A stretch of 37,144 nt of DNA, taken from the NCBI GenBank assembly GCA_017468055.1, contig JAFUJU010000038.1, positions 1 to 37,144 of the forward strand. The letters are read 5' to 3'. The translations under genes and the position numbers were made by a program. A model generated the notes under the pieces. That model worked only from the letters and a program-made list of their open reading frames with translations, ran no database searches and was not told the origin of the DNA. This DNA is from Elusimicrobiaceae bacterium. Lineage in GTDB: Bacteria > Elusimicrobiota > Elusimicrobia > Elusimicrobiales > Elusimicrobiaceae. Shown here one piece after another: positions 1 through 37,144 of the stretch; within the stretch, counting starts at the first letter, position 1; every line of letters begins with the position of its first letter.

Positions 1-1
1 A

Positions 2-433
2 ATTTTAATGGGAAACGGCGGCAGTGCCGGTGATGCCCAACACATTGCCGCGGAATTTGTAGGCCGTTTTAAAAAAGAGCGTAAATCCTTTCCGGCAATT
101 GCTTTAAATACCAATACTTCCACGCTAACCGCCGTGGGAAATGATTATGGCTATGATGTGGTGTTTTCCCGCCAAATAGACGGTTTTGCCCAAGCGGGAG
201 ATATTGTCATTGGCATTTCCACTTCCGGCAATAGCAAAAATGTGGAATTAGCTTTACAGCTGGCCAAAGAACGCGGTTGTTATACAGCGGCTTTGTTAGG
301 AAAAGACGGCGGAACTATCAAAAACATTGTAGATTTACCGATCGTTGTAAAATGGCCCAATACACCACGAGTGCAGGAATGTCACATTTTTATCGGGCAC
401 AGCGTGTGTGATTTGGTGGATCAAGCCTTTTAG
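2..433 (+). CDS. gmhA: phosphoheptose isomerase, 5' truncated by window edge
   Basis: GmhA converts sedoheptulose 7-phosphate to D-glycero-D-manno-heptose 7-phosphate in the cytoplasm, the first step of the heptose pathway for lipopolysaccharide core. The frame is open back to base 2, so the first in-window ATG at 8 is internal and roughly 45-50 N-terminal residues lie outside. The SIS phosphosugar loop GNGGSAGDAQH, a second loop ISTSGNSKNV and the C-terminal VQECHIFIGH are present. The His and Glu of AQHIAAEF and the Gln and His of the C-terminal motif are at the places of the family's zinc ligands. The stop lies 8 bases before the next gene, rpiB, whose Shine-Dalgarno overlaps the stop, so the two are co-transcribed. 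The presence of heptose synthesis implies an outer membrane with LPS. Confidence 0.93.
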   Translation: MLMGNGGSAGDAQHIAAEFVGRFKKERKSFPAIALNTNTSTLTAVGNDYGYDVVFSRQIDGFAQAGDIVIGISTSGNSKNVELALQLAKERGCYTAALLGKDGGTIKNIVDLPIVVKWPNTPRVQECHIFIGHSVCDLVDQAF

Positions 434-441
434 GAGAATAT

Positions 442-888
442 ATGAAAGTAGCTGTAGCCTGTGATCATGCCGGATTTGGTTTAAAAGAAACCGTTATCAA
501 TAAAATTAAAGATTTAGGCCATGAAGTTATTAATTGCGGAACCGATGATACCCAACGGGTAGATTTTCCGGATCATGCCGCTAAAGCCGGACGTTTATTA
601 CAAACCAAAGAAGCCGACAGAGCCGTGCTGATATGTGGCAGCGGGATCGGTATGTGCATTGCGGCCAATAAAATGCACGGTGTGTATGCCTGCGTTTGCC
701 ACGATTCTTATTCTGCCAGACAAGGCGTAGAGCATGATGCCATGAATGCGCTGTGCTTGGGTGCATTGGTTATCGGGCAAAACTTGGCGGAAGTTTTGGT
801 GGAAGAATTTTTAAAAGCCGAATATTTTAATGAAGGCAACTATAAAAAACGCGTAAATAAAATTCTCGCGTTGGAAGAGAAATTTTAA
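442..888 (+). CDS. rpiB: ribose-5-phosphate isomerase B
   Basis: RpiB (148 residues, usual length for the RpiB/LacAB family) interconverts ribose 5-phosphate and ribulose 5-phosphate in the pentose phosphate pathway. Visible landmarks are the N-terminal ACDHAGFGLK with Asp8-His9, the catalytic Cys65 in ICGSGIG, the AANK segment, and the C-terminal ARQGVEHDAMNALCLGA signature. The start is set by AGGAGA at 432-437, just before the ATG. It sits between gmhA and pgi with gaps of 8 and 19 bases, giving a three-isomerase operon of sugar phosphates. An allose 6-phosphate isomerase side activity is known in the family but cannot be judged here. Confidence 0.95.
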   Translation: MKVAVACDHAGFGLKETVINKIKDLGHEVINCGTDDTQRVDFPDHAAKAGRLLQTKEADRAVLICGSGIGMCIAANKMHGVYACVCHDSYSARQGVEHDAMNALCLGALVIGQNLAEVLVEEFLKAEYFNEGNYKKRVNKILALEEKF

Positions 889-907
889 AACTTGTAAATA
901 AGGATGT

Positions 908-2581
908 ATGACCTCTATGAAAATGAACGCAAACCCCATGGCGGAAGGAATTATCCGCGAAGGCATTATAAAATTGGAAAACTTGGACTTTAATGGTAAA
1001 TTTTGGTCCAAAGATCCTACTTTGTGGAAAAAAGACCCCGAACATCAGGAATTAATTAAAAACTTTTTAGGCTGGCAAAAAGTATATGATTGGACCTTGG
1101 AGCGCATTGAAGAAGTGTTGCATTTCGCCCAAGAAGCCAAAAAAGATTATAAATATTGCGTTGTCATGGGTATGGGTGGCAGCAGTTTGGCCCCGGAAGT
1201 ATTTCGCACCTTATTTGGCAAACAGTCCGGTTACCCGGAGCTGTTTGTATTAGATAGCACCAACCCTGATTGGGTCCACTCCGTACGTGAAAAGATTGAT
1301 CCAGCTGAAACCTTATTCATTTTCGCCAGCAAATCCGGCGGCACGGTAGAACCGTCTTCCCAGTTTGCCTACTTCTTAGATGAAGTGAAAAAATCCGGCG
1401 TTAAAAATCCGGGGCATCATTTTATTGCCATTACCGATGCTAATACCGGCCTGCAGGATTTAGCTAAAAAGAACAAATTCCGCAAAATTTTTACCAATCC
1501 CTCCGACATTGGTGGCCGTTTTTCTGCCCTTTCTTTCTTCGGCATTGTCCCTGCCGCTATCATGGGTGTGGACGTAGTTAAAATCTTAACCATCGCCCAA
1601 GAAGCCGCCGCCACTTATGCAGCTGAAGCCCCGATGAAAGATAATTTGGCTGTTAAATTGGGTGCTTATATGGGGGCCTGTTACTCCAATCACACGAAAG
1701 ACAAAATGACCGTATTGGCTCCGCAAGAAATTGCCACTTTCGGTCTGTGGGCCGAACAACTGGTGGCCGAATCCACTGGTAAAGAGGGCAAAGGTATTGT
1801 GCCGGTAGTGGGAGAATCCTTACACCGCAATTTTGACTACCGCGAAGACCGCTTCTTTGTATACCTTTCCGCTGATACGGACGATAACAAACGTGTAGCA
1901 GAAATTGCCAAAGATTTAGCCGAAAGAGGTTTCCCCATTGTTACCCTGCACATGGAAAACAACTACCAATTAGGTGCCATGTATCTGCTGTGGGAAATTG
2001 CCACTGCTGCGGCCGGTGCCATTTTGGCCATTGATCCTTTTGACCAACCCAATGTGCAAGAAGCCAAAACCTTAACCAAAAACGTTTTGTCCAAATTAGC
2101 CGCCGGAGATATTCCTGCTGAAGTGACGGCTCCGCTTTTGGTATCTAAAGACTTGGCAGATGAAGTCAAGCTTAACACATTAGCCCAAGATTTCTATTCT
2201 TTAATGGAAAGCAATGACTATGTGGCCATTTTGCCGTATTTGTGGCCGTCTAAGGAAATTGACGAAGCTTTGAACCAGTTGCGCGATAAAATCTTGTGCC
2301 GCACCAAACGTTCCGTTGTGTTCGGATATGGTCCGCGTTACTTGCATTCCAGCGGTCAGCTGCACAAAGGAGACGGAAACAATGGTGTTTTCTTGCTCAT
2401 TTCTGCGGATCCTCAAGAAGATATCAAGATCCCCGGTCAAAGCTACAGCTTTGGTCAGCTCTGCAATGCACAAGCCTTGGGTGATTTCCAAGCATTGGAA
2501 AACAAAGGCCGCCGTGTGGTAAAACTGCACTTGCAGCAACCTGTTGCTCAAGCTATTAAAAAACTGAGCGATTTATTTTAA
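908..2581 (+). CDS. pgi: glucose-6-phosphate isomerase (transaldolase-fusion-type GPI domain)
   Basis: The protein has two SIS domains: the first phosphosugar loop is MGMGGSSLAPEVF (about residue 85) followed by FASKSGGTVEPSS, and the C-terminus has FGYGPRYLHSSGQLHKG. That C-terminal block and the overall length (557) match the GPI half of bifunctional transaldolase/GPI proteins rather than the classical E. coli-type Pgi; here no transaldolase part is present upstream, since rpiB ends 19 bases earlier. It would interconvert glucose 6-phosphate and fructose 6-phosphate. The start is ambiguous: AAGGA at 900-904 is only 3 bases from the ATG at 908 and 12 from an in-frame ATG at 917, so translation could begin at either. 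A strong terminator follows directly. Confidence 0.93.
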   Translation: MTSMKMNANPMAEGIIREGIIKLENLDFNGKFWSKDPTLWKKDPEHQELIKNFLGWQKVYDWTLERIEEVLHFAQEAKKDYKYCVVMGMGGSSLAPEVFRTLFGKQSGYPELFVLDSTNPDWVHSVREKIDPAETLFIFASKSGGTVEPSSQFAYFLDEVKKSGVKNPGHHFIAITDANTGLQDLAKKNKFRKIFTNPSDIGGRFSALSFFGIVPAAIMGVDVVKILTIAQEAAATYAAEAPMKDNLAVKLGAYMGACYSNHTKDKMTVLAPQEIATFGLWAEQLVAESTGKEGKGIVPVVGESLHRNFDYREDRFFVYLSADTDDNKRVAEIAKDLAERGFPIVTLHMENNYQLGAMYLLWEIATAAAGAILAIDPFDQPNVQEAKTLTKNVLSKLAAGDIPAEVTAPLLVSKDLADEVKLNTLAQDFYSLMESNDYVAILPYLWPSKEIDEALNQLRDKILCRTKRSVVFGYGPRYLHSSGQLHKGDGNNGVFLLISADPQEDIKIPGQSYSFGQLCNAQALGDFQALENKGRRVVKLHLQQPVAQAIKKLSDLF

Positions 2582-2591
2582 CAACACCTTC

Positions 2592-2622
2592 AAGGCGGCG
2601 CCCTTAGTGCCGCCTTTTTTTT
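2592..2622 (+). terminator. Rho-independent terminator after pgi
   Basis: AAGGCGGC pairs with GCCGCCTT around a short loop and is followed by a run of eight T. It closes the gmhA-rpiB-pgi operon. The miaB start codon is only 7 bases beyond it and has no good Shine-Dalgarno, so some read-through or a promoter inside pgi must supply miaB. Confidence 0.9.
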
Positions 2623-2628
2623 GTAATT

Positions 2629-3858
2629 ATGAAGAAACTTTTCATTCAAACTTACGGTTGCCAGATGAATATAGCCGACTCTGAAGAAATGGCCGCGCAT
2701 CTCTTGGAGCGCGGATACGTGCCAACGGAGAACTTGGACGAAGCGGATCTGGCCCTTATTAACACCTGCACCGTGCGGGACCATGCTGAGCATCGGGCTC
2801 TTTCGTTTTTGGGCCGCTTACGCAAATGGAAACGCGAAAATCCGGCCAGAATCATCATTTTTGCCGGCTGTGCGGCACAACGTTTGGGTGAAAAACTCAA
2901 AAAAACTTTTCCCTTTTTAGACCTTGTTTCCGGTGCCAAAGATATTGACCAGTTTGCCCAACTGCTAGACAAAAGCGGTCTGTTTCATGCGGAGAAAGCG
3001 CAAACACCGGCCGGACAAAAATCCGTTACCGGTTACGTTACCATTATGCGCGGATGTGATTTTAAATGTAGTTACTGCATTGTCCCTTCCGTACGCGGAC
3101 CGGTGCAATGTTTACCTTCTGCAGAAATCTTAAAAAACGCTACCCAAAAAGCGGCTCAAGGTTATAGCGAAATTGTCCTTTTGGGGCAAACCGTTAACGC
3201 CTGGAAAGAGGACGGCAAAACGTTTGCCGATTTACTTAACGATGTCTCCGCAGTAAAAGGGGTAGAACGGGTACGTTTTGTTAGCCCGCACCCCATTTTC
3301 ATTACACCGGATTTTTTAAAAGCGGTGGAAAACAATCCCAAAATTGCCCGTCATATTCACTTGCCTGTACAAAGCGGCTCCACAAAAGTTTTGCAAGAGA
3401 TGAAACGCGGCTACACGCGGGAAATTTTATTGGAAAAACTGGACGCTTTGAAAGAGCGCGGGTTCGCCATTAGTACCGATATTATTGTCGGATTTCCGAC
3501 GGAAACGGAGGCTGATTTCCAACAGACGCTTTCTTTGGTAGATCGGGTACATTTTTCAGCGGCCTATTGTTTTAAATATTCCCCCCGTCAGGGCACTCCC
3601 GCAGCGGAAATGACCCTTTTTCCTGAAAAAATACTGGAAGAAAGACTGGATATTTTGTTAAATAAAGTGAAGGGATTGGCCGAGAGTGCCTATCGCGCCC
3701 AAATTGGCAAACCCGTACAGATTTTGATGGAAAGCCCGACCAAGGGCCGTACGTCGGATAATTTTTGGGCACAAACGTGCCAGACGTATCCTGTAGGCAC
3801 CGTGGTAAATACGGAAGTTTTATCCGTAGAAGATACTTTACTTTTGACGAGGGACTAA
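2629..3858 (+). CDS. miaB: tRNA-2-methylthio-N6-dimethylallyladenosine synthase MiaB
   Basis: MiaB is a radical-SAM methylthiotransferase that adds a 2-methylthio group to i6A37 of tRNAs reading U-starting codons. The N-terminal MTTase domain has its three cluster cysteines (Cys11 in TYGCQMN, Cys47 in NTCTVR, Cys81 in AGCAAQ). The radical-SAM CX3CX2C motif is at Cys143, Cys147 and Cys150 (GCDFKCSYCIVP). The C-terminal 70 residues fit a TRAM RNA-binding domain. Length 409 is slightly short for the family. The start ATG lies just after the pgi terminator with no evident ribosome site. The product's substrate is made by MiaA, encoded at 5502-6440. The stop is one base from the PilZ gene. Confidence 0.95.
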   Translation: MKKLFIQTYGCQMNIADSEEMAAHLLERGYVPTENLDEADLALINTCTVRDHAEHRALSFLGRLRKWKRENPARIIIFAGCAAQRLGEKLKKTFPFLDLVSGAKDIDQFAQLLDKSGLFHAEKAQTPAGQKSVTGYVTIMRGCDFKCSYCIVPSVRGPVQCLPSAEILKNATQKAAQGYSEIVLLGQTVNAWKEDGKTFADLLNDVSAVKGVERVRFVSPHPIFITPDFLKAVENNPKIARHIHLPVQSGSTKVLQEMKRGYTREILLEKLDALKERGFAISTDIIVGFPTETEADFQQTLSLVDRVHFSAAYCFKYSPRQGTPAAEMTLFPEKILEERLDILLNKVKGLAESAYRAQIGKPVQILMESPTKGRTSDNFWAQTCQTYPVGTVVNTEVLSVEDTLLLTRD

Positions 3859-3859
3859 T

Positions 3860-4324
3860 ATGACTAAAAAAACTTTTTCCGAAAAACGCAAACATCGCCG
3901 CATGCCGGTAATCAGCAATTTAATTGAACCGGTAAATTTGTATTACAAAACCCAAGATGGAAAAGAAACTTCCCTCGTGGCTATCTTGGCCGATCTTTCT
4001 GCCTCCGGTATGCGTATGATTAGCTTTTTAGGAGCTCCGTTGGCGGACCGTTTTTCTATCAGCTTGCAATTGCCCGGTATGGAAAAAATGGAAATTAATG
4101 CCCGCACAGCATGGCTCAAACAAAAAGAAAATGTATTTACGATTGGTATTGAGTTCACGGATATGAAGCCTGAAAATGCCGCTGTTATCAGCGCTATGGC
4201 AGATGATTTTAACGACTGTGACACACGCATCCTTTTGCGCTTGCCCGAAGTATGCGTAGGCACCTGTAAGGCCTGCCGCATTTGTAATAAAATCCAAAAA
4301 GACGAAACTTTATTTGAAAATTAA
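3860..4324 (+). CDS. PilZ domain protein with C-terminal cysteine cluster
   Basis: The 154-residue protein carries the two c-di-GMP-binding signatures of PilZ domains: Arg10-x3-Arg14 (RKHRR) and Asp45-x-Ser47-x2-Gly50 (DLSASG), followed by the beta-barrel segment ending near IGIEFTDM. It is therefore a probable cytosolic c-di-GMP effector. The C-terminal 35 residues add Cys120 and a tight CX3CX2CX2C cluster (Cys132, 136, 139, 142), unusual for PilZ proteins and able to bind zinc or iron-sulfur. The start ATG follows the miaB stop by one base, with GAGGGA 5 bases upstream, so it is translated from the miaB transcript. Pilin genes nearby make a role in surface appendages or motility possible, but this is inference. 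Confidence 0.85.
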   Translation: MTKKTFSEKRKHRRMPVISNLIEPVNLYYKTQDGKETSLVAILADLSASGMRMISFLGAPLADRFSISLQLPGMEKMEINARTAWLKQKENVFTIGIEFTDMKPENAAVISAMADDFNDCDTRILLRLPEVCVGTCKACRICNKIQKDETLFEN

Positions 4325-4341
4325 GTTTTATGTACTAAAAT

Positions 4342-4373
4342 AAAACACCCCGTTTTAGACGGGGTGTTTTTTT
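4342..4373 (+). terminator. bidirectional terminator between PilZ gene and pilin 1
   Basis: AAAACACCCCGT pairs with ACGGGGTGTTTT around a 5-base loop, with T-runs on both strands. It serves the PilZ gene on the plus strand and pilin 1, which ends at 4384, on the minus strand. Confidence 0.92.
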
Positions 4374-4383
4374 GTAGAAGGAA

Positions 4384-4863
4384 TTAACAACAACCGCATT
4401 CATCTTCAGAAACTTCGGGAATATTTAACAGCTTGGCATAATCCATGGTAGGCTCTTTTTCGGAACAACCGCCTCCACATTGCGAAAGGACTAAAGTGCC
4501 ATTTTGTCCCTCCACATCTTCTTCGTCATAATAACAAATACACACTTTTTCTTTTTTATAACCAGCTACAGGACCATAAGCACCATTCCATGCATCAAAA
4601 CATTGAAAATTGAAATATTCTGTTTCCGCATCACATCTATCTGTATTAGGAAACTCAACACTCATTTCATCAAAATCACAAGAATTCCCCGTTTCCAAAA
4701 AACACACATCTTTGGCTGTCTTCATGGTTTTAAGCAACGTAAGAGCCTCAGCAAAGCGTGCTTTGGTAACGGCTTTGGTGTATTGCGGTAAGGCTACCGC
4801 AGATAAAATACCAATGATGAGCACCACAACCAATAATTCTATTAACGTAAAACCTTTTTTCAT
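4384..4863 (-). CDS. type IV pilin-like prepilin (pilin 1)
   Basis: The 159-residue product begins MKKG, then FTLIELLVVVLIIG, a class III signal peptide cut by prepilin peptidase between Gly4 and Phe5, with Glu5 of the mature protein present. The hydrophobic N-terminal helix runs to about residue 28 (SAVALPQYTKAV). The globular part is unique and rich in cysteine, ending in CGCC. The start is fixed by GGAG at about 4871-4874; the frame is open further upstream but lacks a better start. It is monocistronic, has its own promoter at 4902-4927 and shares the terminator at 4342-4373. The helix is nearly identical to that of three other pilins in this window, while the C-terminal parts are unrelated. 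It may be a pilus subunit or a pseudopilin; no assembly genes are near. Confidence 0.92.
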   Translation of the reverse strand: MKKGFTLIELLVVVLIIGILSAVALPQYTKAVTKARFAEALTLLKTMKTAKDVCFLETGNSCDFDEMSVEFPNTDRCDAETEYFNFQCFDAWNGAYGPVAGYKKEKVCICYYDEEDVEGQNGTLVLSQCGGGCSEKEPTMDYAKLLNIPEVSEDECGCC

Positions 4864-4901
4864 TTTTTTCTCCTTTTTTGTTCCAATTTCCCTACGTGAA
4901 A

Positions 4902-4927
4902 ATTGTAACAAAAAAAAAACGTGTCAA
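4902..4927 (-). promoter_or_regulatory. pilin 1 promoter with T-tract spacer
   Basis: Read on the minus strand this is TTGACA-N14-TACAAT; the spacer contains a run of 10 T. The same arrangement precedes every pilin gene in the window. The 14-bp spacer is the shortest of the set and below the 16-18 bp optimum of sigma-70 promoters, which predicts the weakest expression of the family. Confidence 0.85.
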
Positions 4928-5060
4928 GAGGAATTTCACTTTTTCCCAAAAAGCCCTTTTCTGTAAAAAATCTTCATAATAAAAAATTTTATTTATCCTT
5001 TAGCAAACTGATTAGGCAGAAAAGCCCATATAAATGATAAAATAATATAAGAATTAGATT

Positions 5061-5217
5061 TTATACCGATTTTTTGGTACCCCGTCACGGGGTTTGTCCG
5101 GCTTAGGCCGGCTGATCGCAGCCAAAAAATGGTATCGTTTTGCCGCTTCCTAACGGGGCGGCAGGCGATGTCCATTTTGGGAATGCGATCCTCAAACTTG
5201 GGCGTCGCCTTTTTTTA
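5061..5217 (+). ncRNA. structured leader RNA candidate with terminator, unknown class
   Basis: A 14-bp helix with one bulged G (5063-5077 with 5122-5135) encloses two small hairpins, CCCCG-tca-CGGGG (5080-5092) and CCGGC-ttag-GCCGG (5098-5111). A third hairpin TGCCGC/GCGGCA (5141-5163) comes next. The element ends in a long hairpin, 5163-5173 with 5200-5210, containing an inner stem and followed by seven T. The terminator stops 29 bases before the start codon of a small gene, the layout of a riboswitch or attenuator; a free-standing small RNA is equally possible. The last base of the third hairpin overlaps the terminator arm. I do not recognise conserved bases of any riboswitch I know. No clear promoter is seen in 4928-5060, which is AT-rich and otherwise empty. 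Confidence 0.55.
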
Positions 5218-5245
5218 TGAGGCACGCCCCTCACAAGGACATTTT

Positions 5246-5443
5246 ATGCCCACACCGCCGCCGGAAATTACACAAGAAGAATTGGAAGATTTGTATGCAA
5301 CCATTTGCCGCGCGCGTGAGAATTTTTTGGAAGCAAAAGAAAAATGCTTTCGCCTGTTTTGTATAGCCAAACGGCGGGAAAACTATTTCAAAAGTAAAGC
5401 CAAAATCCAAAAAATACTTCAAAAAAATTCTTCCGCTAAATAA
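5246..5443 (+). CDS. small hypothetical basic helical protein
   Basis: The 65-residue product starts MPTPPPEITQEEL and continues as a predicted amphipathic helix rich in Lys, Arg and Glu with three cysteines; no signal peptide or membrane segment is visible. AAGGA at 5235-5239, 6 bases before the ATG at 5246, decides the start; the frame is open upstream to 5129 but that part would run through the structured RNA and its terminator. It is a single gene bounded by the leader RNA and a terminator at 5448-5472. I do not recognise a family. Its control by the upstream RNA is the only clue to its role. Confidence 0.6.
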   Translation: MPTPPPEITQEELEDLYATICRARENFLEAKEKCFRLFCIAKRRENYFKSKAKIQKILQKNSSAK

Positions 5444-5447
5444 TTTT

Positions 5448-5472
5448 ACCGCTCCTAAGGGGGCGGTTTTTT
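5448..5472 (+). terminator. terminator after small hypothetical gene
   Basis: ACCGCTCC pairs with GGGGCGGT (one G-T pair) around a tiny loop and runs into TTTTTT. It separates the small gene from miaA. Confidence 0.88.
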
Positions 5473-5501
5473 ATTATGAGCTAATTTACTAAAATATAAA
5501 G

Positions 5502-6440
5502 ATGAAACACATTGTGATAGTAGGCCCGACCGCCAGCGGAAAGACGGAATTGGCCCTTGCTTTAGCGCGCAAATTAGATACCCAAATCATCTCTGCCGAT
5601 TCTCGGCAGGTATTTCGCGCGCTTACCGTCGGAACGGCCAAGCCACAGGGACATTGGCAAGACGGAAAATATTGGGTAGAGGGCGTACCCTATCACCTCG
5701 TAGATTTTTTAGACCCGGCCGAAAGTTTTGACGTTGCCTCTTTTTGCACCCGTGCCGGACAACTGACAGCAAACGCTGAAAAGCCTTTTGTTTTTGCCGG
5801 CGGAACGGGAATGTATATTCATGCGCATTTTGTAGGGTTGGACCCTCTCCCCCCCTCTGATCCGGCCTTGCGTGCAGAACTTACGGCTTTTGCTACCGAA
5901 AAAGGCAAAGAGGCCCTACACGCACGCTTAACAGAGCTAGACCCCATTTCAGCCGAGCAAATTCCCGTAGGCAATATTCAGCGTGTCATGCGTGCAGTGG
6001 AGATATGCCTGCTCGCGGGGCGGGCAGCATCTTCCCTTAAATCCGGCGGATTTTTTGGCCAATTTCCCGAAGAAAATGCACTGCTCGTATATTTAAACTG
6101 GGATAAAGAACTTTTAAATAAACGTATAGAAAAGCGCACCCAAACTATGTTAGACCCTATGGCTGAGGAAACGCGTGCTTTGCTTAGTAGCGGAGCAAGT
6201 GAAGATTGCAACGGACTGAAAAGTCTGGGCTACCCACAAATATTGCAGTGGCTTAAAGGCGAAAAAAGCAAAGAAGAAACCTTGGAAAAAATTATCACCC
6301 TTACCCGCCAATATGCCAAGCGCCAACGCACATGGTTTAACAGGTATAAAAATGCCCTGCGCTTGGATTTTTCTGCCGCGCAGGACTTTGATGTGGAAAA
6401 AATTACGGATAGAATTTTAAATTATTGCGGTAATTTGTAG
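5502..6440 (+). CDS. miaA: tRNA dimethylallyltransferase MiaA
   Basis: MiaA transfers the dimethylallyl group to N6 of A37 in tRNA; MiaB (2629-3858) then methylthiolates it. The P-loop GPTASGKTELA is at residues 8-18, followed by the family block ISADSRQVFRALTVGTAKP and the catalytic region DPAESFDVASF; the C-terminal TRQYAKRQRTWF is typical. Length 312 is normal. No Shine-Dalgarno precedes the ATG; instead TAAAAT at 5490-5495 ends six bases before it, so the transcript may be leaderless. Transcription may continue towards hflX, but a 245-base gap with other signals separates them. Confidence 0.95.
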   Translation: MKHIVIVGPTASGKTELALALARKLDTQIISADSRQVFRALTVGTAKPQGHWQDGKYWVEGVPYHLVDFLDPAESFDVASFCTRAGQLTANAEKPFVFAGGTGMYIHAHFVGLDPLPPSDPALRAELTAFATEKGKEALHARLTELDPISAEQIPVGNIQRVMRAVEICLLAGRAASSLKSGGFFGQFPEENALLVYLNWDKELLNKRIEKRTQTMLDPMAEETRALLSSGASEDCNGLKSLGYPQILQWLKGEKSKEETLEKIITLTRQYAKRQRTWFNRYKNALRLDFSAAQDFDVEKITDRILNYCGNL

Positions 6441-6597
6441 TAAGTTAAGAGTTCAATTTCACTAGAAAAAGTTCCCCCTAAACTTTTACAAACTTTATGT
6501 CCAAGCTCATTTTTTGCCCCACATAAAACATCTCCGCTATATGGCGTTAAGACCTAGTAAATGACCTTTAAGATTTTGGTCTGTATATGACTTCAAA
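6441..6597 (-). pseudogene. orphan pilin-type leader without a pilin
   Basis: Downstream (minus strand) of a pilin-type promoter at 6598-6624 lies a leader that resembles the leader of pilin 3: both have CAGACC, then TCTTAAAG, then a GGTCTTAA or GGCCTTAA segment able to fold back on the first block, and then a GGAG-containing ribosome site. No prepilin follows. The only reading frames are tiny, for example 17 codons starting MFYVGQKMS, and they run towards the end of miaA. I read it as a pilin cassette that has lost its gene, though a small RNA or a short peptide gene is possible. Confidence 0.5.
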
Positions 6598-6624
6598 ATT
6601 GTAGCAAAAAAAAAAACAAGTCAA
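6598..6624 (-). promoter_or_regulatory. orphan pilin-type promoter
   Basis: On the minus strand the sequence is TTGACT-N15-TACAAT with an 11-T tract in the spacer, as at the four pilin genes. It points towards the 3' end of miaA, where no pilin gene exists. Confidence 0.75.
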
Positions 6625-6685
6625 GGAAAACTTTACTTTTTTATAACAACCAACAAGTCAAACAATAATTTATACAATAACCTAT

Positions 6686-7930
6686 ATGGAAAAAGTGATT
6701 TTGATTGGTGCCAGTCTAAAAACGGATTTTACCAATTCCCATTCTTTACAGGAGTTGGCGCGCCTTGCCGAAACCGCCGGCGGGCAGGTGTGTAAGCTGT
6801 ACTGCGTACGTGTACAAAGTTTCAACGCTGCCACCTTAATTGGCACAGGTAAACTGCAAGAAATCGCCGCCGAATGTGAAGCTCAACAAATCAGCTCCGT
6901 TATCTTTGACGAAGAAATTACCCCCGCCCAGCAGAAAAATTTAGAAGATATTTTACCTGCCAAAGTAATAGACCGCACCCGTCTGATTTTGGATATTTTC
7001 GCCCAACGAGCCCGCACCCAAGAAGGCAAACTGCAAGTGGAGTTGGCACAGCTAAACTACTTGCTTCCTCGCCTGAGCGGAAAAGGAACGGCCATGATGC
7101 AACAAAAAGGCGGCATTGGCATGCGCGGACCGGGAGAACGTAAGTTGGAGTATGACCGCCGCCGTCTGCGCGCGCGGATTTCCCGTTTGGAACAAGAAAT
7201 AGAACAAGTAAAAAAAGAACGTTCCTTACGTCGTGAAAAACGCCAACGTGTACCTCTACCGCAAATTGCTTTAATCGGCTACACCAATGCCGGCAAAAGT
7301 ACCCTACTTAATGCTTTAACCCAAGAACAGGCCGTATATGCAGATGATAAGCTTTTTGCCACATTAGACCCTACTACCCGCCGCGTCCCCATGAAAGGGG
7401 GCGGACAGATGCTTTTCACCGATACGGTGGGATTTATTCAAAAACTCCCCCACTCCTTGGTATCCGCTTTTCGGGCCACTTTAGAGGAAACAGCTTTTGC
7501 CGACGTACTGTTGCATGTACATGATGCCGCTAGCGAACAACGGGAAGAACAAAGCCACACCGTACGCCAAATCCTGACCGATTTGCATGCTTCCCACCTG
7601 CCGGTCATTGATGTATTTAACAAAACGGATTTGATACCTGCGCCGCGTTTGCAAGCTTTAAAAAAAGCCTACCCGCAAGCCCTCTTTATCAGTGCGCAAA
7701 ATGCCAAAGGCCTAGACACCCTGCTCAAAGCCGTAGAAAAAGCTCTGAAAATAAAATGGAAAGTCCGCCCTTTGCTACTGAGTGCAAAACAGGCGGACCT
7801 TATCGGACAAATCTACACACGCTCTTTGGTGCTATCTACCACCGCCACCAATGACGGCGGCCTCAAACTCAAAATCATGGCTACCGACGGTAATTACGCG
7901 GAACTGCTCAAAAAAACTACCTTGCCATAG
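6686..7930 (+). CDS. hflX: ribosome-associated GTPase HflX
   Basis: HflX is a cytosolic GTPase that binds the 50S subunit and splits stalled ribosomes. The glycine-rich N-terminal domain includes GTGKLQEI and the family signature GGIGMRGPGERKLE (around residues 140-155), followed by a coiled coil. The G domain has G1 GYTNAGKST, G2 within TLDPTTRR, G3 DTVGF and G4 NKTD. Length 414 is normal. No ribosome site is seen before the ATG, but TACAAT at 6673-6678 ends 7 bases upstream, so it is probably leaderless. The stop overlaps the 3' end of the convergent protease gene by 14 bases, and no terminator lies between them. Confidence 0.95.
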   Translation: MEKVILIGASLKTDFTNSHSLQELARLAETAGGQVCKLYCVRVQSFNAATLIGTGKLQEIAAECEAQQISSVIFDEEITPAQQKNLEDILPAKVIDRTRLILDIFAQRARTQEGKLQVELAQLNYLLPRLSGKGTAMMQQKGGIGMRGPGERKLEYDRRRLRARISRLEQEIEQVKKERSLRREKRQRVPLPQIALIGYTNAGKSTLLNALTQEQAVYADDKLFATLDPTTRRVPMKGGGQMLFTDTVGFIQKLPHSLVSAFRATLEETAFADVLLHVHDAASEQREEQSHTVRQILTDLHASHLPVIDVFNKTDLIPAPRLQALKKAYPQALFISAQNAKGLDTLLKAVEKALKIKWKVRPLLLSAKQADLIGQIYTRSLVLSTTATNDGGLKLKIMATDGNYAELLKKTTLP

Positions 7931-8921
7931 ATACATCGGCAATATCGTCTGCCGACATATCCCCAAACACTTCTTCCGGCTTGGCATGGGTCAGCTCCGC
8001 TCTTTGGCCGGAAATGCCCACAAAGCGAGGGCTAGAGCCGGACTCATGAAAAGAGGCTATCGTCGCACGAACAAAATTTACATTACTGCGGCTAAACGGA
8101 GTAAAGAGAAAATAATCCGAAGAATAAGGAATAGAACCAATCGGTTTATCGCTGGCATCATACAAAGTCAGCTCTGTCTCCCCGCCTATTTTACCCGATA
8201 CAACGCCTACCACATCTCCCCCCGGCACTACCACACCGCCGCCGCTCATGCCATGCACTACCCCAAAATTGCTTCCCATGAAATGGCGCAACTCGGTAAA
8301 GTAATAAAAATCGTCGGTAAAACTTTCTTGATAATAAATGCCGTCCGGTTGCAAATTGGCAACTGCCAAAGGATCTAAAATATGACGTGCGGCATTAATG
8401 CTCAAGAGTTTGGGACGAGAGGAACCTAATTCTTCCCATTGATAACGTTGGTCAGAATTTTCGGAAAGTTTTAATTTTTGCAAAAACACTTCCTCTTCTA
8501 TATAATCTTTTTCTTTGGCATCATAAAAAGAATATTGCACTTCTTTGGGGTCGAAACGAATCAGCGCCACATCATGGCGTACACTTTTAGCGTTTCGGGG
8601 TATATATTCACGAGGAACAAAGACTCTGGCATCAGAAGCTGTGTGTTGCACACGGGCAGATGCTTGCAAGTTTCCTTGAATAAGATCCAACGTTAAAGTA
8701 CATTCTTTGTTGCAAATGGGAGATACACAGTGGGCTGCCGTCAAATACCATTTGGGCAAAATACGCGTTGCATGACATTTGCTGTTTTCTCTTGAGTTTT
8801 GTACCCACAATAGGCTTTGATGTACAAAATCCTCCGCCTGAAAAGCAGATTGCCGTTCTTCGGCCGAGGCAGAAAAAGCACAACACAATACTCCCAGTAA
8901 TAAAAATTTTTTCAGCTTCAT
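7917..8921 (-). CDS. secreted trypsin-like serine protease (S1 family)
   Basis: The 334-residue protein has an N-terminal signal peptide (MKLKKFLLLGVLCC, cleavage likely after SASA near residue 20). The catalytic triad of the chymotrypsin family is readable: His in LTAAHC (about residue 64), Asp in RHDVALI (about 117) and Ser in GMSGGGVV (about 225), where the usual GDSGGP is GMSGGG. It should act in the periplasm or outside the cell. GGAGG lies upstream of the ATG at a suitable distance. The gene is divergent from plsY and convergent with hflX, with which it shares 14 bases. Other exported proteins are encoded at 32125-33490. The substrate is unknown. Confidence 0.85.
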   Translation of the reverse strand: MKLKKFLLLGVLCCAFSASAEERQSAFQAEDFVHQSLLWVQNSRENSKCHATRILPKWYLTAAHCVSPICNKECTLTLDLIQGNLQASARVQHTASDARVFVPREYIPRNAKSVRHDVALIRFDPKEVQYSFYDAKEKDYIEEEVFLQKLKLSENSDQRYQWEELGSSRPKLLSINAARHILDPLAVANLQPDGIYYQESFTDDFYYFTELRHFMGSNFGVVHGMSGGGVVVPGGDVVGVVSGKIGGETELTLYDASDKPIGSIPYSSDYFLFTPFSRSNVNFVRATIASFHESGSSPRFVGISGQRAELTHAKPEEVFGDMSADDIADVSMAR

Positions 8922-9002
8922 TTTTTAAATCCTCCCACACCCACATCTTTTTTAGTCTATATAAAATAGCTCCCATTGCCAAGGGGGTTTGCATTTTAGG
9001 GC

Positions 9003-9030
9003 TTGCCCTGCGGTCCAAACTTTATATAAT
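9003..9030 (+). promoter_or_regulatory. plsY promoter, apparently leaderless
   Basis: TTGCCC (9003-9008), 16 bases, TATAAT (9025-9030). The plsY ATG at 9037 lies 7 bases after the -10 box, where transcription should begin, and no Shine-Dalgarno is present. Confidence 0.7.
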
Positions 9031-9036
9031 AAATAT

Positions 9037-9663
9037 ATGATGATAAAAGTACTTTTGCTCGCGTTGTTTAGTTATCTACTCGGGGCCGTACCTACCGGTT
9101 ACCTGATTGCCCGCAAAGCTATGGGCATTGATATCCGTCAGCACGGTTCCGGTAACCCCGGCGCAGCTAACGTCTACCGCACGGTGGGCAAATGGGCCGG
9201 CATTACTACTTTCCTCATTGACGGGTTGAAGGGCTTTATCCCCGTTTCTTTGGCTCTGCACGTTTTCCCCGGAGAGTATTGGCAAGCTATTTTGTGTGGT
9301 ACAATTGCCATTTTGGGGCATATGTGGACCATTTACCTCAAATTCCGTGGCGGAAAGGGCGTGGCTACCTCTGCCGGTGTATTTGCGGCATTGCTTCCGA
9401 TTCCTACTGCTCTGGCTTTTGCTTCTTTTGTGATTTGTGTAGCCTTGTGGGGACGTATTTCCATTGGTTCCATTATGGCATGTTTGGTCTTGCCTATTAC
9501 CAGCTTTTTTATCGGGAACCATTCCATGTCCGTAAATGTAATGGCTACGGCAATCGGTCTTTTGGTCATTTATAAACACGTACCCAATATCAAACGTCTG
9601 TTGGCTAAAAAAGAATTGGCCTTTGAAGACGGATCTAAAAAAAGAAAAAATGAACATAAATAA
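9037..9663 (+). CDS. plsY: glycerol-3-phosphate acyltransferase PlsY
   Basis: PlsY is an inner-membrane enzyme that acylates glycerol 3-phosphate from acyl-phosphate, the first step of phospholipid synthesis. Its signatures are present: SYLLGAVPTGYLIAR, the loop GSGNPGAANVYR, and FRGGKGVATSAGVF, with several hydrophobic segments. The product is 208 residues, normal for the family. I place the start at the ATG at 9037 (a second ATG follows directly) because a promoter ends just before it; the upstream in-frame ATG at 8989 would lie ahead of that promoter. The lysine-rich end overlaps the start of gpsA by 14 bases, so the two genes, which make and consume glycerol 3-phosphate, are coupled. Confidence 0.95.
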   Translation: MMIKVLLLALFSYLLGAVPTGYLIARKAMGIDIRQHGSGNPGAANVYRTVGKWAGITTFLIDGLKGFIPVSLALHVFPGEYWQAILCGTIAILGHMWTIYLKFRGGKGVATSAGVFAALLPIPTALAFASFVICVALWGRISIGSIMACLVLPITSFFIGNHSMSVNVMATAIGLLVIYKHVPNIKRLLAKKELAFEDGSKKRKNEHK

Positions 9664-10654
9664 AATTACCGTTTTCGGTGCCGGTATTTGGGGCAGTGTG
9701 ATTGCCCAACATTTGGCAAAACGCGGCTATAAAGTAAGCCTGTGGGAGTACAATGAGCAACTGCTTAATGTACTCAAAACCATTGGTCGCCACCCCAATA
9801 TCCCCAATTTTAAAATTCACGATAATATTCGCCTAACCGGCGACGTAGCAGAAGCCGTGCAAGGTACGGATATGATTGTGTTTGTTATTTCTTCCAAAGC
9901 CATTCGCGCCTTCTGCCGCGAACAATTAAAACCCCTGCTTAACGGAAAAGTATTGCCCGTTATCAGCGCGTCCAAAGGCATTGAAGAAAACTCTTTTAAA
10001 ACCATTTGTGAAATTATAGAAGAAGAAATCCCCCAACTCAAAGATCATGTGCTGGCATTTACCGGCCCGAGCTTTGCCTTGGAAGTTGCCCAAAACGTAC
10101 CTACCAAAATTATGCTGGCCGGCAAAGATGCCGTGCTGGTAGATGAAATCCGCCAAGTGTTTGATGCGGACCCGATTATCATTGTACCGGGGTCAGACCG
10201 TCGCGGAGCCGAATATGGTGGTGCTATTAAAAACGTGTTAGCCATAGGCTGTGGCGTGATTGACGGCATCGGGGACGGAGCCAATTCCAAAGCGGCTTTG
10301 ATCACACAAGCTTTGGAAGAAATGAATGATATTATCGTCAGTCAAGGCGGTCAACCGGGTACCGTGTACAGTTTGGCCGGATTCGGTGATGCCATTTTAA
10401 CAGGTATGTCCGCCATTTCACGTAACCGCCGTTTAGGTGAAAAATTAGGCTCCGGCCTTTCTTTGGAAGAAGCCAAAAAAGAAGTGGGCACCATTGCCGA
10501 GGGTGTGAACTCCGTGCAAAGCGTGCATGATATTGCCTGTAAAAACAATTTACAAACGCCGATCATTGATGCCATTTGGCAAATTGTCTGCCAAGGAAAA
10601 AGACCGCATGTATTGTTGCAAGCTATGGGCTTTGTCAACCGCGGGGATAAATAA
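9650..10654 (+). CDS. gpsA: glycerol-3-phosphate dehydrogenase [NAD(P)+]
   Basis: GpsA reduces dihydroxyacetone phosphate to sn-glycerol 3-phosphate, the substrate of PlsY encoded directly upstream. The NAD(P)-binding FGAGIWGSVIA is near the N-terminus, followed by SASKGIEE and FTGPSFALEVA; the catalytic lysine lies in the GAIKNVLAIGCG region, and the C-terminal domain has NSKAALITQALEEM. The start at 9650 (MNINKITVFG) is within the end of plsY and is preceded by an A-rich stretch rather than a clear ribosome site, consistent with translational coupling. Length 334 is normal. An HU-family gene follows after 11 bases. Confidence 0.96.
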   Translation: MNINKITVFGAGIWGSVIAQHLAKRGYKVSLWEYNEQLLNVLKTIGRHPNIPNFKIHDNIRLTGDVAEAVQGTDMIVFVISSKAIRAFCREQLKPLLNGKVLPVISASKGIEENSFKTICEIIEEEIPQLKDHVLAFTGPSFALEVAQNVPTKIMLAGKDAVLVDEIRQVFDADPIIIVPGSDRRGAEYGGAIKNVLAIGCGVIDGIGDGANSKAALITQALEEMNDIIVSQGGQPGTVYSLAGFGDAILTGMSAISRNRRLGEKLGSGLSLEEAKKEVGTIAEGVNSVQSVHDIACKNNLQTPIIDAIWQIVCQGKRPHVLLQAMGFVNRGDK

Positions 10655-10665
10655 GGATTTGCTTT

Positions 10666-10929
10666 ATGAATAAGGACGATGTAGTACGCCACTTAACGCG
10701 TCATGTGTTGGATAAAAAACAGGCCAAAGCATCTGTAGATAAAGTGTTTGAAATTATCAAACACGGGTTGAAACGTGACGGGAAAGTGGTAATCAGCAAC
10801 TTTGGTACCTTTCACTTAAAAACGGCCCGCCCCGTCCAACGCCATAACCCCAAAACCGGCGAGAAAGTGCAAGTGCCCGCCAAACAAAAAGTCCGTTTTA
10901 AGCCGTCAGCCAATTTACTAAGTAAATAA
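10666..10929 (+). CDS. HU/IHF-family DNA-binding protein
   Basis: The 87-residue protein fits the histone-like bacterial DNA-binding fold: an N-terminal dimerisation part (MNKDDVVRHL to VFEIIKHGLK), the turn ISNFGTFHLK, and the beta-arm with RHNPKTGEKVQVPAKQ, where HU normally has GRNPxTGE. The ending VRFKPSANLLSK is typical. It bends or coats DNA in the nucleoid. AAGGA precedes the ATG. It is the last gene of the plsY-gpsA operon and is closed by a terminator. Whether it behaves like HU or IHF cannot be told from sequence alone. Confidence 0.93.
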   Translation: MNKDDVVRHLTRHVLDKKQAKASVDKVFEIIKHGLKRDGKVVISNFGTFHLKTARPVQRHNPKTGEKVQVPAKQKVRFKPSANLLSK

Positions 10930-10957
10930 AAAATCCGCTCTTTGGAGCGGATTTTTT
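10928..10957 (+). terminator. bidirectional terminator after HU gene
   Basis: AAATCCGCTC pairs with GAGCGGATTT around a 4-base loop, with T-runs on both strands. It also lies just past the 3' end of the minus-strand pilin fragment. Confidence 0.92.
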
Positions 10958-10980
10958 ATAGTTTTTATAAAACTTATAAT

Positions 10981-11271
10981 TTATAAAGCATACATTTCAT
11001 TTGTTGGAAAAGCAGCTTTAAAGTGCTGACCATTTGGATTATAAGGTTTTTGAAAACCATAATCTTTGCAAGATTCTCTATCTGTTCCATGCGTTACGCA
11101 AAAAATGTTCATCTCGCCACCTTCCGGCTCCGTAATCCCTAACCATAAAAATTTACCATTTTTGTAAAATTGAAAAGCAAAATTCATCCCTTTCAAACAC
11201 CCCATTCCTCCATGATCCTCTACACAGGAGGTAAACAATACAATAGTTCCATTACCGTAAGAATGAGTCAA
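10981..11271 (-). pseudogene. pilin C-terminal fragment (5' truncated)
   Basis: The open frame (96 codons from a TTG) lacks the prepilin leader and hydrophobic helix but resembles the globular part of the pilins here: a Cys pair at FTSCVEDHGGMGC, then a segment NIFCVTHGTDRESCKDYGF that parallels KIFCQSYEGH and DKVCKSMGG of pilin 4. No ribosome site, T-tract promoter or pilin N-terminus exists upstream in any frame; that space is taken by the terminator of the operon ending at 11379. I interpret it as the 3' remnant of a pilin cassette. A short expressed protein from the TTG cannot be excluded. Confidence 0.55.
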
Positions 11272-11323
11272 GCTTTTTTATTTTTACGAAGAAAAAAACC
11301 ACAAATCAAAACATTAAAATAAC

Positions 11324-11352
11324 AAAACCCGATACTTTACATATCGGGTTTT
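11324..11352 (-). terminator. terminator of the ileS operon
   Basis: AAAACCCGATA pairs with TATCGGGTTTT around a 7-base loop; on the minus strand the stem ends in TTTTG and more T. It closes the operon that starts with ileS. Confidence 0.85.
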
Positions 11353-11378
11353 GCAGACGAATCGTTTTAACTGGAATA

Positions 11379-12185
11379 TTACAACACTTGTTTTATTTCC
11401 ACCGGCAAGTCTGTTTTCTCTACCGCCAACACTGTATGAGTATTTGTCTTCTTATCCAGCCCAAATACATTCACCCGATAGGTTACCAGCAGTTGTCCGT
11501 CTTGTACATCAGCGGAGATAATTTCAAAGATATTATCCGGCAAATTACTGTCCGACTCTAAGACCACCAGCATTTGTTTGTCAAAATCCACCTCAGGATA
11601 GCCCCCCCGTGCACGGGTTTTAAAGAGTTTATATTCCTCTGTATTTTTGATCAAGAAGTTTTTAACCGGAGCCGCAATTAAACTAATCCGGCTGTCCTCT
11701 TGCTCTTGTGCCTCTTGAGCAGAGTCCTGTAGGGGGCCAAGTGCCACCACTTCATCCCCCGTCAAGCTGATTGCTGCGTCAGCCTCCTCTTGCTTAACAC
11801 GGTGAACAGTAGCTTCTCTTTGCGCCACGTATTCTTCCGGCGAATAAGTTCTTTCTTGATCGGATTTAGGAATAATCTGCGCGATATCGGAAAAATTTAT
11901 CTTTCCTACTTGGGCCTCTGTTTCTTGGGTTGGCTTTTCGCCCGTTTCTTCCAAAGAAACAAAGTTTTGCCCCAAAGCTTCCGCTGCCACCGCTTCAGCG
12001 GCGGCCAAATCTTCTGCAGGGATATTGTCAAAAATACCCACTGCTTCTCCGTCCGACAGGTAAAGTTCTTCTACGTCTCCTTTCGGGGCATCCAAATTAG
12101 GCAACTGCCTGAAAAACCACCCCCCCGCCAAAAAAGCAAGCAGGAGCAGAACTAAAAAAGCAACCGTTTTGAGCTTATTTACCAT
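11379..12185 (-). CDS. membrane-anchored protein with PrcB-like C-terminal domain
   Basis: The 268-residue product starts MVNKLKTVAF with one hydrophobic anchor (about residues 6-22), then a long acidic Glu/Gln/Ala-rich linker, then a C-terminal domain of about 85 residues (VDFDKQMLVVLES, DGQLLVTYRV, VLAVEKTDLPVEI). That domain resembles the PrcB C-terminal beta domain found in protease-complex subunits; the match is by pattern only. It would be exposed in the periplasm. AAGGA 5 bases upstream picks the ATG at 12185, which overlaps the end of queF by 11 bases; the frame is open further upstream without support. It is the last gene of the ileS operon. Confidence 0.7.
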   Translation of the reverse strand: MVNKLKTVAFLVLLLLAFLAGGWFFRQLPNLDAPKGDVEELYLSDGEAVGIFDNIPAEDLAAAEAVAAEALGQNFVSLEETGEKPTQETEAQVGKINFSDIAQIIPKSDQERTYSPEEYVAQREATVHRVKQEEADAAISLTGDEVVALGPLQDSAQEAQEQEDSRISLIAAPVKNFLIKNTEEYKLFKTRARGGYPEVDFDKQMLVVLESDSNLPDNIFEIISADVQDGQLLVTYRVNVFGLDKKTNTHTVLAVEKTDLPVEIKQVL

Positions 12186-12594
12186 AGCCTTCCTTTTCAT
12201 CGTAAGAAGCAGTAATGATAGAACGCAAACCGCCGCGCGGAGTAAATTCTCCGGTAATAGTTGCGCGTTTGGGCTTGCAGGCTTTAACAACATCATCTAA
12301 AATTTTATTGGCGATATTTTCCATAAAAATACCCATATCACGATATTCCAAGAGGTAAAATTTCAAACTTTTTAGCTCCAAACACAACTCGTTGGGCACA
12401 TAATCAATGGTAATGAGGCCAAAATCCGGCAAACCCGTTTTCGGGCAGACGGAAGTAAATTCCGGTAATTCAATTTTAATATTATAATCGCGTTTATACT
12501 GGTTGGGCCAGCATTGAATTTCCGGCAAGACCGCATCTGCATTTTTGCGGGCATGGTCAGAAGTGTATCCGAAGTCAATATCTTTCGTTGTCAT
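12175..12594 (-). CDS. queF: NADPH-dependent 7-cyano-7-deazaguanine reductase QueF
   Basis: QueF reduces preQ0 to preQ1 in queuosine synthesis for tRNA wobble position 34. The T-fold enzyme's catalytic Cys and Asp are in FTSVCPKTGLPDFG, followed by the family segments LELKSLKFYLLEYR, DMGIFMEN and GEFTPRGGL. Length 139 fits the single-domain subfamily. The ATG overlaps the TGA of the upstream ATPase gene as ATGA, so it is translationally coupled; the frame open upstream of it is just the ATPase in another phase. No other queuosine gene is in the window. Confidence 0.94.
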   Translation of the reverse strand: MTTKDIDFGYTSDHARKNADAVLPEIQCWPNQYKRDYNIKIELPEFTSVCPKTGLPDFGLITIDYVPNELCLELKSLKFYLLEYRDMGIFMENIANKILDDVVKACKPKRATITGEFTPRGGLRSIITASYDEKEGYGK

Positions 12595-14540
12595 TTTATG
12601 TTTAATAACCTCACTGAATTTAAAAAGATAACCGCCACCGCCAAGAATAAACCGGCCGGCACTACACACCAAGCATATTCCCGCGGTATCGGTAAAAATA
12701 ATAAGGCAGCCAATAGACCCAAATTGCACAAAATACAAAGAATAATATTACCGTGCACCCGTGCCGAAAGCTGCTGATTGATATAAAAAAGATCCGTAAT
12801 AGAGGACAAGTCCGTCCTTTTCAAAATAATATCTACCCAATTATTATATACGTTTTTACCGGAAGAGAACACCACCCCTGCTTCGGCCCGAAGCAAAGCC
12901 GTAATATCGTTAAACCCGTCCCCCACCATCACCGCTTTCTTGCCAAGGGCACTGAAATTACCCAAAATTTCCGCCTTAGTCTGCGGCAAAACTCCAAAAT
13001 TAAAATTGGTAATACCGGTCTCTTGAGCAATGGCTGAAACAGAGGCTTCGTTATCACCCGACATCAGAATTACTTCCTTGCCCATTTCTTTGAGTTTTTT
13101 TACCATTTCCGCGGCACCGGGGCGGAGCTTGTCATCTAAGCTCACATAGCCCAAATACTTCCCGTTTTTGGCCCCGCAAATAACCGCTTGCCCCCCTTGA
13201 GGTTTATCTGTTATTTTGACACCTTGTTCCTTCAGCCATTCCGGACGGCCTGCCAAGAAAATGTTTTTTCCGGAAGTAGCCGACACGCCTAACCCCGGCA
13301 ACACATCAAAACATAACAATTTATGCGGCTCTATTCCGCACTCCTGAGCATAAATATTAACAGCATTGGCAAACGGCCCATCCACCATTTGCTCCGCTGT
13401 AGCCAAACAAACCAGCAAATCCCGCTTTGTTTTTTCATCCGGGGCATGAACCTCATGAATACGCAGTTCCCCATATGTAAGCGTACCCGTTTTATCAAAG
13501 AAAACAGCATCTGCATGCTTTAAAACATCTAAGGCCCCTAATGCTTGTAAAATAATTTTTTTGCGAGCAGCCCCCAAACGGACAAACCACGCCGGAAAAG
13601 AAGAGCAAAAGAAAAAAGAAATAGGACAGGCGAGCCCCATCACCAACAGTATCATCCCCAGGGAGTGCAACGGACGGCGGTAATCCCCCGCCCAATAAAA
13701 ATAAGTATATGCACTCAATGCTGCAATCACGGCGATAACTAACAAATAAGGGGCATATTGGTCTAGCTCATCTTTGCGCACGCATCTGCGGCGTTCACTG
13801 TTTTTAATGGAGGTAATGATACCGGCAATGACGCTCTGATCCAAGCCCTGTTTCACGCGGACCATAATCTCCGCCCCCTTATTCAACGTGCCCGCATACA
13901 CACGGCTGCCAACCGTCTTAGCGGAAGGAAGCATATTGCCCGTAATCAAACTCTCGTCAATGGCCGTTTCCCCTTTTGCAATTTCACCTTCACTGGGTAT
14001 CCGTTCCCCCGCTTTTACACGGATGATATCCCCCTCTTTTAATTCACGCGCAAAAACCATCATTTCCCGTTGTCCGTTCATCAAACGGCCTGACTTAGGT
14101 AAAAAATCATTTAATTTTTTGATAAATACTTTTGTTCTCTCTTTGCGCCGAGAGACCCGCAAGCACGTCCATAAATAAAACAGCACCGTACAAGATAAGC
14201 AAATATACAAATCAGGAGCACGGCCTGCTAACGGAGTAACGAAGAATGTTTTAGACAAGCTATAACAAAAACAGGATAAAACGGAAATGGCCGTTAAAAC
14301 AGAAAGGGAAAAACGGAAAGACTCTAAATCATGCCAAGCGTTTTTAAACAAAACATCAGAACAACAAAGTAAGTTTAGTAAAACCAATACAAAAATACCC
14401 GTAGCTGATGCCCCAATAAACAGTGAATAAACAAGTAACACCAAAAAACACACAGATAGGAAACATCTGTAAGAATACTTTTTAGCGGGAACAGATAAGG
14501 CGGCACTTTCCGGGGCCGCATTCGCACGGGAAGACTTCAT
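12591..14540 (-). CDS. divergent P1B-type ATPase
   Basis: The 649-residue protein has the P-type ATPase core: actuator domain near 160-235, phosphorylation motif DKTGT with Asp349, SGDNEAS near 495, and MVGDGFND at 538-545. The single CP motif in the membrane (GLACPI, Cys305-Pro306) and the topology place it with heavy-metal P1B pumps. Several catalytic positions deviate: TGES is TGNM (Asn202 replaces the dephosphorylating Glu), the SEHP motif is DGPF (Gly388 for His), and the usual CPC second Cys is Ile307. There is no N-terminal metal-binding domain. It lies between a TPR lipoprotein (6-base gap) and queF (ATGA overlap). It might transport an atypical substrate or have lost pumping; the metal is unknown. 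Confidence 0.85.
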   Translation of the reverse strand: MKSSRANAAPESAALSVPAKKYSYRCFLSVCFLVLLVYSLFIGASATGIFVLVLLNLLCCSDVLFKNAWHDLESFRFSLSVLTAISVLSCFCYSLSKTFFVTPLAGRAPDLYICLSCTVLFYLWTCLRVSRRKERTKVFIKKLNDFLPKSGRLMNGQREMMVFARELKEGDIIRVKAGERIPSEGEIAKGETAIDESLITGNMLPSAKTVGSRVYAGTLNKGAEIMVRVKQGLDQSVIAGIITSIKNSERRRCVRKDELDQYAPYLLVIAVIAALSAYTYFYWAGDYRRPLHSLGMILLVMGLACPISFFFCSSFPAWFVRLGAARKKIILQALGALDVLKHADAVFFDKTGTLTYGELRIHEVHAPDEKTKRDLLVCLATAEQMVDGPFANAVNIYAQECGIEPHKLLCFDVLPGLGVSATSGKNIFLAGRPEWLKEQGVKITDKPQGGQAVICGAKNGKYLGYVSLDDKLRPGAAEMVKKLKEMGKEVILMSGDNEASVSAIAQETGITNFNFGVLPQTKAEILGNFSALGKKAVMVGDGFNDITALLRAEAGVVFSSGKNVYNNWVDIILKRTDLSSITDLFYINQQLSARVHGNIILCILCNLGLLAALLFLPIPREYAWCVVPAGLFLAVAVIFLNSVRLLNIK

Positions 14541-14546
14541 ATCAAC

Positions 14547-15542
14547 TTATTTTTTATCAATGTTTAAAAAACGGCTGGCTACTACGCGCTTGCGCCCATT
14601 TTCCGTAGTCATCATGCGTATTTTACCCTGATAGCGGCGAGCCTGAGCGGGATTTAAACGGCGGGCTGCCAAATAATGCTGGGTAGCCTCTACCGGCGAT
14701 TCCAAAGCCAACATATCCCCCATCATTTCGTAAATAGGAGCATAATTCGGAGCAAACTTTTTGGCTTGTTCCGCATAAGCAAGGCCTTGATCTGTATCCC
14801 CTTTGCTAAACAACAATTCGGCCGCGTAATAATACGGCATAGCATAGTCTTCACGCAAGGCAGTGGCTTTTTGGAAATCATCCATTGCATTTTGGAAATA
14901 ACCCATTTTTACAAAAGCACGGCCGCGCTCTAAGTAAGCACGCGGATTTTCCGGCTCCAGCTGGGCCAAATAAGAATATTCTTCCGCGGCACTGGCATAA
15001 TATCCTGCATCAAAAAAAGCTAAACCACGGTTTAAATATAACAACGGAAATCTGTTATCTAAAAATTCCACTTCGGCAAAATCGGTCAGCGCTTGGCTGA
15101 TTTTACCCTGTTGGCTGTAAGCCACTGCCCGATTGAGTAATGCCATTTTATAATCCGGACGCAATAAAAGAGCTTGGTTCAACTGTAAAACTGCCTCCGA
15201 ATAGCGGCCTTGGTCAATATATAAAGCGGCTAAATTATTAAAGATCTCAGGGTGTTGATAATTTAAAGAAATGGCCTTTACATAATCTCTTTCCGCCAGT
15301 TGCTTATTTTTCTTAGCTTGCTCGGCATCTTTTGCTTTCAGTTGTTCATATAATAAACCGCGGCTAACGTATGCAGCATAATGGTGGGGATTTTTTTTGA
15401 TAATACTGGAATAAGCTTGAATCGCTTTTTCCAAATGTCCTTTATCAGTCAAAATTTGAGCTTTGCGAAATAATTTTTCTTCGCCAGAGCTACAGGCCGC
15501 CAGTAACATCACAGACAAACAAACCAATAAAACTTTTTTCAT
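14547..15542 (-). CDS. TPR-repeat lipoprotein
   Basis: The N-terminus is a lipoprotein signal, MKKVLLVCLS to LLAAC-SSG with the lipid-modified Cys17. It is followed by consecutive tetratricopeptide repeats of 34 residues across the rest of the 331-residue protein (units such as YVSRGLLYEQL, AVLQLNQALLLRPDY, ALLNRAVAYSQQGK, AYLERGRAFVKMGY). It should be membrane-tethered, probably in the periplasm, and act as a scaffold. Its precursor needs LspA, encoded just upstream with an ATGA overlap, and GGAGG lies 5 bases before the ATG. Outer-membrane assembly, pilus biogenesis (PilF/PilW-like) or another scaffold role are all possible; nothing in the sequence chooses. Confidence 0.85.
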   Translation of the reverse strand: MKKVLLVCLSVMLLAACSSGEEKLFRKAQILTDKGHLEKAIQAYSSIIKKNPHHYAAYVSRGLLYEQLKAKDAEQAKKNKQLAERDYVKAISLNYQHPEIFNNLAALYIDQGRYSEAVLQLNQALLLRPDYKMALLNRAVAYSQQGKISQALTDFAEVEFLDNRFPLLYLNRGLAFFDAGYYASAAEEYSYLAQLEPENPRAYLERGRAFVKMGYFQNAMDDFQKATALREDYAMPYYYAAELLFSKGDTDQGLAYAEQAKKFAPNYAPIYEMMGDMLALESPVEATQHYLAARRLNPAQARRYQGKIRMMTTENGRKRVVASRFLNIDKK

Positions 15543-16033
15543 TTTTCCTCCTGAGTAGTCGCTTTTTTACCAAATAAAAGCGCCGTAGCGAGCATCACTC
15601 CGCCCACCGTAATAAAACTATCGGCCGCATTAAACACCGGCCATACACGCAAGTCAATAAAATCTACTACAAACCCTAAAGTTATTCTATCATAAAGATT
15701 GCCTAATGCACCGCCCAAAATGAGCACCAAACCCCACTTCACCCAAGCGCCCATAGCACAAAATTCCTGCCAGCTCTTCAACAAATACGCAAGAATCAGT
15801 AAGGAAACAATGATTAATATCAAATTGCCCCCCTGCATCATGCCAAAAGCGGCCCCTGTATTTTGCACGTACGTCAAATGCAAAAAAGGTGCCAAGACAA
15901 CATCTTTATTCTCCAAACAAGCCAACGTCAGCCGTTTTGTCAGGCGGTCCACTCCCAACAAAATGATCAAGGTAATGAGCACGGCCTTGTTTTGCCGCGC
16001 CCATTGCCATATAGACAAAAACTTCTTACGCAA
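15539..16033 (-). CDS. lspA: lipoprotein signal peptidase (signal peptidase II)
   Basis: LspA cleaves prolipoproteins in the inner membrane. Four hydrophobic segments are visible, and the two catalytic aspartates lie in GNLYDRITLGFVVDF and FNAADSFITVG; VQNTGAAFGM is also typical. The best start is TTG at 16031-16033: GAGGAG sits 8 bases upstream and the product is then 164 residues, as usual. The ATG at 16174 in the same frame would add 47 residues inside ileS and lacks support. The start overlaps the end of ileS by 8 bases, and the stop overlaps the TPR lipoprotein start (ATGA). The ileS-lspA pairing is common in bacteria. Confidence 0.94.
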   Translation of the reverse strand: MRKKFLSIWQWARQNKAVLITLIILLGVDRLTKRLTLACLENKDVVLAPFLHLTYVQNTGAAFGMMQGGNLILIIVSLLILAYLLKSWQEFCAMGAWVKWGLVLILGGALGNLYDRITLGFVVDFIDLRVWPVFNAADSFITVGGVMLATALLFGKKATTQEEK

Positions 16034-18845
16034 CAGTCTGCTCCTCAGGAACGGACAAACCTTCCCGTTCCAAGACTTCCGCGCAACGGTCACACAAATC
16101 GTGATGTGCACGTCCTTCGGTGCCGACTTCTTTTTTCCATTGCCAGCAGCGGGCACATTTTTGCCCTTCGGCATGTTCTACCACAATTTCCAAAGGTAGG
16201 TCTCCGCCGATAATTTCCACACAAGATACGATGAATATTTCTGACCACAACGAAGCATTTTCTTCTAAAAATTGCTTTGTTTTTTCATCATTCGTTTTGA
16301 AAATTACTTTTGCTTCCAAGGAAGAACCGATAATGCCTTTTTGGCGGGTCTCTTCTAAGGCTTTTTGCACGTCCTCGCGGATTTGGCGAATTTTATTCCA
16401 TTTCTCTTCCAAGGCCGCATCTGCCACCAAAGAGGCATGCAACGGCATATCGGAAAGGAAAATACTCTTGGGTAATCCTTTTCCGGCAGGAATTTTCAAA
16501 AATTCTTGCCAGGCTTCTTCACAGGTAAAGCACAAAACAGGTGCTGTTAATTGCAAGAGCGTGCGTACAATTTCTGCCAAGGCTGTTTGAGCACTGCGGC
16601 GGGCCGGAGAACCGGCACCCAAGGTGTACAAACGGTCTTTGGAGGCATCCAACAAGAAAGAGGACAAATCTAAAATACAGAAGTCCGTAATGGCACGCAT
16701 GGCACGGCGGAAGTTGAAATCGTCGTAAGCGGCGCGCACTTCCGTAATCAGTTGGTCCAAGCGGCCCAACATATAGCGGTCCATTTCTGCCATTTTTTCT
16801 GTTGCTACGGCATGGATTTCCGGCTCAAAATCAGACAAGTTACCCAATGCATAGCGAATGGTATTGCGCAATTTGCGGTAGGTATCAATCGGTCCGCCTA
16901 AAATTTCATCAGAAATACGCACATCTCCCTGATAGTCAGAGAAAGCCACCCACAAGCGCAAAATATCAGCACCGTATTTATTGATCACATCTTCAGGGTC
17001 AACACTGTTGCCCAAGGATTTGTGCATTTGGCGTCCGTCTTGTGCCAGCACCATACCGTGGGTCAAAATGGTCTTAAACGGGGCCGTACCTTCTAAAGTG
17101 AATGACGGAATATAAGAGCTCTGGAACCAACCGCGGTGCTGGTCGGACCCTTCGGAATAAACATCAGCCGGGAAAGAAAGCCCGCGGTCTTTGACCACTG
17201 CCGCCCAAGATACACCGCTATCCAACCATACATCTAAAATATCGGTTTCTTTGCGGAAATCGTGGCTGCCGCATTCACAGCTGTAACCTTGCGGCATGAG
17301 TTTTTCCACCGGATCAATAAACCAGAAATCAGATCCTTCATTCATGGCTCTTTCTTTGATAAAGTTAAAAAGTTCATGATTGATCTGGGCTTTACCGCAT
17401 TTTTTACAATACAAAATCGTTACCGGAGATCCCCAAAAACGCTGACGGGACAAACACCAGTCGGGGCGCAAGGCAATCATAGAACGCATACGTTCATCAC
17501 CGCCGGCGGGATAGAATTTTACATTGTCTAAATTTTTCATCAGTTTTTCGCGCAAGCCGTCTTTGTCAATACTCATAAACCATTGTTCGGTAGCACGGAA
17601 AATAATCGGGCTATGACAGCGCCAACAATGCGGATAACTGTGCACAATTTCTTGTTCTTTAATCAAACTGCCCAACTCAGCTAATTTTTTCACCATGAGC
17701 GGATTAGCTTCAAATACGTGCATTCCTTCAAATACACCGGCATCTTTGGTGTAGCAACCTTTCTCATCAACGGGGCAGAAAACTTCCAATCCCCATTGTT
17801 TTCCGGCGCGGAAATCGTCCTCACCGTGGCCCGGAGCAATATGTACGATACCTACACCGGCATCCATAGTGACAAAATCGGTCCAAATAATCGGGTTTTG
17901 TTTTTGGGTAAGCGGGTGATAATATTTCAAACCAACCAAGCTTTCCCCGCGTACAGCGCTGATTTTTTTGGCGTCCAGTTCTGTATTTTTCAAAAATTCC
18001 TCCGCCAACTTATCAGCCACCACATAATATTCGCCGGTTTTATTGTCTTGCAGAACGGCATAATCTTCTTCTTTATTCACAGCGGCAGCCATATTGGAAG
18101 GAATGGTCCACGGAGTGGTGGTCCAAACACCCAAAGAAACAGGTTTAGAAAAATCTAAATTGCCAAATACTTCAGAGGGAGCATTAACCAATTTAAAGCG
18201 CAGATAGATAGAAGAGGAGCTAACGTCTTTATATTCGGTTTCGGCATCGGCCAAAGCTGTTTCACAATGGGAACACCACGTAATGGTCTTTTGGCCTTTG
18301 TAAACATATCCTTTTTCAATCAAATCCAAAAACACACCAATTGTAATACCTTCATAGCGTTTGTCCATGGTTAAATACGGGTTGTCCCATTCGGCTTGCA
18401 CGCCTAAACGCTTAAACCCTTGTCGTTGCAAATCAATAAAACGGGCTGCAAATTCGCGCGCCTTTTTGCGGAAGGCAGGCACATCGGTGATGTGCTTTTT
18501 TTCCATTTTCAGTTCTTTCATCAACGCCTGTTCAATCGGCAGACCATGGCAGTCCCACCCCGGAATATACGGCGTATAATGGCCGGTCATAGCGCGGCTT
18601 TTGAGAATAATATCCTTAATAGTTTTGTCTAAAGCATGCCCAATATGAATTTTGCCGTTAGCATACGGAGGACCGTCGTGCAATACAAAATGTTTGCCGG
18701 CTTCATTTTTCTTTAAAATGGCCTTATACAAATCCATTTGTTGCCAAAATTCTAAAATTTTAGGTTCTTTTTGCGTAAGACCTGCACGCATCGGAAAGTC
18801 CGTTTTAGGGAGTAAAACGGTGGAAGAATATTTATTTTTTGCCAT
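16026..18845 (-). CDS. ileS: isoleucyl-tRNA synthetase
   Basis: Class I synthetase of 939 residues. The HIGH motif is at 67-70 (KIHIGHALDKT); GWDCHGLPIE follows; the editing domain includes WTTTPWTIPSN; the KMSKS loop reads QMHKSLGN at about 606-613, so the first Lys and Ser are replaced. A C-terminal zinc site has CARCWQW and LCDRCAEV. It charges tRNA-Ile in the cytosol. A -10-like TATAAT lies at 18877-18882 on the minus strand with no good -35, and the ribosome site is weak. It begins a six-gene operon (ileS, lspA, TPR lipoprotein, ATPase, queF, PrcB-like). No T-box fits in the short 110-base space upstream. Confidence 0.97.
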   Translation of the reverse strand: MAKNKYSSTVLLPKTDFPMRAGLTQKEPKILEFWQQMDLYKAILKKNEAGKHFVLHDGPPYANGKIHIGHALDKTIKDIILKSRAMTGHYTPYIPGWDCHGLPIEQALMKELKMEKKHITDVPAFRKKAREFAARFIDLQRQGFKRLGVQAEWDNPYLTMDKRYEGITIGVFLDLIEKGYVYKGQKTITWCSHCETALADAETEYKDVSSSSIYLRFKLVNAPSEVFGNLDFSKPVSLGVWTTTPWTIPSNMAAAVNKEEDYAVLQDNKTGEYYVVADKLAEEFLKNTELDAKKISAVRGESLVGLKYYHPLTQKQNPIIWTDFVTMDAGVGIVHIAPGHGEDDFRAGKQWGLEVFCPVDEKGCYTKDAGVFEGMHVFEANPLMVKKLAELGSLIKEQEIVHSYPHCWRCHSPIIFRATEQWFMSIDKDGLREKLMKNLDNVKFYPAGGDERMRSMIALRPDWCLSRQRFWGSPVTILYCKKCGKAQINHELFNFIKERAMNEGSDFWFIDPVEKLMPQGYSCECGSHDFRKETDILDVWLDSGVSWAAVVKDRGLSFPADVYSEGSDQHRGWFQSSYIPSFTLEGTAPFKTILTHGMVLAQDGRQMHKSLGNSVDPEDVINKYGADILRLWVAFSDYQGDVRISDEILGGPIDTYRKLRNTIRYALGNLSDFEPEIHAVATEKMAEMDRYMLGRLDQLITEVRAAYDDFNFRRAMRAITDFCILDLSSFLLDASKDRLYTLGAGSPARRSAQTALAEIVRTLLQLTAPVLCFTCEEAWQEFLKIPAGKGLPKSIFLSDMPLHASLVADAALEEKWNKIRQIREDVQKALEETRQKGIIGSSLEAKVIFKTNDEKTKQFLEENASLWSEIFIVSCVEIIGGDLPLEIVVEHAEGQKCARCWQWKKEVGTEGRAHHDLCDRCAEVLEREGLSVPEEQTVA

Positions 18846-18904
18846 GATACACTCTCACTTATAAGGATATATACTTTTATTATACGAAATATAGGTAAAA
18901 AAGA

Positions 18905-18933
18905 GAAAGAAAACCCCGCTCAAAAAGCGGGGT
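18905..18933 (-). terminator. terminator of pilin 2
   Basis: ACCCCGCT pairs with AGCGGGGT around a 5-base loop; on the minus strand it is followed by TTTTCTTTC. It separates pilin 2 from the ileS promoter. Confidence 0.85.
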
Positions 18934-18955
18934 AAAAGAGTTTATATTAAAAAGA

Positions 18956-19414
18956 TTAAAAATCTCGACAAGTGTAATGGTTCCCACCCGTTCCAACATC
19001 CGGATTTTGACAAGGCATCATTTGTTTGCAATCCTCCGACAAACACTCTACTGTTTTGCGGGGAGGTGGTCCGAAAAAAACATTATACTGCATCTTAATT
19101 TCACTCATGCTCCCTTTACCATTAAAACCTATCCAAACACTTCCAACATCTCCCTGTCCGCCACCTGTGGTCACGGTCCAATTTTTTATTTCATTGGGAA
19201 TATCAATGCTTAAATCTTCTAATTGATCTGTCAATTTACCCGTTTCCAATAAATAAATATCTTGTGCATCAAAAAATGCCTTTCCCAATGTCCATGTTTC
19301 AGCCGCCCTTGCTTTATTGACAGCTTTTGTATATTGCGGTAAGGCAACAGCAGACAAAATGCCGATTATAAGCACCACCACTAATAGTTCAATCAACGTA
19401 AAACCTTTTTTCAT
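18956..19414 (-). CDS. type IV pilin-like prepilin (pilin 2)
   Basis: A 152-residue prepilin with KKGFTLIELLVVV at the start, Gly-Phe processing site, Glu5 of the mature protein, and helix end SAVALPQYTKAVNKAR. The globular part has the pilin 1-like LETGKLTDQLEDLSIDI segment, then a Gly-rich stretch, and four cysteines near the C-terminus (VECLSEDCKQMMPC and YTCRDF). AGGAGGAG just before the ATG at 19414 sets the start. The leader region is clearly related to that of pilin 4. It has its own promoter (19488-19515) and terminator and stands alone between ileS and the nucleoside phosphorylase gene. Pilus subunit or pseudopilin; the role is open. Confidence 0.92.
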   Translation of the reverse strand: MKKGFTLIELLVVVLIIGILSAVALPQYTKAVNKARAAETWTLGKAFFDAQDIYLLETGKLTDQLEDLSIDIPNEIKNWTVTTGGGQGDVGSVWIGFNGKGSMSEIKMQYNVFFGPPPRKTVECLSEDCKQMMPCQNPDVGTGGNHYTCRDF

Positions 19415-19487
19415 TTTTCTCCTCCTGTAGAGCCAATATAACACCGCAAACGGCATTACAAAAGCCACAGACTATACCAACCACGAA

Positions 19488-19515
19488 ATTGTAGCAAAAA
19501 AAAAAAACGTGTCAA
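19488..19515 (-). promoter_or_regulatory. pilin 2 promoter with T-tract spacer
   Basis: Minus strand TTGACA-N16-TACAAT with a 12-T tract in the spacer. Upstream of the -35 it shares the block GCGCTATCTCTTGACA (one change) with pilin 3 and with the region before lon. The spacer length is near optimal. Confidence 0.9.
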
Positions 19516-19692
19516 GAGATAGCGCACTTTCCGTCGGAAAACAGCCCAACCGACCATCTCTTCTCTTTCGTCTTTGTGTGAGGTTTTTATGTGGGATATA
19601 AAAAGTTTGCTGTTTTATGCCCCCTTTCTTTTTCTCATTTAATATGCTATGCTGAAAGTCCACCCTACCAGAGGTGGAGGAGGACGTACCTT

Positions 19693-21006
19693 ATGAGAAT
19701 GTTGGACGTCATTATTAAAAAAAGAAACGGAAAAACACTAAACGCAGAAGAATTTAATTTTGTAGCACAAGCCGCAGCCAAGGGCACTGTACCTGATTAT
19801 CAGCTGTCGGCTTTTTTAATGGCCTGTTTCTTAAATCCGCTCAACGATAAAGAAACCGCCTTGTTTACCAAAGCCATGGCCCACTCGGGCGATCGCTTAG
19901 ATTTTAAAAAGGTAAAACTGCCCAAAGTAGATAAACATTCCACCGGCGGCGTAGGTGACGGTATTTCTCTGGCTTTAGCCCCGTTGGTGGCCTGTGCCGG
20001 CGTAGCGGTACCGATGATGTCCGGTCGCGGTTTAGGGCATACCGGCGGTACTTTGGATAAATTGGAAGCGATGAAAGGCTTTCAGGTGCGTGTGCCCAGC
20101 CCGCTCATTTATAAGCAAGTACAAAAATTAGGTATGTGTATGTTCGGCCAAACTAAGGATTTGGCTCCGGCAGACCGCAAGCTCTATTCGCTGCGCGATG
20201 CATCCGGCAGTGTGGAAAGCCGCCCGCTCATCGTGGCCAGTATCTTATCTAAAAAATATGCCGAGGGTGTAGATAGCCTGCTCATGGATGTGAAATACGG
20301 CTCCGGCGCATTTATGCAAAAGCTGGAAGACAGCCGCAAATTGGCAAAAGCTTTAGTATCTACGGCCAAACTCTTGGGCTTAAACTGCCGCGCACTGATT
20401 ACCTACATGGACCAACCTTTAGGGCGTGCTATCGGTAATGCTAACGAAATTTATCAAACCATTGAAATTTTAAGAGGCAACCAACATTTAGCACCGGACT
20501 TTTACGAACTCTTAATTGAAGAAGCGGCGCACATGTTGGTCATCAGCGGAAAAGAAAAGAATTTGGACAAAGCCCGCACTTTGTTAGAAGGCTATATTGC
20601 CGATGGATCTGCTTTAGATAAATTCCGCCAAATGCTCAAATGGCAAGGCTCTAACCCTGATATTGCAGACCACCCCGAAAAGCATTTACACAATGCCAAA
20701 CTAAAATTGGAATTTAAAGCTGATAAAAAAGGGTATGTCTCTTTTATTGATGCTAAAACCGCCGGTGTAGCAGGAGTACTTTTAGGGGCCGGACGCAATA
20801 CCATGGAAGATGAGATTGACTATGGGGCCGGTATTTGGCTGAGCAAAAAGGCAGGGGAAGCCGTACAAAAAGGTGAAGTAATTGCCACCCTCTATGCTTC
20901 TGATAAAAAACGCCTGCAGGCAGGTGCGGAGCTTTTTGCCAAAGCCGTTAAACTCTCCGCTAAAAAACCCAAACCTTACAAGTTAATTCAAGAAGTCATT
21001 AAATAA
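19693..21006 (+). CDS. pyrimidine-nucleoside phosphorylase / thymidine phosphorylase
   Basis: The 437-residue protein cleaves pyrimidine nucleosides with phosphate to the base and (deoxy)ribose 1-phosphate. Signatures are MRMLDVIIKKRNGK at the start, the phosphate-binding KHSTGGVGDG, the family motif SGRGLGHTGGTLDKLEA and the C-terminal barrel-sandwich domain GAGRNTMEDEIDYGAG. Length and the N-terminus resemble Bacillus Pdp; whether it is the broad Pdp or the narrower DeoA cannot be decided. The start is fixed by GGAGGAGGA at 19676-19684, 8 bases before the ATG at 19693; the frame is open upstream to 19591 without support. It is a single gene, convergent with the TPR gene ending at 21110. Confidence 0.93.
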   Translation: MRMLDVIIKKRNGKTLNAEEFNFVAQAAAKGTVPDYQLSAFLMACFLNPLNDKETALFTKAMAHSGDRLDFKKVKLPKVDKHSTGGVGDGISLALAPLVACAGVAVPMMSGRGLGHTGGTLDKLEAMKGFQVRVPSPLIYKQVQKLGMCMFGQTKDLAPADRKLYSLRDASGSVESRPLIVASILSKKYAEGVDSLLMDVKYGSGAFMQKLEDSRKLAKALVSTAKLLGLNCRALITYMDQPLGRAIGNANEIYQTIEILRGNQHLAPDFYELLIEEAAHMLVISGKEKNLDKARTLLEGYIADGSALDKFRQMLKWQGSNPDIADHPEKHLHNAKLKLEFKADKKGYVSFIDAKTAGVAGVLLGAGRNTMEDEIDYGAGIWLSKKAGEAVQKGEVIATLYASDKKRLQAGAELFAKAVKLSAKKPKPYKLIQEVIK

Positions 21007-21010
21007 ACAA

Positions 21011-21037
21011 AAACCCCGAGGTTTCCCCTCGGGGTTT
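21011..21037 (+). terminator. bidirectional terminator, first of two
   Basis: AAACCCCGAG pairs with CTCGGGGTTT around 7 bases. The T-run is better on the minus strand, but it lies right after the phosphorylase stop and can serve both convergent genes. Confidence 0.85.
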
Positions 21038-21049
21038 CTTGTTATAAGC

Positions 21050-21088
21050 AAAAGAGCAAGGGCCTTTCTGTCAGCACCTTGCTCTTTT
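21050..21088 (-). terminator. second terminator-like hairpin between convergent genes
   Basis: A perfect 12-bp stem, AAAAGAGCAAGG with CCTTGCTCTTTT, around a 15-base loop. It lies just past the end of the TPR gene and is usable in both directions. Confidence 0.75.
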
Positions 21089-21109
21089 AAATTTTGCCTG
21101 TTTCTCTTA

Positions 21110-22171
21110 TCAGGTGTAGCTCTCTAAGTAGGTATGCAAGCCCTCTTCTTTGGCTTGGCGGACACCGGCCTCATACAACTCTTCCGCTTCTTCCACTTGT
21201 CCCATGGCATAGAGTACCTGTGCCAAGGCCAGCTTGGTCAGGATTTGGCCACGCGTTTCATCCGAATTATCAAACAGCTCCCGCGCCGCCTGCAAATCGG
21301 CCAAAGCTTGCGGCAGTTTATTGCGACGTTTTAAAATATCGGCACGACCCCATTTTACAAAGCCCAAATCTACTTTATCGCCAATGCCGCTATAGAGAAT
21401 ATCGGCTTTGTTGTAATGGCGCAGGGCTTCATCATATTTTCCTTGTTGGCGCAAGCCGTTAGCCATGCCGCAGTTGGTATAGGCTTTGCCAAATAAATCT
21501 TCGGTTTTATTAAAAATCTTTTCAGCCAATTTATAATTTTTTACGCAATCATCAATTTTTCCGGCAATACGGCTAATCCCCGCTAAACCGCAATACCCGT
21601 AGGCTAAATTAATTTCATCACCGCATTTTTTGGCATGTTTGATAGATAATTTAAACTGAGCAATTCCTTCCTGCAGCATACCTTTTAAACGGTAAATACC
21701 GCCCTTAGCCCAACAAATAAAGCTCATACCGGCATAATCTTTTTCTTGCGTATAGGCCGCCAATACCGCATCTAATACTTCCAAGGCTTCGTCTAACCGG
21801 CCCCACGCACGCAAGGCCATGCCCATTTCCTGCATAGCACGCACAACATATTCGTCATATTCCAATTCTTGCGCCATTTTTAGTGCGTCTTCGGCCAATT
21901 CGTACGCGGCGGAAGAAACACCCAAGGTGCGGTAACAGGCCGCCATCGCCAGTAAAATATCCATGCGTTCTTCGGCTTGCATGGTAATCTTTAAGGCTTT
22001 GGCATAAGTTTCTATGGCTGGCTGAAAAGAGCCCAGTAACCGGTGGGCCTCCCCCAAAATAAAAAGGGCGGCAGAATCTAAATTTTTCTTTTTCTTTAAG
22101 ATTTCCAACACTTTGGAAGGTTTTTCTTCCAACCAAGATTGTAATTCTTCTATATTTATTTTTACAGCCAT
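21110..22171 (-). CDS. cytoplasmic TPR-repeat protein
   Basis: A 353-residue all-helical protein without signal peptide. From about residue 35 onwards it consists of TPR-type units (ALFILGEAHRLLGSFQPAI, AYGYCGLAGISRIAGK, AYTNCGMANGLRQQGKYD and others), with spacing nearer the 40-residue type seen in regulatory TPRs such as those of MalT/Rap-like proteins. GAGG before the ATG supports the start. It is the last gene of the flippase-carbonic anhydrase-regulator operon, 43 bases after the response regulator, with a strong hairpin in the gap. A role as a partner of the CheY-like protein is plausible from order alone. Confidence 0.8.
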   Translation of the reverse strand: MAVKINIEELQSWLEEKPSKVLEILKKKKNLDSAALFILGEAHRLLGSFQPAIETYAKALKITMQAEERMDILLAMAACYRTLGVSSAAYELAEDALKMAQELEYDEYVVRAMQEMGMALRAWGRLDEALEVLDAVLAAYTQEKDYAGMSFICWAKGGIYRLKGMLQEGIAQFKLSIKHAKKCGDEINLAYGYCGLAGISRIAGKIDDCVKNYKLAEKIFNKTEDLFGKAYTNCGMANGLRQQGKYDEALRHYNKADILYSGIGDKVDLGFVKWGRADILKRRNKLPQALADLQAARELFDNSDETRGQILTKLALAQVLYAMGQVEEAEELYEAGVRQAKEEGLHTYLESYT

Positions 22172-22187
22172 AATATCCTCTTTTTCA

Positions 22188-22219
22188 TGTAAAGACCGCC
22201 TAACGGCGGCCTGCTTACA
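22188..22219 (-). other. intercistronic stem-loop between regulator and TPR gene
   Basis: On the minus strand TGTAA, a 2-base bulge, then AGGCCGCC pairs with GGCGGTCT and TTACA around GTTA. The stem includes the regulator's stop codon and ends 17 bases before the TPR start codon. It lacks a U-run, so it is a likely stabiliser or processing signal rather than a full terminator. Confidence 0.6.
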
Positions 22220-22580
22220 TTTTTAAATATTTTTTAATTTCCGCCATAGAAGCGGCTAAATCATACGGCTTGGGAATAAAATAATCCGCTCCCGCCTCCG
22301 TAGCGCGCAGACGGCTTTCTTCATCTACTAAGGTGGACATAATTACCACCGGTATGCGCCACGTACTGTTATCCGTCTTTAAAAGTTTACACACTTCAAA
22401 ACCGCTGAGTTTCGGAAGCATCAGATCCAACAACACCAAATCCGGCTTTTCCCGTTTAGCAGCAGCCACTCCCTGCACTCCGTCGGACGCCCAAACTACA
22501 CTGATGCCTTCTATTTCCAAAGCACCTTTGAGCGCACCGGCTAAAGTTTTAGAATCCTCTATCAAAACTACTTTTTTCAT
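22215..22580 (-). CDS. single-domain response regulator (CheY-like)
   Basis: The 121-residue receiver domain has the acidic pair in LIEDSKT (residues 7-8), the phospho-acceptor Asp in LVLLDLMLPK (about residue 52), the Ser/Thr position in VVIMSTL and the conserved Lys in YFIPKPYD. No output domain is attached, so it acts through protein contacts. There is no histidine kinase in the window. The ATG overlaps the stop of the upstream gene (TAATG), giving coupling. The next gene encodes a TPR protein that could be its partner. Confidence 0.92.
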   Translation of the reverse strand: MKKVVLIEDSKTLAGALKGALEIEGISVVWASDGVQGVAAAKREKPDLVLLDLMLPKLSGFEVCKLLKTDNSTWRIPVVIMSTLVDEESRLRATEAGADYFIPKPYDLAASMAEIKKYLKM

Positions 22581-23095
22581 TACATTTGCTCTATACTGTC
22601 TTTAAATTTTTTACCCAAGCGTACATACTCGCGGGCGTTTTGAAGCATGGAATTAATTTCATCTTCCGTCAGCTCCCGTATTACTTTGGCAGGCACCCCC
22701 ATTACCAAAGATCCGGCCGGAATATTTTTGCCGGCAGTTACCACAGATCCGGCCCCAATTAAGCAGTTCGGGCCGATTTCACTCTCCAACACTACGGCAT
22801 TCATACCGATTAAACAGTTATCCCCAATTTTGCTGCCGTGTACAATGGCTCCGTGTCCCACAGTCACACCGCGACCGATAATGGCCGGACAATTATAATT
22901 GACATGCACACAAGCATTATCTTGAATATTGCTGTTTTCCCCCACTACAATCTCTGCAATATCCCCTCTTAATACCGCACACGGCCAAACGGATACATTT
23001 TCCCCCAAGGTTACGGCACAAGATACTACCGCCGTCGGGTGTATATAGGCACTGGGTGCTGTTTTGGGCACCAGCTCATCCATTCTTTCCTTCAT
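22580..23095 (-). CDS. gamma-carbonic-anhydrase-like hexapeptide-repeat protein
   Basis: The 171-residue protein is a left-handed beta-helix of hexapeptide repeats (IHPTAVVS, VSVWPCAVLRGD, IIGRGVTVGHGAIVHG, CLIGMNAVVLES) followed by a C-terminal helix. The three histidines of the gamma-CA zinc site are present: one in CVHVN and two in VGHGAIVHG. This fits the YrdA/PaaY group, for which activity as carbonic anhydrase or thioesterase helper is uncertain. Two starts are possible, at 23095 and at 23083 (preceded by AAGGA within the first codons); both overlap the end of the flippase-like gene. Confidence 0.88.
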   Translation of the reverse strand: MKERMDELVPKTAPSAYIHPTAVVSCAVTLGENVSVWPCAVLRGDIAEIVVGENSNIQDNACVHVNYNCPAIIGRGVTVGHGAIVHGSKIGDNCLIGMNAVVLESEIGPNCLIGAGSVVTAGKNIPAGSLVMGVPAKVIRELTEDEINSMLQNAREYVRLGKKFKDSIEQM

Positions 23096-24137
23096 ACATT
23101 GCCCCCTTTAATTTTTTGGATTGGCGCGGCGTTTCCGAAAGCTGCAACCCCCAATAAATGAAAATACTGATAATACCCGGTATCACGTAATAGACCACAC
23201 GGTAGATAAGGGTGGCCATGAGAGCCGCATCCCAATCAATACCCATTTGGGAAAAGACTGCCGTCATTGCCAATTCCATAGCCCCCAAACCACCGGGCAA
23301 AACCGGAATTAAGGTGGTCACCATACCCACGGCAAAACCCGTTACCAAGCCAGCCGCCGAGATATGCACCCCTACCGCACAGAAAGCAAAATAGAGCACC
23401 AAAATGGTAAACAACCAATCTGCACACACATACAAAATGGCCCAAGTCAATTTTTTCTTCTTTTTATGAATCAGGTCAATTCCTTCGTCCAATTGGTCCA
23501 CAAAAGTATCATAACGGCCTTTAGGAATTAAGGCACGGAAGAGATGAAATAAAATTTTATTAATCAGGCGAAAAATACGCCGCACCCATTTAGAGCGCCA
23601 TTCGTTATTAAATAAAAATGCCGTAATACACACACATACCGCGCACATGACCACAATAATCAACACATTCTTGAGAATTTGCATCGTAGTGGCAGAGGAG
23701 TTAAAAAACATCAATAACGAGCCTTGCAAAATAATAACCGCCAATACAAAATACAAAAGCACGCTGATCACAATACTAGCCGTTACACACATGCCAAACG
23801 GTACGCGGCGGCGATTGAGCAAATGGGCGCGCAAAGCAAATCCGCTTACGCCTAAACTGGATACAACATAATTGACAGTCGTGGACACCAAAGCAATCCC
23901 GATAGCAGCCCCTTTGTTAATGCGCCGCCCCATGATGCGCAGCACCTCATACAAGCTCAACCCCATCGCCACATAAATCATCATGGCGGAAGCCAAAGAA
24001 AGGAACAAGTATTTGGTTTGTACTTCTTGCCAAATTTTGACAAAACTGTCTTTGGCTTGATAAACCAACAACGCGATAATCCCCAAAGAGAGGATTATCC
24101 CCAATGTATAAATCCAAAATTTAATGCTCTTTTTCAT
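23076..24137 (-). CDS. lysylphosphatidylglycerol synthase TM-type flippase-like membrane protein
   Basis: A 353-residue polytopic membrane protein with about eight hydrophobic segments. The segments NYVVSSLGVSGFALRAHLL and TTLIPVLPGGLGAMELAM are the hallmark of the LPG_synthase_TM / UPF0104 family (MprF N-terminal flippase half, AglD-like). It lacks the soluble aminoacyl-transferase domain of MprF, so a lipid flippase or glycolipid role is inferred. It is first in a four-gene minus-strand operon, overlapping the next gene by 20 bases, and is divergent from uvrA. Confidence 0.85.
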   Translation of the reverse strand: MKKSIKFWIYTLGIILSLGIIALLVYQAKDSFVKIWQEVQTKYLFLSLASAMMIYVAMGLSLYEVLRIMGRRINKGAAIGIALVSTTVNYVVSSLGVSGFALRAHLLNRRRVPFGMCVTASIVISVLLYFVLAVIILQGSLLMFFNSSATTMQILKNVLIIVVMCAVCVCITAFLFNNEWRSKWVRRIFRLINKILFHLFRALIPKGRYDTFVDQLDEGIDLIHKKKKKLTWAILYVCADWLFTILVLYFAFCAVGVHISAAGLVTGFAVGMVTTLIPVLPGGLGAMELAMTAVFSQMGIDWDAALMATLIYRVVYYVIPGIISIFIYWGLQLSETPRQSKKLKGAMYEGKNG

Positions 24138-24234
24138 ATCTAGTCAAAAATTTCGCGCGTGCGCGCGCAAGGATACTTTTATAAATTATATAATTTATTT
24201 TTAAACAATTTACAAACAAAGCGGAAGGGTTCTT

Positions 24235-27186
24235 ATGAAAAGCATTAAAGTAATCGGAGCCAAGGGGCATAATTTAAAAAATATAACGGTAGAAATACCC
24301 AAAGAAAAAATGGTGGTAGTTACCGGTCTTTCCGGCAGCGGAAAAAGCTCTCTGGCTTTTGATACCATCTATGCCGAAGGCCAACGCCGCTACGTGGAAA
24401 GTATGTCCGCCTATGCCAGACAGTTTTTGGAACTGATGGAAAAACCCGACGTAGAGCATATCTCTGGGCTTTCTCCGGCCATTTCCATTGAGCAACGAAA
24501 CCCCTCCAAAAATCCCCGCTCTACCGTAGCCACCGTGACGGAAATTTATGACTATCTGCGTTTATTATTTGCCCGCATCGGCAAGCGCCACTGTCCGCAA
24601 TGCGGACGCGCGGTAGAAAGCTGGTCCGTACAAGGCATCACCACCGATATCTTGAAAAAATTTTCTGATAAAAATGTATATCTCTTCTCCCCCATTATTC
24701 GCGGAAGGGCCGGCACTTACGAAGAACTTTTTGCCAAACTCAAAAAAGAAGGCTTTGTTAAAGCCCGCGTCAACGGAGTAATCTGCGCATTGGACACACC
24801 CCCCACTTTGGAAAGATACAAAAAACACACCATTGAACTGTTGGCCGATGAAATTTATGTGGAAGAATTTGAACGGGAACGCTTGGTGGAATCTTTAGAA
24901 CTGGCGTTAAAATACTCCAAGGGGTTGGTAAGCGTAGAGGAAACGGAAGGAAAAGACCCGTTGCAATTTACCTATAGTGAAAACAATGCCTGCGCGCATT
25001 GCGGAATTGGGTTTAGTGAATTAGAACCGCGTCTTTTTTCCTTTAACTCTCCTTACGGAGCTTGCCCCGAATGTAACGGGCTAGGTATTAAAATCCAAAT
25101 TGCCGAAGATTTGGTCGTACCGGATCCAACTCTTTCCATCAACCAAGGAGCCATTGCCGCATGGGATAACCCCGTCACCACCCGTACACACCGCTGGAAA
25201 AGCTCTTGGAGCGGGTACTATTACGATATCTTAAAACAAGTCTGCCGCCAAGCTAAAATCAACATGAACACCCCTTGGAACAAACTTTCCAAGGCCCAAC
25301 GGGATTTGCTTCTATACGGCACGGGCGGGGCACAATACACTTCCGTCATTTCCGGCACCAGCCAAGAGTTTGAAGGAGTCATCACCAATTTAAAACGCCG
25401 CCACGACGAAAGCGAAAGCGATTTTGTCAAAGAAGAAGTATATAACCGCTTCATGCGCGAAATCACTTGCCCCGTTTGCGAAGGAAAACGCCTCAAACCG
25501 GAAGCTTTATCCGTTTACATCGGCGGAAAAAATATTGCGCAAATCGGCGCAATGCAAGTATCGGACGCCAAAGATTTTTTTAATACCTTGCAACTAAGCC
25601 AAAAAGAGAAGACTATTGCCAAAGACGTACTTAAAGAAATCAAGGCCCGTTTGGAGTTTTTGAACAGTGTAGGACTGAGCTACCTGACTTTGGAGCGCAA
25701 AAGCCAAACGCTTTCCGGCGGGGAAGCCCAACGCATTCATTTAGCCACACAAATCGGATCCGGACTGACGGGTGTTTTATATGTACTGGACGAACCCACC
25801 ATCGGTCTGCACTCGCGCGATAATGACCGCCTGATTGCTACTCTCAAAGAACTACGTGATTTGGACAATACCCTCATCATCGTAGAGCATGACAAAGATA
25901 CCATTTTGGCTTCAGACTGGGTGGTAGAATTGGGCCCCGCAGCCGGAGAACACGGCGGAGAGGTGGTTAGCCAAGGACCTACGGCGGATTTCTTAAAGGA
26001 TCCAAACTCATTGACGGCCTCATACCTGAACGGACGGCGCTGTATTTTACCGCCGGAAAAATTGCGTGCCGGAAATGGAAAATATATTGAAATATTGGGC
26101 GCACAACAATTTAACTTAAAAAATATAAACGTCAAAATTCCGTTAGGAAAAATGGTCTGCGTAACGGGTGTTTCCGGCTCAGGCAAGAGCACACTGGTGC
26201 ACCAAATCTTGTACAAATCCTTGGCCCAAAAATTTTACCATGCCAAAGATGTAGCCGGAAAACATAAAGCCATTAATGGCTTGGAAAATATTGATAAAGT
26301 AATCATCGTGGACCAAAGCCCTATCGGCAAGACTCCACGTTCCAATCCGGCCACTTATATCGGTTTATTTACCCATATTCGTGAACTGTTTGCCGAAATG
26401 CCGGAAGCTAAACGGCGTGGATATAAGGCAGGACGGTTTTCTTTTAATGTAAAGGGAGGCCGTTGCGAAAAATGCCAAGGCGACGGTATTTTGAAAATCC
26501 AAATGCAGTTTTTGCCGGACATTTACGTACGCTGTGAGGAGTGCAACGGAAAAAGGTTTAATGAAGATACGCTGCAAGTAACGTTTAAAGGAAAAAACAT
26601 CGCTGACGTACTGGATATGAGCGTTTCGCAAGCGTTGGAATTTTTTGACTCTATTCCAAAAATCAAACGTTATTTACAAACCTTGCAAGATGTAGGGCTG
26701 GGATATATCAAGCTGGGCCAAGCAGCCACCACACTATCCGGCGGAGAGGCACAGCGTGTCAAACTGGCTGATGAACTTTCGCGTAAGGGAACGGGCCAAA
26801 CCCTCTATATTTTAGATGAGCCAACCACCGGTCTGCACTTTGCTGATATTGATAAATTATTACACGTTTTGCATGGACTGGCCGACCGCGGCAATACGGT
26901 ACTGATTATTGAACATAACTTAGATGTTATTAAAACAGCTGATTGGCTGATTGATCTGGGGCCGGAGGGCGGAGATCAAGGCGGGCTGATTGTGGCGGAA
27001 GGGACCCCGTATCAAGTGGCGGAAAATCCTCATTCCTATACAGGCAAGTATCTGCAAACGGAACTGGCCGAAGCTGCTGCTTTCCGCAAGGCACACGGTT
27101 TGCCGCCCGCTACCGGAAAAACCGCCAAAAATAACGGAGATCCGAGAAATCAGGAAAAAGTTAAGAAAAAAACTTCCAAAAAATAA
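24235..27186 (+). CDS. uvrA: excinuclease ABC subunit A
   Basis: UvrA recognises DNA lesions in nucleotide-excision repair as a dimer with UvrB. Two ABC ATPase modules are present: Walker A GLSGSGKSS at 31-39 and GVSGSGKST in the second half; signature sequences LSGGEAQRIHLA and LSGGEAQRVKLA; Walker B VLDEPTIGLH and ILDEPTTGLH. Zinc sites are CAHC/CPEC and CEKC/CEEC. At 983 residues it is longer than usual (about 940), ending in a Lys/Asn-rich tail of about 35 residues. GAAGGG precedes the ATG; a TATAAT at 24189-24194 lacks a good -35. I see no obvious SOS operator. The upstream gap carries an alternating CG tract at 24154-24168. Confidence 0.97.
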   Translation: MKSIKVIGAKGHNLKNITVEIPKEKMVVVTGLSGSGKSSLAFDTIYAEGQRRYVESMSAYARQFLELMEKPDVEHISGLSPAISIEQRNPSKNPRSTVATVTEIYDYLRLLFARIGKRHCPQCGRAVESWSVQGITTDILKKFSDKNVYLFSPIIRGRAGTYEELFAKLKKEGFVKARVNGVICALDTPPTLERYKKHTIELLADEIYVEEFERERLVESLELALKYSKGLVSVEETEGKDPLQFTYSENNACAHCGIGFSELEPRLFSFNSPYGACPECNGLGIKIQIAEDLVVPDPTLSINQGAIAAWDNPVTTRTHRWKSSWSGYYYDILKQVCRQAKINMNTPWNKLSKAQRDLLLYGTGGAQYTSVISGTSQEFEGVITNLKRRHDESESDFVKEEVYNRFMREITCPVCEGKRLKPEALSVYIGGKNIAQIGAMQVSDAKDFFNTLQLSQKEKTIAKDVLKEIKARLEFLNSVGLSYLTLERKSQTLSGGEAQRIHLATQIGSGLTGVLYVLDEPTIGLHSRDNDRLIATLKELRDLDNTLIIVEHDKDTILASDWVVELGPAAGEHGGEVVSQGPTADFLKDPNSLTASYLNGRRCILPPEKLRAGNGKYIEILGAQQFNLKNINVKIPLGKMVCVTGVSGSGKSTLVHQILYKSLAQKFYHAKDVAGKHKAINGLENIDKVIIVDQSPIGKTPRSNPATYIGLFTHIRELFAEMPEAKRRGYKAGRFSFNVKGGRCEKCQGDGILKIQMQFLPDIYVRCEECNGKRFNEDTLQVTFKGKNIADVLDMSVSQALEFFDSIPKIKRYLQTLQDVGLGYIKLGQAATTLSGGEAQRVKLADELSRKGTGQTLYILDEPTTGLHFADIDKLLHVLHGLADRGNTVLIIEHNLDVIKTADWLIDLGPEGGDQGGLIVAEGTPYQVAENPHSYTGKYLQTELAEAAAFRKAHGLPPATGKTAKNNGDPRNQEKVKKKTSKK

Positions 27187-27190
27187 TCTA

Positions 27191-27216
27191 AAAGGCCGCC
27201 CAAAGCGGCCTTTTTC
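27191..27216 (+). terminator. terminator after uvrA
   Basis: AAAGGCCGC pairs with GCGGCCTTT around a 5-base loop, followed by more T. Confidence 0.92.
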
Positions 27217-27291
27217 TAATCCTAAATAATAGCAGACAAAAATAATTTCTACCCTTATACTGTAAGTATCTTTAGCCGGATAGGGGGATAT

Positions 27292-27846
27292 ATGCATGCA
27301 AGTGTTTGGAAACGCTTTTGGGCGTTTGTGATAGATGTAATCGTTTTTGCCATACTCTTTTGGGCACTGGCCCAATTAATAGACAATTTCACTTTGTCTT
27401 TGCTGTTGCTTGTGATAATTTGGCTTTATTATGCCTTGTTAGAAAGCTCTCCGTGGCAAGCCAGTTTAGGAAAACGGCTTTTAGGCCTAAAAGTAGTGGA
27501 TAAACGCGGACGGCGATTGAGCTTTGGCAAAGCCACCAAGCGGTTACTTTCGCGCTTAATAACTAACTTTACTTTTTACTTCGGGTTTTTCTCTGCGGCC
27601 TTTGACAAACAAAATAAAACCTTACATGACCGCATGAGCAAAAGTTTGGTAGTGGAAAAAGATATTCCGTTCGATCCGGACCACTTTCAGGAAGAAGATG
27701 AGCCTGTATTTACCTTTGTGACGGTGGTTTCGGTATTACTGGCCTTGATTTTTGTTTCACTGCTTGTCTGGTGGGTGGTACTGCCCCAGTATCAAAGATT
27801 TGATGCCAAGGTCAATGCCACTCCAATCACGGATACACAAAATTGA
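27292..27846 (+). CDS. RDD family membrane protein
   Basis: The 184-residue protein begins with the RDD signature (WKRFWAFVIDVIV; Arg and Asp in the first helix), then a second hydrophobic segment, SPWQASLGKRLLGLKVVD, and the C-terminal family motif DKQNKTLHDRMSKSLVV. A third, additional hydrophobic segment near residues 138-163 (FTFVTVVSVLLALIFV) is followed by a short tail. RDD proteins are small inner-membrane proteins of poorly known role, some linked to ion transport. GGGGG precedes the ATG; TATACT at 27256-27261 may be its -10. It is a single gene, convergent with pilin 3. Confidence 0.88.
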   Translation: MHASVWKRFWAFVIDVIVFAILFWALAQLIDNFTLSLLLLVIIWLYYALLESSPWQASLGKRLLGLKVVDKRGRRLSFGKATKRLLSRLITNFTFYFGFFSAAFDKQNKTLHDRMSKSLVVEKDIPFDPDHFQEEDEPVFTFVTVVSVLLALIFVSLLVWWVVLPQYQRFDAKVNATPITDTQN

Positions 27847-27865
27847 AAACAGAGAGAACTCTTCA

Positions 27866-27892
27866 ACTCCCGCTCCTAAGAGCGGGAGTTTT
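27866..27892 (+). terminator. terminator between RDD gene and pilin 3
   Basis: ACTCCCGCTC pairs with GAGCGGGAGT around 4 bases, then TTT. It lies tail-to-tail between the RDD gene and pilin 3. Confidence 0.85.
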
Positions 27893-27896
27893 ACAT

Positions 27897-28349
27897 TTAT
27901 TGAGCCATTACAGAGTAAAAAGAACGCTCTGATTCATGGTGAACTTCATTTCCAGAAATAGATTTACAAAGATAATTTTGCAATTCATCATCTCTGGTAG
28001 CTACACAAAACATAGCGAATTTATGAGTTCCGAAATAATTATTGATTTCCAAACGTGTTCCGCTATGAGGCTCTTGGTATCCGAGATACCCTGTGCTCCC
28101 TTCTTCCGAGTATTCCCTCCATTTATCACCTACTTCAATATCTAATGCTGCTAAATCCTGCGTAAACCCTTCTCCGGTTGCCATATCATACCTTTTTTGC
28201 GCTTCCAACAAGGCACGTCCCTGCACCACACCTTCCATTAAACGGGCTTTTGCAACCGCCTTGGTATATTGCGGAAGTGCCACCGCAGACAAAATACCGA
28301 TGATTAGCACGACCACTAATAGTTCTATCAAAGTAAAACCTTTCTTCAT
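27897..28349 (-). CDS. type IV pilin-like prepilin (pilin 3)
   Basis: A 150-residue prepilin with KKGFTLIELLVVV, the Gly-Phe processing site and helix end SAVALPQYTKAVAKAR. The globular part has MATGEGFTQDLAALDIEV, matching the same place in the other pilins, then a unique region with one Cys pair (FCVATRDDELQNYLC). AAGGAG before the ATG at 28349 gives the start. The gene is single, with its own promoter at 28423-28449, and ends against the RDD gene's terminator. Its leader can form a hairpin (AGACCCAA with TTGGGCCT) similar to that in the orphan leader at 6441-6597. Function as pilus subunit or pseudopilin is inferred. Confidence 0.92.
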   Translation of the reverse strand: MKKGFTLIELLVVVLIIGILSAVALPQYTKAVAKARLMEGVVQGRALLEAQKRYDMATGEGFTQDLAALDIEVGDKWREYSEEGSTGYLGYQEPHSGTRLEINNYFGTHKFAMFCVATRDDELQNYLCKSISGNEVHHESERSFYSVMAQ

Positions 28350-28422
28350 TTTTTGCTCCTTTCAAGTATATTTAAGGCCCAACAAAACATCTTTAAGAAT
28401 TGGGTCTGCATGCAACGCTGAA

Positions 28423-28449
28423 ATTGTAGCAAAAAAAAAAACGTGTCAA
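28423..28449 (-). promoter_or_regulatory. pilin 3 promoter with T-tract spacer
   Basis: Minus strand TTGACA-N15-TACAAT; the spacer has an 11-T tract. The 16-base block TGTCAAGAGGTAGCGC (plus strand, including the -35) is identical to one upstream of lon at 31222. Confidence 0.88.
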
Positions 28450-28511
28450 GAGGTAGCGCCTTTTCCGATGGGAAATGTTTTTTCATCACAACTTAAAAAT
28501 CAACTACAGCA

Positions 28512-28540
28512 AAAAACCCGCCCTTTTGGGGCGGGTTTTT
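28512..28540 (-). terminator. terminator of lon
   Basis: AAAAACCCGCCC pairs with GGGCGGGTTTTT around a 4-5-base loop, with T-runs on both strands; placed just past the lon stop. Confidence 0.9.
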
Positions 28541-28553
28541 ACTAAACGATAAA

Positions 28554-31079
28554 CTATTTCCGTTTGCGAAGTATTTTTTTGACGGGTTTCTTGATTGCCG
28601 GCTTTTTGACCACTTTCTTAACCGCTTTTTTCAGTGTTTTTTTTACGGTCTTTTTTGCCGGCTTTTTTACCGCCACCTTTTTGGCAGTTTTAGCCGTCGC
28701 CTTTTTGACAGTTTTTTTGGCAGAGGGCTTTTTGTCTGCGGAGGCTTTGTACCCTTCTAAGGCCAAGGGCAATACTTCGTCCATGTGCTTCACAGGAATT
28801 AACGTTAGTTCTTTACGCACTTTTTCGGGGATTTCGGACACATCTTTTTCGTTCGTGTGCGGGAAAAGAATGGTTTTCACCCCTTCGCGGTAGGCGGCGA
28901 GAAATTTCTCTTTAATTCCCCCCACCGGAAGCACACGGCCCGTAATGGTTACCTCACCCGTCATGGCCAAATTTTTCTTAACGGGAATTCCCAAGAGCAA
29001 ACTGACCAAGGCAGACGTAATGGTAATACCGGCAGACGGCCCGTCCTTCGGCACTGCCCCTTCGGGGAAGTGAATATGGAAATCCGTATGGTCAAAATCC
29101 AGCTTTTTGCCAATACCGCGGCTACGGGCATAGGTCAAGGCAGCACGTACGGATTCTTTCATCACATTGCCCAACATACCCGTTAAAATCAGTCCGCCTT
29201 TTCCGGGTAATTTCGTTGCTTCAATGGACAGGGTTTCCCCTCCCACGCTCGTCCAAGCCAGACCGGTAGCAATGCCAATGCCGTTTTCTTCGGTAGCAAA
29301 GTTGGAATATTTAGGCACACCCAAGAAATCATGCAGATTTTTCACATCAATGCTGATTTTTTTACCGCCGTTTTCTACATATTTCTTGGCGGCTTTACGG
29401 CACAGAGTGCCTATTTCACGGTCTAAGTTACGCACGCCGGCTTCACGTACATATTCACGCATCATCAAAGCTACGGCATCTTTAGAAATTTCCAAACTTC
29501 CTTTTTTAAGCCCGTGCAATTTCATTTGCTTGGGAATTAAGTAGTTATCTACGATTTCGTGTTTTTCATAATCGGTATAACCGGAGAAATCAATAATTTC
29601 CAAACGGTCACGCAACGTATTAGGAATAGAGCTTAAAGAGTTGGCCGTCGTGATAAACATCACTTTAGAAACGTCATACGGCACATCTAAGAAATGATCC
29701 ACAAAGTCTTTGTTTTGCTCAGGATCTAAAAGCTCCAAAAGTGCCGCCGCCGGATCACCGCGCCAGTCCGAGCCCATTTTATCAATTTCGTCTAACAGGA
29801 AAACGGGGTTAGAGCTTTTGGCCTTGCTGATTCCTTGGATAATGCGCCCCGGCATAGAGCCGATATAGGTTCTGCGGTGGCCGCGGATTTCGCTTTCGTC
29901 GCGCACCCCACCCAAAGACATACGCACAAATTTGCGCCCGATAGCACGGGCAATGGACTTGGCCAAAGAGGTCTTACCCACTCCCGGAGGCCCAACAAAG
30001 CAGAGCACCGGCCCACGCAAACCTTCCGTTAATTTGCTAACGGCAATATATTCCAAAATACGTTCTTTGGGTTTATCTAAACCGAAATGGTCTTCATCCA
30101 ACACTTTTTTGGCTTCGTTAATATCCAAAACGTCCTTGGTGGTAATGTTCCACGGCATATTAACCAACCAATCTAAGAAGGTGCGCGCTACCGTGGCTTC
30201 GGGAGAGAACGGCTGCATTTTTTGCAAGCGGTCCACTTCTTTTTCGGCGGCTTCTTTGGCAGCCGGAGGAAGGCCGTTTTTTTTGATTTTGGCACGAATG
30301 CCATCTAATTCTTTTTGGAAATCGTCTTTTTGGCTCAATTCTTTTTGAATGGCTTTCATTTGCTCATTGAGGTAATATTCTTTTTGGTTTTTCTCAATTT
30401 GAGCACGCACTTTATTATGGATTTTTTCTTCCAAGCCCAAAATTTCTACTTCGCTGGTGATGAGCTTTAAGATTTTTTCCAGACGGGCTTTAATATCGGT
30501 CGTTTCCAAAATTTCTTGACGTTGCTCCGTTTTTACCATCATGTTAGAAGCAATAGTATCGGCCAGTTTGGACGGGTCCTCTATATTCCGCAAGAAAGAT
30601 ACCCCCTCCACCGCCATACGTTGGGAAGCGCGGGCATAGTTTTCAAACTCGTCCACTACCTTACGCATCAAAGCCTGCACAACGGGGCTGCGGTCCTCTT
30701 GCTCCTCAATGTATTGTACGGAAGCAAACCAAGTATTGGTAAGCGGATTTAAGTCCAGTTGTTCCACCTTAGCACGCACCAACCCCTGCAAAAATACTTT
30801 GACAGAGCCGTCCGGCATTTTTAAAGACTGGGTAATTTCAGACAGTACCCCAAATTGATAAATATCCTCTACTTTCGGCTCGTCTATTTCAGCCGACTTT
30901 TGGGATAAGGCCAACACATATTTCCCCGGAGATTCCAAAGCCAAATCAATGGCAACAATAGATTTTTGACGATTGACCGACAAAGGCAAAGACATGCCCG
31001 GGTACATCACTACGTCCCGAATAGCCACCGCCGGCACAACCTGCGGTAAGGAAAGTGTTCTTTTTTTCGTTTCTTCCAT
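28554..31079 (-). CDS. lon: ATP-dependent protease Lon with histone H1-like tail
   Basis: Lon degrades damaged and regulatory proteins in the cytosol. The 841-residue product has the N-terminal LON substrate domain (to about 200), AAA module with Walker A GPPGVGKT at 363-370 and Walker [11 protein letters not shown], and protease domain with the catalytic dyad Ser682 (DGPSAG) and Lys723 (GGIKEK). Residues 778-841 are a Lys/Ala/Val/Pro-rich tail (28 Lys and 2 Arg in 64) with repeats such as [10 protein letters not shown], as in histone H1 or HU-tail proteins; ordinary Lon ends near residue 780-790. The start is the ATG at 31079 with a GAGGGGG site; the frame open to 31169 overlaps the promoter. 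A CIRCE-like element precedes it, and clpP lies upstream. Confidence 0.97.
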
Positions 31080-31153
31080 AATAACCCCCTCTTTTTGAAA
31101 GGATAAAAGTTCTTTTGCCCTCGTGCAAGCGCACTTTTGGGCTATTTTAAAAT

Positions 31154-31182
31154 AGTATAACAAATTCAACTAAAACTAGCAA
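31154..31182 (-). promoter_or_regulatory. possible lon promoter overlapping CIRCE-like element
   Basis: Minus strand TTGCTA (31177-31182), 17 bases, TATACT (31154-31159). Its -35 is inside the CIRCE-like inverted repeat. A second candidate lies just upstream: TTGACA at 31222-31227 with TAAAAT at 31202-31207 (spacer 14). Confidence 0.55.
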
Positions 31183-31202
31183 GACATTTAAAAGAGTGCT
31201 AA
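31176..31202 (-). promoter_or_regulatory. CIRCE-like operator upstream of lon
   Basis: Plus strand CTAGCAAGA, nine bases, GAGTGCTAA. The right half is a perfect CIRCE half-site, the left half matches 5 of 9, and the 9-base spacing is exact (14 of 18 consensus positions). CIRCE is the binding site of the heat-shock repressor HrcA, so heat control of lon is suggested. No hrcA gene is in the window. Confidence 0.6.
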
Positions 31203-31251
31203 TTTTAGAATAAAAAAGACATGTCAAGAGGTAGCGCATTTTACCGGCAGA

Positions 31252-31290
31252 TAAAAAAACACAGGAGAAAACGAAATGTTTTCTCCTGTG
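31252..31290 (-). terminator. terminator of clpP
   Basis: CACAGGAGAAAAC pairs perfectly with GTTTTCTCCTGTG around 5 bases; on the minus strand it is followed by seven T. So clpP and lon are separate transcription units. Confidence 0.93.
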
Positions 31291-31320
31291 CTATACCAAA
31301 CAGCCAAAAACTATAAAAAG

Positions 31321-31908
31321 CTATTTTTTCAGCTCTAATACCTCATCAATAATGCCGTACTCTTTGGCTTCTTGAGCGGAGAGATAATAGTTTCTCTCGC
31401 TGTCTTGGCGGATTTTTTCTTTGGGTTGGCCCGTATGTTTGGCCAAAATATCCAACAGATGCTCTTTATTATCGTGCAATTCGCGCGCTTCAATTTCAAT
31501 ATCGGTCACTTGCCCCGAAATACCACCGCCCCAAATTAACGGTTGGTGTATCATAATGCGGCTGTGAGGCAAAGCATAGCGGCGGCCTTTAGATCCGGCA
31601 GCTAACAACACCGCACCAAAACTCATGGCTTGGCCCATACAAATAGTAGTAATAGGGGCTTTAATAAATTGCATCGTATCATAGATAGCCAAGCCCGCCG
31701 TTACCATACCACCGGGGGAATTAATATAAAGGTTAATTTCCCGCTGTGAATCTTCCGCATCCAAATACAACAGTTGCGCAATAATCATATTCGCGCTGGC
31801 GGTGTCCACTTCCCCTTCGCGTCCGCCTACAAAAATAATGCGGTCTTTGAGCAGACGCGAAAAAATATCATAGCCGACATTCTTTTCAATAATAGTAGGT
31901 ATAATCAT
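31321..31908 (-). CDS. clpP: ATP-dependent Clp protease proteolytic subunit
   Basis: ClpP forms the barrel-shaped peptidase that works with ClpX or ClpA. The 195-residue protein has the catalytic Ser in [14 protein letters not shown] (about residue 97), His in SRIMIHQPL (about 122) and Asp in the [15 protein letters not shown] region's preceding DSER segment (about 170). [19 protein letters not shown] is characteristic. The ATG at 31908 follows GGAG (in AGGGAGAAAAAT); the upstream TTG in the same frame lacks support. A -10 TATAAT lies at 31942-31947. No clpX is adjacent; lon lies downstream behind a terminator. Confidence 0.96.
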
Positions 31909-31941
31909 ATTTTTCTCCCTCAAAAAATTAGTCTTTTTTTT

Positions 31942-31947
31942 ATTATA
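31942..31947 (-). promoter_or_regulatory. -10 box of clpP
   Basis: Perfect TATAAT on the minus strand, 33 bases before the clpP start. No good -35 is visible at 16-18 bases, so an activator or another determinant may be used. Confidence 0.55.
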
Positions 31948-31989
31948 CGATAATTATTACTTTTTCGCATGAGGGATTCTCCGACGAAA

Positions 31990-32010
31990 GACCTATAAAA
32001 AATATAGGTC
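31990..32010 (+). promoter_or_regulatory. inverted repeat (operator-like) upstream of first exported-protein gene
   Basis: GACCTATA, five bases, TATAGGTC: a perfect 8-bp inverted repeat. Its centre is 66 bp upstream of the likely -10 box TATAAA (32066-32071) of the gene at 32125. A half-site TAGGTC follows at 32029-32034. The same arrangement precedes the next gene. Confidence 0.7.
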
Positions 32011-32124
32011 CTATTTCCTACTTCAAAATAGGTCTATTTTTTTCTTTTATCTCCGACGATATTTTTATAAAATTAAAAAGTACCCAAAAACAAAACAACT
32101 AAAAAAGGATGGAGAAGTAATACA

Positions 32125-32685
32125 ATGAACATGAAAAAAATTATCTTAAACACGCTCTGCGTATTAGCCGTTACGGTCGCCGCGCAGCATGCGTATGCTC
32201 AAAGCCCTAGCATGGAAGCTAAATTCTTAGGGGACGCTTGGAGCAGAACCTTCACCACCGGTGATAATAAGAAAAAAAGCCAACCGGCCCCTGCCGACGC
32301 TGGCAAACCGGCAGAACAACCGGCTACCGAGCAAGCAGAACAACCGGCCTCTAACTCAGCTTATTTAAATGCCGGACCCAAAATGAAAATCGTCAACGGT
32401 GCAGAATACAATGCCCACTTCGTCGGAGAGGTATACAATTGTATCGGCGATGCCTGCAAAACAGCTTGGGATGCTGTTAAGAATTTCTTTGTAGAAGGTG
32501 CTAAAAACATTCCACAAGGATACGTACCCGGACGTGAAGGTGCTATCATGCGCAGCGGAGAGAATTTTTGGAAGAATATAAAAGACAAAGAGACTACCGC
32601 CAAGTCAGACTCTTTGGCAGCCGCTTTAGATCGCGCCAATGTAAAAGCCGCCGCCTCACAATACGAAGCTTCCCAACAAAAATAA
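32125..32685 (+). CDS. exported protein of unknown function
   Basis: The 186-residue protein has a clear Sec signal peptide (MNMKKIILNTLCVLAV, cleavage likely after AYA at about residue 25). The mature part begins with MEAKFLGDAWSRTF, then a low-complexity Pro/Ala/Glu/Gln linker (residues about 52-75) and a C-terminal domain with two cysteines (YNCIGDACKTAWDAVKNF), probably forming a disulfide in the periplasm. I do not recognise the family. AAGGATGGAG precedes the ATG; a second ATG is two codons on. A terminator follows. The upstream inverted repeat is shared with the next gene, suggesting co-regulation of two secreted proteins. Confidence 0.8.
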   Translation: MNMKKIILNTLCVLAVTVAAQHAYAQSPSMEAKFLGDAWSRTFTTGDNKKKSQPAPADAGKPAEQPATEQAEQPASNSAYLNAGPKMKIVNGAEYNAHFVGEVYNCIGDACKTAWDAVKNFFVEGAKNIPQGYVPGREGAIMRSGENFWKNIKDKETTAKSDSLAAALDRANVKAAASQYEASQQK

Positions 32686-32691
32686 ATCTTC

Positions 32692-32717
32692 AAGCCCCGC
32701 TTGTGCGGGGCTTTTTC
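32692..32717 (+). terminator. terminator after first exported-protein gene
   Basis: AAGCCCCGC pairs with GCGGGGCTT around TTGT, followed by TTT. Confidence 0.92.
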
Positions 32718-32730
32718 AAAAGTCTATAAA

Positions 32731-32751
32731 GACCTATATAGGATATAGGCC
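32731..32751 (+). promoter_or_regulatory. inverted repeat (operator-like) upstream of second exported-protein gene
   Basis: GACCTATA, five bases, TATAGGCC: 15 of 16 arm positions are the same as in the repeat at 31990-32010. Its centre is again 66 bp upstream of the -10 box. A half-site TAGGTC follows at 32769-32774. Confidence 0.7.
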
Positions 32752-32784
32752 TAAATTATTTTTATTTTTAGGTCCAAAGACCCT

Positions 32785-32812
32785 TTGAAAGACTCTCTAA
32801 AGTTTTTATAGT
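32785..32812 (+). promoter_or_regulatory. promoter of second exported-protein gene
   Basis: TTGAAA (32785-32790), 16 bases, TATAGT (32807-32812). The gene starts at 32849 with GGAG upstream. Confidence 0.75.
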
Positions 32813-32848
32813 AAAGTAAGAAACAATTTTATTTTTGGAGAAAAACAG

Positions 32849-33490
32849 ATGACAATCAAAAGAATACTTCTTTTAACAGCTTTCATTTCCGTAGCTGTCA
32901 TTGCCCAAGCGGAAGAAAAACCTCAACTTTCAGCCTCTTTTCAAAAAGCCTTAGAAGGTGGTAATGCACGCGCTGCCCAAGTCCACCGTCAAGAAAATCT
33001 GGTTTCTTGCCCCGAATGCGGACGCAAAGTAGAAGCGGGCTCCACCTGCAGCAACCACCACAAAAAAATTACCGTAACGGGAGATGTGGAAATGGTTTCT
33101 TGTTCTGAGTGTGGACGTAAGGTAATTGCCGGAACGGTGTGCCACCACGGACACAAACCCACGTTGGTCGAAGCTCCTTCTGCCCATCATCACACCGCCA
33201 ACTGTCAAAGCTCTTGCACATGCAGTGAATGTACTGAAGAAAGAACCAACACCTCTGCCGACAAACCCGCAGCTCAAGAAAATGCAGACGATAGCGTTGT
33301 TCATACCTGTTCTTTTTGCGGAGAACCGATTTTAGAGGAAAACCACTCTTGCTCCAGCCAGCACAATCCGTTTGGTATTTGTACCTATAAAGATATGAAC
33401 ACGGGCAGACCTCTTTATCAAGGCGACTATTCCAACCGCTTTAAAGACAGATTCTATGTTCCTTACGAATCTCAAATAGTCAAAAAATAA
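32849..33490 (+). CDS. exported protein with repeated zinc-ribbon-like motifs
   Basis: The 213-residue protein has a Sec signal peptide (MTIKRILLLTAFISV, cleavage after AQA at residue 21). The mature part carries three similar knuckles: CPECGRKVEAGSTC (Cys54/57/67), CSECGRKVIAGTVC (Cys85/88/98) with following His, and CSFCGEPILEENHSC (Cys154/157/168). Between the second and third is a dense SSCTCSECTEE segment. Such CxxCG pairs normally form cytosolic zinc ribbons; in an exported protein they could hold metal or form disulfides. I know no family that fits. GGAG precedes the ATG. It shares regulatory sequence with the gene before it and ends in a terminator. Confidence 0.8.
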   Translation: MTIKRILLLTAFISVAVIAQAEEKPQLSASFQKALEGGNARAAQVHRQENLVSCPECGRKVEAGSTCSNHHKKITVTGDVEMVSCSECGRKVIAGTVCHHGHKPTLVEAPSAHHHTANCQSSCTCSECTEERTNTSADKPAAQENADDSVVHTCSFCGEPILEENHSCSSQHNPFGICTYKDMNTGRPLYQGDYSNRFKDRFYVPYESQIVKK

Positions 33491-33494
33491 TTTT

Positions 33495-33522
33495 AACCCC
33501 CGGTTTTTACCGGGGGTTTTTT
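33495..33522 (+). terminator. terminator after zinc-ribbon protein gene
   Basis: AACCCCCGGT pairs with ACCGGGGGTT around TTTT, then TTTT. A second hairpin, AAAACCCC with GGGGTTTT, lies at 33533-33557. Both overlap the end of the minus-strand gene at 33507-33821. Confidence 0.9.
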
Positions 33523-33821
33523 ACACTTAGCGAAAACCCCGCCCGTGTGGGGTTTTTCTGTTTCTCTGCCTTATATTCCCGCCACAAGCAATATTGCTCT
33601 TGGCGGAGCCGTTCTATCTCATCAGCCAAAAACACGCTATTTTCCTGAGCAAAAAAAGCATTATAAACCGAGATTAAACCCTGTAGCAGCCTCCCCCCTT
33701 TGACAGAAAACAAAATCCCCTCTCGGGCCAACAGGAGTGCCTTTTCCAAAGAAGCCCGGTAAAAAATGATGTTTTCTAAGTCCGTTTTATCCCAATTAGG
33801 CATAAGGCCGTAATGAGCCAT
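33507..33821 (-). CDS. small hypothetical protein
   Basis: The 104-residue product starts MAHYGLMPNWDKTDL and is largely helical and charged, with a likely amphipathic or coiled segment (SVFLADEIERLRQEQ). No signal peptide or known motif is seen. The start is the ATG at 33821; the ribosome site is weak. Its last ten codons read through the terminator hairpin of the convergent exported-protein gene, so that hairpin is both coding and terminating, and part of the tail may be a read-through accident. The tiny membrane ORF 13 bases upstream may be co-transcribed. Confidence 0.5.
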   Translation of the reverse strand: MAHYGLMPNWDKTDLENIIFYRASLEKALLLAREGILFSVKGGRLLQGLISVYNAFFAQENSVFLADEIERLRQEQYCLWREYKAEKQKNPTRAGFSLSVKNPR

Positions 33822-33834
33822 CAATCAGTTTGTC

Positions 33835-33921
33835 TTACTGCATTTGTTGCCATTCTTGCACAATGGCCCAAATCAGAAAAAAAAGCAAAAGAACCTGCAG
33901 AATACGCGAAATGAATAACAT
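33835..33921 (-). CDS. possible 28-residue single-pass membrane peptide
   Basis: ATG at 33921 opens a 28-codon frame: MLFISRILQVLLLFFLIWAI followed by a short polar tail rich in Gln. That is one hydrophobic helix with a positive charge near the N-terminus. It ends 13 bases before the next minus-strand ORF. No good Shine-Dalgarno is present, so the call rests on composition and position only. Toxin-like or regulatory membrane peptides look like this, but so do chance frames. Confidence 0.3.
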   Translation of the reverse strand: MLFISRILQVLLLFFLIWAIVQEWQQMQ

Positions 33922-33935
33922 ATACCCGGATAACA

Positions 33936-33948
33936 CTAACAGAGTTAG
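33936..33948. repeat. short inverted repeat CTAAC-N3-GTTAG
   Basis: CTAAC aga GTTAG. A related but longer repeat with different spacing is at 34024-34039. The stretch between, 33950-34020, holds a further imperfect stem (AAAAAGAG with CTCTTTTT) and no gene. Confidence 0.4.
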
Positions 33949-33990
33949 CAAAGTTTTTTCACTTTTCAAAAAGAGAGATGTAAGGTAATA

Positions 33991-34020
33991 TTGGCGTACT
34001 TTAATCTCTTTTTTTATAAC
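33991..34020 (+). promoter_or_regulatory. possible promoter upstream of structured RNA and repressor gene
   Basis: TTGGCG (33991-33996), 18 bases, TATAAC (34015-34020). An alternative extended -10, TGgTAGAAT, lies at 34047-34055. Both are close to the inverted repeat at 34024-34039. Confidence 0.4.
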
Positions 34021-34023
34021 TTT

Positions 34024-34039
34024 ACTAACTCAAGTTAGT
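34024..34039. promoter_or_regulatory. operator-like inverted repeat ACTAACT-CA-AGTTAGT
   Basis: Seven-base arms around CA. It covers the expected start of transcription from the promoter at 33991-34020 and lies about 260 bp before a LexA/CI-like repressor gene, so it may be that repressor's own site. Followed by TTTTT it could instead act as a weak terminator. Confidence 0.45.
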
Positions 34040-34057
34040 TTTTATTTGGTAGAATAA

Positions 34058-34170
34058 GACCGCATAGATTCGGAAAAATTATGCGGTCGGGACCTAGGGA
34101 AAACAACGTATCACCAAGCTATGATACCAGAGCGGAGCCCCGCTCTTTTCCCTCAAACACTGTAAGTGTT
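34058..34170 (+). ncRNA. structured RNA candidate (hairpin plus three-way junction), unknown class
   Basis: A 9-bp hairpin (GACCGCATA with TATGCGGTC) is followed by a junction: GGGAAAA pairs with TTTTCCC and encloses GTATCA/TGATAC and GAGCGG/CCGCTC stems. Then AAACACT-gta-AGTGTTT runs into T. GGAC and GTCC segments outside the junction can pair too. It lies between the putative promoter and the repressor gene at 34299, so it may be a leader or a separate small RNA. I recognise no known family. The following 34171-34285 is AT-rich with no gene. Confidence 0.45.
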
Positions 34171-34298
34171 TTTAGTCCGAAGAAAGACGAAAGACTTAAG
34201 CTATTTGTAGTATATATTGTTAGCATAGTAAGTTTTTATCATATTTGTCAAGTTTTTCTTTTTTCTTCTTTTTTCCGTTATATGTATAGGAGAAATAT

Positions 34299-34940
34299 AT
34301 GAATAAATTTGAAAAGCAATTAGAAAAATGGAATAATGGAGTACTAAGAGGTGCGCAAGCAAAGTTAGCAAAAACATTGGGCGTTTCCACTGCCACCACC
34401 GCCTTATGGGCTACCGGCAAACGCCGCCCTTCCAAAGGTTATGCCTCCCAAATAGCCGCTTTGTTTAAAATGGACATATATAACGTTTTCAAACTTTTTG
34501 AAAAACACAGTACTGTTTACCCTACCCCTACACCGACAGCCCAACATTTTTTATGCGAAAGAGAAAACACTTCCTCTTTTCACGGAGAAGAAACACTGGA
34601 AGAATATGCTTTACCCCAAAGTAATAGTGTTCGCTTGCCGTTTTTTAATCAAGTTCCGGCCCATTTTCCGCAATACAACGAAGATGAAGTACTGGAATGG
34701 TGGGGCGTACCGCGCAGATATGCCTGCGGAGCTAAATACATAGTTCCCTCTCTTTCCATTGGTCTGCCCACTACAGACAGTGACGACTTATGCTTTATAA
34801 AGCCCGCCACGGAAAAAGCAGATAAAAACCTAATTTTATACAAATTAGAAGACGGCTCTTATACGTGCAAAAAGCCCACTCCCGTTTCAAAAGCAAAGGT
34901 GGCAGGCATCGTGGTCCGACGGATTGCTACCCCCAAATAA
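34299..34940 (+). CDS. LexA/CI-like transcriptional repressor (HTH plus S24 domain)
   Basis: The 213-residue protein has an N-terminal helix-turn-helix of Cro/CI type (about residues 20-60, AKLAKTLGVSTATTALWATG) and a C-terminal domain with the outline of peptidase S24. The hinge VRLPFFNQVPAHFP matches the self-cleavage region, but the Ala-Gly bond is Ala-His. SLSIGLPTTDSDDL stands where GDSMxPxxxDGD is expected, keeping a Ser, and GSYTCKKP holds the Lys position. It may therefore be a LexA-like or phage-type repressor with altered or lost autocleavage. AGGAG precedes the ATG at 34299. No phage genes are near. The inverted repeats upstream are candidate operators. Confidence 0.75.
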   Translation: MNKFEKQLEKWNNGVLRGAQAKLAKTLGVSTATTALWATGKRRPSKGYASQIAALFKMDIYNVFKLFEKHSTVYPTPTPTAQHFLCERENTSSFHGEETLEEYALPQSNSVRLPFFNQVPAHFPQYNEDEVLEWWGVPRRYACGAKYIVPSLSIGLPTTDSDDLCFIKPATEKADKNLILYKLEDGSYTCKKPTPVSKAKVAGIVVRRIATPK

Positions 34941-34955
34941 TCTTTTTTCAGCCCC

Positions 34956-34983
34956 TTGTTTTTTAAAGAAAAACACCTATACT
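34956..34983 (+). promoter_or_regulatory. promoter of large structured RNA
   Basis: TTGTTT (34956-34961), 16 bases, TATACT (34978-34983). It begins right after the repressor gene and points to the RNA that ends at 35383. Confidence 0.6.
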
Positions 34984-34989
34984 ATGAAT

Positions 34990-35383
34990 ATCCTCAAAGA
35001 AGGATTGGGGAATGTAGGACAGAAAATTGCAAACCGCACTAGCTTTACCCAGTGATGTAAGGCGGTAAGGAATGCACCAACTGATCGGGTCGTGCCAGTG
35101 GAGAGCGCGAAGAGCGCAGAAGCGTAAGTACACGGCTTTGAAGCAGAAAAAATGTTCTTTTATTATGCGAGGTATGGCTAAAACAGAATGGCCGGTTCAC
35201 GCGCTCGGGTCCCGCTCAAGAGGGTCGGGGTGCCAGAGATTTGGGCCGGAAGTATTAGCCCCTTTGCCAAAAGAACATGTCAACTGTTCTGCGGCCCTAA
35301 TACCTATTCCAGAGGAAGGAAAAAAAATGACAAAGTCGGCTTAGGGTCCTCCGCAGGTTAATGATGCGGAGGGCTCTTTTTTG
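34990..35383 (+). ncRNA. large structured RNA, about 390 nt, possibly a divergent RNase P RNA
   Basis: The segment between a sigma-70 promoter and a strong terminator has no convincing gene. It folds into many stems: ATCCT/AGGAT at the 5' end, GCTTTAC/GTAAGGC, GCGC-gaaga-GCGC, a 10-bp long-range stem (35152-35161 with 35269-35278), and GTATTAG/CTAATAC (35252-35258 with 35297-35303) that crosses it, giving a possible pseudoknot. Several pieces, in order, resemble RNase P RNA: GACAGAAAATTGCAAACCGC, GCGGTAAGG, GCGAAGAGCGC, and near the 3' end GACAAAGTCGGCTTAG, like the universal ACAGAAnnCGGCTTA. Against this, I find no standard 5' CR-I (GAGGAAAGTCC) able to form helix P4. Identity is therefore open. 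Confidence 0.5.
35345..35383 (+). terminator. terminator of the large RNA
   Basis: CCTCCGCA pairs with TGCGGAGG around 9 bases, followed by GCTC and TTTTTT. It ends 28 bases before the yggS promoter. Confidence 0.92.
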
Positions 35384-35410
35384 TCTTTTCGTCTAGAGAT
35401 TTTTTAAAAA

Positions 35411-35439
35411 TTGTAGATTTAAGTAAATTTTGATATAAT
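35411..35439 (+). promoter_or_regulatory. yggS promoter
   Basis: TTGTAG (35411-35416), 17 bases, TATAAT (35434-35439), with TG one base before the -10. The ATG at 35440 touches the -10 box, so it cannot be the start used from this promoter; the ATG at 35455 can. Confidence 0.8.
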
Positions 35440-35454
35440 ATGTCAAGGGTTTTT

Positions 35455-36165
35455 ATGAACGCAGCGGAAAAAGTTACTCAAAATTTGTTACAAGTACAGA
35501 CCGCTATTAAGACAGCTTGCCAAGTAAGCGGCCAAACACAAGCTAATGTGCATTTACTTGCCGTTACTAAGTACGCCAATGACGAAGATGTTTTAGCTTT
35601 ATTGGAAACAGGCCAAATTGCCCACATAGGCGAAAGCCGCGTGCAACAAGCCGTCATCCGTTGGAAAAACCCAACTTTTGCTAAATATCCGGTTTATAAA
35701 CATTTTATCGGACATTTGCAAAAAAATAAAACCGCTCAAGCGGCAGAACTCTTTGACTTTATTGATTCCATAGACGATATATCCACCGCACAAGCGCTCA
35801 ACCGCCAAGCGGAAAAATTAGGCAAAAGGCTTTTCGTCATGTTGCAAATCAAGCTAACCCAGCGGGAAACGCAATCCGGTATTTCTTTGCAGGAAGCCCC
35901 ACAGTTACTCAGCCAAATAAGAGAACTGGCTTACTTGATACCGTGCGGATACATGGCCATTGCGCCGCAAACGGAGAATGTACAGGAGTTGCGCCCCTTA
36001 TTTAAACAGGTCAAAATGGCCTTTGACAGAGATTTTCCGCTCACGCTTCAGCACCGTTATTTATCGCTGGGAATGAGCAACGATTTTAAAACAGCCGTGG
36101 AAGAAGGGTCCACATTACCAAGAATTGGCAGTATGCTGTTTGCCGAACACAGGGAGGAAGTATGA
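35455..36165 (+). CDS. YggS family pyridoxal-phosphate homeostasis protein
   Basis: The 236-residue protein has the fold-type III PLP-binding pattern of YggS/PLPBP: Lys in LLAVTKYAND binds PLP, then HFIGHLQKNK, and the C-terminal phosphate region LSLGMSNDFKTAVEEGST with RIGSMLF. These proteins buffer cellular PLP and have no known catalytic activity. The start at 35455 is chosen because a strong promoter ends at 35439. A DUF167 gene follows with an ATGA overlap; YggS and YggU-type genes are also neighbours in E. coli. Confidence 0.92.
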   Translation: MNAAEKVTQNLLQVQTAIKTACQVSGQTQANVHLLAVTKYANDEDVLALLETGQIAHIGESRVQQAVIRWKNPTFAKYPVYKHFIGHLQKNKTAQAAELFDFIDSIDDISTAQALNRQAEKLGKRLFVMLQIKLTQRETQSGISLQEAPQLLSQIRELAYLIPCGYMAIAPQTENVQELRPLFKQVKMAFDRDFPLTLQHRYLSLGMSNDFKTAVEEGSTLPRIGSMLFAEHREEV

Positions 36166-36431
36166 TCATAAAGGTACGCGTCATTCCTACTACAACCGGA
36201 CGCAATGAAATTATCAGCCGTATCGGCAGCGTGCTGCGCATGAAAATCAAAAATAAAAAGGTGGACGATGATTTGGCTAATGATATCATGAAAACTTTCT
36301 TGGCTGATTTCTTTGCCGTAAAAGAGAACCAAATTATTATCTTAAAAGGTGCTAAAGGCAAAGAAAAAACGGTGGAAGTGCGCGATAAAAGCGAAGAAGA
36401 GCTCCGCCAAATCATGGATTCTATCCCTTAA
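36162..36431 (+). CDS. DUF167 / UPF0235 (YggU-like) protein
   Basis: The 89-residue protein has the small alpha/beta outline of UPF0235: MIIKVRVIPTTTGRNEI at the start (VxVxPxAxxN pattern), a central ANDIMKTFLADFF helix (the family's AN..l...LA), and EVRDKSEEELRQIM at the end. Its function is unknown. It overlaps yggS by 4 bases (ATGA) and is followed by a terminator shared with pilin 4. Confidence 0.88.
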   Translation: MIIKVRVIPTTTGRNEIISRIGSVLRMKIKNKKVDDDLANDIMKTFLADFFAVKENQIIILKGAKGKEKTVEVRDKSEEELRQIMDSIP

Positions 36432-36454
36432 TCCCAAACTATCCCCAACAAAAC

Positions 36455-36485
36455 ACAGCCCGCCAAAAGCGGGCTGTTCTCTTTT
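36455..36485 (+). terminator. terminator between DUF167 gene and pilin 4
   Basis: ACAGCCCGC pairs with GCGGGCTGT around 5 bases, with TCTCTTTT after it on the plus strand and TGTTTTGTT on the minus strand, serving both convergent genes. Confidence 0.9.
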
Positions 36486-36499
36486 ACTAGTCTTAGATT

Positions 36500-36982
36500 T
36501 TAGAGCTCATATCTGCGCCAGTTATATTTAGTGGTATCAAAATACTTTCCTCCCATGCTTTTACACACTTTATCTGAAACATCATGTCCTTCATAGGATT
36601 GACAAAATATTTTTCCTGCATACCCAGTATGAGCCAAGCCTAATGTATAAGTTAGTGAATGCGTGCCCTTATCTTTAACAACTCCATAGACTACCGGATT
36701 AGCATTTTCATAATAGGTATTGCCACAACTTAAAACATTTCCCGCCTCACTTTCGCTACACCCTGCTATTTCCACAGCGGCATCAGAAAATTTAGTGGGA
36801 TATTCCCCGTTAGCCATATAGTATACTTCAAACAAATCCCGAATCGTTTTTACGTTGCTTTGTACTGTAGCAAAACGACTTTTCATCACTGCCACCTGAT
36901 ATTGCGGTAATGCCATAGAAGACAAAATACCGATGATTAAAACAACGACCAACAGTTCTATCAAAGTAAAACCTTTTTTCAT
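36500..36982 (-). CDS. type IV pilin-like prepilin (pilin 4)
   Basis: A 160-residue prepilin with KKGFTLIELLVVV, Gly-Phe processing site, and helix end SSMALPQYQVAVMKSR, the most divergent helix of the four. The globular part has YYMANGEYPTKFSDAAVEI, close to classical minor pilin/pseudopilin sequences, and four cysteines in two pairs (GCSESEAGNVLSC and FCQSYEGHDVSDKVC). AGGAGGAG before the ATG at 36982 sets the start. Its leader is clearly homologous to that of pilin 2. It is a single gene with its own promoter. The C-terminal domain is the one most like the pilin fragment at 10981-11271. Confidence 0.92.
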   Translation of the reverse strand: MKKGFTLIELLVVVLIIGILSSMALPQYQVAVMKSRFATVQSNVKTIRDLFEVYYMANGEYPTKFSDAAVEIAGCSESEAGNVLSCGNTYYENANPVVYGVVKDKGTHSLTYTLGLAHTGYAGKIFCQSYEGHDVSDKVCKSMGGKYFDTTKYNWRRYEL

Positions 36983-37055
36983 TTTTCTCCTCCTGTAAGG
37001 CCGATACAACGCGCTAAACGACATTATAAAAGCCACAAACTGCACCGACACCGAA

Positions 37056-37083
37056 ATTGTAGCAAAAAAAAAAAACGTGTCAA
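37056..37083 (-). promoter_or_regulatory. pilin 4 promoter with T-tract spacer
   Basis: Minus strand TTGACA-N16-TACAAT with a 12-T tract in the spacer, as at pilin 2. Confidence 0.9.
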
Positions 37084-37144
37084 GTGTTGGTGCGATTTCT
37101 GAAGAAAAAAATCAAAAAGAAAAAACTCTCCCCACCCTTTATAG

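What the first reader, a model, noticed from the sequence alone, without database searches (positions are those of the whole stretch)
4902..37083. Homopolymeric T-tract as the promoter spacer of each pilin gene
All five pilin-type promoters have TTGAC(A/T) and TACAAT separated mainly by a run of T: 10, 11, 12, 11 and 12 bases, giving spacers of 14, 15, 16, 15 and 16. Homopolymers in the -35/-10 spacer are a known phase-variation device (for example porA of Neisseria meningitidis). Slippage here would change expression of each pilin independently, giving a combinatorial pilin coat.
Basis: partly seen in the sequence, partly recalled or inferred. Interest (0 to 1): 0.8.

Follow-up and report, generated by a model that had tools for sequence, protein, structure and literature searches.

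The report
Poly-T promoters of dispersed pilin cassettes
A gut bacterium carries dozens of scattered single pilin genes, each with a promoter whose middle is a pure run of about twelve T, and the sequence evidence suggests, without proving it, that this run lets the cell vary each pilin separately.

Summary
All five T>=9 runs of the window are spacers of TTGAC(A/T)/TACAAT promoters. The genome has 77 such promoters: T12 60, T11 11, T13 5, T10 1; reversed control 0. In the 750,735 bp (57%) I read, 72 T>=9 runs exist: 68 precede pilins, one a lipoprotein-like gene, one (in this window) a deletion relic, one is cut by a contig end, one is unrelated. So the tract marks pilin promoters; it is not a genome-wide habit.

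Beyond the finding: tract length varies while purity holds; 60 of 60 classifiable tracts are on the leading strand, against 345 of 598 ORFs; pilins sit in slots that in a relative are often empty or hold a mostly unrelated pilin; short-leader promoters carry a covarying palindrome over the -10.

Slippage-tuned expression of each pilin is my leading reading (0.5) but unproven: no reads, strains or RNA were available. T12 dominates, stays modal in G024 when the -35 lies 3 bp further away, and MutS is present. A fixed promoter element is the main rival. Closest known system: Mycoplasma hyorhinis vlp. New variant of a known kind, in Elusimicrobiaceae.

The parts
4902..4927 (-). promoter TTGACA-CG-T10-GT-TACAAT, spacer 14
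4880..4909 (-). imperfect palindrome over the -10 (short-leader class)
   Evidence: sequence; this promoter is in the set but below the 8-bp arm score
4384..4863 (-). prepilin gene, 159 aa, N_methyl PF07963
6598..6624 (-). promoter TTGACT-TG-T11-GC-TACAAT, spacer 15
6422..6597 (-). pilin relic: leader and a piece resembling a pilin C-terminus, no intact ORF
   Evidence: by eye
19488..19515 (-). promoter TTGACA-CG-T12-GC-TACAAT, spacer 16
18956..19414 (-). prepilin gene, 152 aa, 81 nt after the tract
28423..28449 (-). promoter TTGACA-CG-T11-GC-TACAAT, spacer 15
27897..28349 (-). prepilin gene, 150 aa, 81 nt after the tract
37056..37083 (-). promoter TTGACA-CG-T12-GC-TACAAT, spacer 16
36500..36982 (-). 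prepilin gene, 160 aa, 81 nt after the tract

Best explanation
Each pilin gene is a small self-contained cassette (own sigma70-like promoter, leader, prepilin, and, where I looked, a terminator) in a chromosomal slot on the leading strand. The pure T-tract that fills the promoter spacer is a selected element. Most likely it is a simple-sequence contingency element: replication slippage adds or removes a T, changes the promoter geometry and so resets the output of that one pilin. Shown here: the cassettes, the tract, its pilin specificity, its purity in this genome and its length variation between loci and species. Inferred: that the length changes arise by slippage within a strain, that they change transcription, and that the result is a mosaic pilin surface. 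From general knowledge of sigma70 spacing (17 bp best; recalled) I predict output T13 >= T12 >> T11 > T10.
For: 77 promoters, reversed control 0. T>=9 runs almost only in pilin promoters: 71 of 72 in 750,735 bp of G000, 2 of 2 in 400 kb of G007. Purity with variable length: no internal interruption in the 77 nor in the promoter-like sites within 3 mismatches of the T12 form, one edge substitution, while 17 of 77 differ from T12. Between shared slots of G000 and G024 the tract is present in 11 of 11 but its length differs in 7. Close pair G007/G061: T12/T12, T12/T10, T12/T13, and T13 (by a G-to-T change)/T12, at flanks 93-98% identical. Near-identical paralogs differ in 2 of 3 pairs. Wide occurrence: 57 of 66 genus genomes. 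Precedents: M. hyorhinis vlp (passage of PMC10502178); nspA expression set by A5/A6 upstream of the -10 (passages of PMC6389960).
Against: No read-level, strain-level or RNA data. T12 is strongly modal (60 of 77; also 36 of 44 listed in G026 and 10 of 11 listed in G038), as expected of a fixed element. In G024 the mode is T12 for both distances of the -35. MutS_I in 66 of 66. Purity is not universal: one interrupted tract each in G016, G026 and G038, and three more visible in G016. In most shared slots the whole cassette differs, so a length difference there may come with the cassette rather than from slippage. The nspA paper did not detect phase variation of its tract.
Confidence: 0.5

Rival explanations
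1. Fixed-length regulon element. The T12 is a structural or factor-binding element next to the -10 that marks pilin promoters for common expression. Length changes are tolerated noise and there is no adaptive switching.
For: T12 is modal in G000 (60 of 77) and in listed sites of G016 (10 of 22), G024 (9 of 15), G026 (36 of 44) and G038 (10 of 11), although promoter cores differ between species. The mode does not shift when the -35 is 3 bp further off. The one non-pilin gene with the promoter (C38:50757) suggests a shared regulon.
Against: 17 of 77 lengths differ from 12; T9 to T14 occur in shared slots and T7-T8 tracts occur in other species. Near-identical paralogs differ in length.
Confidence: 0.33
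2. Exchange junction. The tract, with the palindrome beside it, is mainly a recombination or breakpoint site through which cassettes are swapped between slots; promoter effects are secondary.
For: In L355/L374 the 300 bp upstream are identical up to the tract and the cassette differs from there. Slots are empty or hold unrelated pilins in a relative. The palindrome covaries. All classifiable tracts share one orientation to replication. A ComEC homolog is present.
Against: In L353/L372 the identity runs through the tract into the N-terminal codons. The Y1/HUH transposase PF01797 is absent from G000, G007, G016, G021, G024 and G061, and found in 13 of 66 genomes. Other recombinases were not searched.
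Confidence: 0.1
3. Chance or assembly artefact: ordinary A/T-rich promoters, or homopolymer errors of a fragmented assembly.
For: The assembly has 89 contigs and is 86.56% complete, and several contigs end at these repeats.
Against: Reversed-pattern control 0; long T-runs nearly absent elsewhere; the pattern occurs in 57 of 66 genus genomes.
Confidence: 0.02

Closest known systems
vlp lipoprotein gene family of Mycoplasma hyorhinis
   Same: A family of surface-protein genes, each transcribed by itself, each with a homopolymer in its promoter region whose length changes switch it ON or OFF (passage of PMC10502178).
   Different: There the tract is poly-A and switching is demonstrated. Here the tract is T on the coding strand, in 77 promoters dispersed over the chromosome, the genes are pilins, and switching is not demonstrated.
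Homopolymer promoter tracts of Neisseria (nspA; porA recalled)
   Same: A homopolymer upstream of the -10 whose length sets transcription (nspA, passages of PMC6389960).
   Different: Single genes there; nspA showed no detectable phase variation. porA is from memory.
pilE/pilS pilin antigenic variation of Neisseria gonorrhoeae
   Same: A conserved pilin N-terminus with exchanged variable tails (recalled; gonococcal papers seen only as a listing).
   Different: There silent copies feed one expressed locus (recalled). Here every cassette has its own promoter and start.
Pilin genes of other Elusimicrobiota
   Same: [quoted passage not shown] pilin and competence genes are reported in Endomicrobium (passages of PMC8809381). 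I recall the Elusimicrobium minutum genome paper noting many pilin genes, but it is not held.
   Different: The passages I read do not mention T-tract promoters, slots or replication orientation.

Membership tests
Simple-sequence phase-variable promoters (contingency loci) | Slippage-prone repeat inside the promoter | tested here: met
   T10 to T13 between -35 and -10 in 77 promoters
Simple-sequence phase-variable promoters (contingency loci) | Repeat length varies between homologous loci | tested here: met
   between species and paralogs only
Simple-sequence phase-variable promoters (contingency loci) | Reversible length change within a strain | not testable with these tools
   no reads and one genome per species
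Simple-sequence phase-variable promoters (contingency loci) | Length sets expression | not testable with these tools
   no expression data
Type IV pilin-like prepilins | N-terminal methylation and prepilin cleavage motif | tested here: met
   PF07963 in the 4 of 4 window pilins tested
pilE/pilS silent-cassette system | Most copies lack promoter and start | tested here: not met
   61 pilin starts with their own tract promoter in the sequence read, found by rule
IS200/IS605 or RAYT mobile cassettes | Resident Y1 (HUH) transposase | tested here: not met
   PF01797 has no match in G000 and is in 13 of 66 genomes; the genome is incomplete
Integron cassettes | Integron integrase and attC sites in one array | not tested
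   no integrase search was run; the promoters are dispersed over many contigs rather than arrayed

The most novel reading that the evidence does not exclude
A two-layer surface-diversity system. Up to a hundred or so pilin slots, fixed in the chromosome and aligned with replication, exchange pilin cassettes between slots and species, while a T12 tract plus a covarying palindrome across the -10 acts on single-stranded (lagging-template) DNA both as a slippage switch and as the exchange junction. Orientation, tract and palindrome would then be parts of one replication-coupled mechanism.
Probability: 0.12. Interest if true: 0.92.

Novelty: new variant of a known kind. Interest (0 to 1): 0.74.

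Why it matters
If the tracts switch, this would be the largest family of independently tunable promoters that I can recall (77 in a 1.3-Mb assembly; not a literature count), in a gut lineage with almost no genetics. Even without switching, slots that hold unrelated pilins, a uniform orientation to replication and a palindrome that covaries across a -10 box are open questions that existing metagenome reads could test directly.

Tried and rejected
Chance or a general promoter habit: rejected. Missing mismatch repair as the reason for tract variation: rejected, MutS_I in 66 of 66. Resident HUH transposase as mover of the cassettes: not supported. Conserved RNA hairpin in the 81-nt leader class: RNAalifold gave only an invariant 4-bp helix on 36 sequences; one hand-named helix is weak (0.805 paired against 0.774 permuted, 11 of 2000 permutations reach it, 41 sequences). 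Rfam in the window: 0 matches at gathering threshold. Spacing held at 16 bp as the selected property: weakened by G024. Target-site duplication at empty sites: the automatic alignments gave a clean insertion in only a few of 15 comparisons (for example C6:15359 and C27:20248), so I claim no duplication rule. Literature: the listings showed no title on T-tract promoters of Elusimicrobia pilins; two genome papers were not held, so this is not a claim of absence from print.

Full report
What was checked. The window is contig C28 of a 1,318,465-bp assembly in 89 contigs, 86.56% complete. All five T>=9 runs of the window are the five promoter spacers described, on the - strand, with the lengths stated. 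Four drive prepilins. The fifth, 6598-6624, is followed by leader sequence and a piece that resembles a pilin C-terminus only (by eye).

Genome-wide. The pattern TTGAC-N3-T7-N(0,8)-TACAAT has 77 matches, reversed control 0. Sixty are T12; counted from the list, 11 are T11, 5 T13 and 1 T10. I read 750,735 bp (57%) in stretches, loci and the window. They hold 72 T>=9 runs: 69 in promoter context by rule, two more by inspection (altered -35 or -10), one T9 elsewhere. Sixty-one precede prepilin starts found by rule, in 43 of them at 81 nt. The other eleven were inspected one by one: seven more pilins (two of them identified by the leader peptide alone because the contig ends), one cut off by a contig end, one lipoprotein-like gene (C38:50757), the window relic, and the unrelated T9. 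T-run counts fall T7 586, T8 102, T9 1 before rising to T12 55. In 400 kb of G007 the only two T>=9 runs are pilin promoters. So the tract is not a genome-wide promoter habit.

Pilin numbers and spread. A 42-residue N-terminal query finds 108 places in this genome at E<=1. TTGA-N4-T9 occurs in 57 of 66 genomes of the genus and 8 of 18 of a sister genus, 65 of 90 in the family; the reversed control gives 14 hits over the 90 genomes. Species differ in the promoter core while sites within one are much alike, for example TTGACCCG-T12-CT in G016 and TTGACTTG-T12-GG in G026, and other -10 boxes occur (TACACT, TAAATT, TACCCT).

Length against purity. Allowing three mismatches to the T12 promoter adds nine sites. 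Among these one has a substitution at the tract edge (C15:29474), and the single 3-mismatch site (C61:5005, opposite strand, poor -35) has an interrupted tract; I do not count it as a promoter. Length differs from 12 in 17 of 77. Among listed sites of relatives T12 counts are G016 10 of 22, G024 9 of 15, G026 36 of 44 and G038 10 of 11, with one interrupted tract each in G016, G026 and G038 (G026 has 53 and G038 41 sites in all, and the pattern itself requires seven T). Three more interrupted tracts are seen in the fetched part of G016, so purity is not universal. In G024 the mode is T12 both for the 2-nt and the 5-nt segment between TTGACN and the tract (a loosely matched set), so the spacing model alone is not enough. 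The three closest paralog pairs (3 to 5 differences in 200 nt) differ in tract length in two cases.

Orientation. C38 carries genes that I recognise by eye as dnaA, dnaN, gyrB and gyrA from about 40.0 kb rightward and parA/parB to the left (no family search), and its GC skew changes sign at 40 kb. Taking the leading strand from GC skew, with C38 split at 40 kb, 60 of 60 tract promoters are on the leading strand against 345 of 598 ORFs of 120 aa or more; contigs with less than 19 kb in hand, and C89 (two tracts, no clear skew), were left out. The binomial figure of 5e-15 printed there assumes independent loci. In G024:C8 a loose rule also flags four T>=9 runs on the other strand; they are not upstream of the pilins listed.

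Slots. For 28 tract loci of G000 both flanks are found together in the fetched parts of G024 (87% identity over 2.4 kb of a gene I take to be lon). Eleven have a pilin there, 13 are empty (gap under 400 bp), four are unclear; in G021, of seven, three are occupied, two empty, two unclear. The remaining tract loci had no such flank pair and were not counted. As control, 5 of 119 non-pilin positions have a pilin between matched flanks in G024. In the eleven occupied G024 slots the tract is present in all and differs in length in seven; in G021 it is the same in two and absent in one. Of ten occupied G024 slots compared, the variable tails are 0.11-0.29 identical in eight, and 0.47 and 0.56 in two, against a random median of 0.18 and 95% point of 0.30 (the eleventh, a 41-aa fragment, was left out). 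In the close pair G007/G061 the flanks are 93-98% identical; L353/L372 and L355/L374 hold pilins whose tails do not align, while L345/L346 and L349/L356 keep the same pilin. C6:15359 is a clean case of a 648-bp unit absent from G024, the break lying between a terminator stem and its T-run. A ComEC homolog (PF03772) makes transformation a possible route.

Palindrome. In short-leader promoters the ten bases after the tract, which include most of the -10, are complementary to a stretch about 14 to 52 bases downstream, and the arms covary: own partners beat all 1000 permutations in G000 (n 15), G024 (n 17) and G007+G061 (n 20). A few entries of these sets are evidently not pilin promoters and were not removed. 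Perfect or near-perfect arms scoring 8 or more are a minority in G000 (9 of 84), G024 (8 of 36), G021 (1 of 8) and G016 (0 of 17), but common in G007 (9 of 11) and G061 (8 of 16). In L355/L374 both arms changed together. Because the -10 should not be transcribed, a DNA-level role seems likelier than an RNA hairpin; this is inference.

Judgement. The element is real, specific to pilin promoters and, on the purity and recurrence evidence, selected. Slippage-tuned expression is the best single reading because length is what varies in an otherwise nearly invariant tract, and because of the vlp precedent (passage). T12 dominance, the G024 spacing and the presence of MutS keep a fixed promoter element as a serious rival, and the nspA case (passages) shows that a promoter homopolymer can set expression without detectable switching.

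Noticed in passing
G000 contigs; origin near C38:40000 (L118-L121): All 60 classifiable T-tract promoters point with replication, while 345 of 598 ORFs do.
   Followed up: yes
G000 slots against G024:C5 and C8; L353/L372, L355/L374: The same intergenic slot is often empty in a relative or holds a pilin with an unrelated tail.
   Followed up: yes
window 4880-4909; L345-L374 just after the tract: A covarying palindrome spans the -10 box in short-leader promoters.
   Followed up: partly
L345-L374 (G007, G061): The start codon lies about six bases after the -10 in many promoters, which suggests leaderless transcripts.
   Followed up: no
G000:C38:50749-50775 (in L120): The same T11 promoter precedes a lipoprotein-like gene instead of a pilin.
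   Followed up: no
window 37022-37144 and the first 123 bases of G000:C56: The contig ends overlap by 123 bases with two mismatches, one of them in the -35 (TTGACA against TTTACA): neighbouring contigs of variant strains, or near-identical loci.
   Followed up: no
L372 (G061:C6), pilin start: An A5-to-A4 difference from L353 breaks the pilin reading frame just after the start; coding-tract variation or an assembly error.
   Followed up: no
   Followed up: no

What the first reader, a model, noticed from the sequence alone, without database searches (positions are those of the whole stretch)
31990..32812. Two exported-protein genes share an inverted repeat at an identical distance from the -10 box
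GACCTATA-N5-TATAGGYC occurs at 31990-32010 and 32731-32751. In both cases the centre is 66 bp upstream of the -10 hexamer, and a TAGGTC half-site lies about 36-37 bp before the -10. Equal helical phase is expected of an activator site. The genes encode a secreted protein with a Pro/Ala linker and a secreted zinc-ribbon-like protein, so this may be a small undescribed regulon.
Basis: seen in the sequence. Interest (0 to 1): 0.7.

Follow-up and report, generated by a model that had tools for sequence, protein, structure and literature searches.

The report
Genus-wide promoter box for exported proteins
The two repeats are real and belong to a large, apparently undescribed set of similarly built promoters in gut Elusimicrobiota, in which a shared protein (not yet identified for certain) probably switches on dozens of genes for exported proteins.

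Summary
The inverted repeats at 31990-32010 and 32731-32751 are exactly as described and are not chance. They are the promoter-distal part of a conserved promoter layout. Further half-sites sit about 22-25 and 45 bp upstream of it. P2 (32849) has a perfect B at 32769-32783. P1 (32125) keeps only its TAGGTC half at 32029-32034. Both elements at P1 are footprinted in six relatives. B + 23 bp + -10 gives 624 matches in 66 genomes of the genus against 3 for the reversed pattern. It is also enriched in the rest of the family (118:7) and in the sister family (97:6). About 53 of 71 targets encode signal-peptide proteins; the rest include small proteins and a candidate small RNA. The centre of B near -42.5 plus tandem upstream sites is class-II-activator geometry. 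The genome has no OmpR- or LysR-type regulator and no convincing CRP, but has two NarL/LuxR response regulators. One (RR2) keeps all three base-contacting residues of DosR, whose box resembles B. Regulon: about 0.95. Activation: about 0.8. RR2 as regulator: about 0.5. No binding or expression data exist.

The parts
31990..32010 (+). Distal inverted repeat of P1: GACCTATA-N5-TATAGGTC (half-sites GACCTA and TAGGTC, N9)
   Evidence: footprinted in L055, L056, L057, L045, L046, L047, with N8 or N9 between half-sites
32029..32034 (+). Proximal half-site TAGGTC of P1 (degenerate box B; its second half is lost)
   Evidence: mean column identity 0.93 in 7 sequences against 0.51-0.67 in the flanking stretches
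32066..32071 (+). -10 of P1, TATAAA (within TTATAAAAT)
   Evidence: mean column identity 0.98 in 7 sequences
32125..32685 (+). P1, 186-aa exported protein with Pro/Ala linker, no known family
   Evidence: relatives in 8 of 65 other genomes of the genus
32731..32751 (+). Distal inverted repeat of P2: GACCTATA-N5-TATAGGCC
   Evidence: P2 orthologue L052 has GGACCTATTTTAGGCATGGGTCC at the same place
32769..32783 (+). Box B of P2, TAGGTCCAAAGACCC, a perfect match to TRGGTCYNAAGACYC
   Evidence: top-scoring site of the window by PWM, 37.5 against 16.7 for the next
32807..32812 (+). -10 of P2, TATAGT, 23 bp after box B
32849..33490 (+). P2, 213-aa exported Cys/His-rich protein (zinc-ribbon-like CxxC pairs)
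   Evidence: Zn_Ribbon_1 19 bits, below the 25-bit cut-off; relatives in 3 other genomes of the genus

Best explanation
The repeats are operator sites of one transcription activator that controls a large exported-protein regulon in Elusimicrobiaceae. A dimer binds the proximal box B (TRGGTC-N4-GACYC; 7-2-7 if written as heptamers), centred near -42.5 next to a poor -35. Further dimers bind half-sites about 22-25 bp and 45 bp upstream. Together they recruit sigma-70 RNA polymerase at a TATAAT-like -10 lying 23 bp from the box. In the window, P2 has a strong proximal box plus upstream repeat; P1 has a perfect upstream repeat plus a proximal half-site. Shown: motif, spacing, conservation and target class. 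Inferred: activation rather than repression. Inferred more weakly: that the protein is RR2 (L195:2793-3479 -), a NarL/LuxR-family response regulator conserved in all members of the order examined.
For: Motif and enrichment: own-genome sites; GACCTA-N9-TAGGTC 38 to 3 over the reversed control in the 25 genomes of the genus that were searched, one strand counted; box B about 72 to 0 in the same genomes; box B + N23 + -10 624:3 in 66 genomes of the genus, 118:7 in the rest of the family, 97:6 in the sister family. Architecture: the best -10 is 23 bp from B in 32 of 72 sites; upstream half-sites at -23/-22 or -15/-14, then -46/-45 and -38 to -36. Phylogenetic footprints at P1 and P2. Targets: 47 of 71 signal-peptide by script against 19 of 57 on the opposite side, P = 3e-4; 53 of 71 after reading the remaining 24 by eye. 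Regulator: two full NarL-type regulators, conserved through the genus; no PF00486 and no PF00126, PF13545 only below cut-off. RR2 is kept at 65-74% identity in every sister-family genome in which it was found, with the recognition helix VKT[IV]KNHLNS. DosR Lys179, Lys182 and Asn183, the three base-contacting residues (PMC4082495), align with identical residues in RR2 and with none in RR1. The closest solved DNA-binding domain to that of RR2 is GerE, 1FSE.
Against: No binding, footprint or expression data. No perfect box was found by pattern at the RR2 or RR1 operons, so no autoregulation clue. RR2 is conserved equally in sister-family genomes where the box is rare, so its phyletic pattern does not single it out. 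Families not tested in the genome: AraC, XRE, TetR, MarR, GntR, LytTR and others. P1 lacks the second half of the proximal box.
Confidence: 0.7

Rival explanations
1. Same regulon and same mechanism, but the activator is RR1 (L194:2407-3054 -), the other NarL-type response regulator, paired with a soluble Cys-rich HisKA_3 kinase.
For: Present in the genomes of the genus examined with its own kinase gene; strongest where the box is strongest, since full RR1 orthologues are largely confined to the family and sister-family relatives are only 37-46% identical.
Against: None of the three DosR base-contacting residues is kept (N, H, V instead of K, K, N). Sister-family genomes with box-B promoters (G027, G028, G039) carry RR2 but only distant RR1-like proteins with a different recognition helix.
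Confidence: 0.17
2. The regulator is the HTH/S24-like protein encoded in the window itself (34299-34940), working like lambda CI: cooperative dimers on tandem operators about 23 bp apart, activating from a site near -42.
For: It lies 0.8 kb from P2 and is conserved at this locus in L055, L053, L051, L056 and L218. The operator spacing and -42 position resemble lambda OR/PRM (from general knowledge). PHROGs finds a phage-repressor-like layout, E = 4e-6.
Against: Its own promoter region has a different conserved repeat, AACTTTACTAAC ... GTTAGCATAGTAAGTTTT, which is the likelier site for this protein. It was not found within 3 kb of clpP in L057, which keeps the P1 repeat (limited range).
Confidence: 0.1
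3. The boxes are repressor operators: the proximal box overlaps the -35 region, so a bound protein could block polymerase.
For: Box B covers about -50 to -36, and some promoters have TTG straight after it.
Against: Fixed 23-bp spacing to the -10, poor -35 hexamers, and regularly phased upstream sites without the box lying between -35 and +1 are typical of activation.
Confidence: 0.12
4. Chance palindromes, or terminator or repeat-element remnants, with no regulatory role.
For: Short, AT-rich sequences with flexible spacing occur by chance in such genomes.
Against: Control ratios of 38:3, about 72:0 and 624:3; exact spacing to the -10; footprint conservation while flanks diverge.
Confidence: 0.02

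Closest known systems
DosR/DevR regulon of Mycobacterium tuberculosis (NarL-family response regulator; box TTSGGGACTWWAGTCCCSAA, from general knowledge)
   Same: Near-identical box layout (GGGxC-N4-GxCCC against GGGTC-YNAA-GACYC), tandem boxes upstream of the -35, many targets; the candidate RR2 keeps Lys179, Lys182 and Asn183.
   Different: Fourth base of the half-site is T instead of A; targets are exported proteins, not dormancy genes; no evidence of oxygen or NO sensing; different phylum; no binding data.
GerE of Bacillus subtilis (LuxR-type DNA-binding domain; half-site TRGGY, from general knowledge)
   Same: The half-site TRGGTC contains TRGGY; the DNA-binding domain of RR2 is most similar to GerE among solved structures.
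   Different: GerE has no receiver domain and acts on sporulation promoters; the Elusimicrobia sites are N4 palindromes in ordered arrays.
VraR/LiaR cell-envelope stress regulons of Firmicutes
   Same: RR1 and RR2 are both closest to VraR over their full length; a NarL-type regulator acting on envelope genes.
   Different: No LiaF-like partner was looked for; box and targets differ; no stress response shown.
Lambda CI at OR/PRM (functional likeness only)
   Same: Tandem dimer sites about 23-24 bp apart, activation from about -42.
   Different: Unrelated protein family for the favoured candidate; sequence of the sites differs.

Membership tests
Regulon with a shared class-II-type activator site | Common box at a fixed distance from the -10, in many promoters | tested here: met
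   -10 at exactly 23 bp in 32 of 72 sites, next highest 7; 624:3 over control
Regulon with a shared class-II-type activator site | Box conserved upstream of orthologues while the surroundings diverge | tested here: met
   P1 in six relatives, P2 in one
Regulon with a shared class-II-type activator site | Loss of transcription when the box or the regulator is removed | not testable with these tools
   needs reporter assays or mutants
Regulon with a shared class-II-type activator site | Coherent target class | tested here: met
   47 of 71 against 19 of 57 by script, 53 of 71 by reading
NarL/LuxR-family (DosR-like) response-regulator regulon | A NarL-type response regulator present in the genomes that carry the box | tested here: met
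   41 of 41 genomes have PF00196 proteins over the cut-off; own genome has two full ones
NarL/LuxR-family (DosR-like) response-regulator regulon | Base-contacting residues compatible with a GGGxC half-site | tested here: met
   Lys179, Lys182 and Asn183 of DosR kept in RR2, none in RR1 (residues from PMC4082495)
NarL/LuxR-family (DosR-like) response-regulator regulon | Direct binding of the regulator to the box | not testable with these tools
   needs EMSA or footprinting
LysR-type regulation (IR with T-N11-A near -65 plus activation half-site) | A LysR-type regulator in the genome | tested here: not met
   PF00126 has no match in the genome, 86.6% complete
OmpR-type response-regulator regulation | A Trans_reg_C regulator in the genome | tested here: not met
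   PF00486 has no match
CRP/FNR-type regulation | A CRP-type HTH regulator in the genome | tested here: inconclusive
   One PF13545 match, 22 bits, below the 27-bit cut-off
CI-like regulation by the window's own HTH/S24-like protein | The same box in the regulator's own promoter region | tested here: not met
   A different conserved repeat is found there

The most novel reading that the evidence does not exclude
One activator, conserved across an order of mostly uncultured bacteria, is dedicated to the exported proteome: it drives dozens of secreted or envelope proteins, many from leaderless mRNAs, plus a small RNA, making it an 'exportome' master regulator of a kind not described in Elusimicrobiota.
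Probability: 0.35. Interest if true: 0.75.

Novelty: new member of a known kind. Interest (0 to 1): 0.6.

Why it matters
Nothing on gene regulation by such a box in Elusimicrobiota turned up in the searched open-access papers, although these bacteria are common in animal guts and nearly all uncultured. A well-defined promoter syntax makes it possible to read off the coordinately expressed exported proteins, most without any known family, predict transcription starts to the base, and test a single regulator. It also gives a handle on leaderless exported genes and a candidate envelope-linked small RNA.

Tried and rejected
LysR-type reading of the repeat (T-N11-A at about -65 with a second site near -35): attractive on geometry, rejected because no PF00126 protein is present. 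OmpR-type regulator: no PF00486. Sigma-54: not compatible with the TATAAT-like -10; also reported absent from E. minutum (PMC3162934). Control of clpP by the P1 repeat: the repeat-to-clpP -10 distance is not kept in L056 and L057, so not favoured. Autoregulation of RR1 or RR2: no strong box. The crude signal-peptide script gives both false negatives and false positives (window background 10 of 32 at its loosest; a similar background, 19 of 57, on the opposite strand), so the exported fraction is approximate. Searches for GerE TRGGY and for DosR box papers in the open library found none, so those consensus sequences rest on general knowledge.

Full report
What was checked. They exceed chance within the window: 5 matches at up to 3 mismatches against 0.20 expected, and none of 100 shuffles reaches 5. 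The window is contig C28 of a 1.32-Mb, 86.6%-complete genome. ClpP next door is 99-100% identical to that of Elusimicrobiaceae MAGs from sheep and water-buffalo colon, so this is a ruminant-gut-type Elusimicrobiaceae.

From repeat to regulon. In the own genome, GACCTA-N9-TAGGTC occurs without mismatch at four places and with one mismatch at several more, mostly upstream of genes whose products begin with a signal peptide. In the 25 genomes of the genus in that search the pattern has 38 matches (one strand) against 3 for the reversed control. Reading these promoters showed a second, stronger element closer to the gene, TRGGTCYNAAGACYC ('box B'). It occurs about 72 times without mismatch in the same genomes, with zero matches for the reversed pattern. 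P2 has a perfect box B at 32769-32783; P1 has only its first half, TAGGTC at 32029-32034.

Architecture. I aligned 72 distinct box-B sites of the genus. The best -10 hexamer lies exactly 23 bp after the box in 32 of them; the next most frequent offset has 7. Upstream half-sites prefer TRGGYC at -23/-22 or GRCCY at -15/-14 from the start of the box, and again -46/-45 and -38 to -36. So the N5 repeat is a pair of half-sites within a phased array, not the primary element. With the -10 at -12 to -7, box B covers about -50 to -36 and is centred near -42.5, the standard position of class II activators (general knowledge). The -35 hexamers are poor. Activation is therefore inferred, not shown. I cannot decide which pairing of half-sites (N4 or N9) is the unit bound by one dimer at the upstream positions.

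Conservation. P1 orthologues divergent from clpP in six relatives keep the repeat (N8 or N9), the TAGGTC half-site (except L057) and the -10. Mean column identities are 0.71 and 0.89 in the repeat arms, 1.0 in its spacer, 0.93 in TAGGTC and 0.98 in the -10, against 0.51-0.67 in the stretches between and around (raw sequences). The P2 orthologue in L052 keeps both elements. The composite of box B, 23 bp and TATAAT (3 mismatches) gives, adding both strands, 624 matches in 66 genomes of the genus against 3 controls, 118 against 7 in 24 other genomes of the family, and 97 against 6 in 59 genomes of the sister family. The syntax is thus oldest at order level and expanded in the gut family.

Targets. 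Of 71 box-B promoters with a readable gene, 47 have a signal-peptide-like start by a simple script, against 19 of 57 when the same script reads the opposite direction (P = 3e-4). Reading the remaining 24 by eye adds six exported proteins (53 of 71). The others are eight copies of a 50-54-aa protein (LRFLLALGGxKVVV), three copies of an about 87-aa protein, four promoters that drive a short hairpin transcript, a 57-aa protein, and two unclear cases. None of the four own-genome exported targets tested has a Pfam match. One promoter region with several half-sites lies between the pyruvate phosphate dikinase gene and the 57-aa protein gene.

Regulator. The genome has no OmpR-type and no LysR-type regulator, and one PF13545 match below its cut-off. 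It has two full NarL/LuxR-type response regulators, both found across the genus. RR1 sits with a HisKA_3 kinase. RR2 sits with two kinases next to exported-protein and Tad-like genes (the Tad reading is from sequence impression only). RR2 is found at 65-74% identity in nearly all sister-family genomes inspected, with its recognition helix unchanged (VKT[IV]KNHLNS), whereas RR1-like proteins there are 34-46% identical with altered helices. In DosR, Lys179, Lys182 and Asn183 make the base contacts (PMC4082495). The DosR alignment puts identical residues at all three positions of RR2 and none in RR1. The nearest solved DNA-binding domain to that of RR2 is GerE. From general knowledge, DosR binds GGGACTWWAGTCCC and GerE half-sites contain TRGGY; box B resembles both. 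This favours RR2 at about even odds. The window's own HTH/S24-like protein (34299-34940) is a rival on lambda-CI-like geometry, but its promoter region has its own, different conserved repeat.

Prior knowledge. Searches of the open-access library found no description of such a box or regulon in Elusimicrobia. Subscription papers, including the E. minutum genome paper, were not available, so novelty is 'not found' rather than proven.

Verdict. As a kind of system it is an ordinary bacterial activator regulon, new for this phylum; its size, uniform syntax and exported-protein focus make it interesting.

Noticed in passing
window 34056-34180 (+): Unannotated structured RNA (z-score -4.2) upstream of the HTH/S24-like gene, conserved in at least four relatives; 13 of 35 predicted pairs show compensatory changes among 5 sequences; no Rfam match.
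   Followed up: partly
window 34299-34940 (+): HTH protein with a phage-repressor-like layout and an S24-like C-terminal part that seems to lack the catalytic serine motif (by eye); its promoter region has a separate conserved repeat AACTTTACTAACTCAAGTTAGT ... GTTAGCATAGTAAGTTTT.
   Followed up: partly
L219:-, L223:-, L253:-, L024:+ and own genome L149 (start of contig G000:C2): Candidate small RNA, about 60-75 nt, driven by box-B promoters: conserved TTTCATCC then hairpin ACCGCTGTAG-TCCCAAACCCTG-CTACAGCGGT with a T-rich tail, upstream of a glycosyltransferase gene; z-scores about -5.5 to -6.2; no Rfam match.
   Followed up: partly
L202, L203, L212, L236, L243, L244, L252 and others; own genome L140, L142: About 19 of 72 box-B promoters have an open ATG exactly 50-52 nt from the start of the box, 6-8 nt after the -10, so these exported-protein mRNAs should be leaderless.
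   Followed up: partly
L204, L209, L222, L255, L257, L264, L266, L025: Conserved 50-54-aa protein (LRFLLALGGxKVVV...) of unknown function under box-B promoters in at least seven genomes.
   Followed up: no
L196:3075-3182 (G000:C89:16074-16181): Cluster of six half-sites between divergent pyruvate phosphate dikinase and a 57-aa ORF that is conserved in another genome (L221).
   Followed up: no
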